A stretch of 64,000 nt of DNA, taken from assembly GCF_004337505.1 (NCBI RefSeq), contig NZ_SJZI01000011.1, forward strand, positions 8,300 through 72,299. Reading direction: 5' to 3'. Source of the stretch: Flaviaestuariibacter flavus. Lineage in GTDB: Bacteria; Bacteroidota; Bacteroidia; Chitinophagales; Chitinophagaceae. Shown in pieces: positions 1 to 64,000 of this stretch. The notes under the pieces were generated by a model. It was not told the origin of the DNA. It worked only from the letters and a program-made list of their open reading frames with translations, and searched no databases. Both the position numbers and the translations under genes were made by a program. Position 1 is the stretch's first letter. Each line of letters opens with the position of its first letter.

Positions 1-82
1 GCTTTTTTTATCGGGCGGGCGGCTGCTGTCTTAATCGTCATTTTCAAAATCCGGGCTACGGTAGCCGCCCCTTCATATAGCC

Positions 83-1987
<1,905 letters not shown>

Positions 1988-2183
1988 TTCTTGTCTGATT
2001 TTTTAATGAGTTCGCATTTTATCATCAATCATTATGCCCCTGCGCCGTAATGTGCAATTTTGTCAGGAACGTGTCAGGCGGGGCCGGTCTGAGGCGGAAC
2101 AGGGTCGTAAAATGACAGGCCTTTACGGCAGAGGCGACATTTTGCCGGTTCGTCGAAGGAAGGGGGCAAAGGTGACTAAGGTC

Positions 2184-2322
2184 TTTCACCGCGAAGAAAA
2201 GGAGTAAAGAAGCGTTACGCCAAGGATAACGGTCGCGCTTGATGGCAGACTTTTGCTTGCGACGATACAGACAATAAAAACTTAGCGTAATCCTTAGCTC
2301 CTTCTCTTCTTCGCGGTGAAAA
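2184..2322. repeat. Palindromic intergenic element, family D copy 1
   Basis: Inverted arms 2184-2229 and 2281-2322. The outer parts TTTCACCGCGAAGAA and TTCTTCGCGGTGAAA are exact reverse complements, and the inner parts share permuted TTACGC/CTAAGGA words. The ~50-bp core is unrelated to the core of copy 2 at 58697-58825. Lies in the 397-bp gap between divergent dnaK and the DUF4403 gene; I see no further gene in that gap. Confidence 0.75.
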
Positions 2323-2384
2323 ACTCTTCTTTTACTTATCCGTCCTTTCTCGCTTCCACATCCCGATTGCTTATTTTGCAGCCG

Positions 2385-3788
2385 ATGAAACGCCTCTTTA
2401 CCGTCCTTGGGCTCCTGCTGACCGTTGGTGCCGCTGCCCAGAAGCCGCTTACCGACTCTGCCCGCCGCCTGCTCGACTCCCTGCCCGAGTCGGACATCGA
2501 TATCCCCATCACCATCAACCTCCGCCCGCTTTACGCCATGGCCGAAAAAAAGGTCGACACGGCCTTTGCCTCCCCCGGCTGGCCGGCCGGCTGGGTGCAG
2601 CCCGACTGCGGCACCCGCTACAAATACCACCTCCGCCGTTCGCCCCTGCGCTTCTCGGCCACCGGCACCGCGTTCAACCTGGCCTTTACCGGCTTTTACC
2701 AGATCATCGGCTCTTCCCGTGCCTGCGTCAACGGCACGGTGGTAAGCCCCTGGACACCCGAGTGCTCCTGCGGCATCAAGGAGAGCGAGCGTCGCGTGGT
2801 GATCGGCTTCGGTGCCACCTTCAACGTCCGCCCCGACCTGCTGCTGCAGACCACGATCGTGCGTCCCGAGCCGCAGGCACTCGACAAATGCACGGTTTGC
2901 TTCTGGGGGCAGGACGTGACCAGTACGGTCATCGACGGCATCCGCGCCAAGCTCGACGCTTCGAAGAAAGAGCTGCAGGACTCCTTCGGCCGCGTCAACC
3001 TCCGCCCCTTTCTGCAACAGGCCTGGAATAAGCTCAGCACGGTTTATGCAATCCCGGGAGCAGGGTATTTCTCCCTTCACCCCAAACGACTCCGCATGGA
3101 AAACATATCGGCGAAAAACGACCTGCTCAACATTTCGATCGGCATCTCCGCCACCCCGGTGGTAAGCCTTTCGCGGCCCGCCGAAACCGCTTCGGCCGTG
3201 CCCGACCTGAGCAACACCGCGCACCCCGGCGGCTTCAACATTTTTCTTGAGGCAGCACTGCAGTACGATTCGCTCACGCAGGTGCTCAACACCTATATGC
3301 TCCACAAGCGCTTCGATGTGAGCGACGGGCTTTTCAAAAAATACATTGTGGTAGAAGGCACCCGGGTCACCTCCGATACCACCGGCAACCTGCGCTTCGA
3401 ACTCGATTTCTCCGGTTCTTTCAATGGTACGGCGGTCTTTATCGGCAAGCCGGTTTATGATGCGGCTAAAAAGACCATCGAGGTGGCCGAACTCGCCTAT
3501 GACCTGCAAACGAAAAACCTGCTGCTGAAAACCGCCAAGTGGCTTTTCTCCAACAAGATCACCACGGAGCTGAAGAAATATACCTCCTTCCCGATGCAGC
3601 CCTATTACGATTCTGCGTCGAAAACCATCAACGACTGGCTCAACCGCGAATGGACCAGGGGCATCCGCGGTTCGGGTTCGGTATCGAACCTGCAGATTAC
3701 GGCGCTGTATGCGCTGCCCGACGCCTTGAAGATCCGGACAAATTGCGCCGGCAAGCTGGCAGTGGTGGTGAATGAGATCGCGCTCTAG
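2385..3788 (+). CDS. DUF4403 family exported protein
   Basis: 467 residues from the chosen ATG at 2385. A further-upstream in-frame start would prepend 23 residues encoded by the intergenic repeat, whereas this start gives a clean signal peptide (MKRLFTVLGLLLTVGAAAQ). The mature protein resembles DUF4403: an opening with IPITINLRPLYAMAEKKVDTAF, then paired beta-rich halves with repeated RTxVTSDTTGNLRFELDFSG and GKPVYDAAKKTIEVAELAYDL segments. Some family members are described as lipid-binding-like tubular folds; no function is established for this one. Probably periplasmic or outer-membrane associated. The stop codon overlaps the stop of the convergent GtrA gene by 3 bp. Function unknown beyond family membership. 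Confidence 0.85.
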   Translation: MKRLFTVLGLLLTVGAAAQKPLTDSARRLLDSLPESDIDIPITINLRPLYAMAEKKVDTAFASPGWPAGWVQPDCGTRYKYHLRRSPLRFSATGTAFNLAFTGFYQIIGSSRACVNGTVVSPWTPECSCGIKESERRVVIGFGATFNVRPDLLLQTTIVRPEPQALDKCTVCFWGQDVTSTVIDGIRAKLDASKKELQDSFGRVNLRPFLQQAWNKLSTVYAIPGAGYFSLHPKRLRMENISAKNDLLNISIGISATPVVSLSRPAETASAVPDLSNTAHPGGFNIFLEAALQYDSLTQVLNTYMLHKRFDVSDGLFKKYIVVEGTRVTSDTTGNLRFELDFSGSFNGTAVFIGKPVYDAAKKTIEVAELAYDLQTKNLLLKTAKWLFSNKITTELKKYTSFPMQPYYDSASKTINDWLNREWTRGIRGSGSVSNLQITALYALPDALKIRTNCAGKLAVVVNEIAL

Positions 3789-4297
3789 TCCTCAAGGGGT
3801 CCGGAGCCGTTGCCTTTGAACGTAAAAAAACGCTGGGCCAGGTAGCTGAACAGCACCACGATCACCACAGTGAGTATGTAGGCCGGCGTCGGGTAAAAGC
3901 CGAGGCCTTCCACGAACAGCTTAACGAAGATCCAGTTGAGGAAGAGGCAGGCCATCGTTACCAGGAAATACCGCCACAACTGCACGCGCCGCTTCAGGTA
4001 GGAGCCCTGGAAGACGACGAACATACTCAGGTAAAAACCGGTTGGAAACGTGCAGCAGAAGGCAAGGAACACCGCCGCGGTATGCGGCTCAAAGGCATAA
4101 AACCCGAGATCGAGCACTTCTTCGCGGAGCGCATAATGGTAACAGAGATAATACAGCACGATGTTGAACACCGTGTTGCCGCCGCCACAGGCCGCGTATC
4201 GAAACAGCTGCAGGGGCATAAAGCGCCGGAATGGCGGGTAAAACAGGTCAATAAAGCGCAATATGAGCGCCCGGACGGTATAGTGCACCTGTTTCAT
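3785..4297 (-). CDS. GtrA-like membrane protein
   Basis: 170 residues from MKQVHYTV at 4297. A longer in-frame start at 4366 would translate the octamer array upstream and is unlikely. Four hydrophobic segments follow a short basic N-terminus, and the first helix carries the family signature LFRYAACGGGNTVFNIVLYYL (about residues 34-54). The C-terminal helix ends in LAQRFFTFKGN, matching the typical (F/R)xxxFxF ending of GtrA proteins. These proteins are thought to help move lipid-linked sugars across the inner membrane for cell-surface glycan decoration. No glycosyltransferase is adjacent, so the substrate is unknown. Its promoter region is divergent from argS. Confidence 0.88.
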   Translation of the reverse strand: MKQVHYTVRALILRFIDLFYPPFRRFMPLQLFRYAACGGGNTVFNIVLYYLCYHYALREEVLDLGFYAFEPHTAAVFLAFCCTFPTGFYLSMFVVFQGSYLKRRVQLWRYFLVTMACLFLNWIFVKLFVEGLGFYPTPAYILTVVIVVLFSYLAQRFFTFKGNGSGPLED

Positions 4298-4315
4298 GAA
4301 GCGCGAATTTAATGC

Positions 4316-4351
4316 GAATGGGGTAACGGGAGAATGGGATAATGGGGTAAT
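4316..4351. repeat. Octamer word array (family A), GtrA side
   Basis: Tandem degenerate octamers on the plus strand: GAATGGGG, TAACGGGA, GAATGGGA, TAATGGGG, TAAT. Read on the GtrA sense strand this is ATTACCCC-type words ending about 16 bp before a -7-like TAAATTCG. Confidence 0.8.
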
Positions 4352-4477
4352 CTTATCGACCGACATATTTTGGCGGTTACATCAGAAACCGAATGCCGAC
4401 GCGCCTCGTTGTACTGATTGAGCTCACACATCCAGCTATCGTCCGGCTCATCGATCCATCGAAATACTGATGCTCCG

Positions 4478-4505
4478 ATTACCCCATCACCCCATTACCC
4501 CATTC
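4478..4505. repeat. Octamer word array (family A), argS side
   Basis: ATTACCCC, ATCACCCC, ATTACCCC, ATTC on the argS sense strand; inverted relative to the array at 4316-4351, with a ~126-bp non-repetitive core between. Ends 6 bp upstream of the argS -7 box. The same word occupies the same position upstream of the gene at 37540-37950. Confidence 0.8.
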
Positions 4506-4511
4506 AACTAC

Positions 4512-4519
4512 TATCTTTG
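4512..4519 (+). promoter_or_regulatory. -7 promoter box of argS
   Basis: TATCTTTG followed by CGACC matches the Bacteroidota primary-sigma -7 consensus TAnnTTTG, 21 bp before the argS ATG. The expected -33 position falls inside the octamer array. Confidence 0.6.
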
Positions 4520-4540
4520 CGACCTAATTTTTCGCAGCAA

Positions 4541-6418
4541 ATGAGCCTTGTAGCCCGTGTTAAAGAAGCCAGCGCCGCCGCAATCAACAGCCTTTACGGC
4601 ACCGCGGTGACGCCGGAGGAGATCACCATTAACCAGACGAAGCCCGAGTTCGAGGGCGATTATACCGTTGTTCTTTTTGCGCTGGTGAAGAGCCTGCGAA
4701 AAAGCCCCGAAGCGCTGGGCCAGGAGCTCGGCGCCCGCATCGTGGCCGATAACCCGGGCCTGTTCACGGCCTTCAATGTGATCAAAGGCTTCCTGAATCT
4801 CACGCTCGCCGATGCGGTGCTGCTTGAATTCCTGCGGAAACCCGTTGCTGCCGAAACCCGTAGCCGGCAGAACGTCATTGTGGAGTACTCCTCTCCCAAC
4901 ACCAACAAGCCGCTGCACCTCGGGCACCTGCGCAACAACTTTCTTGGCTGGAGCGTGGCCGAGATCCTGAAGGCAGCCGGCAACGAAGTAAGAAAAGCCT
5001 GTATCGTCAACGACCGCGGCATCCATATCTGCAAAAGCATGATCGCCTGGCAGATGTTTGCCAACGGCGCCACGCCCCGGAGTGCGGGCCAGAAAGGCGA
5101 CCATTTTGTGGGTGACTATTACGTGCGCTTCGAGAACGAACTCAAGGCCCAGACGGAGCCTGTCATGGAGCGCCTGAAGAACGGCAAGTTCGACACCCTT
5201 ACCGAAGCGCAGCGCGTGAAAGCCGAAGCGATCTATAAGAACTGGGCCAACGGCGACCGCAAAGGCGAAGCCGCGCAGAAAGCGCTCGATGGCCTCCGCG
5301 AGATCGCACGTGCCTCTACGCCCATCATGAAAGAGGCGCAGCAGATGCTCGTAGACTGGGAAGCGGGCAAGCCGGAGGTGATGAGCCTCTGGAAGCAAAT
5401 GAATAGCTGGGTGTATGAAGGATTCGACGCCACCTACAAACGCATCGGCACCGACTTCGATAAGATTTATTATGAAAGCGATACCTACCTGCTGGGCCGC
5501 GACCTCGTAAAGGAGGGACTTGAAAAAGGCGTCTTCTATCGCAAGGAAGATGGCTCGGTATGGATCGACCTCACGGCCGAAGGCCTCGATGAAAAGCTGG
5601 TGCTCCGCAAGGACGGCACATCGGTTTATATCACGCAGGACATGGGCCTTGCGCAGCAGAAATACGAGTGGTTCCCCTACGACCAGAGCCTCTACGTCAT
5701 CGCCGACGAGCAGAACTACCACATGAAGGTGCTGCAGCTCATACTCAAAAAGCTGGGTGCGCCCTATGCTGACGGCATTCACCACCTTTCTTACGGCATG
5801 GTGGAATTGCCGACAGGCCGCATGAAAAGCCGCGAAGGCACCGTGGTGGACGCCGACGACCTCGTGAACGAAATGGTGAAGGTGGCCGAGGCCGAAACCC
5901 GGGCCCACAGCAAAGTGGAAGAATTCAGCGAAGGCGAGCTGAAAGAGCTTTATGAAACCATCGCGCTCGGCGCCCTCAAGTTCTTCCTGCTGCATGTAGA
6001 CCCGAAGAAGAAGATGCTCTTCAACCCGGAAGAGACGATCAAATTCCAGGGCTTCACGGGTCCCTTCATCCAGTATACCCACGCACGGATCCGATCCATC
6101 CTTCGCAAAGCCGGCGATATTTCGTTTGCGCCTTCCGGGGAGGAAAGTCTGCTGCCGAAGGAAAAAGAATTGCTTCTGCTCATCGAGCAGTATGGCAGCA
6201 CAGTGCAGCAGGCGGCAACCGAATACAACCCGTCGGTGATCGCCAACTATGCGTTTACGCTTGCCAAAACCTACAACGGGTTTTATTCGGAACACAGCGT
6301 ACTCAACGCCGAGAGCGAAGCCAAGAAGTGGCTGCGCCTCGAGCTTTGCCGCCGCACCAGCGAAGTGCTGAAAGCCGCGATGAGCCTGCTCGGAATCCGT
6401 GTTCCGGAACGCATGTAA
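4541..6418 (+). CDS. argS: Arginyl-tRNA synthetase
   Basis: 625 residues from ATG 4541, preceded by a good -7 box; the longer in-frame reading only adds repeat-derived residues. Class I synthetase charging tRNA-Arg with arginine in the cytosol. An N-terminal additional domain (residues 1-110) precedes the catalytic core with the HIGH-type motif HLGH (about 126-129) in NTNKPLHLGHLRNN. The KMSKS-type loop is degenerate, GRMKSREG (about 426-433), which is normal for many ArgRS. The C-terminal DALR anticodon-binding domain ends in LLGIRVPERM. An insertion around residues 190-290 is lysine/glutamate rich. A terminator hairpin follows at 6438. The cognate tRNA-Arg(ACG) gene lies 2.3 kb downstream on the other strand. 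Confidence 0.98.
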   Translation: MSLVARVKEASAAAINSLYGTAVTPEEITINQTKPEFEGDYTVVLFALVKSLRKSPEALGQELGARIVADNPGLFTAFNVIKGFLNLTLADAVLLEFLRKPVAAETRSRQNVIVEYSSPNTNKPLHLGHLRNNFLGWSVAEILKAAGNEVRKACIVNDRGIHICKSMIAWQMFANGATPRSAGQKGDHFVGDYYVRFENELKAQTEPVMERLKNGKFDTLTEAQRVKAEAIYKNWANGDRKGEAAQKALDGLREIARASTPIMKEAQQMLVDWEAGKPEVMSLWKQMNSWVYEGFDATYKRIGTDFDKIYYESDTYLLGRDLVKEGLEKGVFYRKEDGSVWIDLTAEGLDEKLVLRKDGTSVYITQDMGLAQQKYEWFPYDQSLYVIADEQNYHMKVLQLILKKLGAPYADGIHHLSYGMVELPTGRMKSREGTVVDADDLVNEMVKVAEAETRAHSKVEEFSEGELKELYETIALGALKFFLLHVDPKKKMLFNPEETIKFQGFTGPFIQYTHARIRSILRKAGDISFAPSGEESLLPKEKELLLLIEQYGSTVQQAATEYNPSVIANYAFTLAKTYNGFYSEHSVLNAESEAKKWLRLELCRRTSEVLKAAMSLLGIRVPERM

Positions 6419-6437
6419 ATACCGGTTCATCAAACTG

Positions 6438-6469
6438 AAATGCCCGCACATACAAGGCGGGCATTTTTA
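6438..6469 (+). terminator. Rho-independent terminator of argS
   Basis: Stem AAATGCCCGC / GCGGGCATTT with a 9-nt loop and a short T run, 20 bp after the argS stop. Confidence 0.8.
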
Positions 6470-6517
6470 TTGGTTGCATGGTACTACTTTTAAGCAACCA
6501 TAACGATAACGATTACG

Positions 6518-8437
6518 ATGCCGATTGCCGAACAAAACCTGATCGACGCCTTTGAGCGCATACCTGTCAGCATTTTCCCTAATCCTGCCGAAGGCTCCCG
6601 CGCGGCGGCGAACATCATCGCGCAGACCCTGCGCGCGCGTGCTGCCGAAAACAAACCCTGCGTGCTTGGTCTGGCTACGGGAAGTACCATGATCGCCCTT
6701 TACGCCGAACTCGTGCGGCTGCACCGGGAGGAAGGCCTCTCCTTCGCACATGCCGTCACCTTCAACCTCGACGAATATTACCCCATCGACCGGAATGCCT
6801 TCCAGAGCTACTGGCAGTTCATGCACCGGCACCTGTTCCGCCACGTCGACATCAACCCCGCCAACATCCACATCCCCGACGGCAGGCTTCCCAAGAGCGA
6901 GCTCAAGGCACACTGCGCGGCTTATGAAGCCGCCATCGTAGCGGCGGGCGGCATCGACCTGCAGGTGCTTGGCATCGGGCACAACGGGCATATCGGCTTC
7001 AATGAGCCGGGCTCGAGCATTCACTCGCGCACACGTCTCATCAACCTGGAGCAGGACACACGCATTGCCAACGCCTTTGAGTTTGCCAACCCCGGCGAGG
7101 TGCCGCGCCTAGCACTGACGATGGGCCTCAGCACCATCCTGTCGGCGCGCCGCATCCTGCTGATGGCCTGGAGCGGCGGCAAGGCCCGCATCGTGCGCCG
7201 CGCCGTGGAAGGCGCTGTCAGCGAATCGGTGCCCGCCTCGCTGCTGCAGCAGCATCCCGACTGCACCTTCATTCTCGACGACGCCGCAGCAACCGAGCTG
7301 ACCAGGCACCGCTCGCCCTGGCTCACCGGGGAAGTGGAATGGACCCCGGAGATGATCCGCCGCGCCGTGGTGAACATGGCCCTGGAGCGCGACAAGCCGA
7401 TCCTCTCGCTCACCAACAACGATTACAACGAATACGGCCTCAGCGACCTGCTGGCGGAGCAGGGCGATGCCTACGCCATCAACCTCGACGTTTATTACAT
7501 GCTGCGCGACTGCATCACCGGCTGGCCCGGTGGCAAGCCCGGCTCGCTGCCGTCGCACCCGGAGCGCCCCGAGCCCTGGCCCAAGCGCGTGGTGCTGTTT
7601 TCGCCGCACCCCGATGATGACATCATCTCCATGGGCGGCACCTTCCGCCGCCTCCACGAGCAGGGCCACGAGGTGCATGTGGCCTACCAGACCTCCGGCA
7701 ATATCGCGGTCACCGATGAATTCGTGATCCGCCACCTTGACTTCGCCGAAGGATTCGAGTCGATCGCCGCGGGCAGCAACGAGCGTTCGGCCAGCGCCAT
7801 CCGCGAGGTGCGCGAATACCTGGCGCAGAAAGCGCCGCACGAGCTCGATTCGCCGCTGGTGCGTTCGCTCAAAGGACTCATCCGCCGCTGCGAGGCGCGC
7901 GCCACCTGCCGCTATGTAGGTCTGCCCGAACGGCAGGTGCATTTTATGGACCTGCCGTTTTACGAAACCGGCACGATCGAAAAAGCGCCGATGGGCCCTG
8001 CCGATATCGAGCTCACGAAAAAGCTGCTGGAAGAAGTGCGGCCGCACCAGGTGTTTGCCGCCGGCGATCTCGCCGATCCGCATGGCACGCACAAGGTATG
8101 CCTCGATATCATTTTCGAGGCCCTGCGCCAGCTGAAGGAAGCCGGTGCCGACTGGATCAAAGACTGCCGCCTCTGGCTGTACAAGGGTGCCTGGCAGGAA
8201 TGGTCGGTGGAGGAAACCGATATGGCGGTGCCCATGAGCCCCGGCCAGGTGCTGGAAAAGCGCCACGGAATATTTATGCACCAGTCGCAAAAGGACATCG
8301 TTCCCTTCCAGGGCAACGACGCGCGCGAGTTCTGGCAGCGTGCCGAAGAGCGGAACGCCGCAACCGCCAACCTTTTCGCGCAGCTCGGCCTCACCCGCTA
8401 TGCAGCGCTTGAATCGTTTCGCCGTTGGGAGTTTTGA
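6518..8437 (+). CDS. nagB: Glucosamine-6-phosphate deaminase fused to a PIG-L deacetylase domain
   Basis: 639 residues in two parts. Residues about 1-290 form a NagB-type isomerase/deaminase domain (GLATGSTMIALYAEL, FNLDEYYPI and the signature LGIGHNGHIGFNEPGSS near 152-168) converting glucosamine-6-phosphate to fructose-6-phosphate and ammonia. From about residue 355 a PIG-L/LmbE zinc deacetylase domain follows, with PHPDDD (363-368) and DPHGTH (520-525) as likely metal ligands. The fusion suggests deacetylation and deamination of N-acetylglucosamine phosphate in one protein, but the PIG-L substrate is inferred. This architecture recurs in Bacteroidota. The 5' leader has three ATAACG/ATTACG hexamers just before the ATG. 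A strong terminator follows. Confidence 0.93.
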   Translation: MPIAEQNLIDAFERIPVSIFPNPAEGSRAAANIIAQTLRARAAENKPCVLGLATGSTMIALYAELVRLHREEGLSFAHAVTFNLDEYYPIDRNAFQSYWQFMHRHLFRHVDINPANIHIPDGRLPKSELKAHCAAYEAAIVAAGGIDLQVLGIGHNGHIGFNEPGSSIHSRTRLINLEQDTRIANAFEFANPGEVPRLALTMGLSTILSARRILLMAWSGGKARIVRRAVEGAVSESVPASLLQQHPDCTFILDDAAATELTRHRSPWLTGEVEWTPEMIRRAVVNMALERDKPILSLTNNDYNEYGLSDLLAEQGDAYAINLDVYYMLRDCITGWPGGKPGSLPSHPERPEPWPKRVVLFSPHPDDDIISMGGTFRRLHEQGHEVHVAYQTSGNIAVTDEFVIRHLDFAEGFESIAAGSNERSASAIREVREYLAQKAPHELDSPLVRSLKGLIRRCEARATCRYVGLPERQVHFMDLPFYETGTIEKAPMGPADIELTKKLLEEVRPHQVFAAGDLADPHGTHKVCLDIIFEALRQLKEAGADWIKDCRLWLYKGAWQEWSVEETDMAVPMSPGQVLEKRHGIFMHQSQKDIVPFQGNDAREFWQRAEERNAATANLFAQLGLTRYAALESFRRWEF

Positions 8438-8474
8438 TTGAACCAGAACCGAGCGCCTTTACGATACGTCTTAG

Positions 8475-8512
8475 AAAGAATGAGCCCCGGATTTTGCCGG
8501 GGCTCATTCTTT
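8475..8512 (+). terminator. Terminator hairpin after nagB
   Basis: Perfect 16-bp stem AAAGAATGAGCCCCGG / CCGGGGCTCATTCTTT with a 6-nt loop, 38 bp after the stop. Confidence 0.85.
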
Positions 8513-8589
8513 GGGCCCGTGTCAGGAATGCGCTATTTAGCCGGCCCCGACATGAAACGAAAACCACAAGATTCTGAAACGTGCTCTTG

Positions 8590-8661
8590 TGACCATAAAA
8601 GGATTTCCACCTGAAACATTCCCGTCGAAGGGAGGATGTTCTATTCCGTCGAGCTATGGGC
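8590..8661 (-). pseudogene. Decayed tRNA-like sequence (tRNA-Arg-like relic)
   Basis: Read on the minus strand, these 72 nt align along their length with the neighbouring tRNA-Arg: GCTC...GAATAGA in the D-arm region, ACAT before the anticodon arm, TGTTTCAGG into the T arm and a final TGGTCA. GCCCATA can pair with TATGGTC (6 of 7), but positions 8-9 appear missing and the T stem (TCAGG/CCTTT) and anticodon stem are broken. Depending on the register, the loop reads TCG (Arg) or TTC. It lies just beyond the terminator of the intact tRNA gene. Probably a degenerate duplicate rather than a functional tRNA. Confidence 0.5.
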
Positions 8662-8693
8662 AAAAAGAAAAAACCTCACATTTCTGTGAGGTT
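8662..8693 (-). terminator. Rho-independent terminator of tRNA-Arg
   Basis: Perfect 9-bp stem AACCTCACA / TGTGAGGTT with a TTTC loop; on the minus strand it is followed by a T-rich run (A-rich 8662-8671 on plus). Begins 6 bp after the tRNA 3' end. Confidence 0.85.
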
Positions 8694-8698
8694 CTCTG

Positions 8699-8772
8699 TG
8701 ACCGCGTCAGGATTCAAACCTGAAACCTTCTGATCCGTAGTCAGATGCTCTATTCAATTGAGCTACGCAGCC
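8699..8772 (-). tRNA. tRNA-Arg (anticodon ACG)
   Basis: 74 nt folding as a full cloverleaf: acceptor GGCTGCG / CGCGGTC (with two G-T pairs), D stem GCTC/GAGC, anticodon stem TCTGA/TCAGA around the loop CTACGGA (anticodon ACG), 5-nt variable loop AGGTT, T stem TCAGG/CCTGA with loop TTTGAAT, discriminator A. CCA is not encoded, consistent with the cca gene at 60470. Reads CGT/CGC/CGA arginine codons after A34-to-inosine editing. Confidence 0.95.
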
Positions 8773-8896
8773 ATCGCGTTGGGAGTGCAAATATAGGGAG
8801 GCCGGAGTTTAAAAAACAAAAAACCTGCGAAAAAATTTTCAGAGAATCGGTCCGCGTTTAACCCGCTGCGTCCTTGCATTCAATGTGTTAGCAATG

Positions 8897-8921
8897 AAAA
8901 AGCCCCGGCGTGCGGGGCTTT
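8897..8921 (-). terminator. Terminator of the small exported protein gene
   Basis: Stem AAAGCCCCG / CGGGGCTTT; on the minus strand it ends in a T run. Starts 3 bp after the stop codon. Confidence 0.8.
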
Positions 8922-8924
8922 CAG

Positions 8925-9215
8925 TCAGTTGTCTTTGCGGATTGTGGACTCAGATGTTTTTGTTTGTACCCGCGTCTTTTCCCCGTCGGCTGATTTCATC
9001 TTGGCCTTTGTACCGCTGCTGCGCTTCTTGTTCCGGTGCACCACGTTGTAAGCTTTGTCCTTCGCGGTGGTCTTCGGCTTCACCTTTACCTTGGTGCCGT
9101 CGCTGTGTTCTTCTTTTTGCTTGGTCGGTGTCGACTTGATGTCGTCCGTTGTTTGCGCATGAAGCGCTGCCGTGCCCAGCAGGAGCGCGGAACATAGAAC
9201 CAATACCTTTTTCAT
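8925..9215 (-). CDS. Small lysine-rich exported protein, function unknown
   Basis: 96 residues from ATG 9215, where a clear signal peptide begins (MKKVLVLCSALLLGTAALHAQ); the upstream in-frame Met is rejected because it would bury that signal. The mature ~75 residues are highly charged and low in complexity (repeated KxK, SDGTKVKVKPKTTAKDK, NKKRSSGTKAKMKSADGEKT), with no Cys and no obvious domain, so likely an extended or disordered periplasmic peptide. Flanked by a strong terminator 3 bp downstream and the tRNA gene beyond. I do not recognise the family. Reality is supported by the signal peptide plus terminator rather than by homology. Confidence 0.7.
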   Translation of the reverse strand: MKKVLVLCSALLLGTAALHAQTTDDIKSTPTKQKEEHSDGTKVKVKPKTTAKDKAYNVVHRNKKRSSGTKAKMKSADGEKTRVQTKTSESTIRKDN

Positions 9216-9370
9216 TGGAATGCGTTTGCAGTAAGCGCTGCAATTCCAGTGCCACCGCCCAGGCATCAGCAAATCATGAATTCGGATTTCTTTTCCTTCC
9301 TAATGCGGTATTGTACGCTACAGTTCATCCGAACACACTAATTTAGACTCCTGAAAACCGGCGCCCCCGA

Positions 9371-9589
9371 ATGCCGGCGACACACAAACAAATCCTGCTT
9401 TTGAAAAGAAAGGTGACCATACAGTTTCAGACGCCTCAGGACTTTACCCGGTTCCGAAGCCTCGTGGATAATAACATTATTGAGAAGGACCTCATCAACC
9501 TCAGTATTACCTGCAATTGCAGCGATAAGGAAGTTGCCTACGCCATGAATTACCTGGACGCAAAGGTCATCCAGGAGTTTCCGGAATAA
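9371..9589 (+). CDS. Small conserved-looking protein, function unknown
   Basis: 72 residues if the ATG at 9371 is used; an in-frame GTG at 9413, giving a protein opening with VTIQFQTPQDF, is an alternative start. No signal peptide. The pattern of short beta and helical segments (KVTIQFQ, DFTRFRSLVDNN, LINLSITCNCSDKEVAYAMNYL, AKVIQEF) and a CNC pair look like a compact globular domain. Followed by a terminator-like hairpin at 9617. Family not recognised; coding support is the plausible composition and the terminator. Confidence 0.55.
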   Translation: MPATHKQILLLKRKVTIQFQTPQDFTRFRSLVDNNIIEKDLINLSITCNCSDKEVAYAMNYLDAKVIQEFPE

Positions 9590-9616
9590 TCCGTGTTCCC
9601 GGGTTCGCTTCCGCGC

Positions 9617-9652
9617 AATAAAAAGGCCCCCGGTCAGGGAGCCTTTATTAAT
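9617..9652. terminator. Bidirectional terminator-like hairpin
   Basis: Imperfect stem AATAAAAAGGC.CCC / GGGAGCCTTTATT with A- and T-rich flanks, between the convergent genes ending at 9589 and 9668. Confidence 0.65.
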
Positions 9653-9667
9653 TTTTCGTACGACGCA

Positions 9668-10150
9668 TTATTTACGCGAGCCGAACTGGTAACCGATCGA
9701 AAGTGCCACCGCGCTTGTGCCGCTTGCTTTCGAGCCATCGTCGACGCGGGTGTAGTGCTTGCCGTATTGCAGGTTCACATACAGGCCGTCTTCGCCGGTA
9801 ATGCGGATACCACTGCCGAAATAAAAGCGGCCTTTTTCTTCGTATTTACCCACCGACTGGTTGTGAATGAGGAAACCCGGGTCGACGTGGAAAGTAAGCG
9901 GGCCGGCCGACAGGCCGATAGATGCCGTCACCGGCGCATAGATGCCGTTGTGGCTTGAGTGCACCGCCTGGATGTTGAGCCCGGAGGAGAAAACACCCCA
10001 GCGCTCACCCACGTATAATTCGCCGCCGAAGCCATCGCCGACGCCCGACTTACCGAAAAAAGACGCCAACGCGCCGGCACGCAACTCGGTGCGCTGGGCC
10101 GAAGCCGCCATGCCGATCATTAACAGGAACAAGGTAATCGTTTGCTTCAT
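9668..10150 (-). CDS. Small outer-membrane beta-barrel-like protein
   Basis: 160 residues from ATG 10150, where a signal peptide MKQTITLFLLMIGMAASAQ begins; earlier in-frame Met codons are not credible. The mature part alternates short amphipathic strands with Gly/aromatic turns (FGGELYVGERWGVFSSGLNIQA, LTFHVDPGFLI, GRFYFGSGIRI, GLYVNLQYGKHY) and ends in ALSIGYQFGSRK, resembling the small 8-stranded outer-membrane barrel families of Bacteroidota. A C-terminal aromatic lies near the end (YQFGSRK). Ligand unknown. It points away from the next gene (10297) with a hairpin between them. Confidence 0.7.
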   Translation of the reverse strand: MKQTITLFLLMIGMAASAQRTELRAGALASFFGKSGVGDGFGGELYVGERWGVFSSGLNIQAVHSSHNGIYAPVTASIGLSAGPLTFHVDPGFLIHNQSVGKYEEKGRFYFGSGIRITGEDGLYVNLQYGKHYTRVDDGSKASGTSAVALSIGYQFGSRK

Positions 10151-10250
10151 GCTGCTAGAATTTGGTGCCGGCAAAATTAGCTCATCTGCCCGAAACGCCG
10201 TCAAAATGACGCGTTTATCCTTCAAAAAAGCCAGCGCCACCCGATCTGAA

Positions 10251-10280
10251 CAAAACAGGCCCCTGCCGGGGCCTGTTTTG
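10251..10280 (-). terminator. Terminator after the 109-residue exported protein gene
   Basis: Stem CAAAACAGGCCCC / GGGGCCTGTTTTG, loop of 4 nt, 17 bp downstream of the stop at 10297 on the minus strand. Confidence 0.8.
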
Positions 10281-10296
10281 CAAAAGCGCGGATAAC

Positions 10297-10626
10297 TCAT
10301 TCGGGAGTAGTGCCGCTTCCGGTGCCGCCGGTAACACGCTGGCCGTTGGCCAGCCAGGAAGCGGAACCGTCATACACGTTGTCGCTCGCCATGTCGGCGA
10401 TCAGGTACGTAGCGGTGTACTTGTTCTTGCTGTGCGACCACTGAACATTGGTGAGGATGAAGCCCTGTGCGGCATATTGCGCCTCGAACGCGCTGAAAGC
10501 GTCAGCAACATTCTTCGGCAACGCCAGGCGCTGCACATGGTGTACGGGGCTGCTTGTAGCGTTCGCCTCTACGATGGAGAGCGTGCTTGCGGAAAGCAGG
10601 ATTCCTGCCAGGAGGATCTTTTTCAT
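10297..10626 (-). CDS. Small exported protein, function unknown
   Basis: 109 residues from ATG 10626; signal peptide MKKILLAGILLSASTLSIVEANA. The mature region contains LPKNVADAFSAFEAQYAAQGFILTNVQWSHSKNKYTATYLIADMAS, reminiscent of small PepSY/BLIP-like exported domains of Bacteroidota in which an amphipathic helix (VADAFSAFEAQY) precedes a beta sheet (NVQWSHSKNKYTATYLI). The C-terminus is Gly/Thr rich (RVTGGTGSGTTPE). That domain resemblance is weak and unverified. Own terminator downstream; the ~200-bp upstream gap to 10829 contains only a short inverted repeat (GATC.CACGTA...TACGTGATC near 10798-10830). Confidence 0.65.
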   Translation of the reverse strand: MKKILLAGILLSASTLSIVEANATSSPVHHVQRLALPKNVADAFSAFEAQYAAQGFILTNVQWSHSKNKYTATYLIADMASDNVYDGSASWLANGQRVTGGTGSGTTPE

Positions 10627-10828
10627 AAGGACGGGTTTTGGGTTAAGAATACTTTCCCAAAGTACGGCTTCCGGTTTCAAAATGGTTTTCCCGGATGAGC
10701 TTTTTTAGCGCGGCCTGTGAAAAGCATTAGCCCGGCTTTAGGAAATTCCACGAGGCGTGCAAAAGGCAACGAAGATGTACGACCGAAGTATTGTAAGATC
10801 CACGTATCCGTTTCGTATACTTACGTGA

Positions 10829-12217
10829 TCAGGGCATTTTGTCTTTTACCTGGCGTACGCGCTTCAGCGGATCGAGCGCAAATTCGTCGCCCCCGTCATC
10901 GGTAGCGATCTCGATAACGAAGCGTGTGTCGCCGGGGTCGGATACAAAGCGGTCTTTGCCCCGCATGCCCCAAAGCCGCAGCAGGCGGGTTTCTGCGCGC
11001 AGGAAGCGCCGGTCGTAAAGCACGGCGCCGCGTTGCATGCCTTTTCGCTGAAACACCTGCACCCGTAGCGAATCGCCGCTCCCGGTTATCACAAACTCAT
11101 CGTCTTTGTCCGTACCATAGATATCGACATAGCCGCACAGGTAATGGTAATAACGCATGCCCTTGCGGTACAGTTCATCGCGGCGCCCTTTCAGCTGGCG
11201 GAGCAGCCGTTTGCCGTTCCTGGCATAAATCTCGGGCGGAAGGCGGTGCACCGCTTCCGAAAGTACACTGTCGGTAAGGGAGGCCTGCATGGTAGAGAGG
11301 TTGCGGCTCCACTGCCCGCGGTCGAGCCCGTTGAGAAAATACCGGTCGAAGGGCCAGGACTTATAAGTAAGCGGACGCCAGTGGTCGAGGTCGCGGTTAT
11401 AGGAAACGAGGTAGCGGAGCGCTACCACCTGGAGGAAACGTGGCAGAAGCCCGTCGCTGAAGAAAAAGGCCTGGTCGCGGTCGCGCGGGATGCCAAATAC
11501 CATCGCCATATCGTCGGACTCGCGACGCTCGGCCCAGCGCCACTGGTCAGCATGCCGGTCCCAATCACCCACCAGGATATCGAGTACCCGGGCCCGCAGG
11601 ATGGCGCCCTGGTCGGGGCGCACGCTGCCCTCATCCACGAGGCGTTCCATCACCTTTCCCGAATTATGGGTATTGCGCTCCCCGGCCTCGCGTTCTTCAA
11701 GCAGGCAAACGGAGTTTGCAAAAAGCGGCCGATATTCGCCCAACGCCGGGTCGTCGGACACATAATAAAAGGTTGGATCGGGGGCCGTAACCCCTACCGC
11801 CCTTGCCAGCCGTGCCACCACCACCGGGGCATAAGGATGCGCTGCCGAGACCTGCTGCTGGGTCATATTGAGCACAAAGGTGCTCCGTAGCACCGGCGGT
11901 AGGGCGCGTTTTACGTTTTTGTCAACAGTACGCAACACCCAGGCTTTGCCATCGCCATCGACGAGCTGAAGTGAAAGCGTTTGATTTCCTCCGCCGAGTT
12001 CTTTTATTGTAAAGCCATCGAGCCGGAACACCGGCAGGCGCACCGGGGTTTCCCACAGCTTCCGGTAATTATTGCCCAGCAGGATCCGGTTCAGCAGCCC
12101 GGGATGCCGGTATTGCAGGCTTACCGGCACGGTCACCGAATCGCGGGGTTGCGCCTGCGCCACGCAGGCATTCATTATCAACATCCAGGCAAAAAAACAC
12201 CAGGCCTTAAAACACAT
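10829..12217 (-). CDS. Secreted protein with kinase-like DRH motif (region usually found in large Bacteroidota phosphoesterase-barrel proteins)
   Basis: 462 residues; N-terminal signal-like segment MCFKAWCFFAWMLIMNACVAQAQ, possibly with a lipid-attachment Cys. The body matches, from memory, a conserved region of long Bacteroidota proteins annotated as metallophosphoesterases: LWETPVRLPVFRLDGFTIKELGGGNQT, VLRTVDKNVKRALPP, AHPYAPVVVARLARA, DDPALGEYRPLFAN. Around residues 214-222 VGDWDRHADQ and then RDRDQAF resemble the catalytic DRH and metal-binding Asp of HipA/FAM20-type kinases, with VLRTVDK as a possible ATP-Lys strand. The usual phosphoesterase and C-terminal barrel are absent here. Kinase activity is inference only. 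Start chosen as the first ATG preceding the signal segment. Confidence 0.7.
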   Translation of the reverse strand: MCFKAWCFFAWMLIMNACVAQAQPRDSVTVPVSLQYRHPGLLNRILLGNNYRKLWETPVRLPVFRLDGFTIKELGGGNQTLSLQLVDGDGKAWVLRTVDKNVKRALPPVLRSTFVLNMTQQQVSAAHPYAPVVVARLARAVGVTAPDPTFYYVSDDPALGEYRPLFANSVCLLEEREAGERNTHNSGKVMERLVDEGSVRPDQGAILRARVLDILVGDWDRHADQWRWAERRESDDMAMVFGIPRDRDQAFFFSDGLLPRFLQVVALRYLVSYNRDLDHWRPLTYKSWPFDRYFLNGLDRGQWSRNLSTMQASLTDSVLSEAVHRLPPEIYARNGKRLLRQLKGRRDELYRKGMRYYHYLCGYVDIYGTDKDDEFVITGSGDSLRVQVFQRKGMQRGAVLYDRRFLRAETRLLRLWGMRGKDRFVSDPGDTRFVIEIATDDGGDEFALDPLKRVRQVKDKMP

Positions 12218-12320
12218 CCGTTCGTAGTCTTTCCCTCCCGTTCTGCAAATGTTGTACTAAGATGCCACGGCCTGCCTTCGACCCGGCGAATTGCCGTAGT
12301 ATTGCCCCGGAGAAAAGCGC

Positions 12321-12794
12321 ATGAAACTAGCATTGTGGACCATCGGGAAAGCACACGAGCCCTATGTAAAAGCGGGGATCGAGGATTTCACCAAAAGGCT
12401 CAATCATTATTTCCCGGCGGAGTGGAACATCATCCCCGTGCCGAAGGGCGCGGGTACCCTTTCCGAAGCCGAACTGAAGCGGCGTGAGGGCGAGCTCATC
12501 CTCGCCGCGCTGAAGCCCGACGACTACCTGGTGGCCCTTGACGAACGCGGCAGAGGGCTCAGCTCCGAAGGTCTCGCGGGGCTGCTGCAGCAAAGGGCCA
12601 ATGAAGGCACCCGGACGGTTGTCTTCCTGATCGGCGGCGCCTTTGGCATCGACGCGGCGGTGCTGCGACGGGCCCAGTTTCAATGGTCGCTGTCGGCCCT
12701 TACCTTTCCCCACCAGCTGGTGCGCCTCGTGCTGGCCGAGCAGCTCTACCGCGCCGGCACCATTCTCCGCAACGAAAAATACCACCACAAGTAA
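12321..12794 (+). CDS. rlmH: 23S rRNA (pseudouridine1915-N3)-methyltransferase RlmH
   Basis: 157 residues, typical RlmH length. SPOUT methyltransferase that methylates pseudouridine 1915 in helix 69 of 23S rRNA on the 70S ribosome using S-adenosylmethionine. The N-terminus MKLALWTIGKAHEPYVKAGIEDFTKR and the knotted C-terminal region (FLIGGAFGIDAAV, WSLSALTFPHQLVRLVLAEQLYRA, LRNEKYHH) are diagnostic. Start at 12321 matches family N-termini. The rhomboid gene follows after 4 bp, so the two are probably co-transcribed. Confidence 0.97.
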   Translation: MKLALWTIGKAHEPYVKAGIEDFTKRLNHYFPAEWNIIPVPKGAGTLSEAELKRREGELILAALKPDDYLVALDERGRGLSSEGLAGLLQQRANEGTRTVVFLIGGAFGIDAAVLRRAQFQWSLSALTFPHQLVRLVLAEQLYRAGTILRNEKYHHK

Positions 12795-12798
12795 GCTT

Positions 12799-13449
12799 AT
12801 GTTCGAACAACCCTTTGTGCCCCTGATTACCTACGTGATCATCGCCGTAACGGTGATCGTGTCGCTCATTGCCTTTTCAAATCAGAAAGTAATGGATGAC
12901 CTGATCTTCTACGGCCCGGCCATCGACAACGGCCAATGGTACCGCTTCTTTACCAGCGGGCTGATTCACCAGGATTACTTCCACCTGCTGTTCAACATGT
13001 ATGCATTGTATGGATTCGGAAGCTATGTGGAATACCGGTTTACGGAGCTCTTCCCCGGTTACGGGCAGCTGGCTTATGCGTTTCTATATGTAGCTGCACT
13101 GCTGGCGAGCGACCTGCCATCCTTCAACAAGCACCGGCACAATGCGTATTACCGCAGCCTCGGTGCGTCGGGGGCGGTGAGTGCGGTCATATTTGCCTGC
13201 ATCATTCTTTCGCCCACAATGCCGATCCGCCTGTTCCTTCTTCCGGCCCTGCCGGGATTCATCTTCGGCTTTCTATACCTCCTGCTTACCTCCTACCTCG
13301 ACCGGAAAGGAGCCGGACATATCAACCATTCGGCCCACCTCTGGGGAGCGCTTTTCGGTATTGCGTTCATTATCGTGGCGGGGATAGCTGCAGGCCAGCC
13401 GGTCGTGAGCGACTTCATTTTCCAGGTGCGTCATTGGGCGGACCGCTGA
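12799..13449 (+). CDS. Rhomboid family intramembrane serine protease
   Basis: 216 residues from ATG 12799, 4 bp after the rlmH stop; the longer in-frame ORF runs through rlmH in another frame. About six membrane segments. Catalytic features: HLLFNMYALYGFG (Asn66), the GASG nucleophile motif with Ser124, and the C-terminal INHSAHLWGALFG with His180 as the general base, facing the membrane interior. The basic loop (KHRHNAYYRS) precedes the Ser helix. Substrate unknown. Its 3' end overlaps the convergent tilS by 35 bp. Confidence 0.92.
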   Translation: MFEQPFVPLITYVIIAVTVIVSLIAFSNQKVMDDLIFYGPAIDNGQWYRFFTSGLIHQDYFHLLFNMYALYGFGSYVEYRFTELFPGYGQLAYAFLYVAALLASDLPSFNKHRHNAYYRSLGASGAVSAVIFACIILSPTMPIRLFLLPALPGFIFGFLYLLLTSYLDRKGAGHINHSAHLWGALFGIAFIIVAGIAAGQPVVSDFIFQVRHWADR

Positions 13450-14803
13450 GGGGCCCGACGCGGACGCTGATCGCCTTTCGCGTGTGCGCGGTGATCTTAA
13501 ACCGGTCGTCGATGCGGTGACCCACCACCCACACGATGCGCTTGTGCGACTCCAGCACCCATACCTGCTCCTTTTGCGTTTTCGACAGCTTGCTGTCGAT
13601 GAGGAAGCGCGCCACCTTTTTCTTCTTGCGCATGCCCAGCGGGTAAAAATAGTCGCCGGGCTTCCACCGCCGCAGCACCAGCGGGTAGTCGAGCGTCGCG
13701 GCATCCAGCAAGGCCAGTTGCGGGTCGGCCGGCAATACGGCCGGCGCGGCAGGGAGTACCTGCATCTGCAGGAGCTGCGTTCCGAACAGGACCCGCTCCT
13801 CTGTTTTGTCGATAACAAAAACCGTGTTGTCGGGTACGCCCAGCGGCGCAAAGAGCAGCCAGGCACCGTGGCGAACGGCTTGGTGGGTGCCGGAGGCGAG
13901 GTAACGTCCCGGCGCGCTTTGCAGCAGTGCCCGCAGGCCCGGCACCTGCCCCGGCTTGAAGCCGAAGGGGCGGGCAAGCTCCCAGAGCAGCGTATCGACC
14001 GCTTCGGCCTTCAGGAGCTGCCGTACCGGCACACGCAGCTCGGCGCCCGAAACTCGGGTCATTTTGCGAATCCGTAGATCTACGGATGCCCGATACAACT
14101 GCTCGACCTCCGCGAAGCGACCGATATTGGCGGCAAGGTTGGCGCGCGCCCCCGGGAACACCCGTTCGATGGCCGGGAGCAGCTCGAGCCGCACCGCGTT
14201 ACGGGTGTACTTCGGGTCCTGGTTGGAGCGGTCTTCCCGCCACCGGAGCCCCTGTGCATGTGCCCACGCCTCCAGCTCGGCACGGCTTGCGAAAAGCAAG
14301 GGGCGAACGAGTTTCCCGTTCTTCGGGCGGATGCCGTGCAGGCCTGCAATGCCGGTTCCTTTGAAAAAGTTGATCAGGAGCGTTTCAATGGAATCATCAA
14401 GATGATGGGCAGTAAGCAGGTATGCCCTGCCCGTACCGGCCTCCTCCAGCTGCAGGCGCAGCTCTTCAAACCAGGTATACCGCAGCTCCCGCGCTGCCTC
14501 CTGGATCGATAACTTTTGTTCCAGGGCATAGGCCTGCGTGGGAAAGCTTTTTTCGAAATAGGGCAGCCCCAGCGTTTCGGCAAGTTGCCGTACGAATGTT
14601 GCGTCTCCGTCGCTCTCGCCGCCACGCAACCCGAAATTGCAATGGGCAAGCGTGACCGGGAAGCCCGCACGCCGGCACAGGTGCGTGAGCACCACCGAAT
14701 CGAGGCCGCCGCTAACGGCAAGGAGCAACCGGTCTTTCGACCCGAAGAGCTCCTCGTCTTTGATATATTCTATGAAACGGGAAAACAGATCCACAATCAA
14801 CAT
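13415..14803 (-). CDS. tilS: tRNA(Ile)-lysidine synthetase
   Basis: 462 residues. Modifies C34 of the CAU-anticodon tRNA-Ile to lysidine using lysine and ATP, converting it to an AUA reader. The PP-loop ATP motif SGGLDS is at residues 31-36, followed by VTLAHCNFGLRG and TAHHLDDSIETLLINFFKGTG. The N-terminal catalytic half is followed by the TilS C-terminal domains (YPLVLRRWKPGDYFYPLGM, KKVARFLIDSKLSKTQKEQVWVLE, IVWVVGHRIDDRFK), which are intact. Start ATG 14803 leaves a normal short N-terminus. The 3' end overlaps the rhomboid gene. Confidence 0.97.
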   Translation of the reverse strand: MLIVDLFSRFIEYIKDEELFGSKDRLLLAVSGGLDSVVLTHLCRRAGFPVTLAHCNFGLRGGESDGDATFVRQLAETLGLPYFEKSFPTQAYALEQKLSIQEAARELRYTWFEELRLQLEEAGTGRAYLLTAHHLDDSIETLLINFFKGTGIAGLHGIRPKNGKLVRPLLFASRAELEAWAHAQGLRWREDRSNQDPKYTRNAVRLELLPAIERVFPGARANLAANIGRFAEVEQLYRASVDLRIRKMTRVSGAELRVPVRQLLKAEAVDTLLWELARPFGFKPGQVPGLRALLQSAPGRYLASGTHQAVRHGAWLLFAPLGVPDNTVFVIDKTEERVLFGTQLLQMQVLPAAPAVLPADPQLALLDAATLDYPLVLRRWKPGDYFYPLGMRKKKKVARFLIDSKLSKTQKEQVWVLESHKRIVWVVGHRIDDRFKITAHTRKAISVRVGPLSGPPNDAPGK

Positions 14804-14876
14804 TTATGAAATCGGTGGGAAAAATTACCCGGCGAACGGTTCTGGCGGCCGGCAGGGAAACCACGGGTAACGGTCC

Positions 14877-15188
14877 TTACATTGTCAGTTCTTCATGGGC
14901 CGAACGCAGCTCTGAAAAAGCGTGGTTATCGCCCGCTGCTTTGGCTGCTGCCATCCCCTTTTCGTAGGTGCTGATGGCGAGCGCCTCCTCCCCCTGCCGT
15001 TCCAGCAGCTTGGCAAGATGATAATAAGAGCCGATATAGCCAGGATCCCGTCCCAGCACAGATTCAAAGAGGGTGCGTGCCGTGGCGTCGTCGCCGTTTT
15101 TTATGTGTTCGAGGGCCAGCGCATGCTGCAAAAATGAGTCGTCGGGCTGGGTGCTCAGGAGCTCTTTCAAACGGGCGATCCGGTCCAT
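14877..15188 (-). CDS. Small TPR protein
   Basis: 103 residues, no signal peptide. Helical throughout with two to three tetratricopeptide-like repeats: DDSFLQHALALEHIKNGDDATARTLFESVLGRDP, then GYIGSYYHLAKLLERQGEEALAISTYEKGMAAA, then a capping helix (HAFSELRSAHEEL). The spacing of Ala/Gly/Tyr/Leu/Pro fits TPR consensus. Likely a small cytosolic scaffold; partner unknown. Lies between tilS (same strand, 73 bp away) and the divergent etf operon. Confidence 0.85.
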   Translation of the reverse strand: MDRIARLKELLSTQPDDSFLQHALALEHIKNGDDATARTLFESVLGRDPGYIGSYYHLAKLLERQGEEALAISTYEKGMAAAKAAGDNHAFSELRSAHEELTM

Positions 15189-15219
15189 TACAAAATGTAT
15201 TTTGGCAGGGGCTAAAGCT

Positions 15220-15227
15220 TATATTTG
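15220..15227 (+). promoter_or_regulatory. -7 promoter box upstream of etfB
   Basis: TATATTTG (TAnnTTTG consensus) followed by CATGCC, 59 bp before the etfB ATG. A TTTG at 15201-15204 could serve as the -33 element but its spacing is shorter than usual. Confidence 0.5.
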
Positions 15228-15286
15228 CATGCCGGATGGTTGCATAAGCAACTTTCCGCTATTCACTCTAAAACCTGTTTGTTTAT

Positions 15287-16027
15287 ATGAAAATCTTGGT
15301 GTGCATCAGTAAGACGCCAGATACCACGGCAAAAATAGCCTTCACGGACAACAACAAAAAATTCGCCGATGCCGGGGTGCAGTGGATCATCAACCCTTAT
15401 GATGAATGGTACGCCCTGGTGCGTGCGATTGAACTGAAGGAAGCCGATGCATCCACAACGATTCACCTCGTAACGGTCGGCGGCGCCGATGCCGAGCCCA
15501 TCATCCGCAAAGCGCTTGCGCTGGGCGGCGACGAGGCCATCCGCATCAACCTTGATCCTACCGACCCCTACCAGGTGGCTTCCGCCATTGCTGAAGTAGC
15601 CAGGGGCGGTAGCTACGATCTCGTTCTCACCGGAAAGGAAACGATTGATTATAACAACGGCGCTGTTGGCGGCATGCTCGCCGAGCTGCTCGATATGCCC
15701 TATGTGGCACTGGCCACCTCACTGCAGGTTTCTGGCAATACGGTTACGGTTAAGCGTGAGATCGAAGGCGGTGAAGAAACCCTCGAAGGCGCGCTCCCGC
15801 TCGTGCTCGGTTGCCAGAAGGGCATGGCCGAAGCACGCATCCCCAACATGCGCGGCATCATGGCTGCCCGTACCAAGCCCCTCAAAGTGGTGGAAGCTTC
15901 GGCCGAAACCCTCACCGAGGTGGCCGAATTCGGTCTCCCGCCGGCCAAGGCAGGTGTTAAGCTTGTTTCGGCCGACAATGTCGACGAGCTCGTGCGCATG
16001 CTGCACGACGACGCAAGAGTAATCTAA
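15287..16027 (+). CDS. etfB: Electron transfer flavoprotein subunit beta
   Basis: 246 residues, typical EtfB. With EtfA it forms the FAD/AMP-containing heterodimer that carries electrons from acyl-CoA and related dehydrogenases to the membrane quinone pool. Sequence: MKILVCISKTPDTTAKIAFTD start, QWIINPYDEWYALVRAIELK, LVTVGGADAEPIIRKALALGGDEAIRI, DLVLTGKETIDYNNGAVGGMLAELL and the C-terminal PNMRGIMAARTKPL segment typical of the subunit. First gene of the etfB-etfA pair; the 97-bp gap between them contains a heptamer repeat. Confidence 0.95.
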   Translation: MKILVCISKTPDTTAKIAFTDNNKKFADAGVQWIINPYDEWYALVRAIELKEADASTTIHLVTVGGADAEPIIRKALALGGDEAIRINLDPTDPYQVASAIAEVARGGSYDLVLTGKETIDYNNGAVGGMLAELLDMPYVALATSLQVSGNTVTVKREIEGGEETLEGALPLVLGCQKGMAEARIPNMRGIMAARTKPLKVVEASAETLTEVAEFGLPPAKAGVKLVSADNVDELVRMLHDDARVI

Positions 16028-16035
16028 CGATGTCC

Positions 16036-16080
16036 GATCTCCGATTTGCTACAAATCGGAGATCCGAGATCCGAGATCGA
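16036..16080. repeat. Heptamer array and hairpin (family B copy 1)
   Basis: Perfect 13-bp inverted repeat GATCTCCGATTTG / CAAATCGGAGATC with a CTA loop, continuing into AGATCCG heptamers (16060-16080). Sits inside the etfB-etfA gap, with CCGAGAT words on the sense strand. Related arrays: 42828-42862 and 60418-60452. Confidence 0.85.
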
Positions 16081-16124
16081 AAGATGCGATCATCCAATCT
16101 TCAAATTATTAGATCCACACATTT

Positions 16125-17084
16125 ATGTCTGTTCTTGTTTTCATCGACCATATCGACGGCCACATCAAGAAAGCCTCCTTCGAGGCAGCTTCTTATGCCG
16201 CACAGCTGGCCCAGAAGACCGGCACCACCGCTGAAGCCCTCGTGCTCGGCAACCCCAACGACCTTCAATCCATCGGCAAATACGGAATCACGAAGATCCA
16301 CCAGGTGCAGGACAGCAAGCTCGACAAGCTCGATGCCCAGGTATATGCGAAGGTGGTGGCACAAGCCGCCGAAGCTACCGGCGCCAACATCGTCGTATTT
16401 TCCAACAACTCTTCCGGCAAAGCCATCGCACCACGCGTGGCAGTACGCCTCAAAGCCGGTCTTGTTGCCGGTGCCACCGCCTTGCCCGATACCAACGGTG
16501 CCTTCACGGTGCGCAAAAACGTTTTCTCCGGTAAGGCCTTCGCCCAGGTTTCGGTGAAAACCGACCGCAAGGTAATCGCACTCAACCCCAACGCCTTCGC
16601 CATCACCGAAAGCGGCGGCTCCGCCGAGGTAGTGCCCTTCAGTGCACAGGTGGATGAGCCGAAGCTGCGCGTTACCGCTACCACCAAGACTTCCGGCAAG
16701 GTGGCCCTTACCGAAGCCGATATTGTGGTGAGCGCCGGTCGTGGCCTCAAAGGCCCTGAAAACTGGAAGATGGTGGAAGACCTCGCCGACGCGCTGGGTG
16801 CCGCCACGGCCTGCAGCCGCCCCGTTGCCGACGCCCACTGGCGCCCGCACAACGAGCACGTAGGCCAGACCGGTGTAGCGATCGCTCCCAACCTCTACAT
16901 CGCCATCGGCATCTCCGGTGCCATCCAGCACCTTGCCGGTGTCAACCGTTCCAAGACCATCGTGGTGATCAACAAAGACCCCGAGGCACCCTTCTTCAAA
17001 GCCGCCGATTACGGCATCGTCGGAGACGCCTTCGAGGTAGTGCCGAAGATGGTGGAAGCCGTGAAGAAATACAAGGGCGTTTAA
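16125..17084 (+). CDS. etfA: Electron transfer flavoprotein subunit alpha
   Basis: 319 residues. Partner of EtfB. The N-terminal domain [28 protein letters not shown] leads to the C-terminal FAD domain with [45 protein letters not shown] and [21 protein letters not shown], the classic EtfA FAD-binding run. The start is the conserved MSVLVF; an overlapping ORF in another frame is a shadow. The upstream repeat may influence the etfB/etfA expression ratio, but that is speculation. A terminator hairpin follows directly. Confidence 0.96.
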
Positions 17085-17100
17085 GAGAAGAGCTTACCCG

Positions 17101-17128
17101 ATGCCATAGCCTCCGCTGTGGCATTTTT
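17101..17128 (+). terminator. Terminator of the etf operon
   Basis: Stem ATGCCATAGC / GCTGTGGCAT (one T-G pair), loop CTCC, then TTTTT. Confidence 0.8.
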
Positions 17129-17142
17129 ATTGTTTAAATCAG

Positions 17143-17150
17143 TAGGTTTG
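17143..17150 (+). promoter_or_regulatory. -7 promoter box
   Basis: TAGGTTTG matches TAnnTTTG, 28 bp before the ATG at 17179. Confidence 0.5.
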
Positions 17151-17178
17151 TAAAGCAGCAAAGTTTTAGAATACGGAT

Positions 17179-17802
17179 ATGAAGAAAATAGAACTGGAAA
17201 TTGTGGCGTTGTCGCATAGTATTACCCAAACTCATTCTTATGCCGTAGTGCTGGGCGAAGTTGGCGGGCTGCGCCGTCTGCCCATCGTGATCGGCGGCTT
17301 TGAGGCGCAGGCCATCGCGGTTGCGCTCGAGAAGATGCAACCGAGCCGCCCCCTCACCCACGACCTGATGAAGAACTTCATGAATGCCTTCAACATCGAC
17401 CTGCACGAGATCATTATCTCGGACCTCCAGGAAGGCATCTTCTACTCCAAGCTTGTCTGCTCCTCTGATAACGATACGATCGAAATCGATTCCCGCACTT
17501 CCGATGCCCTGGCACTTGCCGTGCGTTTCGGCTGCCCCGTGTATACCTACGAGCACATTCTCGATTCGGCCGGCATCATGATGGAAGACAGCAGCACCAC
17601 CAAGCGCCGCAAGTCGTCGGCCACCTCGGAAGAAGAGGAAGACGACGAGCCGACCACCACCACTACCGGCAGCAAGGAAGACCTCCACAGCCTCTCTCTT
17701 GAAGAATTGAATACGCTGCTGGGCGAAGTACTCGAGCAGGAGGACTATATCCGCGCCATCGCCATCCGCGATGAGATCAACAACCGGAAGAAGCGGAAAT
17801 AA
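17179..17802 (+). CDS. Bifunctional nuclease family protein (DUF151) with UVR motif
   Basis: 207 residues. Residues 1-135 form the BFN/DUF151 domain (KKIELEIVALSHS, YAVVLGEVGGLRRLPIVIGGFEAQAIAVALE, RPLTHDLMKNFM, DSRTSDALALAVRFGCPVYTYE), described in plants as having RNase and DNase activity. An acidic/Thr-rich linker (EEEEDDEPTTTTTG) leads to a C-terminal UvrB/UvrC-like motif (LEELNTLLGEVLEQEDYIRAIAIRDEIN), a protein-interaction helix pair. This combination is usual in Bacteroidota. Followed 3 bp later by ispE, so the two are likely co-transcribed. Role in the cell unproven. Confidence 0.92.
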   Translation: MKKIELEIVALSHSITQTHSYAVVLGEVGGLRRLPIVIGGFEAQAIAVALEKMQPSRPLTHDLMKNFMNAFNIDLHEIIISDLQEGIFYSKLVCSSDNDTIEIDSRTSDALALAVRFGCPVYTYEHILDSAGIMMEDSSTTKRRKSSATSEEEEDDEPTTTTTGSKEDLHSLSLEELNTLLGEVLEQEDYIRAIAIRDEINNRKKRK

Positions 17803-17805
17803 TTA

Positions 17806-18630
17806 ATGATCGTTTTTCCTAATTGCAAGATCAACCTCGGTCTGCAGGTGCGGCGCAGGCGCGCCGATGGTTACCATGACCTGGAAACCATCTTTTACCC
17901 GGTGCCGGTTTATGATATGCTGGAAGGGATCCAGGTGGCGGGAAAAGGGCACATTACCTTCACCGCCAGCGGGCGCGCCGTCACCGCCACCCCGCAGCAG
18001 AACCTGTGCTTCAAAGCATACGGGCTGCTGCAAGGGCGCTTCCCCGACCTTCCATCGGTTGCCTTGCACCTGCACAAGGTGCTGCCCAGCGGCGCGGGCC
18101 TTGGCGGCGGCAGCGCCGATGCGGCATTTACCTTGATGCTGCTCAATGAAAAGCTGGGTCTCGGACTTTCAACCGATGAACTTGCGGCGCTCGCACTCCA
18201 GCTGGGAAGCGATTGCCCGTTCTTTCTCTACAACCGCCCCGGCTTTGCGTCGGGTCGTGGCGAACGCATTGAGGCCCTGGCGCTTGATCTTTCCGGTTAT
18301 TGGCTGCAGCTTGTCCATACGGGGCTGCACATTCCAACCAGCGCCGCCTTCAGCCGGGTAAGGCCCGACGATGACCGCCCCTCACTCCGCACGCTGGCCA
18401 CACTCCCGGTTGCGCAGTGGCGCGACACCCTTCACAATGATTTCGAGGATTCCGTGTTCCCGCAATACCCAGAGCTCGCGGAGCTGAAACAGGATCTTTA
18501 CGACCGCGGTGCATGCTACGCCGCAATGACCGGCAGCGGCTCCGCTGTATTCGGCATTTTCCCGAAAGAACATACGGAGATCGCTTCGTCCTACCCGCCG
18601 GATTACTTCGTGCGTTCAATACGCCTCTAA
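17806..18630 (+). CDS. ispE: 4-diphosphocytidyl-2-C-methyl-D-erythritol kinase
   Basis: 274 residues. GHMP kinase phosphorylating CDP-methylerythritol at the 2-hydroxyl in the MEP pathway to isoprenoids. Opening FPNCKINLGLQVRRRRADGYHDLETIFYPV is diagnostic; the ATP-binding glycine loop LPSGAGLGGGSADAAF is near residues 89-104 and the C-terminal GHMP motif AAMTGSGSAVFGIF near 237-251. Start ATG 17806 follows the previous gene by 3 bp. Cytosolic. Confidence 0.96.
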   Translation: MIVFPNCKINLGLQVRRRRADGYHDLETIFYPVPVYDMLEGIQVAGKGHITFTASGRAVTATPQQNLCFKAYGLLQGRFPDLPSVALHLHKVLPSGAGLGGGSADAAFTLMLLNEKLGLGLSTDELAALALQLGSDCPFFLYNRPGFASGRGERIEALALDLSGYWLQLVHTGLHIPTSAAFSRVRPDDDRPSLRTLATLPVAQWRDTLHNDFEDSVFPQYPELAELKQDLYDRGACYAAMTGSGSAVFGIFPKEHTEIASSYPPDYFVRSIRL

Positions 18631-18651
18631 GGCTGCTTTGCGGCAAATTGC

Positions 18652-18659
18652 TATATTTG
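18652..18659 (+). promoter_or_regulatory. -7 promoter box upstream of sORF/rocD
   Basis: TATATTTG followed by TTTCCG and an ATG at 18666. Probably drives rocD with a ~140-nt leader. Confidence 0.5.
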
Positions 18660-18665
18660 TTTCCG

Positions 18666-18722
18666 ATGCATCCGGCAACGCCCCATATTTTAAAGGCTAA
18701 TCTCGACCTACTCAATCACTGA
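18666..18722 (+). CDS. Possible 18-residue leader peptide
   Basis: ATG-initiated reading frame encoding MHPATPHILKANLDLLNH then TGA, 6 bp after a perfect TAnnTTTG box and 80 bp upstream of the aminotransferase start. Its placement at the expected start of the rocD transcript makes it a candidate leader peptide. No Arg or ornithine-specific codon run is present, so classical attenuation is not suggested. No Shine-Dalgarno could fit in the short leader. Could be chance. Confidence 0.3.
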   Translation: MHPATPHILKANLDLLNH

Positions 18723-18802
18723 GTACCGGCATGACATTCCCCGCCCCCCGGGTGGCATTTACCTGCAGCTCCTCTCCTGTTTAACTTTCTTATTCTTCTA
18801 TT

Positions 18803-20038
18803 ATGGCTACCGTAGAAACACGGGTCCAGGACCCCAATTATTTTATGCAACTGGAGCACCAGTACGGTGCCCACAATTACCATCCGCTGCCCGTGGTGCT
18901 GGAGCGCGGGCTCGGCGTGCACCTCTGGGACGTAGAGGGCAAGCAATATTTCGATTTTCTCTCAGGCTATTCGGCTGTCAACCAGGGCCACTGCCACCCG
19001 CGCATCGTCAATGCGCTGGTGCAGCAGGCGCAAAAGCTGACCCTTACCAGCCGTGCTTTTTACAGCAATCTGCTGGGTGAATATGAGCATTACATCACCG
19101 GTTATTTCGGCTACGACAAAGTGCTGCCCATGAATACCGGTGTTGAAGCGGTGGAAACCGCGCTCAAGCTGGCACGCCGCTGGGCCTACCGGGTGAAGGG
19201 AGTCGCCGAGGGCGCGGCCAAAATCATCGTTTGCAACGAAAATTTCCACGGCCGTACTACTACGGTGATTTCTTTCAGCTCCGACCCCAGCTCCTACACC
19301 CAGTTCGGCCCCTTCATGCCCGGATTTGAACGGGTGCCCTACAATGACCTTGACGCGCTCCGCGCTGCGCTGCGGGATGAAAACGTCGCTGCCTTTCTCG
19401 TGGAGCCCATCCAGGGTGAAGCGGGCGTGGTGGTACCGGATGAAGGGTACCTGCGCACCGCCAAACAATTGTGTGCAGAGGCTAACGTGCTGTTTATCGC
19501 CGACGAGATCCAGACAGGCCTATGCCGCACCGGCAAGATGCTCGCCGTTGACCACGAAGACGTACGTGCCGATATCCTGATACTGGGCAAAGCCCTCAGT
19601 GGTGGCGTGCTCCCGGTGAGCGCGGTGCTGGCCGACGATTCCGTAATGATGACGATCGGGCCGGGCGAGCACGGTTCTACCTATGGCGGCAACCCGCTGG
19701 CCTGTGCTGTGGCCATGGAAGCCCTCGCTGTGCTGAAAGATGAACGGATGGCCGAAAACGCCGAAGAGATGGGCGCTTATTTCCGCGAGCAGCTGCGCCA
19801 GATGCAATCGCCCTTCCTTCGCCTTGTACGCGGCAAAGGCCTGCTCAACGCCATTATCGTTGAACACACGGATAAAGAGGCCGCCTGGAAGCTTTGCCTC
19901 CACATGAAAGACCAGGGCATCCTGGCCAAGCCCACCCACGGCGACAAGATCCGCCTTGCGCCCCCGCTGGTAATCAACCGGGCACAGATCGACGATTGTG
20001 TGGACCGGATCGCCACGAGCCTGAAAACCCTTTCCTGA
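18803..20038 (+). CDS. rocD: Ornithine--oxo-acid aminotransferase
   Basis: 411 residues. PLP-dependent class III aminotransferase converting ornithine plus 2-oxoglutarate to glutamate semialdehyde and glutamate. Features: [42 protein letters not shown] start, [40 protein letters not shown], the PLP-binding [13 protein letters not shown] and Schiff-base Lys in [20 protein letters not shown] (about residue 260). The [12 protein letters not shown] and [10 protein letters not shown] signatures point to ornithine rather than acetylornithine aminotransferase. Monocistronic with its own terminator. Confidence 0.93.
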
Positions 20039-20100
20039 CAATCTTCGGCCTGCCTGATTATACACGGCCTGCTACAAAACAGCAATCGTCCATTTTGATA

Positions 20101-20128
20101 AAGAGCCGGCCCATGGACCGGCTCTTTT
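20101..20128 (+). terminator. Terminator of rocD
   Basis: Stem AAGAGCCGG / CCGGCTCTT followed by TTG TTTG. Confidence 0.8.
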
Positions 20129-20150
20129 GTTTGCAGTGCCAATTGATTCG

Positions 20151-20185
20151 TAAAAAAGAAACCCTCCGGGTGCCGGAGGGTTTCT
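20151..20185 (-). terminator. Terminator of the 2895-residue surface protein gene
   Basis: 13-bp stem AGAAACCCTCCGG / CCGGAGGGTTTCT with a T run on the minus strand, 20 bp past the stop. Confidence 0.85.
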
Positions 20186-20204
20186 GAATTAAGACGAACG
20201 CTTA

Positions 20205-23200
20205 TTAAAGCTTCACGAGTCGGAGCGTTGCCACCTTACCCTTTTCGGAGATGCCGTTCAGGAAGTAGCTTCCTGCAGCCTGACCGGCAAGTGTTACGCG
20301 GAGCTGGTTTTCACCAGGCACTACATTCTGATGGAGCACTTTGACAATGGTGCCTTTTGCATCAACCAACTGCCATTCCAGACGGGACGCGCGGGTGGCG
20401 CGCACCACAATTGTCGTGTAGTCGTGTGCAAGGCTCGGACGCAGACTTACCGCTGAAACGGTGGGGTCTAATGTCGAAACCGCGGTGCAGGTAGTTACGG
20501 TGAGCGCAGCTGCAGCAGAGGTCACATTGCCGCATGCACCGGTAACAACTACGCTGTAGGATCCGGCATCGGCAGCCGTAACGGCATTGATGGTATACGT
20601 GGCGCTGTTTGCACCCGTGATATTGCTTCCATCCTTGCGCCACTGATAGGTCAGCGTGCCCGAACCGGCCGCAGCAACGGTAAAGGATGCCGAGGTACCG
20701 TTGCAGGTGCTTACCGCAACCGGTTGTGTGGTAATGGAAGTGGTGGCATTCAAAGTCAACACGGCATTTGCAGAAGTAACCGATCCGCATGCCCCGGTAA
20801 CTACCACGGTGTAGGTTCCTGCATCGCCGGCAGAAGCGGCGGCAATGCTATAGGAAGCGCTGGTTGCACCCGTGATGTTATTGCCGTCTTTCTTCCACTG
20901 GTAGCTGAGGCCCGCACCTGTTGCCACAACGGTAAGAGTAGCGTTGGAGCCGGCGCAAACAGCCTGGGAAGCAACGGGCTGGGTCGTGATCGAAGTAGCA
21001 GCGTTAACCGTCAGTGCGGCGTTTGCCGAGGTAATGGTGCCGCAGGTGCCGGTTACCACCACGCTGTAGGTGGCAGCATCGGCAGCGCTAGCAGAAGCGA
21101 TGCTGTAGGTAGCGGCCGTAGCCCCGGAGATATCGGTGCCGTTCTTTTTCCACTGGTAGGAAAGGGCGGTACCGCTGGCGGAAACACTGAAGGTGGCACC
21201 TGCACCCGTACATACAGTTTGAGCTGCAGGCTGGGTGGAGATAGCCGTGGCTGCGTTCACCGTCAGCTGCGCGGCGGCCGAGGTGAGCGTACCGCAGGCA
21301 CCCGTTACAACAACCGTGTAAGCGCCTGCATCGGCACCCCCGGTTGAGGCGATCGTGTACGTAGCGGCTGTGGCCCCGGGGACGTTGGTACCGTCTTTCT
21401 TCCACTGGTAGCTCAGGCCGGTGCCCGTGGCTGCAACCGTGAAGGAAGCTGCTGTACCCGCGCAAACCGTTGCGGCTGCGGGTTGTGTAGTAATAGCCGT
21501 TACCGCGTTAAAGGAAAGCGTAGCACCGGAGGAAACAACAACCGTGCAAGGCGCGTTGCTGGTAATAACTACACTATAGGTACCCGCGTCGCCGGCCGTT
21601 GCGGCGGCGATTGAGTAAGTAGCTGCTGTGGCGCCGGGAATGTCCACGCCGTCTTTCCGCCATTGGTAGCCCGTAGCGTTAGTGGCCACGACTGTAAAGC
21701 TGGCAGTAGCACCCGAACAAATCGCTTGCGAAGCAGGTTGGGTTGTGATGGCAGCCGCGACTGCAACAGTAAGCGTAGCGGCAGCGGATGTCACAGCCGG
21801 TGCGCAGGCACCCGAAATGACAACGTCGTAGCTACCCGCGTCAGCCGAAGCTGTATTGCTGATGGTATACGAAGCGCTGGTGGCCCCGGTGATATTCGCA
21901 CCATTCTTACGCCATTGGTAAGTGAGCGCGGAACCGCTCGCAGCCACAACGAAGGTCGTCGGGCTGCCGGCGCAGGTCGTTTGCGAAACGGGTTGCGTAC
22001 CAATAACCGGAGCGGTATTCACGGTCAGCTGGGCATTCGCCGAAGTAACGGCAGGCGTACAGGTGCCGCTAACGACAACCGAGTATTGAGCCGCAGCAGC
22101 AGCGGAAACACCAGTAATGGAGTAGGTGTCCGTCGTAGCGCCGGTGATGTCGGCACCATCCTTACGCCATTGGTAGGTTACACCGGTGCCGGTGGCTGTT
22201 ACATGGAAAGTTGCATTTCCACCTGCACACACAGCGGTTGCCTGCGGCTGCGCCGTGATGGCCGGAGCCTGGTTCACCGTGATTGTTGCCGTTCCCGATG
22301 CGGTACAACCGGCGCTATTCGTGGCAGTCGCGGTATATACCGTTGTGGTAGCGGGAAGCGCGTAAACGGTTGTTACGTTGCCGGAGGAATAAGGAGTCGT
22401 AGCGGCAGCATCTGTATAAAGGCCTGTTGCCGGCGACCAGGAATATGTAGCCGCGCTCACCACCTTAAAGGTCATATCGGGGCGCAGGTTAACCGTTGTA
22501 ATGGTGTTCGAAGCCTGGACACCGCAGCTCGGTGCGTTGTCGGCGTAACTGCCCCAAACCGAGTTGAAGGAAGTGGTGGTGGCAGCCACGGTGCTGCTGG
22601 AGCTGAAGCAGCTGGCGCAGGTAGCGGTGGGATCGTTATCATGACAAATGTCGATGAGGATGTTCGACGCGCCGTCCCATGAGAAGGGAGTGATGAACGT
22701 AAACGTCTTCACACCAACAGCCGGTGCGGGCTCCGAAGCATTGGTATACACCGTGGTAAAGGAACCAACGGGTGTGCCGTAGGCCGACGTAAGAGCCGAC
22801 TGTGCCGTATGCGCAATCTTCATGGAGAAATTCTTCTGGGTGAAGGTGCCTGTTCCGGCCGCCGTTACTTTGAAGGAGAGCTCCGAAATGTCGCCGGCGG
22901 TAAGGCCCTGGGCATTCAGTTCGGATGCACGTACCAGGTACTGGGTTCGCGAACCTTCCCAGTTGCTGTTGAAAGGAGTGATACCGGCAGTGGATGTTGT
23001 GGTCGCATTGGTGCCGGTGGTAGCAGTCGCCGTCTGAAGTCCGCCGCTCAGGGTAAGCTGGACAGCAGGACCGGTCGGGCAAATGGTAGCGCTGGCCGGG
23101 GTCACCGTCACTGCGCTCGGCAGCGATGATACCGCAACAACAACCGTCGCCGATGCGGTACAGCCGGTGGCTGTAATCGTGCCGGTTACCGTATACGTGG

Positions 23201-26200
23201 TGGAGGCAGCCGGTGTAGCCGTTACGGAAGCACCGGTGGTGGCGCTCAGGCCGGTAGCGGGACTCCAGGCGTACGTAGAGGCGTTACCCGAAGCAGTAAG
23301 CGTGGTCGATCCGGCCGGGCAGATGGTCGCCTGGGAAGCTGCAACCGTCACGTTCGGGTTGGGGTTGATCGTAATCAGCACCTCGTTGGAGTAATCCGTC
23401 GCCTGGCCGGTGTTACAGGTAACTTTCAGGCGGTAGTAGGTAGTAGCGGTCAGGGTGCCGGTGCTGAGGGTGGCCGGGTTAGTCTGGCCGGCAACGGGCG
23501 TCCAGGTATTGCCATCTGCAGAAGACTCCCACTGGTACGAGCTCACGGCACCTTCCGAATAGCCGGTGGCCGTAATGGTAGCCGAGCCGGAATTACAGAA
23601 AGTCGTAGTGGCGGCGGTTGCGTTGCCTCCGACGGCACCGGAGCAGGTTACCGCGTCGAATTCGTCGGCACCCATATCCGGGTTGGCAGCACGGGCATCA
23701 CCGTCGATATCGTTGTTCACGGCAGGAATGGAAGTACCCAGGTTGTCAAGCGCATAGGAGTTGGCCGGGTCGAGGTGCAGGGCATTGTTGGTAAAGAAAG
23801 GCTGGATGCTCACCGAGTTGGCTTCCTGGGCGGTGTTCGTACGCCAGAGGGCCAGCGTCGTGCGGTTGGCACCGATGTAACCGATATGCGCCGTGGCAGG
23901 ACCGGTAGCGATCGAAACCAGGTCATTGTAGTTAATCACGCTTCCGGTATAGTTGGCACGCGTAGTATAGTGTGCATACAGCGGCGCGGCAGCAACAGAA
24001 GTCGCATTTACATAAAAGATATTATTCACCACTTCGATGGCGTCGGCCGATGTGGAAGTAATGCCGTTACCGTTGCTGAAAGCAGCTGAACCTGCCGTAC
24101 CACCCGAGCCCGAAAGCTGGCCGCTCAGATATACCGTGTTGAAGTAATACTTGTCTCCGTAGCCACCGTTGTTGTTGATGCCGGAAGTGTTCCAGGAAGC
24201 GCTCGTGCCGGCACTGGTCAGTCCATACACCATATTATTGATGTACTGGTTGGCAGAAGCGTTTGCTGCTGTATTGAACGTCGAGGTAGAGGTTGTGATA
24301 CCGTAAACCTTGGTCGTGCTGGAACCCGAGTAGTTCATATCGCGAACGATGTTCTCGCTCACAACCGAGTTGGTAACATCCTGCAGGTTGATACCCTGCA
24401 TGTTGGTTCCGGAAGCGCCCTTGATGTTCTCTACAATGTTGTTGCGGACGATCGCGTTCGTTTGACGACGAATGTCGATACCGCCGATAAACAGCTCGTT
24501 TCCGGCGCCGGTCACACCTACCTGGTTGTCAATAACCGCGTTTCCGTCGTCAAGTGTCGTAACAGATGTGCCGAGCAGGAAAATACCGTATTGGGTTTTC
24601 GAGATCACGTTATTCTGGATCGTGTTCCCGCTGTTGGCGGCCAAGGCGCTGGTGCTGGTCGAGATGGAGCCGGTACCACCCATAAATACACCCATCAGGG
24701 TTGTGGTGGATGCGTTGCCGGTGAGCACCAGGTTCTTCACCGTATTCTGCGTGGCAGCATCGGTAGCCGTAGCACTGGCGATCCAGATCAGTGCCGACGA
24801 TGTGCCGGTGTTGGTATTGACCAGCGTCAGGTTACGGCTGGCAGAGCCGTTGTTGGAGCCATCGATAATGACGCGGTCTGCACCGTTGATCTTAATAAGC
24901 GCCGAGCTCGAGCTGCCGGAAATGGTGGCATTGTTACCCGCGGCTGGCTTGATGGTAAGCGAATTGGCTCCCGCAAACGTATTTTGATTGATAACAATCG
25001 GGAAGGCTTCGCCCGGGTAGGTCGCATCGATGAGCGAGAACACCACGGGGCCGGAGAAGCAGGATGCGCTGTTATACGCAGCAATTGCAGCGGTAAGCGT
25101 TGCATAGTCGCCGCCTACACCGACGGTTTTTGTTCCGCCCAGCACCAGCGAAGTACGGATCGCCGGGCTCATCGCGTTGTTGCTGGCGTTCACATCGCCG
25201 GCAATTACAGCATTCGCCGTAATGGTGTAGGTACCCTGAGCGGTGAGGCTGGCCGTTGTAGGCATCGTCACCGCCATGGAGGCACCCGCTGCCAGTGTTC
25301 CGGTGTTCAGAACCCGGCTGCCGCTGAACGGAGTCGGTCCGGCAATGTTGACGTTGACGGTTACGTTATCCGTGGCAAAGTTGATCGGGTTGGATCCGAA
25401 GTTTTTCAGCGTTACCGTAATTGTTTCGGTGGCCGAATAGCAGCCGGTAGCGGCCGGGGTAGTAACCCCCGTGATACCAACGTCGGCACCCGGGATGGTG
25501 AAGTCGCCGGCGTCCGCGCCGATATCGGTCGGGGTCAACGTCGAGCGGGTCTGTCCGTCAAAGTCGTCGGTTACCGCGGCGATGTTTACACCCGCGGCTT
25601 CGGCCGGTGTGCCCATTTGTACATGCAGGTCAACCGTAGTGCTGGTGCCTTCGGGTGCTACAAACTTGGGATTGGAGGAAACGCTGTTGACATCCAGGCC
25701 GGTTGCGGCCGTCCAGGTACCGAGATCGACGTAATCCGTTGCGCCGGGAGCGCCGTTGTAGCCAATGAAGCCGCCGGTACCGCTGACAAACAGGATATTG
25801 TAGTTGCTGGTAAGCGTCGTGGTGGCATTGATGCCGATCGCGTAGTGCTTGCCGGTGCCGGCAGCATTGGAGCGAACGTTTGCAAAAATGTTGTTCCGCA
25901 CGTCGTCGGTGCCGGTAGCGGTGCGGCGGAAGGCGACCGAGTTTGCACTCACTGCTGCGCCGGCGCCACCGATATAGATGCTGTTGTGATAGATGTTTAC
26001 GTTACCGGTGCCAGGCTTGTCGATACCGACATAGCCTGCATTGGTAAGTGCCGCACCCGCTTTGTCGATACCAAGTCGGACCATGTTGTTCTGGAAGGTA
26101 CCAATGCCCGAAGCAATATAAATGCCTTCGATCATGGCCGTGGTGCTGTTGGAAGCTGTGCTGAGGCTATGGATAAAGTTCCTGCTCACCAGGTTGGTGC

Positions 26201-28892
26201 CGCTGGCGGGGCCACCATAATACATACCACGTACGGTCACCGCCGCGGTGGCAGCGCTGTTGCTCAGGTCATAGATCGTGTTTTGCGACACGGTAGCCGG
26301 AGCGGTGGAGGCACCGTAATAGATACCCATGATCGAAACCGCGGTTCCGGTGCCCGCGTTGGGGCCGGTGCTCGACAGCGCGTAGATCACGTTGCCCGAA
26401 ACCGTATTGGTTCCCGAGGTGATGTTGATCCCCTGAACCTGGGCACCCGTACCACCGGCTGTATAGGCGATATTATAAATATTGTTGTTCGAGATCACCG
26501 ACGAAGTGCCGCTCTCCGAGCTGATGCCCCGGGTGGCATGCGATGTGGTGGAAGTGTTACCGGCAGCGTTGTTGATACTGAGTGCAGTGGTGCTGCTGCC
26601 GATCGAGTTACCCGTAACCGTATTGGTACCGGAAGTAACACGGATTCCATAAAAGCTTTCGTAGATAGCGGACGAGGCCGGGTTCGTGATATTGAAGCTG
26701 CCGATGACGTTATTATTAATCGTAACGACGTTGCTGCTTACCGAATAGATACCGTAAATCGCTCCACCGGAGTTGCTGCTGGTTGTTACTGTGATGGAAC
26801 CGGTACCGGTGCCGCTGCCGATCGTGTTGGCCGTCGTGGTGCCGACATTGACGGAACCGCTGCCGATATAGATGCCGGAGAACACACCGCCGGCAGTGGT
26901 AGCCGAGCTGGTGGATGCGAGGCTGAAATTGGCGACGGTATTTCCCTGGATCGAGGATACAGGCGTGGTTCCGGCCGAAATACTGATACCGATCAGTTTG
27001 TTGCCGAAGGCGCCGGCGAGGGTCCAGGGAGTACCGCCTGCAGTATTATTACCACCGCCGATGACGTTGTTGTTGATCACATAGCCACCGCCCGTATTGG
27101 AGATGGTGATGGCCGCATGTGTGTTACCGGAGGTGGAAGTGCGGGTGGCTGTCTGGTAGAAGCTGTTGCCCGAGATCGTCCAGCCGGTTCCGTTCGAGCT
27201 GACGAGAATACCGTTGGAGCTGGAACCTGCGGCGAAGAAGTTGATGATCGAGTTGTTGCTCACTACGTTGTTGGCGTTGGGAGCCGCGGCAGCAGAGCTG
27301 GAAGAATAAATTGCGTTGGTCGGCGTTGTCGCCCCGTCGCGGATAAAGCAGCTCGTGATGGTGTTGTTGCTGTTGCCGAGCGTACCGGTAGTACCCTGGA
27401 AGGCGATCACACCGCTGGTGGTAGAAGTCGTAACTCCCTGGATCACCAGGAAGCGGAAAATGTTACCGGTGGCATCATTGATCATCTGGATACCATAGCC
27501 GCCGGTTGCGGTGTTGCTGATAACGAGGTCGGGTGCACCGCCTGTCGCGTTTACGCGGCCGTCGAAAATAATGTTGGTTCCGTTATTCAGGTTCAGTGTA
27601 CCCGTGGCATTGCTGCTGGTGATCTGCAGGCCGGACACGGTCGGATACACGGTAACGGTGAAATTGCCGACCACGGAGTTCGACGAAACGATCGGGTACG
27701 TTTCCGGGGCGGCCGGGTAGCCGGCGATCAGCTGCAGGGTAATGTTTCCGGCAAGGCCGTTGGCGTTGATGGCAGCGAAGGCCGTAGTCAGGTTGGTATA
27801 GTCACCACCGGTGCCCACTGTCTTGATGCCCGACAGCGTACCGGCAGGTGTTGCCTGCGAACCCGAAAGTGCGTTGTTAAAGGTGCCTTCCGAGAAGCTT
27901 ACAACTTTCCAGAAGTAGTTGGTATTTGCCGCAAGGCCAGTGGCAGCGTAGGTGGTCGTGTTGGCTGCGAGCGAGGCAATATTGGTATAGTTAATGCCAT
28001 CCGACGAACGTTGAATGACATAACCGAGCTCACCGGCGGCATCCGTCCAGTTGAGGGTCATCGACGAAACCGTAACGGCGGTAAAGTTCAGCGCGGTCGG
28101 GGCGGCAGGCACGGGGGGAGTGAATACATAGGTTTTGCGGCTTCCGTCCGAAGCGCTGTTCAGATCGGGGATCGGGCTGGTCGGGTAGGGAGCCGTTGTG
28201 CCCGTAGGACGGGTCGGTGTAATCAGCGTTACCGCTGTAGTCGAGAAGGCGTTGGTTGATGTGTTAGTGATCGACATGATTGTGTTGGCTGCCGATCCGG
28301 ACGAAAAACCAATGCTGAAAACGCCGGTATTGGCGCCGGACGAGTTGACGTTCATGTTCCCATATACATACTCGATTTTGCCGGTGCTCTCATAAAGGCG
28401 GGCCTGGAAGGTACCGTCCGGGTTCTGGTAGCTGCCCGTGTAGTCAAGTCCCATATTCAGGAACTCGACAACAAGTACCCGGTTCGGGGCGGTGCCGACC
28501 ACCTTGTAATGCACCTTTCCGGTAGAACTCGTTTCCTCGTCACCGCCAAAAGGAGCAATCAGCGCCATGCTTGCCGAGCCGATCGTGTATTGAGATGTAG
28601 CAATCGCCGTTGAACCCAGGCGGATAATACCGTTGGCCGTGGCAGAAAACTGGGAGTAAGGCACACCCATGAAGTAGAAATCAAACCCGATGTTGTTCAC
28701 GGTTGCCGTCGGCTGGTCGGACGAAGCGGCTGCGATCAGGTTGGTGCCGGTACTCATATCAATGGCGTTGCCATTGAGGTCGAGCGCCAGCGATCCGTTC
28801 GTCGTTGAGGAAACCGAGTAATTGGCCGTGCTTTGTGCCAATGTGGTACCGGCAATAAACAGCAGGGCAAAAAGCGAGTAAAGCTTTCTCAT
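20205..28892 (-). CDS. Giant secreted T9SS surface protein with beta-helix and Ig-like repeats
   Basis: 2895 residues. Signal peptide MRKLYSLFALLFIAGTTLAQ. An N-terminal beta domain (about 20-260) is followed by a fibronectin-III domain (about 265-350, LNWTDAAGELGYVIQRSSDG) and a long right-handed beta-helix region rich in NNxIxN/GNxI rungs (about 355-1130). A CARDB-like segment (VGITGVTTPAATGCYSATETITVTLKN) and a second beta-helix stretch (about 1280-1740) follow, then Cys-containing PKD/Ig-like domains. Seven ~84-residue Ig-like repeats (YQWRKDG..ITGAT..YSI..ADAGTYSVVVTG) lie at about 2210-2800, and a C-terminal sorting domain ends in LRLVKL. Predicted to cross the outer membrane by T9SS and attach to or leave the cell surface. 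Adhesion or polysaccharide binding is inferred; no enzymatic motif is seen. Confidence 0.9.
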   Translation of the reverse strand: MRKLYSLFALLFIAGTTLAQSTANYSVSSTTNGSLALDLNGNAIDMSTGTNLIAAASSDQPTATVNNIGFDFYFMGVPYSQFSATANGIIRLGSTAIATSQYTIGSASMALIAPFGGDEETSSTGKVHYKVVGTAPNRVLVVEFLNMGLDYTGSYQNPDGTFQARLYESTGKIEYVYGNMNVNSSGANTGVFSIGFSSGSAANTIMSITNTSTNAFSTTAVTLITPTRPTGTTAPYPTSPIPDLNSASDGSRKTYVFTPPVPAAPTALNFTAVTVSSMTLNWTDAAGELGYVIQRSSDGINYTNIASLAANTTTYAATGLAANTNYFWKVVSFSEGTFNNALSGSQATPAGTLSGIKTVGTGGDYTNLTTAFAAINANGLAGNITLQLIAGYPAAPETYPIVSSNSVVGNFTVTVYPTVSGLQITSSNATGTLNLNNGTNIIFDGRVNATGGAPDLVISNTATGGYGIQMINDATGNIFRFLVIQGVTTSTTSGVIAFQGTTGTLGNSNNTITSCFIRDGATTPTNAIYSSSSAAAAPNANNVVSNNSIINFFAAGSSSNGILVSSNGTGWTISGNSFYQTATRTSTSGNTHAAITISNTGGGYVINNNVIGGGNNTAGGTPWTLAGAFGNKLIGISISAGTTPVSSIQGNTVANFSLASTSSATTAGGVFSGIYIGSGSVNVGTTTANTIGSGTGTGSITVTTSSNSGGAIYGIYSVSSNVVTINNNVIGSFNITNPASSAIYESFYGIRVTSGTNTVTGNSIGSSTTALSINNAAGNTSTTSHATRGISSESGTSSVISNNNIYNIAYTAGGTGAQVQGINITSGTNTVSGNVIYALSSTGPNAGTGTAVSIMGIYYGASTAPATVSQNTIYDLSNSAATAAVTVRGMYYGGPASGTNLVSRNFIHSLSTASNSTTAMIEGIYIASGIGTFQNNMVRLGIDKAGAALTNAGYVGIDKPGTGNVNIYHNSIYIGGAGAAVSANSVAFRRTATGTDDVRNNIFANVRSNAAGTGKHYAIGINATTTLTSNYNILFVSGTGGFIGYNGAPGATDYVDLGTWTAATGLDVNSVSSNPKFVAPEGTSTTVDLHVQMGTPAEAAGVNIAAVTDDFDGQTRSTLTPTDIGADAGDFTIPGADVGITGVTTPAATGCYSATETITVTLKNFGSNPINFATDNVTVNVNIAGPTPFSGSRVLNTGTLAAGASMAVTMPTTASLTAQGTYTITANAVIAGDVNASNNAMSPAIRTSLVLGGTKTVGVGGDYATLTAAIAAYNSASCFSGPVVFSLIDATYPGEAFPIVINQNTFAGANSLTIKPAAGNNATISGSSSSALIKINGADRVIIDGSNNGSASRNLTLVNTNTGTSSALIWIASATATDAATQNTVKNLVLTGNASTTTLMGVFMGGTGSISTSTSALAANSGNTIQNNVISKTQYGIFLLGTSVTTLDDGNAVIDNQVGVTGAGNELFIGGIDIRRQTNAIVRNNIVENIKGASGTNMQGINLQDVTNSVVSENIVRDMNYSGSSTTKVYGITTSTSTFNTAANASANQYINNMVYGLTSAGTSASWNTSGINNNGGYGDKYYFNTVYLSGQLSGSGGTAGSAAFSNGNGITSTSADAIEVVNNIFYVNATSVAAAPLYAHYTTRANYTGSVINYNDLVSIATGPATAHIGYIGANRTTLALWRTNTAQEANSVSIQPFFTNNALHLDPANSYALDNLGTSIPAVNNDIDGDARAANPDMGADEFDAVTCSGAVGGNATAATTTFCNSGSATITATGYSEGAVSSYQWESSADGNTWTPVAGQTNPATLSTGTLTATTYYRLKVTCNTGQATDYSNEVLITINPNPNVTVAASQATICPAGSTTLTASGNASTYAWSPATGLSATTGASVTATPAASTTYTVTGTITATGCTASATVVVAVSSLPSAVTVTPASATICPTGPAVQLTLSGGLQTATATTGTNATTTSTAGITPFNSNWEGSRTQYLVRASELNAQGLTAGDISELSFKVTAAGTGTFTQKNFSMKIAHTAQSALTSAYGTPVGSFTTVYTNASEPAPAVGVKTFTFITPFSWDGASNILIDICHDNDPTATCASCFSSSSTVAATTTSFNSVWGSYADNAPSCGVQASNTITTVNLRPDMTFKVVSAATYSWSPATGLYTDAAATTPYSSGNVTTVYALPATTTVYTATATNSAGCTASGTATITVNQAPAITAQPQATAVCAGGNATFHVTATGTGVTYQWRKDGADITGATTDTYSITGVSAAAAAQYSVVVSGTCTPAVTSANAQLTVNTAPVIGTQPVSQTTCAGSPTTFVVAASGSALTYQWRKNGANITGATSASYTISNTASADAGSYDVVISGACAPAVTSAAATLTVAVAAAITTQPASQAICSGATASFTVVATNATGYQWRKDGVDIPGATAATYSIAAATAGDAGTYSVVITSNAPCTVVVSSGATLSFNAVTAITTQPAAATVCAGTAASFTVAATGTGLSYQWKKDGTNVPGATAATYTIASTGGADAGAYTVVVTGACGTLTSAAAQLTVNAATAISTQPAAQTVCTGAGATFSVSASGTALSYQWKKNGTDISGATAATYSIASASAADAATYSVVVTGTCGTITSANAALTVNAATSITTQPVASQAVCAGSNATLTVVATGAGLSYQWKKDGNNITGATSASYSIAAASAGDAGTYTVVVTGACGSVTSANAVLTLNATTSITTQPVAVSTCNGTSASFTVAAAGSGTLTYQWRKDGSNITGANSATYTINAVTAADAGSYSVVVTGACGNVTSAAAALTVTTCTAVSTLDPTVSAVSLRPSLAHDYTTIVVRATRASRLEWQLVDAKGTIVKVLHQNVVPGENQLRVTLAGQAAGSYFLNGISEKGKVATLRLVKL
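20488..22268 (-). repeat. Seven tandem ~250-bp Ig-like coding repeats
   Basis: In-gene tandem repeats of ~84 codons with shared core YQW(R/K)K(D/N)G. Diverged rather than identical: unit spacing is conserved while third positions vary. Boundaries approximate. Confidence 0.8.
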
Positions 28893-28976
28893 AAGCAGTT
28901 TTGAAATAGTTAGTCCGTAAAAGGAGGGCTGAAATTAATGATTTTTTTGGGTATATATTAAAAAAAAGGCGCGAAG

Positions 28977-29005
28977 ACTGTGGATAACTCACTGTTATCC
29001 ACAGT
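28977..29005. repeat. Inverted repeat containing two perfect DnaA-box sequences
   Basis: ACTGTGGATAAC - 5 bp - GTTATCCACAGT, a perfect 12-bp inverted repeat. Each arm contains the consensus DnaA box TTATCCACA (28995-29003 on plus; 28979-28987 on minus). Directly beside an AT-rich stretch. It may be a DnaA-binding regulatory site; alternatively it is a hairpin with no DnaA role. Confidence 0.6.
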
Positions 29006-29175
29006 TCTCCGGGGAGCCAGATCGGGCCGGTGCCCGGGGCGGGATTTGCCGGACCGGTATGCACCGGCACCGGAAATACAGGAGGCAGCATCCGGAAAAC
29101 GGGTACCGGATTTCCTTTAAAAGAAAGGCACACTTCAATAAGAAATATGGCTTTGCCGCCACTCGTTACGAAAAG

Positions 29176-29205
29176 AAAGAGCCTCCCCTTACCGGGAGGC
29201 TCTTT
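29176..29205 (-). terminator. Terminator of the 2675-residue surface protein gene
   Basis: 12-bp stem AAAGAGCCTCCC / GGGAGGCTCTTT with a 6-nt loop, 47 bp beyond the stop. Confidence 0.8.
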
Positions 29206-29252
29206 CTTTTTGCTTTATCCGCTCCTCCCCTTTCGGGAAGTAAACGCTGCTA

Positions 29253-32200
29253 TCAAAGCTTCACCAGCTGCCTGCGGATTGTTTCGCCGCTGCGTGTATC
29301 GGTAAGCTGCAGCACATAAATACCAGCCGGAAGGCCGCCGAGGTCAACCTGGTGCCGGTTGCCCGAAACCTGTGCGGGGCGCGTGATCACAACACCCTGC
29401 TGACTCAGCACCTGCACCGAGTAGACTTTGCCGGCCATTTCGCCGGGCAAGGTGATAATGGCGCGTCCGCTGGTGGGGTTCGGGCCCACGGTGATGCCGC
29501 TTTCCTGTGCTGTTTCAACCGGTATACGTGCCGTACGTGCCATGGCGGTATTGCCGCCGCCCGTATTGCCGATTTGCGTCACTGGTCCGCATGGATTTAC
29601 CGTCAGGTAAAAATTGGTCTGTGCCGAGCCGCAATAGGTGCCCCCGCCTGCGATGCTCATTTTGGCGCCCACCAGCACCCGGATCGGCGAAGCCGTGGGG
29701 TTCTGGGGCGTCATGGTGATGGTGTTGCCGGTTCCGGACAGGGCCACACCCAGCAGGTTGGCGTTGGCGCCGCTGATGCTCCAGATCCAGCTGACACCCG
29801 GCTCACCGCCCTGCGGCGACGTGAACGTGAGGGTCTGGGGCTGGCCGGAGCATACCGTCAGGTTGCGGTAGGGTGTAACCGTAACATTAGGGGTGATGCT
29901 GATGTCTGTTGTGACTGTGCCGCCGCAGCTCGCAGCGGAGCCGGGAATGATGTACGTAACCCGGTAGTTGCCCGCAGTCGACGTGAGGGTATTTACCGCA
30001 CCCGTGCCGGCATCCAGCGTGAGGCCGGTAGCCGTGCTGGTGCCGAGATTTACATAGCTGTAGGTGCCGCCGCTGCCGCCGGTGATGCGGGGGTTGATGA
30101 TACCGGTCGATCCGCAGAAGCTGGGACCACCGGCATAAGTGATGGCGCTCACCGAGCGGTTAACCGTCAGCGTTGTTGTTACCGGCGAACCGGCGCAGTT
30201 GCCCAGGTAGGGCGTGATGGTGAACGTGGTTACGATCGACGCGCTCGCCGAGCTGTTTTGCGCGGTAAAGGCAGGGATCGAAGGGCTGGACGACCCGACC
30301 GCACCGGTTGCCAGGGTACCCACCGCCGTATTGGAGCTGGCCCAGCGGAAGGTCATACCGCTGGCCTGGCTGCCCTGGAGCTGGATGGGTGCCGTAGTGT
30401 TCCCGGCGCACACCTGCTGGTCGCCGCCGCCGATCACCTGTACGGCCGGCTGCGGGTTAACGCGGATCACGTATTCTGAAGAGTTCACCTTACAGCCGGC
30501 CGGTGCACTCACCACCGGGATCACCGATACGCGGGCCGAGATCTGCTGGCTGGTGGCATTCATCGTAACAAAAGAAGGAATGGCGGTACCCGTTCCGGTT
30601 GTATCCGCAGCGTTCATGCCGATGGGCAGGCCGCCGCGCACCGTCCACGTAAACTGTGTACCGGCAGGGAAGTTACCCGTAAAGGTTTGTGCGGGCGTGG
30701 TGACGCCGGCGCAGAACTCGCGGTTACCACCCGTAGTGGCAGCAATGGCGCCCACGTACACAGTGGCCGACGCACTCGATGCACGGGTGCAGGTGCCGCT
30801 GCTCACCGAAGTCACGGTGTAGGTGACGTTCGCGCTCAGGGCGCCCGTAGCGATGCTGGCATTGCCGCTGCCATCGAGCGCGATGGTTTGCGTTGCGCCG
30901 CCGTTGACCTTGTAGTCAACGGTTCCGTTGGCCGGACCACCGGTGATATGAATCGTGGTGGCGGAGCCGGCAGTGCAAAGGAACTGGTCCTGCGGTGCCA
31001 CTGTTACGCTGAGGTCGCCGTTGTTGACCGTGATCGGCAGACCGGTGCTGAACACCTGCGGGGCCGTGTTAACAACACGCACGCGGTACGATGGCGAAGG
31101 CACCTGCGCTGCGGGCAGCGTTGCCGTGATGGGCGAGCCAGTCGAGGCACTGCTGATGATGTTGTCGGTGGTGTTGGCAGGGAATGTTCCGGCTGCATTG
31201 GACAACTGCACGTAGTAGCTGCCTGAGTAGGTGCCGGTGCTCGTAAAGGCTACATTGAAGGTATTCACGGCACCGTTGCAGAAGGTATTCGCCGAAAGCG
31301 AATTGATGGTAATACTGCGCGGGCTGATGGTGAAGGTCTGCGTGTTGGAAGCGCTCACCGCGCCGGCCGAGCTCACACCCACCGCTGCCGGGCCGGCATT
31401 GGTAACGAGGCTGGCCGGGATGGAAGCTGTCAGCACGGTACTGCTTACAAAGGTGGTGGTGATGCCGGCTGAAGAGCCGTTCCAGGTTACAGCCGAAGCC
31501 GGCACGAAGTTGTTGCCGTTTACCGTCAGCGTGAAGCCGTTGCTGCCTTCCACGATGCTGGCCGGGGTAAGACCCGTGGTTGCGGGGGTGGCCGGGTTGC
31601 CGGTAAGCTTGATGTCGTCGAGACGGAAAGAAGTCGTATTGTTTTTGGAGAAGCGGATGCGAAGGTTAGCGGTTGCCGGGATGGAGCCGGTTGGTGTGAT
31701 CAACGACCACGTTGTGGCGCTTACCGCCGGTTGTGTAAACGTGAGTGGTGTATAGTTGGTGCCGTCACTGCTTACTTCAACTGTCATCGCATTGCTCGTG
31801 TTATCGCGGTTGAGTCCGAAACTCAGTACCAGGTTGCTGTAATTGGTCGTGTTTATGTTCCCGATCACCAGGCTGCGGTTGTTGATGCCGCTCGCCGTAC
31901 CAAAAAACACGTTGCTGTTCCCGGACGCACCCGTGTAACCGGTTGAAGGCGTCGAGGTGCGCACATCGGCCTGCTGGCTGCTAATGATGGAGCCGCTGAA
32001 CGAGAGTACGCCCTGGTTTTGCCAGCCGGTATAGGTGTTCACACCCAGGTTGGTGCCGCTGGCAGTGCCGGTTCCTACGTTCTCCGCGAACACCGTACCC
32101 GGTGTGGGGAACACGCTCAGCGTAGCCGCATTGGAAACGGCGGTGGTGCACGGAGCGGTGCCGGTGTAAACGGCGCGGTACTGGTAGCCGTTCATGGTGA

Positions 32201-35200
32201 GCGTCGTACCCGAAATGCTCAGGGTGCTGGTGGTGGCGCCGCTGTAGTTGCCGCCGTCGGTGATAGTGCTGAAACCGCTGCCCGTGTTCACCTGCCATAC
32301 AACCCCCGAGGCATTGGCTGCCGCCGCGGTAATGGAGGCCGTGTTGCCCACAATCGTGGTGGCATTGGACGGCTGCGTCGTTACAGCAAGTGCTGGGTTG
32401 ATCGTTACGGACACACCTGCAGCGGAAGACCAGCAACCGGTGTTGCTGTTATACGCACGTACATAATAGGTGCCCGATGCTGCAACCGGGTAGGCAGCCG
32501 TAGCCGGCGAAGCCGTAGAAGTACCGGTTGCAGAAGTGCCCTGCCAGTAATAGTTAACGCCGCTGCCGGGGTCGGTCATGGCGCTGAGCGTAGTGGGACC
32601 GCAGGACGGGTTGGCAGCGGCTACGGGTGCAGCGGGTGCCATCGTGCTGTTCACGGTAACAACAACATCCGACGTTGCCGTAGCACTGGTCACACAGCCC
32701 AGTGAGCTGGTCATCACAACGCTGATATCATCTCCGTTGGCCAGGGCCGCGTCGGTATACGTAGCGCTGTTGGACCCCACGGCACTGCCGTTCTTCTTCC
32801 ATTGGTAAGCAGGCGTACCACCGTTTGCAGGCGTTGCCGTAAAGGTCACCGGAGTGCCGGAGCAGATAGTGCTGCCCGGGTTGGCTGCGATCGACACCGC
32901 GGGTGTTAAAGCCGCGACAATCCTCACGTTGAAACCGTTGTCGGCTCCGATGAATTCCGGGTTGGATGCCTTTACGATTCTGAAACGATAAGCAGAACCG
33001 GGAGTCAGACCTGCCGGCACATCAAGATTAGCGATAGCGTTGCCAAGCGTATTGGTAAAATACCCTCCGATGATGTTTTGATTCGTATTGTTCGGGAAGA
33101 CACCATTTTCGTCGGAAAGCTGAACACGGAAACTGGAGTAATCGTTAAACGTGAATGAAACCGTATAATAGATTGAGATATTTGTCGGCGCGCCATTGCA
33201 GATCGACGCAGGAACGCCGCTGTTGATGACGATGGAGTTGCCGGCGAGTGTCGTTGCCGATGCCGAGCCCGACTGGGCCGACAGAACGCCGGTGCTGTTG
33301 CGTGCGATCACCACGAAAGTGTACTGGGTTGCGGCGCTGAGCCCGTTTACGCGGGCGGTACCCGGGTTGCCCGAGTTATCTCCCCAGGTTCCGGCGGTGG
33401 CGCCGGCAGGCTGCCAGGCCACCGCGGCGCCGAGATTGCCGTTGGCCTGAACGTATCGGTTGCTGCCCGTTTCCAGGATGGCATACTCGGTATTCGCCGG
33501 GTTGTTCGGGTCGTTGATAGTTACGTCAAGTGTGGTCACGCCTGCGTTGCCAACACCAGGTACAAGGGGCGCTGCAGCCGGCGACACGAATGTGGCGTCG
33601 CTGCCGTTGGTGGTGCCGGCGCTGTTGCTGCCCACCGCACGGAAGTGGTAGGTTGTGTTGGGAACGAGGTTGGTGATATCGGCCGCAATAGCGGTACTGG
33701 TGTTGCCTGTAACCGGGTTCGGCTGCGCATTTACCGAATTGCCGTAATTGTTGTCGAGGCCGTACTGGAAGGAAGTGGCGGCATCGGCGCCCTGGGCATT
33801 CACAGTGCCGTTGAGGGTCACGGTGCTGCTGCCGTTGGCAAGCGTGGCGGTCCCCGTAACTACTGCCGGCGGCGATTGGAGGATGCTGAGCGTTTGCGTG
33901 TTCGATGGGTTCAGCGCACCCGTAACAGTTACGCCAACCTGCGCCGTTCCAACTGAAGTAAGCAACGAAGAAGAGATCGTTGCGCTTGCAGTGGTCGCGG
34001 TAACCGCACCCATGGTCACGCCCGTAGTGGAGCCATTGAAAGTAATAGCGGTCTTGCCGGTCACGAAGTTGGTACCCGTAACGGTAATTGTCGTGTTCCC
34101 TGCGCCCGCATATACCGAGTTCGGCGATACCGCACTGGTGGTCGGATCGAGCAGGTTGCCGGCAAGGCGGATATCGTCAAGACGCACATCACCGGTGCCA
34201 TTCTTGGTAAAGCGGATGCGCAGGTTCGATGCCGCGGGAATGATACCCGAGGCCGTGATCTGCGTGAAGGTGCTTGTAACCGCCGGGTAGCTGAAGGTGA
34301 GGAGCGTCCAGTCAGTGCCGTTGGTGCTCACTTCTACATCCAGCGTGGTGGTATTGTTGGTGCGCAGCATGCCGAAGGTCAGTACCAGGTTGGTGTAGCT
34401 GCTGCTGTTGATGTTGGCGATCGTAAAGTCTTTGGTATTGCCACCCGCGGTACCCATGAAGATACCAGAGGCACCCGACGCCCCGGCATAGCCGGACGAG
34501 GCAAGCGTGTTACGGGCATCCGTACCATTAGTGGTGCTGAAGGTGAGCCCTGCGCCATTGGTCCAGCCGGTATAGCTGTTGACATTGGTGCCGCCGGTGC
34601 CGGCCGTACCTACGGTTTCCAGGAACAATTGCACCTGGGCCGCTCCTACCGAAGTAATAGTGCCGGCGCTGCTGTTCACATTGCCGCAGGGCGCATTGCC
34701 CGTATACACCACGCGGTAGCGGTTGCCGGCTAGACCGGTAAGGTCGCTGATGGCGAGGTAGGTGGTAGTACCGACCGTGCTTACGGAGTAGGGACTGCTG
34801 ACAGTCAGATTGCTCCAGTTGCTTCCGCCGTCGGTGGAGATTTGCCAGGTGCGACCGGTTACGTTCACTGCGGTCGACATAAAGGTGCCGTTGCCGCCGG
34901 CATAGCCGCTGATATTGGAAGGCTGCTGGCTGATGGCGGGCGCGCTGGTAATCAGGCCTGTGGTGGAAACCGAAGTGGAACTGGCCGACCAGCAGCCGGT
35001 AGTTGTATTATAGGCGCGGAGGTAGTAAGTGCCTTGTCCGCCCGCCTGGTAAGGATCGGTAGCTACCGAGTCGGTACGGGTTCCATTGGCGTCGGTGCCC
35101 TGCCAGTAGTACTTGAGCGGAGCGCCCGGGTCGGCAATGGCGGGAAGCTGCGCACTGCCGCAGCCGGCGGTGGCTGTCGGTGTGGGCGGTGCCGGGGTCG

Positions 35201-37280
35201 TGTTTACCGTCATCGTCACCTGGTCGGTAGCGGAGCTGCTGGTGACGCAGCTGATACCGGAGGTCATTTCCACGGAGATCACATCGCCCGTTACCAGGGC
35301 AGCATCCGTATACGTAGTGCTGTTGCTGCCTACGTTGCTGCCGTTTTTCTTCCACTGGTAAGTAGCCGTGCCGCCATTGACGGGTGTAGCCGTGAAGGTG
35401 GCGGAACTGCCGGAACAGATTGCTGTGCCGGGGTTGGCGCTTATGGTTACAGAAGGTGTTACTGCGCCGGTAATGGTGACATCGGCCCCGTTATCCGACC
35501 CGTAGAACTGCGGGTTATCGTTGATGACGCGGAAGCGGTACCCGGTACCAGCAGTAAAGCCTGCCGGGATCGTGACGCTGATCGGCGAAACAGTGGCTGC
35601 AGCGCTCACGAGGTTGTCGGTGGTATTGTTGGGGAAAGCGCCGTTGGCGTCGGAGATCTGAACGTAAAAATTGCCGGAGAAGGAGCCGCCGGCCGCAAAC
35701 GACACGTTGAAATTATTGACCGCGGCATTGCAAAGGCCGGCAGGCACGCCACCGGTGACGGAGATCGTGTTGCCGGCGAGGGTGCTGCCGGAACCGTTGC
35801 TGCCAAAGGCGGTGTTTACAGACGCCGAGTTGCGGGCCATCACGTGGAAATTATAAGTGGTGCTGCTTACCAGGCCGGTGATGCTGCTGCCGTTCCACTG
35901 GGCGGCGGTGCGGAACACCGGTGTGGCGCCAAGGGCGCCGTTCAGCTGCACGTAGTTGCCCGAAGCGATTTCCTGGATGGCGTATTCAGTGCCCGCGGGG
36001 TTGGCGTCGGCGCCAAGGTTGATGTCAAGCGTGGTCGTGCTCGCATTGGAGAGCGCCGGTGCGGCCGGTGTGGCGGCGGGCGAAATGAAAGTGGCGTCGC
36101 TGCCGCTGTTGCTGCCGCCGCTGTTCGTAGCGTTGACGCGGAAGTGATAGGTTGTGTTGGGGCTGAGGCTGCTCACCGAAGCCGTAACCGCGGTGCTGCT
36201 GTTGCCGGAGATCGGGCTTTCGATGGCAGTGACAGTGTTGTCATAAGCGGTCGTCAGGCCGTAGTCGAAGCTGACAGTGGTGGAAGCGGTGGCAGGATTC
36301 ACTGTTCCGTTGAGCGTGACTGCGGTAGCGCCATTGGTAACGGTTGCCGTGCCGGTAGTTGCAGCAGGGGCAGTGGTCACCGTCAGCGCCTGGGTGTTGG
36401 AAGCGGCGGCGGCGCCGTTTGTCGTTACGCCAATGTTAACCGACCCACCGGCGGCGATCGCCGAAGCCGGGATCTGGGCGGTGAGTTGCGTTGCCGAATT
36501 CCAGACAGTAGTAACGCCGGTGGTGGATCCGTTTACGGTCACCAGAGAAGAAGATGTGCCCGAGGGGAGGCCGGTTGTATTATTACTGCCGCGCACGAAG
36601 TTGGTGCCGGTAACAACCATACTGAAGGCGCTGCCGCCGGCAGTTACAGATGTCGGGCTGATCCCGGATGTGGTAGGTGTGGCGGGGGTACCGGTGAGTT
36701 TCACGTCATCGATCCTATAACTAGCCGTGGTGGTTGAGTTACGAAAGCGTATATAAAGGGTTGGTGTAGCAATAATCCCTGTAGCAATTGTGTACGCATT
36801 CCAGGAAGCATTTCCTGCCTGGATAAGTGTCAAAGCAGAAAAGTTTGTTCCGTCACTTCCTACTTCTACAATGATACCACCCGAAGCAATCGAGCTCTTA
36901 AGCATGTTGAAAGTAAGTGTCAGCCCGGTAAATCCCTGCGTGCTGATTCCGGAAATCACAAAGTTCTTGCCTGCCGTCGTTGTCAGGAACACGTTACTTC
37001 CAGCACTGGACCCGGTATTGTTCGATGGCGTTGTGGTGCGCAGGTCACCATCACCACCAAATATCAGCCCGGCATTCTGCCATCCGGTATAGCCGGTGAT
37101 GGTTGATGCTGTAGTGGTTCCCATATTTTCCGAAAACAGGGTTACCTGGGCGCAGGCACTTCCTCCTAACAGCAAGAGCACCGGGAGAACCATTTTCCGG
37201 AAACAGGTAGCAAGGAAACGCGACTGCGAAGCAATCGACGCCGGAGCAATGCCGGCGACAGACAAGACAGACTTTGTCAT
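29253..37280 (-). CDS. Giant secreted T9SS surface protein with repeated supermodules
   Basis: 2675 residues. The hydrophobic signal segment VLPVLLLLGGSACA lies at about 31-44; the start at 37280 gives a long n-region, and an ATG at 37193 is an alternative. Each supermodule contains a jelly-roll-like domain (opening LFSENMG...YTGWQNAG, closing LYIRFRNSTTTASYRIDDVKLTG), an IPT/TIG-like domain (ISPTSVTAGGSAFSMVVTGTNF), two fibronectin-III-like domains, a strand-rich CNAAVNNFNVSF domain and Ig-like CSGSSATFTATP..YQWKKNG domains. Supermodules begin near residues 45, 880 and 1728, the last shortened. The C-terminal type A sorting domain (GPNPTSGRAIITLPG to ETIRRQLVKL) marks T9SS export. Surface adhesion is inferred. 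Confidence 0.9.
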   Translation of the reverse strand: MTKSVLSVAGIAPASIASQSRFLATCFRKMVLPVLLLLGGSACAQVTLFSENMGTTTASTITGYTGWQNAGLIFGGDGDLRTTTPSNNTGSSAGSNVFLTTTAGKNFVISGISTQGFTGLTLTFNMLKSSIASGGIIVEVGSDGTNFSALTLIQAGNASWNAYTIATGIIATPTLYIRFRNSTTTASYRIDDVKLTGTPATPTTSGISPTSVTAGGSAFSMVVTGTNFVRGSNNTTGLPSGTSSSLVTVNGSTTGVTTVWNSATQLTAQIPASAIAAGGSVNIGVTTNGAAAASNTQALTVTTAPAATTGTATVTNGATAVTLNGTVNPATASTTVSFDYGLTTAYDNTVTAIESPISGNSSTAVTASVSSLSPNTTYHFRVNATNSGGSNSGSDATFISPAATPAAPALSNASTTTLDINLGADANPAGTEYAIQEIASGNYVQLNGALGATPVFRTAAQWNGSSITGLVSSTTYNFHVMARNSASVNTAFGSNGSGSTLAGNTISVTGGVPAGLCNAAVNNFNVSFAAGGSFSGNFYVQISDANGAFPNNTTDNLVSAAATVSPISVTIPAGFTAGTGYRFRVINDNPQFYGSDNGADVTITGAVTPSVTISANPGTAICSGSSATFTATPVNGGTATYQWKKNGSNVGSNSTTYTDAALVTGDVISVEMTSGISCVTSSSATDQVTMTVNTTPAPPTPTATAGCGSAQLPAIADPGAPLKYYWQGTDANGTRTDSVATDPYQAGGQGTYYLRAYNTTTGCWSASSTSVSTTGLITSAPAISQQPSNISGYAGGNGTFMSTAVNVTGRTWQISTDGGSNWSNLTVSSPYSVSTVGTTTYLAISDLTGLAGNRYRVVYTGNAPCGNVNSSAGTITSVGAAQVQLFLETVGTAGTGGTNVNSYTGWTNGAGLTFSTTNGTDARNTLASSGYAGASGASGIFMGTAGGNTKDFTIANINSSSYTNLVLTFGMLRTNNTTTLDVEVSTNGTDWTLLTFSYPAVTSTFTQITASGIIPAASNLRIRFTKNGTGDVRLDDIRLAGNLLDPTTSAVSPNSVYAGAGNTTITVTGTNFVTGKTAITFNGSTTGVTMGAVTATTASATISSSLLTSVGTAQVGVTVTGALNPSNTQTLSILQSPPAVVTGTATLANGSSTVTLNGTVNAQGADAATSFQYGLDNNYGNSVNAQPNPVTGNTSTAIAADITNLVPNTTYHFRAVGSNSAGTTNGSDATFVSPAAAPLVPGVGNAGVTTLDVTINDPNNPANTEYAILETGSNRYVQANGNLGAAVAWQPAGATAGTWGDNSGNPGTARVNGLSAATQYTFVVIARNSTGVLSAQSGSASATTLAGNSIVINSGVPASICNGAPTNISIYYTVSFTFNDYSSFRVQLSDENGVFPNNTNQNIIGGYFTNTLGNAIANLDVPAGLTPGSAYRFRIVKASNPEFIGADNGFNVRIVAALTPAVSIAANPGSTICSGTPVTFTATPANGGTPAYQWKKNGSAVGSNSATYTDAALANGDDISVVMTSSLGCVTSATATSDVVVTVNSTMAPAAPVAAANPSCGPTTLSAMTDPGSGVNYYWQGTSATGTSTASPATAAYPVAASGTYYVRAYNSNTGCWSSAAGVSVTINPALAVTTQPSNATTIVGNTASITAAAANASGVVWQVNTGSGFSTITDGGNYSGATTSTLSISGTTLTMNGYQYRAVYTGTAPCTTAVSNAATLSVFPTPGTVFAENVGTGTASGTNLGVNTYTGWQNQGVLSFSGSIISSQQADVRTSTPSTGYTGASGNSNVFFGTASGINNRSLVIGNINTTNYSNLVLSFGLNRDNTSNAMTVEVSSDGTNYTPLTFTQPAVSATTWSLITPTGSIPATANLRIRFSKNNTTSFRLDDIKLTGNPATPATTGLTPASIVEGSNGFTLTVNGNNFVPASAVTWNGSSAGITTTFVSSTVLTASIPASLVTNAGPAAVGVSSAGAVSASNTQTFTISPRSITINSLSANTFCNGAVNTFNVAFTSTGTYSGSYYVQLSNAAGTFPANTTDNIISSASTGSPITATLPAAQVPSPSYRVRVVNTAPQVFSTGLPITVNNGDLSVTVAPQDQFLCTAGSATTIHITGGPANGTVDYKVNGGATQTIALDGSGNASIATGALSANVTYTVTSVSSGTCTRASSASATVYVGAIAATTGGNREFCAGVTTPAQTFTGNFPAGTQFTWTVRGGLPIGMNAADTTGTGTAIPSFVTMNATSQQISARVSVIPVVSAPAGCKVNSSEYVIRVNPQPAVQVIGGGDQQVCAGNTTAPIQLQGSQASGMTFRWASSNTAVGTLATGAVGSSSPSIPAFTAQNSSASASIVTTFTITPYLGNCAGSPVTTTLTVNRSVSAITYAGGPSFCGSTGIINPRITGGSGGTYSYVNLGTSTATGLTLDAGTGAVNTLTSTAGNYRVTYIIPGSAASCGGTVTTDISITPNVTVTPYRNLTVCSGQPQTLTFTSPQGGEPGVSWIWSISGANANLLGVALSGTGNTITMTPQNPTASPIRVLVGAKMSIAGGGTYCGSAQTNFYLTVNPCGPVTQIGNTGGGNTAMARTARIPVETAQESGITVGPNPTSGRAIITLPGEMAGKVYSVQVLSQQGVVITRPAQVSGNRHQVDLGGLPAGIYVLQLTDTRSGETIRRQLVKL
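32097..37146 (-). repeat. Two ~2.5-kb tandem coding supermodules
   Basis: Coding for residues ~45-880 and ~880-1728 carries the same domains in the same order, followed from ~32097 downward by a shortened third copy. Approximate boundaries from the recurrent LFxExxG...YTGW openings. Confidence 0.75.
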
Positions 37281-37539
37281 ATCAGCTTTGGTTTAAAACG
37301 TTTTAGAGCGGTATACGGCTGAATGCCGGTTCCACAGGGTCGGTTTTCAGGACGGAGACTGGAAGAAGGTGTCTGTCAGGAGGTTAGAGCAAGCAAAACT
37401 AGGCGTCCCGGGGCAAGCAAAATCCGGGGAAAGATTACCAAATTAAGAATTCCGGCTATACGAAAGCCGGGATGAGAATATTTTTCGAAGAAAAGTGGAT
37501 AAAAAGCGGGAAAAATTCCAGGGTGCTAAGGTTCTGACG

Positions 37540-37950
37540 TTAGTCCTGGGCCGACGCATCTTTTGCCGCCGGTATTTTTTCGGGTGCCAGCAGCACCGTC
37601 AGCAGCATCAGGAGGCTCAGCACCGGGAGCGCCCAGAGGGCCCATTGCTTTTCGGGGCATTCGCCCCCTTCGCAGGCGCCGATGCGGAGCAGGTTTTTGA
37701 AGGCCCAGGCCACGTTGAAGGCCATAAAAAAGAGGCTAAGGCGCCGCGCCCACACCCGCGGCACAAAAATCAGCACCAGGAAGATGACGGCGAAAATGAG
37801 GTGCAGGTAACCGGGCTTACCGAAGTTGGTGCCCGTGGTGTCCATCCCCGTTATCTCAAGGCCTTTCGAAACGATCCGCACCCAGGGCAGGAAACAGCAC
37901 CAGATCAGGAGAACAGCACAAAGAGCGCCAAGCGGCTTCAGGAATCGCAT
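37540..37950 (-). CDS. Four-helix membrane protein, function unknown
   Basis: 136 residues from MRFLKPLG at 37950; the longer reading frame upstream translates an octamer array and is rejected. Four hydrophobic segments (LGALCAVLLIWCCFLPWV, YLHLIFAVIFLVLIFVP, LSLFFMAFNVAWAF, WALPVLSLLMLLTVLLAP) with a short loop containing ACEGGECPEKQ between helices 3 and 4. Probably an inner-membrane protein. Family not recognised. A TATCTTCG at the -7 position and an ATTACCCC array directly upstream mirror the argS promoter. Confidence 0.75.
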   Translation of the reverse strand: MRFLKPLGALCAVLLIWCCFLPWVRIVSKGLEITGMDTTGTNFGKPGYLHLIFAVIFLVLIFVPRVWARRLSLFFMAFNVAWAFKNLLRIGACEGGECPEKQWALWALPVLSLLMLLTVLLAPEKIPAAKDASAQD

Positions 37951-37960
37951 GGCGCGAAGA

Positions 37961-38009
37961 TAATGTGCTAATGGGGTAATGGGATAATGCGGTAATGGGA
38001 TAAGCGGTA
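37961..38009. repeat. Octamer word array (family A copy 2)
   Basis: Six degenerate octamers on plus: TAATGTGC, TAATGGGG, TAATGGGA, TAATGCGG, TAATGGGA, TAAGCGG(T). ATTACCCC words on the sense strand of the gene at 37540-37950. Confidence 0.85.
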
Positions 38010-38013
38010 ATCC

Positions 38014-38040
38014 GAACCTCTTGAACCTCCTGAAGCTTCC
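38014..38040. repeat. Nonamer word array
   Basis: GAACCTCTT, GAACCTCCT, GAAGCTTCC, directly continuing from the octamer array; words resemble the AGAACCTT array at 61917-61956. Confidence 0.6.
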
Positions 38041-38133
38041 TCCCCGTTTTTCCATTAACGTTAATTAATCTAAGCCCGTGTTAAGCCCTGAAAAAAGGCT
38101 GGCGACCGGCTCCAAATTTGCTTTTAGCGGTGC

Positions 38134-39123
38134 ATGAATAACCGTATCCTATTCCGCCCCTTCGTCCTGCTGTTTGCCCTCCTGGTGGGCGCCGGCGTGA
38201 ATGCCCAGCAGATCGTGATCCGCATCGGCACCCACCCCGGGAGCACCGCGGGAATGCTGAATAACTGGACGCCCACATCCTCGGCGGCGGCCAGCTCGGT
38301 TGCATCCGAAGCACCGTATTATGTGCAGGAGATCATGAATACCGTTGGCCTCAAGCCCAATTTCAAGGTGCAGGCCGCCCGGATCGACAATGCCGCCGCC
38401 GTTATTTATGGCGGGCAGCGCTATATCCTTTACAACCCGACCTTTATCGACGAGCTGGTGCAGCGTACCGGCAACAAGTGGGCTGCCGTGAGCGTACTGG
38501 CCCACGAGATCGGTCACCACCTCGATGGCCACACCGTTACCAGCGCCGGCTCGCAACCCGAGTTGGAGCTGGAAGCCGACGAGTTTTCCGGCCTTGTGCT
38601 GCACCGCATGGGTGCCTCCCTCGCCGACGCCCAGGCTGCCATGCGCACCATCGCTTCCGACGCGGCCACCCGCACCCATCCGGGCCGCAGCGATCGCCTC
38701 ACCGCCATCGCCCGCGGCTGGAACAAAGTGAGCGGCCCCGGTGAAACCACCGATATCGCGAGGGTAATGCAGCAGCCCCTCCCCGCTCCTGCTCAAGGCG
38801 GCACGGCCCAGGCACCGTCCCGTACTTCTACGGTACGCTCGTCAACGGTTCGCGGCAACAGCGGCGGCCTCTCCGACCGCAACATCCTGGGCGTGCTCAC
38901 CTTCACCAACGATCCGCGCGCGCAGTATTATGTAACTACCGGCTATAACGTGGTAAAAGTGCAGCCCAATGGCCTGCAGGTGCTCGGAAAGCTGGCGCGC
39001 AGCAACAGCAGCAACTATCCCTACGTCATTTACGACGACCAGACAAAGCTGCTGGTACATACAAGCGGTGCCGTTGTGTCGCAAAGCGGCCGGACGGTTG
39101 GCAAATTGACGCCAAGAGCCTAG
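38134..39123 (+). CDS. Exported M48-like zinc metallopeptidase
   Basis: 329 residues with signal peptide MNNRILFRPFVLLFALLVGAGVNAQ. The zinc motif HEIGHH is at residues 124-129 (ligands His124 and His128, catalytic Glu125), and ELEADEF (145-151) supplies the third ligand and Asp as in M48/BepA-like peptidases. The peptidase region is compact (about 60-200) and lacks membrane helices, unlike HtpX. A Pro/Ala/Ser/Thr linker (about 210-250) leads to a C-terminal domain of ~75 residues (NILGVLTFTNDPRAQYYVTTGYNVVKV). Likely a soluble periplasmic or surface protease; substrate unknown. Ends at a strong terminator shared with tex. Confidence 0.85.
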   Translation: MNNRILFRPFVLLFALLVGAGVNAQQIVIRIGTHPGSTAGMLNNWTPTSSAAASSVASEAPYYVQEIMNTVGLKPNFKVQAARIDNAAAVIYGGQRYILYNPTFIDELVQRTGNKWAAVSVLAHEIGHHLDGHTVTSAGSQPELELEADEFSGLVLHRMGASLADAQAAMRTIASDAATRTHPGRSDRLTAIARGWNKVSGPGETTDIARVMQQPLPAPAQGGTAQAPSRTSTVRSSTVRGNSGGLSDRNILGVLTFTNDPRAQYYVTTGYNVVKVQPNGLQVLGKLARSNSSNYPYVIYDDQTKLLVHTSGAVVSQSGRTVGKLTPRA

Positions 39124-39141
39124 TGCTTCAGGCTCATTATG

Positions 39142-39170
39142 ACAAAGGGGCCCCGGCGGGGCCCCTTTGT
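39142..39170. terminator. Bidirectional terminator
   Basis: Perfect 13-bp stem ACAAAGGGGCCCC / GGGGCCCCTTTGT between the convergent metallopeptidase gene and tex. Confidence 0.85.
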
Positions 39171-39195
39171 GCAAACGCATCCGCGCAACAGCAGG

Positions 39196-41445
39196 TTACT
39201 TCTTGAACTTACTCTGGAGACTCGCCAGCTTATCGGCAAAGCTCTCCTCTTTTTGCGGCGCCTTGTTTGCGGGCGCCGGCTTGCTGAAGTTCTTTGCAGG
39301 ACGCGCCTCGTTTTTCTGCGGTGCCGCGGTCTTCATCGTAAGGGCGATGCGCTTACGGGCTACATCTACCTCGCTAACCGTTACCTGTACTTTCTGACCA
39401 AGCTTCACCACCTGGTTGGGATCGCTGACAAAGCGGTTGCTCAGCTGCGACACGTGCACGAGGCCGTCCTGCTTCACACCGATATCCACGAAGGCACCAA
39501 AGGCCGTGATATTGGTAACGATGCCCGGCACCTGCATGCCCGGCGTTACGTCCTCGATGCTCTTGATCGTTTCCTCGAAGCGAAACTCTTCCACCACGCC
39601 GCGCGGGTCGCGGCCCGGCTTTTCAAGCTCCTTGAGGATATCATCGATGGTATAAGTACCTACCGTTTCATTCACATACTTCTTGCGGTCGATCTGCTTG
39701 CGGAGCTCCGACTTTCTGATCAGGTCTTCGAGCGTCGCCTGGAGGTCCGTCGCCATCTGTGATACAAGCCCATAGCGTTCCGGGTGCACCGACGAATTGT
39801 CGAGCGGGTTTTCCGAGCCGGGGATGCGCAGGAAGCCTGCGCACTGCTCGAAAGACTTCGGCCCCATCAGCGGTACTTTCTTCAGTTCGTCGCGGCTTTT
39901 AAAGGGTCCGTTCTGGTTGCGGTACGCTACAATGTTGCCGGCCAGCGTTGTAGAAATACCGGACACGTATTGCAACAGGTGCTTCGATGCCGTGTTAACG
40001 TCAACCCCCACGAAGTTCACGGCGCTTTCCACCACGCGGTCGAGGGCGCTCTTGAGCTTCACCTGGTTCACGTCGTGCTGGTACTGCCCCACCCCGATCG
40101 ATTTGGGATCGATCTTCACGAGCTCGCTGAGCGGATCCAGCAAGCGGCGGCCGATGGAGATCGCGCCGCGCACCGTTACGTCCTGGTCGGGAAACTCTTC
40201 CCGTGCCACCTCAGAAGCGCTGTAGATCGAAGCGCCGCTTTCGTTTACCTGGAAGATGCTTACCGGCTTGCCGAAGTCGATGCTGCGCACCAGCGCCTCG
40301 GTTTCGCGGCCGGCGGTGCCGTTGCCGATACCGATCGCCTCGATCTCGTATTTCTGTACCAGGTATTTGAGCTCGTGCACCGCGTTGTCGCTTTGGTGCA
40401 GGTAAATGACGGTATGATGCTGCAATGCACCCTGCGCGTCGAGACAAACTGTTTTGCAACCGGTGCGATAACCCGGGTCGAGGGCCAGCACACGCTTGGA
40501 TCCCAGCGGCGAGGCCAGGAGCAACTGGCGCAGGTTTTCGGTAAACACCGCGATCGCTTCCTCGTCGGCTTTATTCTTGCTCGCCATGCGAAACTCATTT
40601 TCGATCGAAGGCTTCAGCAGGCGGTTGTAGGAATCTTCCAGCGCGCGGCGCACTTCGGCGGCCGCAGGTCCCGATCCTTTCACGAACTGGCGGTCCAGTA
40701 GTTCTACGGCGGTGGTCTTGTCTACGGTAAGGTCCATCAGCAGGTAACCATCTTTTTCACCGCGGCGGATGGCCAGGATGCGGTGCGACGGGCTCTTCTC
40801 CAGCGAGCCGCTGAATTCGAAATAGTCACGGTATTTCTGCGCCTCCGGCTCGTCCTTCTTCGACTCCAGTACTTTCGAAACAACGGTAGCCGTTTCGGTA
40901 AACAGTTTGCGGATGCCGGCACGGGCTTCCTCGGTTTCGCTAACCCATTCGGCGATGATATCGCGGGCGCCCTGCAGGGCTTCTTTTGTGTCCTTCACCT
41001 GGTCGTTGAGGAAGGCGGCAGCCAGCTCGTCCAGGTTCAGATCGCCTTCCTGCGCAAAGAGCTTCTGCGCCAGCGGTTCGAGGCCTTTCTCGATTGCCTG
41101 CGTGGCGCGCGTCTTGCGCTTCGGCTTATACGGGAGGTAGATGTCTTCAAGCTCGGTGGCACTGAAGCACTCGTCGATCCGCTTTTGCAGCTCCGGGGTG
41201 AGCTTGCCCAGGTCGCCGATGGTCTTGAGCACCGTTTCCTTGCGCTTCACGAGTTCGTTGAAATAGCCGATCTCCTCCACCACGTTCCCGATCTGCACTT
41301 CGTCGAGACCGCCGGTGGCTTCCTTGCGGTAACGGGCCATAAAGGGGATGGTGGCGCCTTCGGCGAGCATGCCGTCAACGGCGGTGATCTGTTTGGTGGC
41401 CAGGGAAAGCTTCCCGGCAATTTGCTGGATATACTTCGGTTCCAT
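39196..41445 (-). CDS. tex: Tex family RNA-binding transcription accessory protein
   Basis: 749 residues. N-terminal helical domain (MEPKYIQQIAGKLSLATKQITAVDGML, FMARYRKEATGGLDEVQI), the YqgF/RuvC-like fold (LALDPGYRTGCKTVCLD near residue 320), a helix-hairpin-helix region (SGISTTLAGNIVAYRNQNGPFKSRDELKKVPLMGPKSFEQCAGFLRI) and a C-terminal S1 domain (GMQVPGIVTNITAFGAFVDIGVKQDGLVHVSQLS). A short basic Pro/Ala/Lys tail follows the S1 domain. Bacterial Spt6 relative that binds nucleic acid; it is linked to transcription and RNA processing. Start ATG 41445 fits a TACCTTTG box 26 bp upstream. Confidence 0.95.
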   Translation of the reverse strand: MEPKYIQQIAGKLSLATKQITAVDGMLAEGATIPFMARYRKEATGGLDEVQIGNVVEEIGYFNELVKRKETVLKTIGDLGKLTPELQKRIDECFSATELEDIYLPYKPKRKTRATQAIEKGLEPLAQKLFAQEGDLNLDELAAAFLNDQVKDTKEALQGARDIIAEWVSETEEARAGIRKLFTETATVVSKVLESKKDEPEAQKYRDYFEFSGSLEKSPSHRILAIRRGEKDGYLLMDLTVDKTTAVELLDRQFVKGSGPAAAEVRRALEDSYNRLLKPSIENEFRMASKNKADEEAIAVFTENLRQLLLASPLGSKRVLALDPGYRTGCKTVCLDAQGALQHHTVIYLHQSDNAVHELKYLVQKYEIEAIGIGNGTAGRETEALVRSIDFGKPVSIFQVNESGASIYSASEVAREEFPDQDVTVRGAISIGRRLLDPLSELVKIDPKSIGVGQYQHDVNQVKLKSALDRVVESAVNFVGVDVNTASKHLLQYVSGISTTLAGNIVAYRNQNGPFKSRDELKKVPLMGPKSFEQCAGFLRIPGSENPLDNSSVHPERYGLVSQMATDLQATLEDLIRKSELRKQIDRKKYVNETVGTYTIDDILKELEKPGRDPRGVVEEFRFEETIKSIEDVTPGMQVPGIVTNITAFGAFVDIGVKQDGLVHVSQLSNRFVSDPNQVVKLGQKVQVTVSEVDVARKRIALTMKTAAPQKNEARPAKNFSKPAPANKAPQKEESFADKLASLQSKFKK

Positions 41446-41471
41446 TCGCTGCAGTGTCTTTTGTAGGGCGG

Positions 41472-41479
41472 CAAAGGTA
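41472..41479 (-). promoter_or_regulatory. -7 promoter box of tex
   Basis: TACCTTTG on the minus strand (TAnnTTTG), followed by CCGCCC. Palindromic element C1 begins 12 bp further upstream. Confidence 0.55.
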
Positions 41480-41491
41480 GGCTGCGCGGGC

Positions 41492-41605
41492 GAGAGAAAG
41501 ACCGCAGATTTATTATGATCTGTTATGATTTACGCGGATGTTGGTACCGATATCCGCGTTAATCATAAACAGGCTGCGCGTTCCGCTCGCGGAACCAGCG
41601 TTCCT
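41492..41605. repeat. Palindromic intergenic element, family C copy 1
   Basis: About 115 bp: GAGAGAAAGACCGCAG, TTATGATC, TTATGATTTACGCGGATG, then CATCCGCG-like and AATCATAA words inverted, ending GCGTTCCTTCCC. Shares the order and spacing of words with 44289-44414 and 47503-47627. Confidence 0.85.
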
Positions 41606-41608
41606 TCC

Positions 41609-42946
41609 CTACCGCTGCCGCAGCTCGTCGCTGAACAGTGAGCTCACCCGCGACGCCCCGATCAGCTCGTCGGCCTGGGCACCGAAAGGACGGTAGTAAA
41701 CGAGCACGATATAGCTGTTCTCGGTCGACCAGTTATTGCCCTCGGTGGCCTCGAAGTCCGGGTAGCCGCCTTTTCCACTCGGAAGGGTCATGTACTGGTA
41801 GTTATAATAGCCCTGCTTCAGATAAAGGGTGGCTTCATAGACGCCCTTGTCGGAATTGAACGTCATCAGGCCATCTCCATCCTGCGCATAATTGGTCAGC
41901 TCGCCGAATACATACACGTCGCGCCCCTCGATGGCCTGCCCCCCGGGCGGCTGGAAGCGGAAATGGACGGCGCCGTACTCGGTTTGCCAGAACGGGTTGA
42001 GGCCTTCCATCGACTCGATGGAGTAAGCGCCGTTAAGATCGCGATAGTAAACCCGCATCTGGCCGTTGCGGGGCGCATCCGGCCGCATGTAGATTTGGGT
42101 GGTATCGGCGCGGGTGTTGATCGACTCCACGCGGTCGCTCATAAGACGCAGGCTGCGGATATCGGCCCATCGCCATTCCATGCCGGCGGGAATGCCGGTG
42201 AGCGTTTCATCGCTGTACTCGTAATAATTGCCCCGGTAAATGGTGGGCCGGTTAAACTGCAGGGAGGTTGCCCAGTTGTTATTCTGCAGCACCACCACTT
42301 TGAGGTCCTGCGGGCCCATGAGGCGCACGCGCCGCTCGTCGGGCGTAACCCCGATGAACAGCTTCTGGTGGGTGCGGAAGTAGCGCGCATTATAAGGCTG
42401 CTGCACCTGCACCGCCACCACGGCCTTGTTGTCGGTAACCACGAATCGCTTTGAAAAGGCAAGCTGCGAGGTATCGCCGTTGATGAACACCTTCAGCAGG
42501 TAGTTGCCCGAGCGGGAAGGCGCGCAGTTGCGGTCGGGAACCGAGGCCTGGTAATGCGTGTAACGCGTCGAGGTCATCGACGACTGCCGGTAGTTGGTGA
42601 TCCGCACGTTGCGGAAACCCTGGGTGTATTCGAATGGATTGAGAATGCTCGGCGACCAGTCGGCGTTGCAGAGCTGGAAGGCGTAATAATAATTCTTTAC
42701 GTCGGCATCGAGGTCGTCGAAGTGAAGTTCCAGGCCCTCTGCCGAGTTGAGTGCATACATCGGGAAAGAGGTCTGGTCGCCGGGGCGGTAGAGCTTGACG
42801 CTGTGGATATCACCCACATAGCCGGAAGGATCTCTGATCTCGGATCTCCGATCTCGGATCTCAGGGTGAAGACCTCCGGTTTTCCCACTAGCGAAAACCG
42901 GTACGAGGGAAAGGGAACTTATCAGGAAAAGGATAATACGTTTCAT
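41609..42946 (-). CDS. Type IX secretion system plug-family protein (DUF5103)
   Basis: 445 residues from MKRIILFLISSLSLVPVFA at 42946; upstream codons are a shadow frame. A beta-rich N-terminal region (DIHSVKLYRPGDQTSFPMYALNSAEGLELHFDDLDADVKNYYYAFQLCNADWSPS) typical of DUF5103, NRNCAPSRSGNYLLKVF, and a C-terminal Ig-like part (VYVFGELTNYAQDGDGLMTFNSDKGVYEATLYLKQGYYNYQY). The plug protein of flavobacteria closes the lateral side of the SprA translocon; that role is inferred by family. Residues 29-40 (EIRDRRSEIRDP) are encoded by an inserted heptamer array and lie just after the signal peptide. Divergent from the permease gene at 43044. Confidence 0.88.
   Translation of the reverse strand: MKRIILFLISSLSLVPVFASGKTGGLHPEIRDRRSEIRDPSGYVGDIHSVKLYRPGDQTSFPMYALNSAEGLELHFDDLDADVKNYYYAFQLCNADWSPSILNPFEYTQGFRNVRITNYRQSSMTSTRYTHYQASVPDRNCAPSRSGNYLLKVFINGDTSQLAFSKRFVVTDNKAVVAVQVQQPYNARYFRTHQKLFIGVTPDERRVRLMGPQDLKVVVLQNNNWATSLQFNRPTIYRGNYYEYSDETLTGIPAGMEWRWADIRSLRLMSDRVESINTRADTTQIYMRPDAPRNGQMRVYYRDLNGAYSIESMEGLNPFWQTEYGAVHFRFQPPGGQAIEGRDVYVFGELTNYAQDGDGLMTFNSDKGVYEATLYLKQGYYNYQYMTLPSGKGGYPDFEATEGNNWSTENSYIVLVYYRPFGAQADELIGASRVSSLFSDELRQR
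42828..42862. repeat. Heptamer array inside a coding sequence (family B copy 2)
   Basis: Five contiguous heptamers on plus: GGATCTC, TGATCTC, GGATCTC, CGATCTC, GGATCTC. Falls within the T9SS plug gene, encoding residues 29-40. Confidence 0.9.
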
Positions 42947-43043
42947 ATCGGGGCGTTCTATTGCGGGTGCCTTTATCTTTACCGCGTTGATCCAGAAGAC
43001 GCGCTCAGGCGCCCGATGGTTCCCGAAGAAACGAAAAAACACT

Positions 43044-44282
43044 GTGAATATTTCCTCCTTCATTGCCCGCCGGATCGCCTTCAACCAGCAGCGCAGCTTC
43101 TCGCGCTTCATCATCCGCCTCTCTACGGTGGCCACGGTGATCTCGGTAACGGTGATGATCGTCACGCTCTCCTTCGTAAACGGCTTCCAGGATGCGGTAA
43201 GCGAGAAGGTCTTTTCCTTCTGGGGCCACATCCGGATCGGCTACCGGCAGCCGGGGAAGGTGGCGATCGCCGAAGAGGCGCCCATGGAGAAAAGCGATTC
43301 AATTGTTCAAACGGTGCGGGAGATGCCGGGCGTACGCTCCATCCACCCCTTTGCCACGAAATACGCCATCCTGAAAACGCCCGACGAGATGGAGGGCACG
43401 CTCATCAAGGGGCTCGATGACACCTACGATTCGGCTCATATCAAGCCTTATATCGAAAAAGGCGGGCGCTGGATTCGCTTCGACGATTCGAGCTATACCC
43501 GCGAGATCGTGGTTTCCCGTTATACCGCCAACCAGCTGCGGCTGAAGCTCCACGACCGGCTGCTGATCTACTTCGTGCGGCCCGACGGCTCGCTGCGTCC
43601 CGACAAGCTGAGCATCGTGGGGATTTACAAAACGGGCATCGAAGAGTACGATAAGACCTTTGCCCTCGGCGACATCCGCCTTATCCGCCGCCTCAACGGC
43701 TGGTCGGCCGACGAGATTGGCGGTTACGAGGTGTTTTTGAAAGACTACCACAACATGGATGCCGTCAGCAGCCGGATCTATGAGCAGCCCTCTTTTCCGC
43801 AGCTCTGGGAAACCCGCACCATCCGCGAGATCTACCCGAATATCTTCGACTGGCTCGGCATCGTGGCCAACAACGGCAGTGTGCTGCTGATCATCGTTGC
43901 GGTGATCGTCATCATCAACTTCATCACCTGCCTCATCATCCTGGTGCTCGAGCGCGTGCGGATGATCGGCATTCTCAAGGCCGTCGGTGCTACCGATTGG
44001 GCCATTCAAAAGATCTTCCTCGCCCATTCGGCGATCATCACGCTGACGGGACTCGTGATCGGCACCGGGCTTTCGCTGCTGCTGATCTGGCTGCAGCAAC
44101 GGTTCCAGTTTGTGCACCTGAAGGAAGAAGAGTATTACATGACCACGGCTGCCGTGCGTGTCGACTGGACGCAGGTCGGCGCCGTTGTGGGCGGAACCCT
44201 GGTCATTTCATTACTGGTATTGTTGCTGCCCTCGCTGATCGTGCGGCGGATCCGGCCGATCCAGGCGATCCGCTTTAGCTAG
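43044..44282 (+). CDS. FtsX/LolC-type ABC transporter permease
   Basis: 412 residues from the GTG at 43044 (VNISSFIARRIAFNQQRSFSRF), preferred over an upstream ATG at 42987 because family members begin at this point and a TATCTTTA box at 42971 would leave the ATG almost without leader. Topology: one N-terminal helix (VATVISVTVMIVTLSFVNGF), a ~200-residue periplasmic MacB-like domain, and three C-terminal helices of the FtsX domain (VLLIIVAVIVIINFITCLIILVLERVRMIGILKAVGAT, ending IRRIRPIQAIRF). Resembles LolC/E-type lipoprotein-releasing permeases. The ATPase partner is not adjacent. Confidence 0.9.
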   Translation: MNISSFIARRIAFNQQRSFSRFIIRLSTVATVISVTVMIVTLSFVNGFQDAVSEKVFSFWGHIRIGYRQPGKVAIAEEAPMEKSDSIVQTVREMPGVRSIHPFATKYAILKTPDEMEGTLIKGLDDTYDSAHIKPYIEKGGRWIRFDDSSYTREIVVSRYTANQLRLKLHDRLLIYFVRPDGSLRPDKLSIVGIYKTGIEEYDKTFALGDIRLIRRLNGWSADEIGGYEVFLKDYHNMDAVSSRIYEQPSFPQLWETRTIREIYPNIFDWLGIVANNGSVLLIIVAVIVIINFITCLIILVLERVRMIGILKAVGATDWAIQKIFLAHSAIITLTGLVIGTGLSLLLIWLQQRFQFVHLKEEEYYMTTAAVRVDWTQVGAVVGGTLVISLLVLLLPSLIVRRIRPIQAIRFS

Positions 44283-44288
44283 ACCAGC

Positions 44289-44414
44289 GGAGAGAAAGAA
44301 CGCTGATTCCGCGGACGGAATGCGCAGATTGGTTATGATTTTTTATGATTAGCTGACGCACGCAATCATATCTGCGTAAATCATAAGAATCATAGAAGAT
44401 CTGCGGCCTTTCTC
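44289..44414. repeat. Palindromic intergenic element, family C copy 2
   Basis: GGAGAGAAAGAACGCTGATTCCG at one end and CTTTCTC at the other; internal TTATGATT ... AATCATA words inverted around a short core. Opposite orientation to copies 1 and 3. Fills the gap between the convergent permease and TrmH genes; the TrmH stop codon lies in its edge. Confidence 0.85.
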
Positions 44415-45151
44415 TACCGCGGCTTTGTCAGCTCACTCAGCATAATCCCCGTCGCCACCGCCGCATTCAGGCTTTCGGCACCACCAATACGGGGTATCGT
44501 CAGTTTGACGGTAGCGCGCTCCTGGAGCTCCGGTCGGAGCCCTTTCGATTCGTTCCCGATGAGCAGGATGCCGCCCGCATTGCCACTGTATTCATACACT
44601 GAAGTGCCGCCGAGCACCGCGGCCAGCACGGGAAGGGTTTGGCGGGAAAGCCAGGTGTCTTCCTCATCGTACCAGATATTGACGCGCGCCAGCGAAGCCA
44701 TCGTGGATTGCACCACTTTCGGGTTGTACAGCTCGGCGCATCCGGGCCCGCACACGATGTGACGAATGCCGAACCAGTCGGCGATGCGGATGATGGTGCC
44801 GAGGTTGCCCGGGTCCTGGATGGCATCAAGGTAAAGCGCCAGCTCCCTTTGCAGCACGGGCTCGCGGGCCGGGAGCTGCCGTGCAACCAGGAGCACCTCG
44901 TTGGGCGTCTGTAGCTGGGAGATGCGCGCCAGTTCTTCCGGTGTGACCGGCTGCAGGAGGCCGTCGGGGACGGCGGCAGCATGTGCGTCGATCCATTGCG
45001 GTAATGCATAAACGCTTTCCACCGCCTCCGGGATCGCGGCAAGCAGCTCCCCTACTACTTTCGGGCCTTCGGCAAGGAAGCGGCCGCTCCCGGCGCGCCC
45101 TTTTTTCAGGCCTAATCTTTGAATATCTTTGAGCACTTGTTTACTGGGCAT
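44414..45151 (-). CDS. TrmH/SpoU family RNA 2'-O-methyltransferase
   Basis: 245 residues. SPOUT-class enzyme transferring a methyl group from S-adenosylmethionine to a ribose 2'-hydroxyl of rRNA or tRNA. An N-terminal L30e-like substrate-binding domain (FLAEGPKVVGELLAAIPEAVESVYAL) precedes motif 1 DAIQDPGNLGTIIRIADWFG, motif 2 GILLIGNESKGLRPEL and motif 3 IPRIGGAESLNAAVATGIMLSEL. The target position cannot be assigned. Divergent from tamL with only 17 bp between starts. Its stop codon falls within a palindromic repeat. Confidence 0.93.
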   Translation of the reverse strand: MPSKQVLKDIQRLGLKKGRAGSGRFLAEGPKVVGELLAAIPEAVESVYALPQWIDAHAAAVPDGLLQPVTPEELARISQLQTPNEVLLVARQLPAREPVLQRELALYLDAIQDPGNLGTIIRIADWFGIRHIVCGPGCAELYNPKVVQSTMASLARVNIWYDEEDTWLSRQTLPVLAAVLGGTSVYEYSGNAGGILLIGNESKGLRPELQERATVKLTIPRIGGAESLNAAVATGIMLSELTKPR

Positions 45152-45168
45152 GGCCTGTAATTAACTGT

Positions 45169-47499
45169 ATGATCCATTCGGCAGCAATTCGCACCAAACG
45201 CGTCAAAAATAGCATCCTCCTCGCTGCCCTGCTCCTGTTTTTAAGCGCCTGTTCGGTAAAAGACTATCCCGCAGGCAGGCCTTTTGTATACAATGCCGAG
45301 GTGCATGTGGTGGGCGGAGACGTTAAGCCCGACGACCGCAAGGACCTCGAAAGCCGCCTCTACCAGCAGCTCCACGACAGCATCGCGGTGCGCCGGGTAT
45401 CGAAGTTCTTCTTCTCCCAGCTTAAAAACCCGCCGGTATACGATAGTACCAATGCCGACAAATCGATCGGCTTCATGAATGCCTTGCTGCATTCACTGGG
45501 GTATTACCGCGACTCGATCTGGTACAATGCCGACATCCGGGCAAAAGACGACCAGCAGCGCACCACGGTTCGCTTTTACGTGGATGCCAAAAAGCTGTTC
45601 AAAGTCGACTCCATCAGCGTCGCGCTGAACGACACGGTACTCAACAGCCCGCGCCAGGCGGCTTCGCTCGATACGCTGCAGCAGCTTACGCTGGCGGCGC
45701 GTGCCGGTTCGGAAGTAAAAAAAGGGGCTCCCTTTGCCAAGCCGCTGCTTTCCTCAGAACTCGATCGCCTTACCAATATCTACCGCAACAATGGCTACCT
45801 CCGGATGACGCGCGACGAGCTGCGGGTGATCTGGGACACGGTAGGCATCGGGCTGCTGCGTCCCACAGCCGACCCACTCGAGCAGGCCCAGTTGCTGGAG
45901 GCCCTGCAACACCGGCGCGAAAACCCGGTGGCCGACATCGAGTTCCGCCTGCGCCCCATCACCGACAGCACGAAGCTGGTGCGCTACCATATCGGCAACG
46001 TGACCATCTTTCCCGATCTCAACGCCGAAAACAGCAAGCTCCCGGTTGTCTATAACGACTACTACCGCGACGTATTTATCAAGCACTACGAGGACCGTTT
46101 CAAGTTCCGCGTGCTTACCGAAAACATTTACTTCAAGCGCGGGCAGCTGTACGACCAGCGCATCCACCAGAAAACGGCCAACCGGTTCAACTCGATACCG
46201 GCCTGGCGCACCGCCAATATCGAAGCCGTGCCGCGGCCGGGGACGGATTCCGTGGACATGATCATCCGCCTCGCACCGGCGCAGAAATACATTTACGACT
46301 TCAACATCGAAGCGAGCCAGAACCTCGGTGGTCTTTTTGTAGGAAGCAATCTGGTAGGTATAAATCTCAACCTGCAGAACCGCAACTTTGCGCAGCGGGC
46401 CGTGCAGGCTACCTATAGCCTGGGCGTGGCCACCGAGCTGAATTCCACCGTGACGCAAACAACGCAGCTTTCCGGGGGGTATTCACTTGTATTTCCCCGA
46501 TTCATCCCTGGCTTCCGGTTGCCTGCAAAGTGGCGCGACGCCAATCCACGCACGTCGATCGGCATCAATGCGCGGTATATCCACCGGGTAAACTACCTCG
46601 ACCTCGTGGGCGTGAACGCCTCCTGGGGATACGATTTTTCCCTTCCTAAATGGCTGGTGTCTGTTCGTCTTCCCAATGTTGAGTTCACAAGCGTACAGCG
46701 TCGGAGTATCCTTGACACCCTGATAAAAAACAACAAATCGTACAAGTACATTTTTAACGACGGTCTGGTAGTATCTACAATCCTTAGCGCAACCCACAGC
46801 CGTGTGAAAACCCGCACCACCAGCATCCTGCGTCTCGGTGCCGAGATTTCAGGACTTTTCCTGGGAATGGGAAAATCCGCGTTCCTGGATACAACCCTGA
46901 AGCGCTTTTTTAAATTCGATGCTTCGTATGCCCAAAACCGGAAGCTCGGGCAGAACTCGGTGCTTGCCTGGCGGGTGCTTGGGGGCGTTGGCTACAGCTA
47001 TCCCGGCGACAACGACAGCCGGCGTTATATGCCCTTCTTTAAAGCCTACTTCGCCGGGGGCGCCAACAGCATGCGGGGCTGGGGCCTGCGCAAGCTGGGG
47101 CCGGGATCCACCATCCGCACGTTCGCCCGTGATTCCTTCCCCGAGCGCTTCGGCGACATGCAGCTCGAAGCCAATATCGAATACCGGTTCCTGGTGGCCA
47201 ATATCCGGGGCGTGTTCGTGAACAGCGCGGTCTTTGCCGATTTCGGAAACGTGTGGTACCTGCGGGAAAACCCGGATTTTCCGAACGGAAACATTAAGCT
47301 GAACCGCCTCTGGCAAGACATCGCAATCGACGTCGGTACCGGCGTACGCGTCGACTTCGGATTCATCAAGATTCGCCTTGATTATGCCTACAAGGCAAAA
47401 GATCCGAGCCCGGCCGACCCGAACCTGCAGAACAAGCCTTTCCCGAATTTCAAGGTGCTGGGAGGAACGGTGCAGTTGGGGGTGGATTACCCGTTTTGA
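45169..47499 (+). CDS. tamL: BamA/TamA-family outer-membrane lipoprotein (TamL type)
   Basis: 776 residues. Lipoprotein signal with lipobox LSAC (Cys at about residue 28), as in TamL, the Bacteroidota TamA-like lipoprotein. POTRA-like periplasmic domains span about 60-400 (VRFYVDAKKLFKVDSISVAL, YHIGNVTIFPDLN, IYFKRGQLYDQRIHQKTANRFNSI). A 16-strand Omp85 barrel occupies the C-terminal half, with the conserved loop 6-like RGWGLRKLGPGS near residue 643 and last strand VLGGTVQLGVDYPF ending in Phe. Presumably assembles or inserts outer-membrane or surface proteins with TamB. No tamB is adjacent. Confidence 0.9.
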   Translation: MIHSAAIRTKRVKNSILLAALLLFLSACSVKDYPAGRPFVYNAEVHVVGGDVKPDDRKDLESRLYQQLHDSIAVRRVSKFFFSQLKNPPVYDSTNADKSIGFMNALLHSLGYYRDSIWYNADIRAKDDQQRTTVRFYVDAKKLFKVDSISVALNDTVLNSPRQAASLDTLQQLTLAARAGSEVKKGAPFAKPLLSSELDRLTNIYRNNGYLRMTRDELRVIWDTVGIGLLRPTADPLEQAQLLEALQHRRENPVADIEFRLRPITDSTKLVRYHIGNVTIFPDLNAENSKLPVVYNDYYRDVFIKHYEDRFKFRVLTENIYFKRGQLYDQRIHQKTANRFNSIPAWRTANIEAVPRPGTDSVDMIIRLAPAQKYIYDFNIEASQNLGGLFVGSNLVGINLNLQNRNFAQRAVQATYSLGVATELNSTVTQTTQLSGGYSLVFPRFIPGFRLPAKWRDANPRTSIGINARYIHRVNYLDLVGVNASWGYDFSLPKWLVSVRLPNVEFTSVQRRSILDTLIKNNKSYKYIFNDGLVVSTILSATHSRVKTRTTSILRLGAEISGLFLGMGKSAFLDTTLKRFFKFDASYAQNRKLGQNSVLAWRVLGGVGYSYPGDNDSRRYMPFFKAYFAGGANSMRGWGLRKLGPGSTIRTFARDSFPERFGDMQLEANIEYRFLVANIRGVFVNSAVFADFGNVWYLRENPDFPNGNIKLNRLWQDIAIDVGTGVRVDFGFIKIRLDYAYKAKDPSPADPNLQNKPFPNFKVLGGTVQLGVDYPF

Positions 47500-47502
47500 T
47501 TT

Positions 47503-47627
47503 AGAGGGAAAGAATGCAGATTTTTTATGATCTGTTATGATGCACACTGATGTCGGCACCGGCATCTGCGCAAATCATAATCAATCTGCGCATTCCGCTT
47601 ACGGAATCAGTGTTCTTTCTCTTTCGC
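47503..47627. repeat. Palindromic intergenic element, family C copy 3
   Basis: AGAGGGAAAGAATGCAG ... TTATGATCTGTTATGAT ... AAATCATAATCAATCTGCGCATTCCG ... GTTCTTTCTC. Same orientation as copy 1. Lies between convergent tamL and truB and overlaps the last codons of truB. Confidence 0.88.
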
Positions 47628-48308
47628 TAATTCAAGACGGATCTCTTCTTCCCACTCACCGACCGTCTTCGACTGATCAAGGGTGAATGCCCCGATGCGG
47701 GTGCGGCAAAGTGCGCTCAGGTAGCCGCCTACGCCGAGTGCGGCGCCGAAATCATTGGCAAGGCTCCGGATATAAGTGCCGGTGGAACAAACAACGCGAA
47801 AGTCAACTTCCGCGCCTTCGATGCGCGTCAGCTCGAACTCAGAAATCGCTACGGTACGCGGCTCGAGCACCACCTCCTTTCCGGCTCGGGCAAGCTCGTA
47901 GAGGCGCTTGCCGTCTTTCTTAATGGCCGAATGCGCCGGTGGCAGTTGCTGGATAGTGCCGGTGAATTGTGCCGTGGCGGCGCGGATTTCGTCGGTGCTC
48001 AAATGCCCGATTGCCTTGAAATCGCGGGGCTCGCTTTCGAGATCATAAGTAGGCGTGGTAGCGCCCAGGGTGATGGTACCGGTGTACTCTTTCTCCTGCG
48101 CCATAAACTCGTTGATCCGCTTGGTGAACTTCCCGGTGCAGATGATCAGCAGCCCCGTGGCCAGTGGATCAAGCGTGCCGGCGTGCCCGACCTTCTTGAT
48201 GCGCATCGTGTTGCGCAGCTTGCGCACAGCGTCGAAGGAGGTCCAGCGCAGTTCCTTGTTCACCAGCAACACCTGGCCTTCCTCATATTTGTTCAGCGGC
48301 TTGTTCAT
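47607..48308 (-). CDS. truB: tRNA pseudouridine(55) synthase
   Basis: 233 residues from MNKPLNKYEEGQ at 48308; the extra N-terminal residues of the longer frame read through an octamer array. Makes pseudouridine 55 in the T loop of elongator tRNAs. Catalytic motif VGHAGTLDPLATGLL (catalytic Asp in TLDPLA) near residues 39-53, then GKFTKRI, TPTYDLES and FRVVCSTGTYIRSLANDFG. The PUA domain is absent or minimal, as often in this phylum. The last residues (KEKEH) are encoded by the edge of palindrome C3. Confidence 0.96.
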   Translation of the reverse strand: MNKPLNKYEEGQVLLVNKELRWTSFDAVRKLRNTMRIKKVGHAGTLDPLATGLLIICTGKFTKRINEFMAQEKEYTGTITLGATTPTYDLESEPRDFKAIGHLSTDEIRAATAQFTGTIQQLPPAHSAIKKDGKRLYELARAGKEVVLEPRTVAISEFELTRIEGAEVDFRVVCSTGTYIRSLANDFGAALGVGGYLSALCRTRIGAFTLDQSKTVGEWEEEIRLELAKEKEH

Positions 48309-48314
48309 CGGGCG

Positions 48315-48322
48315 CAAAGGTA
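48315..48322 (-). promoter_or_regulatory. -7 promoter box of truB
   Basis: TACCTTTG followed by CGCCCG and the ATG on the minus strand; 6 bp separate it from the start, implying a very short or absent leader. Confidence 0.55.
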
Positions 48323-48338
48323 CGGTGGACGAGAAAAA

Positions 48339-48437
48339 GAGAACGAGAGAACGTGAGAACAAGACAAAGAGAGCTGGTCAAATTTGAGAACGCATCTCGT
48401 TCTTTCACCGCTCGTCCTCTTGTTCTCTCGTTCTCAA
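48339..48437. repeat. Octamer word arrays in inverted orientation (family E)
   Basis: Left arm 48339-48370: GAGAACGA, GAGAACGT, GAGAACAA, GACAAAGA. Right arm ~48396-48437 has the reverse-complement words (CTTGTTCTCTCGTTCTC). The right arm covers the DUF58 stop codon; the left arm lies 16 bp upstream of the truB -7 box. Confidence 0.8.
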
Positions 48438-49783
48438 ATCCCCGCGCGGTTCTTTACTTCCAGGTATTTGTTGATCGTCTGCACCGTCAGGTTCTCCGGG
48501 GAGGTGAGCAGGGCGAGAATGCCGTGCTTGCGCAGCTCGCGCACGATGAGGCGCTTTTCCTGGATGAACTTCTCCGCGATGGTTTTAATGTAGATCTCTT
48601 CGACGTTTTTTGCCGATTTCTGCGTCAGCTCTTTGAGCTCGGTGTTTTCGAAAAATACCACCACCAGCAGGTGGTAATGCGCCATCCGTTGCAGCGAAGG
48701 CAGCTCCCGCTCCAGGCTTTCAATTGATTCGAAATTGGTAAACAGCACCAGCAGGCTGCGCTGGGTAATACGATTGCGTACCACGGCAAAGAGCCGCTCG
48801 AAGTCGACATCCAGAAAAGTGGTTTCCTGCTTGTAGAGGGTTTCCAGGATCTGGCTGAACTGGCCGGGTCGCTTGTCGGCCGCCAGGAAGGCGCCGGTCT
48901 TTTGCGCAAAGGTGATCAGGCCCGCCTTATCCTGGCGCTGCAGCGCCACATTGCTCAGCACGAGCGCCGCGTTGATCGAATAGTCCAGCAGGGTCATCCC
49001 GTTAAAGGGCATCTTCATGGCGCGGCCCTTGTTGATGATGCAGTACACCTGCTGGCTGCGCTCGTCGGTAAAGTTGTTCACCATCAGGTCGCCGCGGCGG
49101 GCAGTGGCTTTCCAGTTCACGGTTCGGTAATCATCGCCCCGCACATATTCCTTTATCTGCTCGAATTCGAGGCTGTGACCCAGGGCCCGCTGGCGCTTGA
49201 TGCCGGCCTCCTGCAGGCGGTTGGCGGCCGCCAGCAGCTGGAAGCGGCGCACTTGCAGGAAGCTGGGATACACCTTCACCGTCTGCTCCTGGGCAAAGCG
49301 GTAGCGGCGGCTAACGAGGTCGAGCGGCGAGCGGGCAAGCACGTTGATGGCACCGAAGTCATAAGTACCACGCTGCACCGGGCGAAGTGAATACGTGATG
49401 CCATCTTTCTGCCCGCTGCCCAGGTGCAGGAAGCGTTCCCAGGACCGTTCCTGGAACTGGAAGGGCAGCTCGTCGATCACCTTCAGCGAAACGGGAAAGC
49501 CGTACGCATTGTGCACCTGTAATTGTACGGTGTTTTCGTCGCCGTTGCTGAACCGGTCGGGACAGATACGTGCCGCGCGGATGCCGCGGCGGGTGTACAG
49601 GAGCAGCGTATCGGCGGCAATCGCCACCACCCCGAACAGCAGGCACAGCTGCGCCACGGCGAAAAGCACGGGCACATAATAGCTGGCCATGAACAACACG
49701 CTGATCACGAAGCCGGCATAATACACCTTCGGCCTCGGGAAAAAGCTGGTCTGGTTGAGCAGGTAGCGAAGCTTGTTCATCAA
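48434..49783 (-). CDS. DUF58 domain protein
   Basis: 449 residues. Two N-terminal membrane helices (about residues 20-62) are followed by a cytoplasmic region with the DUF58 signature HSLEFEQIKEYVRGDDYRTVNWKATARRGDLMVNNF and a vWA-like fold with a DxS-type metal site (LLDYSINAALVLSNVAL). Usually encoded beside MoxR ATPases, which are thought to act on it as a chaperone partner; cellular role unsettled. Start overlaps the moxR stop by 4 bp, indicating translational coupling. The stop codon lies in a repeat arm. Confidence 0.92.
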   Translation of the reverse strand: MMNKLRYLLNQTSFFPRPKVYYAGFVISVLFMASYYVPVLFAVAQLCLLFGVVAIAADTLLLYTRRGIRAARICPDRFSNGDENTVQLQVHNAYGFPVSLKVIDELPFQFQERSWERFLHLGSGQKDGITYSLRPVQRGTYDFGAINVLARSPLDLVSRRYRFAQEQTVKVYPSFLQVRRFQLLAAANRLQEAGIKRQRALGHSLEFEQIKEYVRGDDYRTVNWKATARRGDLMVNNFTDERSQQVYCIINKGRAMKMPFNGMTLLDYSINAALVLSNVALQRQDKAGLITFAQKTGAFLAADKRPGQFSQILETLYKQETTFLDVDFERLFAVVRNRITQRSLLVLFTNFESIESLERELPSLQRMAHYHLLVVVFFENTELKELTQKSAKNVEEIYIKTIAEKFIQEKRLIVRELRKHGILALLTSPENLTVQTINKYLEVKNRAGI

Positions 49784-50757
49784 CGCGGGATATCTATCGT
49801 TTGAAGGATCTGTTTGATCACGGTGTCTTCAGTCACTCCTTCCATCTCCTTTTCAGGAGTGAGGATGATACGGTGCCGCAGCACCGGCGGGATCACCTCC
49901 AGGATGTCATCGGGCGTTACGAAGTCGCGGCCGCCGAGGGCCGCCACCGCCTTCGAGGCATTCATGATCGCCAGCGATGCGCGGGGCGAAGCGCCGAGGT
50001 AGATGCTCTTGTGGTTGCGGGTGCTGCTGACGAAGTTGGCGATGAAGCGCAGCAGTTTTTCTTCGATCACAAAGGAGCGCACCTGCTCGCGGAGGCGCAC
50101 CACGTCGTCGCGGCGCAGCACGGGCTGAATGGCGGCCAGCACTTCGGCGGTGGCCTGGTGGTTGAACTGCTTCAGGATGGCGTACTCCTGGTCGGCATCG
50201 GGGTATGACACCACGATCTTGAAGAGGAAGCGGTCGAGCTGCGCCTCGGGAAGGCGATAGGTGCCTTCCTGCTCAATGGGATTTTGCGTGGCGATGACCA
50301 TGAAGGGCGGCTGCATCGGGTAGGTCTTGCCGTCGATGGTGATCTGCCGCTCCTCCATCACCTCAAAGGTTGCCGACTGCGTTTTCGCGGGTGCGCGGTT
50401 GATCTCGTCGATGAGCACGACGTTGCTGAAAAGGGGGCCCTTCTTGAAGTCGAAGGTTCCTTCCTTTGGGTTGAAGACCGGCGTACCGAGCACATCGGAA
50501 GGCATCAGGTCGGGGGTAAACTGGATCCGCGAGAACGGTACGTCGAGGCTTCGGGCCGTCAGCTTGGCCGAAAGCGTTTTCGCCACGCCCGGCACACCTT
50601 CCAGCAGCACATGACCGTCGGCCAGCAGGGCGGCGATAACGAGACGCACCAGCTCCTCCTGTCCCACGATCACCGTGCGGATCTGGTGCTGCACGGCCGC
50701 GATGGCTTCGCTGAGTGCGCTGAGGTCGGTTCTCTGTTCAAAAATTTCTGATTCCAT
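49780..50757 (-). CDS. MoxR family AAA+ ATPase
   Basis: 325 residues. AAA+ ATPase with Walker A-like GVPGVAKTLSAK (about residues 57-68), Walker B VLIDEINRAPAKTQ, sensor 1 IATQNPIEQEGTYRLPEAQLDRFLFK, and lid helices (YLGASPRASLAIMNASKAVAAL, DFVTPDDILEVIPPVLRHRI). Believed to remodel vWA partner proteins; the adjacent DUF58 protein is the obvious candidate. Sits in an operon with overlaps or 1-bp gaps to both neighbours. Confidence 0.95.
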   Translation of the reverse strand: MESEIFEQRTDLSALSEAIAAVQHQIRTVIVGQEELVRLVIAALLADGHVLLEGVPGVAKTLSAKLTARSLDVPFSRIQFTPDLMPSDVLGTPVFNPKEGTFDFKKGPLFSNVVLIDEINRAPAKTQSATFEVMEERQITIDGKTYPMQPPFMVIATQNPIEQEGTYRLPEAQLDRFLFKIVVSYPDADQEYAILKQFNHQATAEVLAAIQPVLRRDDVVRLREQVRSFVIEEKLLRFIANFVSSTRNHKSIYLGASPRASLAIMNASKAVAALGGRDFVTPDDILEVIPPVLRHRIILTPEKEMEGVTEDTVIKQILQTIDIPR

Positions 50758-50758
50758 T

Positions 50759-51952
50759 CTATATAGTTTGATAATAGGCTTCTAATTGCCGGTGCAGGTC
50801 CTGCAGTTCGGCGGGCGTGGTGCGGCCTTCGTGGCGCAGGCGGGCGACGAGGTCCATCAGCGACTGCAGCCGCTCGCGCGGGTAACCCGAGCGGGCCTCC
50901 AGGCGCTGCACAAACTCGCTGTCGAGCACCGTCGTATTGATCTTGTAATGATGGCGCACGCCTTCGAGGAAATACTGGATCATCTTGAGCGCCAGGTTAT
51001 GATCGTCGCGCTTGTCGTAATAAAGGCGCCCGACGGTTTTTACAAAATCAAGCGATTCGTTGCGCGGCGCCGGGTGCGGCGGGATGGGGCGCTGGCGGCG
51101 ACGCATCTCCGACAACAGGTAGAGCCCCAGGATGAACAATAACACCCAGAACGCCCACGCAAAGGGCTGTTGCTTCATCAGCACCCCGAGCCAGTTGGGC
51201 TCGCCCCCGGCGCCGCTGTGCGCGGTCAGGTAGTATTCGTTCCACACCAGGCGGCGCAGCCCTTGCGGCAGCACGGAAAACGCCTGTGCATAATAGGTTT
51301 CATTACCGGGCTGCAGCAGGAAATAATTGGTGAAGGCCATGGGCTCACCGTGCAGGAAAAGCGCGCCCTTGCCGACGCGGTATTGCAGAAAATTCGGATG
51401 GTCATCGCCGTCGGTGCCCAGCACCACGGTGCTGTCGGCACCGCGGAGCGAGAAATGGATGCCGGCCGAAGGCCCCGGAAATGTATAGCGCTTTTCGTTG
51501 AAGCGTGGGGCGCGGAGCTGCACCCGCAGCGTGTCTTCACCCTTCAGGGAGTAGAAAGTCGAATTATAGAGCCGAAGGCGGTCAAACACGGCACTTGAAA
51601 AATCGGGCGCGATGCAGAAAACGTAGTTACCCTTTTCCACGAAGGCCAGCAGTGTCTCGAGCTCGTCGTCGGTGGCGGCAAGTTCGCGCCCGACAAGCAC
51701 GACGGCCTGCCCGCCGGTGTTGACGTCGATCGAATCCCACGCGCCCGGCGCATTGCGGTCGTTGACCAGGGGCACCCCGGGAAACAGATCGGGCACGAGG
51801 CCCCGCGCAATGCTGTAGCCGTAGGGAATACGGTCTTCATAGCGCAGGGTGATGCGCTGGTTGAATTCCTTGCGCCGCCCGCCCCCGATCACCAGCACGG
51901 CGATCACCACCAGCAGCAGGGCCCCGCCGATCAGCAACCCGTTCCGTTTCAT
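50759..51952 (-). CDS. DUF4350 domain membrane protein
   Basis: 397 residues. N-terminal signal anchor (LLIGGALLLVVIAVLVIGG), then a GATase-like/DUF4350 periplasmic region (PYGYSIARGLVPDLFPGVPL, AVVLVGRELAATDDELETLLAFVEKGNYVFCIAPDFS, GKGALFLHGEPMAFTNYFLLQPGN). A second membrane helix (FAWAFWVLLFILGLYLLSEM) at about 262-283 and a cytoplasmic C-terminal helical domain follow. Always found with MoxR/DUF58/DUF4129 genes in this phylum; biochemical function unknown. Overlaps the next gene by 4 bp. Confidence 0.87.
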   Translation of the reverse strand: MKRNGLLIGGALLLVVIAVLVIGGGRRKEFNQRITLRYEDRIPYGYSIARGLVPDLFPGVPLVNDRNAPGAWDSIDVNTGGQAVVLVGRELAATDDELETLLAFVEKGNYVFCIAPDFSSAVFDRLRLYNSTFYSLKGEDTLRVQLRAPRFNEKRYTFPGPSAGIHFSLRGADSTVVLGTDGDDHPNFLQYRVGKGALFLHGEPMAFTNYFLLQPGNETYYAQAFSVLPQGLRRLVWNEYYLTAHSGAGGEPNWLGVLMKQQPFAWAFWVLLFILGLYLLSEMRRRQRPIPPHPAPRNESLDFVKTVGRLYYDKRDDHNLALKMIQYFLEGVRHHYKINTTVLDSEFVQRLEARSGYPRERLQSLMDLVARLRHEGRTTPAELQDLHRQLEAYYQTI

Positions 51953-52749
51953 ACAAACTGCTTTTTGAGGTGATCGATGTCTTGCTCCATGTAATCGTAA
52001 GCGGCGCGGGTCACGGCCATTTCACCGTACCAGGCATATTCAAAGGTGCGGGTGATGCGAAAGAAAGGGTTGAAATAGTTGGTGCCAAGCAGCTGGCTCA
52101 CGTATACCCCGTTGGGGCGCTCGTGGCGGTACTGGATGATATTGCGCCCGGCCATCTCGCGGAGGAGCTGCAGGTAGCGCGCCCGGATGGCCGAGCGGTA
52201 GTCGCCGGCGGCGAGCGCGCGTGCTACGTCCGCGTCGTAGTCGCGGCTGAAGAAATCGGCTTCGGCATCCGCAGCCGTGCCTTCATCGTCAGCATTCGGA
52301 ACGCGCCGGGCAAACGGGTTGACGTTGAGCGAAAGCAGGAAAAAGTACAGCAGTGCCGCACAGCCAAGGGCGATAAGCGCCCAGAACAGGTAGCGCATCG
52401 CTCCCGACTCGAAAAGCGAAGCAAGCCAGCTTTTACCCTCCGGACGCTCTTCTTTGTTGCGGTGGTTCCAATACCAGTAATCCTTCGAGCGCCGCATGGA
52501 GTCCAGCTGCGCCGGCGGAACGCTCCGTGCGGCAACGGGCGCGCGGTCTTCGGGGCGTACGGGTAACAGGTAATTTTTCGGGGTATTCTCTTCGGAATCA
52601 CTTCTTTCTTCCGATTCAACCGTCGTGGTCTGTTCATCCGCCGATACAGGCGCCTCCGTTACCACCACCGTATCCGATTCATCCGTTGCCTGGGCACCGG
52701 CGGAAAAGCCCAAAGCCAGCATCAAAGCAAGCAGCCAGAAATTACGCAT
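51949..52749 (-). CDS. DUF4129-like membrane protein
   Basis: 266 residues from MRNFWLLALMLALGFSAGAQA at 52749; the 12-codon longer start overlaps the upstream gene more deeply and lacks a clean signal. An acidic periplasmic stretch (about 25-110) precedes one membrane helix (YLFWALIALGCAALLYFFLLSLNV), followed by a C-terminal helical domain (DYRSAIRARYLQLLREMAGRNIIQY, TFEYAWYGEMAVTRAAYDYMEQDI) matching DUF4129, which lies next to transglutaminase or MoxR systems elsewhere. Coupled to the SpoIIM gene by an 8-bp overlap. Confidence 0.85.
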   Translation of the reverse strand: MRNFWLLALMLALGFSAGAQATDESDTVVVTEAPVSADEQTTTVESEERSDSEENTPKNYLLPVRPEDRAPVAARSVPPAQLDSMRRSKDYWYWNHRNKEERPEGKSWLASLFESGAMRYLFWALIALGCAALLYFFLLSLNVNPFARRVPNADDEGTAADAEADFFSRDYDADVARALAAGDYRSAIRARYLQLLREMAGRNIIQYRHERPNGVYVSQLLGTNYFNPFFRITRTFEYAWYGEMAVTRAAYDYMEQDIDHLKKQFV

Positions 52750-53746
52750 GGGCGGCCTCCTCTTTGCGCACCTGGCGCCACACACGGATCGGGTAGATCA
52801 CAAAGTATCCGATTACAAACAGCAGGCTGGCAAGCAGGATCGACCCGCTTGCATAAAGCGGCATCTTGTAATGACGCGTGATAAAGCCTTCGATAAAAGC
52901 GGCCACCATGAACACGGGTATCAGGGCGAGTACGATCTTGATAGCGTCCTTGCCGCCTTCGCGGAAGGCCGTGAGGCGACGCTGGGTCCCCGGGAAAAGA
53001 AAGGAAGTGCCGAGTATGGCACCAGCCCCGCAGGTCATGATGATGGCGGTGATTTCAAGGGTGCCGTGCAGCATCACCGACACCAGCCAGTTGAAGCCGA
53101 GGCCGTGCTGGTAAAACATGTATTCGAAGGCGCCGATGCGCACCGATTCGCGTCCCAGCGCGATGATGCTCGGGATGCCGAGCAGGATGCCTTCACCAAA
53201 GTAGTGCAGTGATACCTGGATGTTGTTGAGCATGATCATGATCCACATCAGGAAGGGGCTCGTGTCGCCATAAACGTCGAAAGGATTGCCGGCAGCGATA
53301 TTCTTTTCTGTCATATCCACGTACGCATCGCCCAGCATCTGGCGCACGAAGCTTTTTTCCTGCATCGCGGAGAAGAACCCGACGCTAAAGAAAACCAGGA
53401 AAACGCCCAGGGCGAACAGCAGCACGCGGTAGTGGCGCGCGATCGCCAGGGGCACGTCGCGTTTTACAAACAGCGCGAGTCGGTTCGACGGATCCTTGCG
53501 GTTCTGGTAAATATTGAGGTAGATGCGCGAGGCAAGCGCGTTGAGGTAGGCCGTGATCTTGCTGGTCGGATAAAAAGTTTTGGCGTAGCCCAGGTCGTTG
53601 ACCAGCCGGGTAAAATGGCTGGCGGTTTCATCGGCATTGGCGGTACGGTCGTGCTCGATCTGCTCCCAGTGGTCCTTGTTCTTCTTGATAAATAAACCTT
53701 CGCGCAAACGGGTCTGTTTAGGCTTCGTAAAATACAGATTTTTCAC
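52742..53746 (-). CDS. Stage II sporulation protein M-like membrane protein
   Basis: 334 residues with a GTG start at 53746. A cytoplasmic N-terminal helical region (residues 1-100) is followed by about five to six membrane helices with the SpoIIM/DUF95 core: VFLVFFSVGFFSAM, FLMWIMIMLNNIQVSLHYFGEGILLGIPSIIALGRES, HGTLEITAIIMTCGAGAILGTSFLFPG. In Bacillus SpoIIM serves septal peptidoglycan hydrolysis during engulfment; here, in a non-sporulating lineage, function is unknown. First gene of the five-gene minus-strand operon. Confidence 0.9.
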   Translation of the reverse strand: MKNLYFTKPKQTRLREGLFIKKNKDHWEQIEHDRTANADETASHFTRLVNDLGYAKTFYPTSKITAYLNALASRIYLNIYQNRKDPSNRLALFVKRDVPLAIARHYRVLLFALGVFLVFFSVGFFSAMQEKSFVRQMLGDAYVDMTEKNIAAGNPFDVYGDTSPFLMWIMIMLNNIQVSLHYFGEGILLGIPSIIALGRESVRIGAFEYMFYQHGLGFNWLVSVMLHGTLEITAIIMTCGAGAILGTSFLFPGTQRRLTAFREGGKDAIKIVLALIPVFMVAAFIEGFITRHYKMPLYASGSILLASLLFVIGYFVIYPIRVWRQVRKEEAAHA

Positions 53747-53789
53747 TTCGCCGCAGCCGATTTAATCCTAACTTGTCCCCATCGCGCTT

Positions 53790-54602
53790 ATGTCCACCAT
53801 CCACATTCCCACGAGTTTCAACATCAGCATCACCTTCCCCGCGGCTTCCTTTCACCGGCGGCTGGGTGCCTGGGCCATCGACCTGGCGATCCTGATCACC
53901 TACCTGTATTTCCTCACCAAGATCTTCAGCGCCTTTGTGAGCGGAACGCCCTTCGATGAAGACGCCGAGCGATCGGTAGTCCGCGGCATCTGGATGTTCC
54001 TGACGGTGGTGCCCATCTTTACGTACCACCCGCTTTGCGAGCTGTTGCTCAACGGGCAAAGCATCGGCAAAAAAGTGACCCAGCTGCGGGTGATCAACGA
54101 CAAGGGCGGACGTGCCAGCATCTCGCAGGTGCTGATCCGCTGGCTGATCCGCACCTCCGACTACATGGTGCTGGTGGTGATCCTGATGTCACTGATCGCG
54201 AGCCGCTACCCGCAGGTGCTGACGCAGGTCGGTATTGCCTTCGGCCTGCTGGCCCTCGATATCATCCTGGTAAACGTAACCGCGCGTCACCAGCGGCTGG
54301 GCGATATCCTCGCCCATACCATCCTTATCCGGACCACCCAGAAGACCGGCATTGAAGAAACCATTTTCCAGCACGTGGTAGACACCTATACGCCGCAGTT
54401 CCCGCAGGTGCTGCAGCTTTCCGACCGCGACATCAACGCCATTAAGAATATCCTCGACTCGGCCCGCAGGCACCACGACTATGCCCTCGCCGAGCGCGCC
54501 GCCGACAAGATCCGCAACCACCTCCGGATCGACAATTCCATGTCGCCTTATGATTTCCTGGAGATTTTGCTGAAGGATTATAATTATTTGACGACGCACT
54601 GA
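53790..54602 (+). CDS. RDD family membrane protein
   Basis: 270 residues. RDD domain in residues 20-190 with the name-giving motif variant FHRRLGAWAIDLAILITYLYF, GQSIGKKVTQLRVINDKGGRASISQVLIRWLIRTSDY and RHQRLGDILAHTILI, giving three to four membrane helices. A ~75-residue C-terminal cytoplasmic helical region follows (LQLSDRDINAIKNILDSARRHHDYALAERAADKIRNHL). Divergent from the SpoIIM gene, a pairing common in Bacteroidota, so likely part of the same system. Transport or accessory role unknown. Confidence 0.9.
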   Translation: MSTIHIPTSFNISITFPAASFHRRLGAWAIDLAILITYLYFLTKIFSAFVSGTPFDEDAERSVVRGIWMFLTVVPIFTYHPLCELLLNGQSIGKKVTQLRVINDKGGRASISQVLIRWLIRTSDYMVLVVILMSLIASRYPQVLTQVGIAFGLLALDIILVNVTARHQRLGDILAHTILIRTTQKTGIEETIFQHVVDTYTPQFPQVLQLSDRDINAIKNILDSARRHHDYALAERAADKIRNHLRIDNSMSPYDFLEILLKDYNYLTTH

Positions 54603-54812
54603 CCTCCCCCCGGCCCCTCTCCGGAGCGGAGCGGGGTGACTCTGTGGATCATTCTTAATGTTTGTTACTGTCTGCTGATTGAACCTCGAAAGCAAAGAGC
54701 GGATGCCTTCGGCATCCGCTCTTTAGTATAGGATTAAACAGAGGACTGCTTAAACACAACAGGAAACTACCCGAGAGTCACCCTTTCCCCTTGGAAAGGG
54801 GCCGGGGGATGG
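54603..54812. repeat. Inverted GC-rich arms flanking a terminator (family G)
   Basis: Left arm 54603-54643 and right arm 54773-54812 share GGGGCCGGGGG and AGAGTCACCC in inverted orientation. The core holds the hairpin at 54694-54724. Between the convergent RDD gene and proS. Confidence 0.75.
54694..54724. terminator. Bidirectional terminator
   Basis: Perfect 14-bp stem AAAGAGCGGATGCC / GGCATCCGCTCTTT with TTC loop, in a convergent gap. Confidence 0.85.
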
Positions 54813-54831
54813 GTTTGGGCCGGGGCTGAGG

Positions 54832-56310
54832 TCAATACGCCCGGGCAAACAGCACCCGTTGCGTACTCGGCTTCCCGGTGAGGATGCACTTGCCTTCCTC
54901 CAGCGGGTTGTCGAGCGGAATACAGCGGATCGTGGCTTTTGCTTTTTCCTTGATCGCAGCTTCGGTTTCGGCGGTGCCGTCCCAGTGAGCGGAAACGAAA
55001 CCCGTTTTCTCATCGAGCACACGCTCGAATTCTTCCCAGGTATCTGCTTTGGTGATGTGTGCGTCGCGGAAGGCTTTGGCACGGGCGAATAGGTTGTCCT
55101 GTATTTCTACAAGAAGGCCCTTGATGCGCTCCGCCAGCCCTTCCAGCGGCACGGTCGATTTCTCTTTCGTATCGCGGCGCGCCAGCTCCACCACGCCATT
55201 GGCCAGGTCGCGGGCACCGAGGGTAACGCGCACCGGAACGCCTTTCAGCTCGTATTCGGCAAACTTCCAGCCCGGGCGGGTATTGTCGTTGTCGTCGTAT
55301 TTCACGCGGATACCGGCGGCTTTGAGCTCGGCGATCAGCTTATCGGCATGCGGTGCCATTTCGGCCTTGCCCTCGTCGCCCTTGTAGATGGGCACGATCA
55401 CCACCTGCAGCGGTGCGATCCGCGGCGGCAGCACCAGGCCCTGGTCGTCGGAATGCGTCATCACGAGGCCGCCGATGAGGCGGGTGCTCACGCCCCAGGA
55501 GGTAGCCCACACGTATTCCTGCTTGTTCTCTTTGGTGAGGTACTTCACTTCGAAAGCCTTGGCAAAATTCTGCCCCAGGAAGTGCGAGGTGCCGGCCTGC
55601 AGGGCCTTGCCGTCCTGCATCAGGGCCTCGATGCAATAGGTGTCTTCGGCGCCGGCAAAGCGCTCGGCGGGCGACTTCACCCCCTTGATGACGGGCATCG
55701 CCATATACTCTTCTGCGAAGGCGGCATAGACGTCGAGCATCTGCTTCGTTTCCACGATGGCTTCATCGGCGGTGGCGTGCGCCGTGTGGCCTTCCTGCCA
55801 GAGGAACTCGGCCGTGCGCAGGAAGAGACGCGTACGCATTTCCCAGCGCACCACGTTGGCCCACTGGTTCACCAGGATCGGCAGGTCGCGGTAGCTCTGG
55901 ATCCAGTCTTTATAGGTATTCCAGATGATGGCTTCGGAAGTAGGACGCACCACGAGCTCTTCTTCGAGCTTCGCCTCGGGGTCCACCATCAGCTTGCCTT
56001 TCTTTTCCGGGTCGTTCTTAAGCCGGTAGTGCGTCACCACGGCGCACTCCTTGGCGAAGCCTTCGGCATTCTGCTCCTCGGCTTCGAAAAGGCTTTTGGG
56101 CACGAAAAGCGGGAAATAGGCGTTCTGGTGACCGGTGTCTTTGAACATCCGGTCGAGCACGTCGCGCATGTTTTCCCAAAGGGCATAGCCATAGGGCTTG
56201 ATCACCATGCAGCCGCGCACCGCCGAATAGTCGGCGAGGCCGCCGCGGAGGATGAGATCGTTGTACCACTGCGAATAATCCTGTTCCCGGGAAGTAATTT
56301 CTTTGCTCAT
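54832..56310 (-). CDS. proS: Prolyl-tRNA synthetase (short, archaeal/eukaryote-like type)
   Basis: 492 residues from [19 protein letters not shown] at 56310. Class II synthetase charging tRNA-Pro. The short form without the bacterial editing insertion: after [23 protein letters not shown] come [58 protein letters not shown] (motif 2) and [22 protein letters not shown] leading to the anticodon-binding domain, then the C-terminal zinc-type extension ([30 protein letters not shown]) ending in Tyr. This class is normal in Bacteroidota. Confidence 0.97.
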
Positions 56311-56473
56311 GATGTTATGGCGATATTTGCTAATGTTTTGTGAATGCGAACCTGCTGCGCAACTGTTAAATGTCCTTTTGCCAACTTTACAGCAAGACCC
56401 TCCTGCCACCTGTCGCGGCCGGGGCGCCCAAAAGTAACACATCCCTCCGATTGCACCTTATAAAGAAGCGCTT

Positions 56474-57106
56474 ATGAAACCTGTTCTACCTGTCCTTCTT
56501 TTCTCCGCGGCACTTGCGGGCTGCAGCACTACTTACAAGTCGGGACAAACGCCCGACGACGTTTATTACGCAGCCGGCCGCCCGGTGCGCGAATACGAGG
56601 AAGTGGAAGAACGCAGCGTGGCGCGCCGCGACGAGCCCACGACGCAGGAAGACCGCTACCTGCGGATGCGCGTCCGCAACCGCCAGCGCTGGTCCGACCT
56701 CGACGAATACTACCGCGATCCCTACGCGTACAACTACCACTACTGCCAGTGCGGCTACGCCGTGAACCCGCGTCTCTCCTGGGGCTACTACTATTCGCCG
56801 TACAGCTATTACGGGCCGGTGGTATACCGCCCGGTAGTGCCCAACACGCCGCGCCGTTTCAACTTTGACGGCTGGCAGACGCCGCCGGCACCGACCGTGC
56901 AGACGGGAGGCAAGAACGAATATTACACGCCGCCCGCCAACAGCTACGAGCCGCGTAATACCCGCGGCGGCTCGCTCCGCGATGCCTATAACAATGGCAG
57001 CAGCTCGGGCACGCCGACGCGCAGCAGTTCGTCTTCTTCGTCCAGCTCCTCGTCTTCGTCCAGCTCCTCCTCGGGTAGCCGCAACGCAGGCGTGCGCCGA
57101 TTCTGA
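56474..57106 (+). CDS. Lipoprotein with Tyr/Pro-rich body and Ser tract
   Basis: 210 residues. Lipoprotein signal MKPVLPVLLFSAALAGC with lipobox LAGC (Cys17). The body is rich in Tyr, Arg and Pro (YYRDPYAYNYHYCQCGYAVNPRLSWGYYYSPYSYYGPVVYRP), followed by a run of about 17 serines near residues 183-200 and the end GSRNAGVRRF. The Ser tract is coded by related TCGTCTTCTTCGTCC and TCCAGCTCCTCGTCT 15-mers, a likely slippage site. Resembles vague Bacteroidota surface lipoproteins; function unknown. The next gene follows after 26 bp and may be co-transcribed. Confidence 0.85.
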   Translation: MKPVLPVLLFSAALAGCSTTYKSGQTPDDVYYAAGRPVREYEEVEERSVARRDEPTTQEDRYLRMRVRNRQRWSDLDEYYRDPYAYNYHYCQCGYAVNPRLSWGYYYSPYSYYGPVVYRPVVPNTPRRFNFDGWQTPPAPTVQTGGKNEYYTPPANSYEPRNTRGGSLRDAYNNGSSSGTPTRSSSSSSSSSSSSSSSSSGSRNAGVRRF

Positions 57107-57132
57107 TTCCTGAACCTCCCGAATACACCCAT

Positions 57133-58674
57133 ATGAACAAAGGGATTTTCCTGGCCCCGGTGCTGCTTGCAGCGGGTGCCCTCCGCGCGCAGGAGCCGAC
57201 CGACGCGCTGCGCTTTTCGCAAACCTTTCCCGGCGCCACCGCCCGTCAGCAGGCCATTGGCGGCGCCATGGGCTCACTTGGCGGCGACTACGGCGCCACT
57301 TTCGTCAACCCCGCCGGACTCGGGTTCTACCGCACCGGTGACTTTGTATTCACGCCCTCCTTTCATTGGGGCGATACGAAAGCCGATTACCTTGGCCGCA
57401 CCGAAAAAAGCAAGGAGCAGCGCTTCGACTTCAGCTCCATCGGCGTTGTGCTCGGGCATGCGCAAGGCAAACGCGGAGAACGCGGTTCTGCCTTTACCCT
57501 CGGCTTCAGCACGCAGGCCGACTTCCGCAGCGAGCTGCGTTACCTGGGCCGAAACCGGCAAAGCTCCTACTCGCAGCGGTTCCTGGAAGAACTGCAGCGC
57601 TCCGGTGTGCGTGATGGCTCGGCGGCCTACCTGTATCCCACCGGCTCCAGCCTTGCGATCAATACGTTCTGGCTCGACCCGGTGAAAGACGGTAGCGGCG
57701 CTGTTACGGGCTTCGCTACCAATTCGCCCATCGCCACCGGCCTTATCCAGGAGCAGTACATCCGCAGCCGCGGCGGCATTTACGAAGCCGCGGTGGGTGG
57801 CGGCGAACAGGTGACGTCGAAATGGTTCGTGGGCGGCACGCTCGGCATTCCGTTTCTGTATTACGACCGTAAGGCAACGTTCACCGAGGCCGATGCTACA
57901 ACGGACACCTCCAACCGTTTCGACTTTGCCGAGTACCGCGAAAACCTCAACACCTCCGGTGTCGGCATCAATGTGCGACTGGGCGCGATTTACAAGCCTA
58001 CCGAATTCTGGCGTCTTGGCCTGTCGTTTCAATCACCGACACTCTATAAACTCACCGACCGTTATTCATACGAGCTGACCACCAACACGGAGCATTACGA
58101 AGGCGAGTGGACCGATTATTCGAAGGACTATAATGACGGTAAGGAAAATGAATTCAGGTACCGCCTGGTAACGCCGCTCAAGGTTACCGGCTCGGTGTCC
58201 TTCGTCATCCGAGAAACACAGGATGTTTCAAAGCAGCGCGGCTTCATCACCGCCGACGCCGAATTCGTGCACTACCCGATGATGAAATACCTCACCGACA
58301 ACGACGCAGAAACGGATGACAGCGGCAACCAGCCCTACCTCGACGAGCTGAACCGCGCCATCAGGAACGCGTACCACAGCGCTTTCAACTTCCGCGTGGG
58401 TGGCGAGCTCAAATTCACCACCTGGATGGTGCGCGCAGGCGCGGCCTACTACGGCAACCCGTACAAGGAAGTAAACGGCGGCACCGGCCACCGGCTCAAC
58501 CTGAGCGGCGGCCTCGGCTACCGGGATAAAGGTTATTTCATTGACCTCACCTATGTGCACAGCCTTCAAAAAGATATCAACGCGCCGTACCGGCTTGCCG
58601 GTAGCCCCTACCCGATCGCCAGTACCAACCGCATGCAGGGAAATGTGGCGTTAACAGTCGGGGTGAAGTTTTGA
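57133..58674 (+). CDS. Outer-membrane beta-barrel protein, OmpP1/FadL-like
   Basis: 513 residues. Signal peptide MNKGIFLAPVLLAAGALRAQ. The mature start DALRFSQTFPGATARQQAIGGAMGSLGGDYGATFVNPAGLGFYRTGDFVFTPSF has the N-terminal hatch and GxxxNPAGL pattern of FadL/OmpP1 and PorV-like families, followed by many antiparallel strands and a last strand NRMQGNVALTVGVKF ending in Phe. Could transport hydrophobic compounds, or be a PorV-like T9SS relative; the hatch pattern favours the FadL-like reading. Ends 23 bp before palindrome D2. Confidence 0.85.
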   Translation: MNKGIFLAPVLLAAGALRAQEPTDALRFSQTFPGATARQQAIGGAMGSLGGDYGATFVNPAGLGFYRTGDFVFTPSFHWGDTKADYLGRTEKSKEQRFDFSSIGVVLGHAQGKRGERGSAFTLGFSTQADFRSELRYLGRNRQSSYSQRFLEELQRSGVRDGSAAYLYPTGSSLAINTFWLDPVKDGSGAVTGFATNSPIATGLIQEQYIRSRGGIYEAAVGGGEQVTSKWFVGGTLGIPFLYYDRKATFTEADATTDTSNRFDFAEYRENLNTSGVGINVRLGAIYKPTEFWRLGLSFQSPTLYKLTDRYSYELTTNTEHYEGEWTDYSKDYNDGKENEFRYRLVTPLKVTGSVSFVIRETQDVSKQRGFITADAEFVHYPMMKYLTDNDAETDDSGNQPYLDELNRAIRNAYHSAFNFRVGGELKFTTWMVRAGAAYYGNPYKEVNGGTGHRLNLSGGLGYRDKGYFIDLTYVHSLQKDINAPYRLAGSPYPIASTNRMQGNVALTVGVKF

Positions 58675-58696
58675 GAGAAAGGAAAAGAAGGTTCTA

Positions 58697-58825
58697 AACC
58701 GCGAAGAAAAAAGTTGAATAAGCGTTACGCTAAGGAATACAATTGAAAAGGTCCCGCCTGCGGCGGGACCTTTAACGTAACAACTTAGCATATCGCTTCT
58801 TCTTATTCTCTTAGCGGTGAAAGAC
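58697..58825. repeat. Palindromic intergenic element, family D copy 2
   Basis: Arms AAACCGCGAAGAAAAAAGTTG..GCGTTACGCTAAGG and CTTAGCATATCGC..TTCTTATTCTCTTAGCGGTGAAAG flank a terminator hairpin. Matches copy 1 at 2184-2322 in the arms but not the core. The right arm runs into the last codons of miaA. Confidence 0.75.
58747..58773. terminator. Terminator in the core of element D2
   Basis: Perfect 12-bp stem AAAGGTCCCGCC / GGCGGGACCTTT between convergent genes. Confidence 0.8.
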
Positions 58826-59720
58826 TCTTATTCTCCTTCAAATAACTTATTACTGTTTCAGAATCAGGCGCCATCCACGCGCTTCCTTCCTCCTTCCGGA
58901 ACCAGGTGAGTTGTCGCTTTGCATAATGACGCGTATTGGTTTGAATATCATTTACCGACGCTTCAAGTGTGCACTTGCCATCGAAATGCTCGAAGAGTTC
59001 TTTGTAGCCAACGGTTTGCAGGGCGTTGAGTTTGCGCAATGGCAGGAGCGCCCGGGCTTCTGCTTCAAGCCCGTCGGCCATCATCTGCAGCACCCGCCGG
59101 TTGATGCGGTCGTAGAGCTCTTCGCGCGGCAGGTCGAGCACGATCTTCACCACATCAAAGGGACGTTCCGACGGCTGCCGGCTGTGAAAGTCGAGGATGG
59201 AGCGGCCTGTTGCCTGCTTCACTTCCATAGCACGCAGCAGGCGGTGCGGGTTCTGCGTTTCGCCGGACGCGAAATAGTGCGGATCGGATTTTGCCACGAG
59301 TTGCTGCAACCACTCCAGGCCGTATTTTTCATAATCGGCCTGCAGCCCTTTCCGTATTTCTGCGGGGATTTCGGGGATGGCATCCATGCCTTCGCAAAGT
59401 GCCTTGATGTAAAGACCGGTGCCGCCAACCACTACGATCGTATCCTGCTTTTGAAAAACGCGGCGCGTTACATTCAGCGCATATTGCTCATACGAAGCCG
59501 CATGGAGGTTGTCGTATACCGAATGCGAGGCTATGAAATTGTGGCGCACCTTTGCCCGCTCCTCGTCGGTGGGGCGTGCCACGCCTATGTTGAGCTCGCG
59601 GTAGCACTGGCGGCTGTCGGCCGACAGCACTTCGGTTCCGAACGCCAGGGCCACATCGATGGCCACGGCAGTCTTTCCAACGGCCGTCGGCCCGGCAATA
59701 ACGATCACGGTCTTTTTCAT
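58803..59720 (-). CDS. miaA: tRNA dimethylallyltransferase
   Basis: 305 residues from MKKTVIVIAGPTAVGKTAVAIDVALA at 59720; the six-residue longer start is unlikely. Adds a dimethylallyl group from DMAPP to A37 of tRNAs reading UNN codons. P-loop AGPTAVGKTA (about 9-18), DSRQCYRELNIGVARPT, the GGTGLYIKALCEG loop and RHYAKRQLTWFRKEEGSAWM C-terminal region are all present. The last residues (KSLSPLRE) are encoded by the arm of palindrome D2 and look like an altered C-terminus. Confidence 0.96.
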   Translation of the reverse strand: MKKTVIVIAGPTAVGKTAVAIDVALAFGTEVLSADSRQCYRELNIGVARPTDEERAKVRHNFIASHSVYDNLHAASYEQYALNVTRRVFQKQDTIVVVGGTGLYIKALCEGMDAIPEIPAEIRKGLQADYEKYGLEWLQQLVAKSDPHYFASGETQNPHRLLRAMEVKQATGRSILDFHSRQPSERPFDVVKIVLDLPREELYDRINRRVLQMMADGLEAEARALLPLRKLNALQTVGYKELFEHFDGKCTLEASVNDIQTNTRHYAKRQLTWFRKEEGSAWMAPDSETVISYLKENKSLSPLRE

Positions 59721-59740
59721 CGCCGGTAAAGGTCGCAAAT

Positions 59741-59767
59741 AAAAGACCGCTGCGGTGCAGCGGTCTT
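59741..59767 (-). terminator. Terminator of the pRiA4b-like gene
   Basis: 11-bp stem AAGACCGCTGC / GCAGCGGTCTT with a T-rich tail on the minus strand. Confidence 0.8.
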
Positions 59768-59808
59768 CGATATTCCTTATCCGATATTCGTTATTCGATA
59801 TTTAAAAA
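59768..59808. repeat. Heptamer word array (family H)
   Basis: CGATATT, CCTTATC, CGATATT, CGTTATT, CGATATT, TAAAAAT in direct tandem. It covers the stop codon of the gene starting at 60371 (stop at 59802-59804). Confidence 0.75.
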
Positions 59809-60371
59809 TCCTCACCGCCACCTTCGTCATGACCCGACTCTTCGGGGCTGTGGTCGTCGCCACCGCCTTCGCCTTCGGTGCCGAAGCCTTCGGCGTCCTT
59901 GCTGAGGTCATACTTTTCTTCCACATCGGCAAAGCGTTCGCCGAGCAGGCTCTTGGCGCCGTACTGGCTCGGGGCGATGCCTTCGGAACGTACCGTGGTG
60001 GGGTAGGTCACTTTCGGGTTTTCTTCTTTCGACACACCGATCAGGGATACAAGGAAGGTCCAGTTCTTTGCCAGGTCGTACACGTATACGAATTTCTGGT
60101 TCGGGTCCTTGATCTCCGATCCGATCGTCACGTCCTTCATCAGCAGGGGCGCCATGCGGTAGGGCCGGTCGTAATGCTCGAGCGTGATCTCGCGGCCGCG
60201 CTGCCAGTTGTCGTTGCTGCGGAAAAACGTGGCGGCGTGCTTGTTGTCAAACTCGAATGCCTTCAGGATCGCGTCGTGCAGCTGGAAAAAGGTGTGTGTA
60301 TGGCGGATGGCGATATCGCGGTAAACACTATCGTCATCCTCGTACTGTACTCGAAACTTAAGAATCGCCAT
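59802..60371 (-). CDS. pRiA4b ORF-3-like (IS1096 passenger TnpR-like) protein
   Basis: 189 residues. MAILKFRVQYEDDDSVYRDIAIRHTHTFFQLHDAILKAFEFDNKHAATFFRSNDNW is the characteristic start of the pRiA4b ORF-3 fold, a family first annotated from plasmids and the IS1096 passenger gene but widespread in chromosomes. The second half (FVYVYDLAKNWTFLVSLIGV, PSQYG) also matches. A strongly acidic, Gly-rich tail (GTEGEGGGDDHSPEESGHDEGGG) ends the protein. No transposase or terminal inverted repeats accompany it, so it looks resident. Function unknown. A TATTTTTG -7 box lies 26 bp upstream of its start. Confidence 0.82.
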   Translation of the reverse strand: MAILKFRVQYEDDDSVYRDIAIRHTHTFFQLHDAILKAFEFDNKHAATFFRSNDNWQRGREITLEHYDRPYRMAPLLMKDVTIGSEIKDPNQKFVYVYDLAKNWTFLVSLIGVSKEENPKVTYPTTVRSEGIAPSQYGAKSLLGERFADVEEKYDLSKDAEGFGTEGEGGGDDHSPEESGHDEGGGEDF

Positions 60372-60396
60372 GCAGGGTTGCCAAATGGGTGAACGT

Positions 60397-60404
60397 CAAA
60401 AATA
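60397..60404 (-). promoter_or_regulatory. -7 promoter box of the pRiA4b-like gene
   Basis: TATTTTTG on the minus strand (TAnnTTTG). Heptamer array B3 begins 13 bp further upstream. Confidence 0.5.
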
Positions 60405-60417
60405 AGGAGAAACACAG

Positions 60418-60452
60418 GAATCTCGGATCTCGGATCTCGGACCTCAGATCTG
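60418..60452. repeat. Heptamer array (family B copy 3)
   Basis: GAATCTC, GGATCTC, GGATCTC, GGACCTC, AGATCTG on plus; CCGAGAT-type words on the sense strand of the downstream gene. Confidence 0.85.
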
Positions 60453-60469
60453 CGGAAAAGCCGGATTAT

Positions 60470-61891
60470 TTACACGGGGCGCTTGATTCCGAGCTCAGCC
60501 GCTTTCACCAGCATAAACTGGAAAGCCGCCTCGTATTCGTTGGGAATATGCCCGTCCAGGATCGCGTTGCGGATGGCGTCCTTGATCTCTCCTACGGCGC
60601 GCGAGGGCGGCAGGGCAAAGGTTTCCATGATGAGCTCGCCGGTGATGGGCGGCTGCCAGTTGCGCATCCGGTCTTTGCCTTCCACCTCGATGCAGCGCTG
60701 CTTCACCAGCTCGAAGTTGTCGAGAAAGCGCTGCACCTTGGCTTTGTTCTTCGACGTTATATCGCTTTCGCAAAGGATCATCAGGTCATCGAAGTCGGCG
60801 CCGGCATCGAAAAGAAGGCGGCGGATGGCCGAATCGGTGATGTCTTCCTTTGAAAGCGATATAGGGCGCAGGTGCAGCTCCACCAGCTTGCGCACGTATT
60901 TCTGCGGTTCGCCCAGCGGCAGCTTGAACTGGTTGAAGATCTTGGGTACCATGCGCCCGCCCACCACCTCGTGGCCGTGAAAGGTCCAGCCGTGGCCTTC
61001 CTCGAAGCGCTTCGTGGCCGGTTTGGCGATGTCGTGCAGGATGGCCGCCCAGCGCAGCCAGATATTGCCGGTTCGCACGGCCACATTATCCAGCACCTGC
61101 AGGGTGTGGTAGAAATTGTCTTTGTGCCCGAGTCCATCCACGAATTCTGCACCGGCGAGGTCGACCATCTGCGGGAAAATGAGCTCCAGCAGCTTCGAAT
61201 CGTAAAGCAGCTTAAAGCCGACACTGGGCTTAGGGCTGGCGATGATCTTGTTGAGCTCATCGGTGATCCGCTCCTGGCTGATGATCCGGATGCGTTCGCG
61301 CTGCTCGCGGATGGCCCGGAAGGTGGGCGGGTGAATGCGAAAACCGAGCTGCGATGCAAAACGAATGGCGCGCATCATCCGCAGGGGGTCGTCGCTGAAG
61401 GTGATGGCGGGCTCCCCGGGCGTACGGATCAGGCCTTCCTTCAGGTCGGCCATCCCGTTGAAGGGGTCCACGAGTGTGCCGAAGTCGTCGCGGTTGAGCG
61501 AAATGGCGAGCGCGTTGATGGTGAAGTCGCGGCGGTTCTGGTCGTCTTCCAGCGTACCGGGTGCTACCTGCGGGTTGCGCGAGCCGCGGCTGTAGCTTTC
61601 CTTGCGGGCACCTACAAATTCGAGGTCGAAGCCCTCGGGCATACGGAACTGCGCCGTGCCGAAGTTTTTGAAGAAATGCACCCGCGGACGTGGCCGGAAC
61701 TGCTCCGCGGCCGCATCTGCAAGCGCGATCCCGTCGCCGATGCATACGAAGTCGGCATCCTTGGTGGGACGGCCGAGCAGCTTGTCGCGCACAAAGCCAC
61801 CGACCAGGTAAGCCGGAAGGCTGTTGGCTTGCGCCGCCGCGGCCACTTTCTTCAGGATATCGAGCTCGTATGGAGAAACCGGGATGTCCAT
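60470..61891 (-). CDS. cca: CCA tRNA nucleotidyltransferase with HD domain
   Basis: 473 residues from [15 protein letters not shown] at 61891 (a TTG three codons earlier is unlikely). Adds or repairs the 3'-CCA of tRNA, needed here because the tRNA-Arg gene does not encode CCA. Class II pol-beta head: [22 protein letters not shown] (GG motif and DxD), [32 protein letters not shown]. Then [14 protein letters not shown] and an HD phosphohydrolase-like domain with [12 protein letters not shown]-terminal ~60 residues are typical. A TATCTTTG box lies 6 bp upstream of the ATG. Confidence 0.96.
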
Positions 61892-61897
61892 GGGGCG

Positions 61898-61905
61898 CAA
61901 AGATA
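61898..61905 (-). promoter_or_regulatory. -7 promoter box of cca
   Basis: TATCTTTG followed by CGCCCC and the ATG on the minus strand; implies a nearly leaderless mRNA. Confidence 0.55.
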
Positions 61906-61916
61906 AGGCTCCCGGG

Positions 61917-61956
61917 AAGGTTCTAAGGTTCTGTGGTTCCGAGGTTTTAAGGTTGG
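61917..61956. repeat. Octamer word array (family F)
   Basis: AAGGTTCT, AAGGTTCT, GTGGTTCC, GAGGTTTT, AAGGTTGG in tandem; sense-strand words AGAACCTT, ending 11 bp upstream of the cca -7 box. Confidence 0.85.
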
Positions 61957-61990
61957 TTCATGCAAATAGGGGTATGCAACCTTGACTAAC

Positions 61991-62569
61991 TTATTTCCGG
62001 ATGACCTCATACTTTCCGCCGCCGATCCATTTTACGATCATTGATGGCTGCGCGGGTGTTTCGTCGTCCTGCCGCCACCTGACGATATGATCGACGCCGG
62101 TTCGGATCGGTTCTGATATATCCTTGAAGAAGGGGGCTGCCGGCTCGCCGCTGATATTGGCGGATGTGCTCACGATGGGGCCGCCGAGGCGCCGCACCAG
62201 GTGGCGGCAGAAAGGGTCGCGTACGATGCGGATGGCGATCGACCCGTCTTCGGCTATCAGGTTACCGGGCAGACCGATAGCGTCGCTGAAGATCACGGTG
62301 GTGGGCCGTTCCTGCACCTCCATGAATGCCAGCGCTTCCGGGTCGGGTGCCGCCACCAGCTCCAGGATGTCGCGCGCGGAAGAGGCCAGAACGATGAGGC
62401 TCTTGCTGTCGGGGCGTCGCTTGATCGTATAAATACGGGACACCGCTTCGGCGTTGCGCGCATCGCAGCCAAGGCCCCATACGGTATCGGTGGGATACAG
62501 CAGGGTGCCGCCGCGGCGCAGCGCCGCCAGTGCCGCTTCTATTTCCGAGTTGAAGAATGCGTTTTCCAT
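61991..62569 (-). CDS. tsaC: Threonylcarbamoyl-AMP synthase (Sua5/YrdC family)
   Basis: 192 residues. Makes threonylcarbamoyl-adenylate from Thr, bicarbonate and ATP for t6A37 of tRNA. YrdC-domain features: GGTLLYPTDTVWGLGCDARN, IYTIKRRPDSKSLIVLASS, RPTTVIFSDA, SIAIRIVRDPFCRHLVRRLGGPIVSTSANISGEPA. The short form lacks the Sua5 C-terminal domain. Starts 31 bp inside the 3' end of the upstream glycosyltransferase gene, so the two are probably co-transcribed and coupled. Confidence 0.94.
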   Translation of the reverse strand: MENAFFNSEIEAALAALRRGGTLLYPTDTVWGLGCDARNAEAVSRIYTIKRRPDSKSLIVLASSARDILELVAAPDPEALAFMEVQERPTTVIFSDAIGLPGNLIAEDGSIAIRIVRDPFCRHLVRRLGGPIVSTSANISGEPAAPFFKDISEPIRTGVDHIVRWRQDDETPAQPSMIVKWIGGGKYEVIRK

Positions 62570-63720
62570 ACCTGTTCGTATACCTGCATCACCGAAGCGC
62601 TGCAGCGTTCCAGTGTAAATTTCTGTGCATGCTCCCAGCCGCGCTCCACCAGCGAAGCGGCCAACGCCGGGTCGCGGCGCAGCTTGAGGATCGCTTCGGC
62701 AATGCTTTCCGGCTGCGCGGGATCGACATAGCAGCCGCCCGGTCCCGCGGCTTCCGGCAGGCAGGAGGTGTTGGACGTGATCACCGGCACGCGGCTCCAG
62801 AGCGCTTCCAGCACGGGGATGCCGAAACCCTCGAAAAAAGAAGGGTACAGCATCATATCGGCCATCTGGTAAAGGGCCGCCAGCGTGGCGGGCTCGCGAA
62901 AGCGTGGGTCTGTCTTCACCGCCGGCTCTTCCGAAAGAAAACGCACGCGGTCCTGGAGTCCTTTGTCATGGAGAAAATCCTTTACCTGCTGTGCGTAGGC
63001 GCCACCTCCGCCCACAACAACGAGGGGCGGCAACGCTTCTTTGCGAAGCGCATCGAGCGCCTTACAGATGCCAAGCAGGTTCTTACGCTCGATGAGCGAG
63101 CCGACGTAAAGGAGAAATTTTTCCGGAAGGTGGTAGCGCCGCCGGATGTCTTCGCGCATGTCGCCGGAAACCCGCTCCGCAAAAGCCGGGTCGCAACTCT
63201 GGTAGCACACGTCGATGCGCGACGCATCGGCACCGTAGATATCCACGAGATCGCGTTTCGTCTGCTCGCTGATGGCAATGATCCGTGTAGCATGCCGGCA
63301 GGCATACAAAAACTTGCGCCGGTAGATGGCGCGGTCGATCTTCTTGTATTGGTGCGGGTAGCGCTCAAAAATGAGGTCATGCATCGTTACCACCGAAGGG
63401 ATGCCGGTGGCACCGATGCCTACGGGAATTTCGTGGCTAAGCCCATGGTACAGGTCCACGCCGAGGCCTTTGAGCTCACCGCTTACAAAGCGGCTGCGCC
63501 AGGCGCCCGGCAAGGCCTTGTCGCGAAAGCCGGACGGCCGCACTTCCTCCACGTTCGGCAGGGCCGGCTTGTGGTAATGCTTTCCCGGCTTCGGGTTCAG
63601 CAGCAGGTAGCGGTGCTGGGGGTAAAAGGTTGCCAGTCCGCGGATAAGCGTACGGCTGTAGTTACCCAGCCCGGTGCCGTTGTGAAAGGCGCGTTTTGCA
63701 TCAAAGGCGATCGTCATCAT
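62539..63720 (-). CDS. Glycosyltransferase family 4 (GT-B) protein
   Basis: 393 residues from MMTIAFDAKRAFHNGTGLGNYSRTL at 63720 (63717 possible); the longer frame runs into dapD upstream sequence. GT-B fold: glycine-rich GTGLGNYSR in the N-terminal domain, LYHGLSHEIPVG, the nucleotide-sugar loop LYVGSLIERKNL (about 230-241) and the EX7E-type YPSFFEGFGIPVLEALWSRVPVITS. Likely a retaining mannosyl- or glucosyl-type transferase for surface or exopolysaccharide synthesis; donor and acceptor unknown. Overlaps tsaC. Divergent from dapD. Confidence 0.92.
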   Translation of the reverse strand: MMTIAFDAKRAFHNGTGLGNYSRTLIRGLATFYPQHRYLLLNPKPGKHYHKPALPNVEEVRPSGFRDKALPGAWRSRFVSGELKGLGVDLYHGLSHEIPVGIGATGIPSVVTMHDLIFERYPHQYKKIDRAIYRRKFLYACRHATRIIAISEQTKRDLVDIYGADASRIDVCYQSCDPAFAERVSGDMREDIRRRYHLPEKFLLYVGSLIERKNLLGICKALDALRKEALPPLVVVGGGGAYAQQVKDFLHDKGLQDRVRFLSEEPAVKTDPRFREPATLAALYQMADMMLYPSFFEGFGIPVLEALWSRVPVITSNTSCLPEAAGPGGCYVDPAQPESIAEAILKLRRDPALAASLVERGWEHAQKFTLERCSASVMQVYEQVWKTHSSTRK

Positions 63721-63770
63721 GCGGTGCTGCGCAAGATACGCCGAAGCGCCGAGGGAAGGACGGCATGCGC

Positions 63771-63778
63771 TACTTTTG
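63771..63778 (+). promoter_or_regulatory. -7 promoter box of dapD
   Basis: TACTTTTG followed by CGGC and the ATG at 63783; only 4 bp from the start codon, suggesting a leaderless or near-leaderless mRNA. Confidence 0.5.
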
Positions 63779-63782
63779 CGGC

Positions 63783-64000
63783 ATGAACGCAAAAGAATCC
63801 ATTGTAAAAGCCTGGCAGGACCGCAGTCTCCTGCAAGACCCATCGGTTCAGAACGACATCCGCGCCATCATCGAAGAGGTGGACAAGGGCCGCCTCCGCG
63901 TGGCCGAGCCCACCGAAAACGGGTGGGTGGTGAATGAGTGGGTAAAGCAGGCCATCCTGCTCTATTTCGGCATCCAGCCGATGCAGACATGGGACCTCGC
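63783..64000 (+). CDS. dapD: Tetrahydrodipicolinate N-succinyltransferase (5' part)
   Basis: First 72 codons only; the gene runs off the window. The N-terminal helical domain reads MNAKESIVKAWQDRSLLQDPSV, then IIEEVDKGRLRVAEPTENGWVVNEWVKQAILLYFGIQPMQTW, matching the DapD opening (the ALRVAEK...W.VNEWLKKAVLL pattern). Succinylates tetrahydrodipicolinate in lysine and diaminopimelate synthesis, hence peptidoglycan supply. The catalytic left-handed beta-helix lies beyond the end. Confidence 0.9.
   Translation, partial: MNAKESIVKAWQDRSLLQDPSVQNDIRAIIEEVDKGRLRVAEPTENGWVVNEWVKQAILLYFGIQPMQTWDL

Follow-up and report, generated by a model that had tools for sequence, protein, structure and literature searches.

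Gene-border arrays of many interchangeable 7- and 8-bp words in Flaviaestuariibacter flavus largely share one strand polarity

Main finding

The intergenic spacers of Flaviaestuariibacter flavus carry dispersed, strand-polarised repeats that use many words at once. Arrays of tandem 7- or 8-bp units are strongly enriched, are paired as inverted repeats, abut -7 boxes and stop codons with a partial phase lock, and persist at orthologous spacers while their word changes. The study started from a window of 64,000 nucleotides of contig NZ_SJZI01000011.1, in which a first-pass annotation had described such arrays directly upstream of -7 boxes and had proposed either a promoter or regulator-binding element or a repeat-forming process targeting promoters. 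The arrays and boxes that it had listed (argS, GtrA, the 37540-37950 gene, truB, pRiA4b-like and cca) were located where it had placed them, give or take a few bases (Table 1). Further arrays were found at 16055-16078, at 59766-59802, within coding sequence at 42828-42862 and, as a partner of the truB array, at 48411-48435. Pfam backs the names ArgS, GtrA, TruB, pRiA4b ORF-3-like and polyA-polymerase-type (cca-like), and gave no match at E 0.001 for the gene 37540-37950. An Rfam scan of the window at gathering thresholds returned nothing but a tRNA.

Table 1. Arrays and -7 boxes in the window
Feature	Positions	Strand	Remarks
-7 box TAAATTCG of GtrA-family gene 3785-4297	4304..4311	-	gene: Pfam PF04138
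Left array of GtrA/argS divergent spacer, TAATGGGG family	4310..4351	+ (outward)	TRF 4316-4351, extended by reading to 4310
Right array of GtrA/argS spacer, before argS, ATTACCCC reverse-complement	4478..4504	-	phase 2 relative to box
-7 box TATCTTTG of argS	4512..4519	+	gene: Pfam PF00750, PF05746, PF03485
GATsTCn-family palindromic array between two ETF-domain genes	16028..16080	.	TRF core 16055-16078; ETF domains from Pfam
-7 box TATCTTCG of gene 37540-37950	37955..37962	-	
TAATGnGn array, forward from left border	37961..38011	+	overlaps box TA
GATCTCG array within coding region	42828..42862	.	linker preceding T9SS_plug_1st domain
-7 box TACCTTTG of truB	48315..48322	-	gene: Pfam PF01509
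GAGAACGA array, forward from left border (truB)	48338..48373	+	TRF
Inverted partner CTCGTTCT of truB array	48411..48435	-	beside next gene's stop
GAATAwCG-family array, reverse-complement	59766..59802	-	at stop of gene 59802-60371
-7 box TATTTTTG of pRiA4b ORF-3-like gene	60397..60404	-	gene: Pfam PF07929
ATCTCGG array, forward strand, pRiA4b-like spacer	60420..60456	+	
-7 box TATCTTTG of cca-like gene	61898..61905	-	gene: Pfam PF01743
GGTTyTnn array, forward from left border (cca-like gene)	61917..61954	+	

Census of word arrays

A search for tandem 7-8-mers found 195 intergenic arrays in the 1.264 Mb sampled of the source genome (G000), as compared to 1.0 expected by chance (mean of five dinucleotide shuffles). 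The excess was specific to periods 7 and 8, other period classes yielding 2 to 11 arrays each in the same sample. Units of 8 bp were almost as frequent as units of 7 bp. About four units were present in 98 of 202 arrays and most arrays had four or five, counts which are affected by the TRF threshold since it trims shorter arrays. Ten or more distinct words are in use, with forward forms including TAATGCGG, GATsTCn, GAATAwCG, GGTTyTnn, ATTGGTnn, GAGAACnn and TCGTsAA. The phylogeny of the words is patchy, the same ones recurring in distant families (7/296 and 16/296 genomes, own genome counted).

Arrays were borne by 119 of 500 tandem, 34 of 136 convergent and 18 of 170 divergent spacers. Divergent spacers, where promoters are densest, thus have the fewest arrays. 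For the orientation analysis, the G000 sample was divided into a 464-kb training part and an 800-kb hold-out, and two relatives, G011 and G016, were compared. Thirteen word families were written as regular expressions after viewing the training part and the first G011 and G016 lists, and were tested on the hold-out.

Strand polarity and inverted pairing

The strand of an array goes with the nearest gene border and not with transcription: arrays read forward from a left border and as the reverse complement at a right border. This rule was obeyed by 45 of 48 single near-border arrays in the hold-out, and the earlier remark that arrays of one family keep their orientation at gene starts is supported. 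The ATCTCGG array at 60420-60456 is an exception, because it lies nearer the right (stop) border. Adjacent arrays formed inverted (+,-) pairs in 20 of 21 cases in the hold-out, and 15 of these 20 shared one family, where a fraction of 0.17 is expected if the arms were independent. Mixed-family pairs made up 5/20 in the hold-out and 4/8 in G016. In the relatives, the rule held for 43/46 (G016) and 12/13 (G011) single arrays and for 8/9 and 2/2 adjacent pairs, family-based counts that are not independent because the regular expressions were drafted after seeing the first lists of these genomes. Arrays without a family were dropped from the polarity count (20/83 training, 23/127 hold-out, 12/82 G016, 5/25 G011), as were single arrays that lay at a distance from any border or were ambiguous (6, 14, 6 and 3, respectively). 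Within the window, the array of GtrA and that of argS form an inverted pair in the one spacer that both genes share.

The polarity was also visible without families. On the outward strand of 125 G000 border arrays, G exceeded C in 97, C exceeded G in 22 and 6 were tied, with the same sign at both borders; the corresponding counts were 53/8/1 in G016 and 12/2/1 in G011. The inward strand, toward the gene, was C-rich and G-poor in the three sampled genomes (mean C 0.26-0.28, mean G 0.09-0.13). The word AATnnTC carries the opposite skew by its own sequence. Unsupervised strand clustering recovered the polarity in 146/201 G000, 70/78 G016 and 12/13 G011 arrays, the weaker value in G000 arising because single linkage merged families. 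Word-internal stop codons were considered as a source of polarity. They were in excess on the outward strand in G000 (75 vs 27, 23 ties), and weakly so in G016 (31 vs 23, 8 ties).

The two arms of a spacer matched each other in inverted orientation in 51 of 154 G000 array spacers, as compared to 0-2% when the other arm was swapped from another spacer. This match, together with several convergent spacers in which long near-perfect stems often surround an intrinsic-terminator-like hairpin (by eye, in some spacers), would be expected if the arrays were arms of terminator or 3′-end hairpins that pair in RNA and lengthen the stem. Such a role seems improbable to us: the -7 boxes would drive transcription of neither arm in the divergent spacers that bear arrays, a stem cannot form from mixed-family pairs, and many arrays are single. 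A spacer's own partner was the best match over every other array spacer for only 8 of the 51 matching arms. Among 74 convergent spacers in which no array was detected, 34% had matching arms too; therefore, inverted bracketing is not limited to word arrays.

Arrays abut -7 boxes and stop codons

The Bacteroidetes -33/-7 promoter has the consensus TAnnTTTG at -7. Of 743 G000 genes with enough space upstream, 141 had this motif in the final 60 bp, and 17 had it on the opposite strand. The -7 boxes adjoining arrays fit this consensus, whereas the arrays are no part of the promoter and cover its -33 position. Of the 36 start-side G000 arrays having a box, 31 were separated from it by a gap of -4 to 17 bp. 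As the first-pass annotation had noted, arrays thus abut the box and the usual -33 position falls within them: in the three genomes pooled, an array spans -30 to -5 of the box in 30 of 188 box promoters. In array-rich genomes, -33 regions may therefore be overwritten by repeats, which calls for caution in promoter prediction.

Often the periodicity of an array extends, without a shift of phase, to the TA of the box or to the stop codon. With the three genomes pooled, the box TA was repeated at the array phase with a frequency of 0.297, as compared to 0.034 for the remaining phases (37 junctions, of which 12 showed any match), and the stop codon with a frequency of 0.147, as compared to 0.018 elsewhere (119 junctions, 24 with any match). 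The start of ATTACCCC exactly 18 bp before the box, pointed out earlier for argS (4494 vs 4512) and for the 37540 gene (37980 vs 37962, minus strand), is part of this wider phase lock. Nine of 12 TAATG-family arrays have one phase to the box, and 7 of 10 do when these two examples are excluded.

An upstream promoter element or regulator-binding array would account for the abutment to the box, for the coverage of the -33 position and for the preferred box phase of the TAATG family. We consider it unlikely. No recognised box lies beside 51 of the 87 G000 start-side arrays, and at stop codons arrays are similarly present, keep the outward polarity and are likewise locked in phase. A stop codon lay within 15 bp of the array in 79 of 118 cases; gene calls came from our own hexamer caller and no published tool, so that start and stop distances hinge on that caller, and arrays containing stop codons can themselves define an ORF end. 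In tandem spacers, arrays near the start and near the stop numbered 40 and 39 in G000, 23 and 16 in G016, and 7 and 4 in G011. The depletion between divergent genes, the use of ten or more words and the exchange of words at orthologous promoters (see below) also argue against a promoter-specific element. The other early proposal, a repeat-forming process, fits better, with gene borders or free spacer as the target and not promoters.

Arrays persist at orthologous spacers with a changed word

Among orthologous spacers of at least 30 bp in G000 and G016, 15 had an array in both genomes, 9 and 14 in one only, and 99 in neither (Fisher p 9e-7; 68 shorter spacers excluded). By eye, the family was kept in 6 of the 15 shared cases, related in 1 and different in 8. 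The orthologous spacers of a relative thus tend to retain an array, but the word is often a different one. In G011, TAATGTGC-type words stand at the place of the left GtrA/argS array, and the spacers orthologous to that of the two ETF-domain genes also have GAT-type arrays in G011 and G016. From genomes with argS DNA 76-80% alike, we infer unit gain, unit loss and word exchange.

The inverted ends, the dispersal and the patchy phylogeny recall REP/MITE-type mobile elements, whose inverted ends the arrays would be and which a transposase would move. This origin is doubtful, given that by eye no conserved core lies between the arms, that ends may be mixed and that the arrays are locked in phase to flanking functional bases.

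Copying of inverted-repeat arms and possible effects on transcription

The best explanation, to which we give an even chance, is that the arrays are strand-polarised inverted-repeat arms, spread and exchanged by copying and trimmed by selection at gene edges. They would be arms of imperfect inverted repeats bracketing the spacer, with the forward word outward and its complement, C-rich on average, inward. Template switching, or gene conversion among dispersed copies, could spread arrays within and between spacers, with a few shared bases such as TA serving as anchor, while slippage would alter the unit number. Arrays would end at the coding region or at the -7 box because selection removes copies that break either one; the -33 region would be expendable, hence overwritten, and the arrays would not be promoter elements as such. 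The coding copy, which sits in a linker before a domain, counts in favour of copying, and array-like sequence occupies this linker in G011 as well. Mixed-family pairs would need nested or repeated copying events.

The G excess of the outward strand goes beyond copying alone and therefore suggests that something other than neutral copying acts. A mild directional effect on incoming transcription would be the likeliest added reason, and the arrays may have a directional transcription-stop role. In its full form, this role would make the arrays directional transcription insulators: gene-ward RNA, be it read-through to the promoter or antisense to the 3′ end, would be the C-rich, G-poor strand with its words at regular intervals and would be stopped, perhaps by Rho, whereas outward RNA would pass, and words would be interchangeable because only composition and spacing matter. 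The composition of the inward strand, the common polarity at starts and stops, the word exchange at conserved sites and the scarcity between divergent genes agree with it. In Xanthomonas, transcript starts and stops are reported to be more frequent at quadruplex-capable repeats than at otherwise similar ones, but this holds for transcription of either strand, which tells against directionality (PMC4692102). Moreover, the arrays are short for a Rho site, the skew is reversed in 22 of 125 G000 arrays, as it is in AATnnTC by sequence, and several words lack YC dimers. The stop side of tandem spacers, where less antisense RNA is expected, carries almost the number of arrays seen on the start side, and one array separates two ETF-domain genes whose co-transcription is probable. 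On balance we find insulation rather unlikely, if conceivable.

A broader and somewhat speculative proposal, about which we are still more reserved, is a directional boundary signal at Bacteroidota gene borders, with free letters and fixed geometry. Any of at least ten words of 7/8 bp, present in about four copies and C-rich toward the gene, would be placed flush with the -7 box or stop codon by a copying activity dedicated to this task and would be replaced by other words in the course of evolution, the quadruplex heptamers of Xanthomonas and Nostoc being one dialect. If this reading were true, arrays would protect genes against transcription arriving from either side.

Comparison with known systems

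Among the matches listed, mostly from open literature, there was no description of multi-word border arrays in Bacteroidota, which is weak evidence of novelty. Intergenic heptamer arrays have so far been described word by word, each explained by its word, such as quadruplex G-tracts or a regulator site. Here one geometry is shared by many quadruplex-free words that are exchanged at conserved positions, so that the word drops out; polarity and position remain to be explained.

The closest parallel is the GGGNATC and GGGGA(C/T)T heptamer repeats of Xanthomonas and Nostoc, which are intergenic 7-bp units, most often about four (Rehm et al. 2015, PMC4692102). Their G-rich strand is antisense upstream of genes and sense past stops, some repeats overlapping the stop codon. 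Inverted pairs are convergent, with few in Nostoc, and repeats are scarcer between divergent genes. Between two Xanthomonas species, the heptamers are mostly retained between the same genes, with varying length and sequence. The G000 arrays share the 7-bp unit and its usual number, the G-rich strand antisense upstream and sense downstream (97/125 border arrays), the inverted convergent pairs (20/21, hold-out) and the depletion in divergent spacers (18/170). In contrast to those heptamers, many words are here in use at once, 8-bp units occur too, whole words differ at orthologous spacers, and the locking in phase to -7 box and stop codon is measured. Despite the identical published geometry (PMC4692102), G-quadruplex formation has a negligible probability here, as four G-tracts of at least 3 on one strand were found in only 2/202 G000, 1/25 G011 and 5/82 G016 arrays; with 2/202 G000 arrays capable, it is refuted as a general cause.

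TAACTGA direct repeats, a single word, occur in Beggiatoaceae, some Cyanobacteria and Bacteroidetes and were proposed to bind a post-transcriptional regulator; they lie mostly on one strand upstream of starts, one Bacteroidetes set being right after the stop and reversed (MacGregor 2015, PMC4679880). They too are 7-bp tandem units at gene borders, and the reversed post-stop set, so described, matches the prediction of the border rule. The doublet TAACTGATAACTGA had 0 matches in the window with 1 mismatch allowed and 0 exact matches in 264 sampled loci.

Cyanobacterial STRR sequences comprise several degenerate intergenic heptamer families, a likeness to the present arrays; they are not known to show polarity, inverted pairing or octamers. 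REP/BIME sequences are likewise intergenic, form inverted pairs and are scarcer at divergent promoters, but their units are tagged palindromes of 20-40 bp, unlike the word arrays seen here. Overall, the arrays recall repeats of other bacteria but draw on many interchangeable words.

Frequency of word arrays in intergenic spacers

The window belongs to contig 11 of a 3.96 Mb genome in 52 contigs (G000). By ArgS, its nearest named relative is Flaviaesturariibacter aridisoli (G011; 84% in the best segment), with the Chitinophagaceae MAG PMG_218 (G016) at 82%. The arrays and TAnnTTTG-like −7 boxes described in the first-pass annotation were found in place when coordinates were rechecked in the window. 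The names argS, GtrA, truB, pRiA4b ORF-3-like and cca-like are backed by Pfam; the 37540 gene has no Pfam match.

Arrays were detected with Tandem Repeats Finder in 1.264 Mb of G000, consisting of the window and 60 stretches of 20 kb each, using dinucleotide shuffles as control. The tandem 7/8-bp words were in large excess, with 195 intergenic arrays as compared to 1.0 in shuffled sequence, while the remaining period classes tested gave 2-11 arrays per class. The corresponding values were 78 versus 1.0 in G016 (0.6 Mb) and 22 versus 0.2 in G011 (0.2 Mb). Per 100 kb, these three genomes had 12.5-16.6 arrays. Samples of other genomes gave 23 for G012, where the words were in part different, and 0-6 for G003, G015, G019 and G024. 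At least one array was present in 119/500 tandem, 34/136 convergent and 18/170 divergent spacers of G000. Overall, the arrays are genuine and show a strong pattern.

Position and phase of the arrays at gene borders

Among 87 arrays of G000 that were nearest a start and within 90 bp of it, 36 were separated from the start by a TAnnTTTG-like box, with an array-to-box gap of −4 to 17 bp in 31 of them; 51 had no recognised box. At the other border, 79 of 118 stop-nearest arrays lay at most 15 bp from the stop codon (35/45 in G016, 8/12 in G011). The arrays are a border rather than a promoter phenomenon, and the evidence does not support a promoter-specific element.

The 18 bp from ATTACCCC to the box was verified at both argS and the 37540 gene. 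This spacing reflects a phase lock (18 = 2 x 8 + 2). In 9 of 12 box-adjoining TAATG-family arrays, three genomes pooled, ATTA occurs in one phase, such that the TA of the array is the TA of TAnnTTTG; 7/10 remain without the two initial examples. For all families taken together, the box TA recurred with a frequency of 0.297 at the array phase and of 0.034 at the remaining phases, any match being present at 12 of 37 junctions; the stop codon gave 0.147 and 0.018, with any match at 24 of 119 junctions. Phase lock thus concerns a minority of junctions, yet stands far above other phases. Because stop codons show the same lock, the pattern reads like arrays that extend into the last functional bases and have bases in common with them, and not like a fixed activator spacing.

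After removal of promoters with slight array overlap, 30 of 188 box promoters with room upstream (three genomes pooled) carried an array across −30 to −5 of the box. TTG at −28 to −17 was found in 22% of array-free promoters versus 11% on the other strand, a weak signal, and in 13% versus 3% for promoters with arrays. Therefore, the need for a −33 element looks at most loose.

Inverted pairs of arrays

Word families were set on 464 kb of G000, and the 800 kb unused until then served as hold-out. Of 20 inverted hold-out pairs, 15 had both arms from the same family, against an expectation of 0.17 under independence. The other 5 mixed two families, so a hairpin alone does not describe the arms. 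Arms matched as inverted repeats in 51/154 array spacers of G000, versus 0-2% with swapped arms, and in 19/67 and 2/18 array spacers of G016 and G011. The own partner was a better match than every other array spacer in only 8 of the 51, and of 74 convergent spacers in which no array was detected, 34% likewise had matching arms. By eye, in the subset of spacers viewed, several convergent spacers had an intrinsic-terminator-like hairpin between the arms. Separately, G000 contains dispersed copies of a palindromic element, about 200 bp long and with CGTCATTGCGAGCGGAGCGAAGCAAACTCC-like arms, which is often located next to word arrays.

Coordinates of additional features
Feature	Sequence	Position	Remark
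CGTCATTGCGAGCGGAGCGAAGCAAACTCC-type palindromic element	G000, contig C42	74790-75049	
CGTCATTGCGAGCGGAGCGAAGCAAACTCC-type palindromic element	G000, contig C42	95562-95847	
CGTCATTGCGAGCGGAGCGAAGCAAACTCC-type palindromic element	G000, contig C42	193129-193335	
CGTCATTGCGAGCGGAGCGAAGCAAACTCC-type palindromic element	G000, contig C8	89198-89447	
Coding-region array	Window	42828-42862	Linker ahead of T9SS plug domain
Coding-region array	G000, contig C42	193943-193984	Apparently in loop; within gene 193336-196776, long, GTPase-containing, presumably IcmF-like from its residues
Coding-region array	G016, contig C22 sample	170115-170147	Apparently in loop; gene taken to be TilS-like from its residues
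Very long ORF	Window, minus strand	20205-28892	2895 aa; adjacent to next
Very long ORF	Window, minus strand	29253-37280	2675 aa

Turnover between species

A comparison of G000 and G016 covered 137 orthologous spacers with a length of at least 30 bp: arrays were present in both genomes in 15, in one only in 9 and 14, and in neither in 99 (Fisher p 9e-7). Judged by eye, the word family was kept in 6 of the 15 shared cases, related in 1 and different in 8. The truB spacer contains, in three species, GAGAACGA, an unrelated inverted repeat or AATnnTC words, with the −7 box kept. One convergent spacer has three different inverted repeats in three species, flanking a terminator-like hairpin. Other inverted repeats of longer or unclear period (CCCATCCCCTAACCCCTTCCC..., CACCGCGAAG...) fill orthologous spacers of G011 and G016 around terminator-like hairpins. 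Within coding regions, G011 has array-like sequence at the same linker before the T9SS plug domain as the window. Copying of words together with selection at edges would account for the dispersed distribution of the arrays and their pairing, as well as for abutment, phase lock and turnover.

Strand polarity of the words

Words stand on the forward strand of the chromosome at the left border of a spacer and on the complement at the right border, regardless of gene direction. This rule held for 45/48 single border arrays and 20/21 adjacent pairs of the hold-out, and for 36/41 singles and 8/8 pairs of the training part, where exceptions include the window arrays at 16055 and 60420. In a family-free test, the outward strand had G>C, G<C or equality in 97, 22 and 6 arrays of G000, 53, 8 and 1 of G016, and 12, 2 and 1 of G011, with the same sign of skew at starts as at stops. 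The skew in G000 arrays was 0.44 (start) and 0.33 (stop), as compared to 0.15 and 0.02 at array-free spacer edges.

Copying with selection at edges leaves this outward G-richness of most words unexplained, whereas it would be expected if the arrays acted directionally on incoming transcription. Against a simple effect of this kind, however, arrays are nearly as numerous on one side of tandem spacers (start) as on the other (stop), one array separates two ETF-domain genes, and in Xanthomonas the reported transcript effect is strand-independent.

In the family-free test, samples of ten further Bacteroidota genomes, 9 with usable arrays, gave 31/4/3 (G>C, G<C, equal), in a draw that was not unbiased since 7 of the 10 were sampled where a word pattern had matched; stop-side arrays of G012 gave 3 versus 4. 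Tandem GATsTC words occurred in 7 and tandem ATTRGT words in 16 of 296 genomes sampled from the whole phylum, G000 being counted; among the rows listed, the patterns read backwards occurred in 2 and 6 genomes. In one of these, G326, the backwards ATTRGT control exceeded the pattern (77 versus 43). By eye, same-family words were found in genomes of 36 to 69% GC with mostly the same polarity, L235:10425 being among the exceptions. Loci L239-L240 (G135) and L241-L242 (G291), from Bacteroidota of 43% GC, contain many 8-bp arrays of GAATTAGT and ACCAATTA type, most of which show this polarity too.

Comparison with known heptamer repeats

TAACTGA arrays, as described in MacGregor 2015 (PMC4679880), lie upstream of starts, with one set after a stop, reversed; the TAACTGA doublet was absent from the window (one mismatch allowed) and, as an exact match, from the 264 loci searched. 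According to Rehm et al. 2015 (PMC4692102), the GGGNATC heptamers of Xanthomonas and Nostoc form quadruplexes in vitro, and their functional role is still to be elucidated. As described there, their geometry is the same as that of the present arrays. In contrast, only 2 of 202 G000 arrays are quadruplex-capable (8 of 210 being excluded for a 15-bp unit), showing that geometry and quadruplex are separable.
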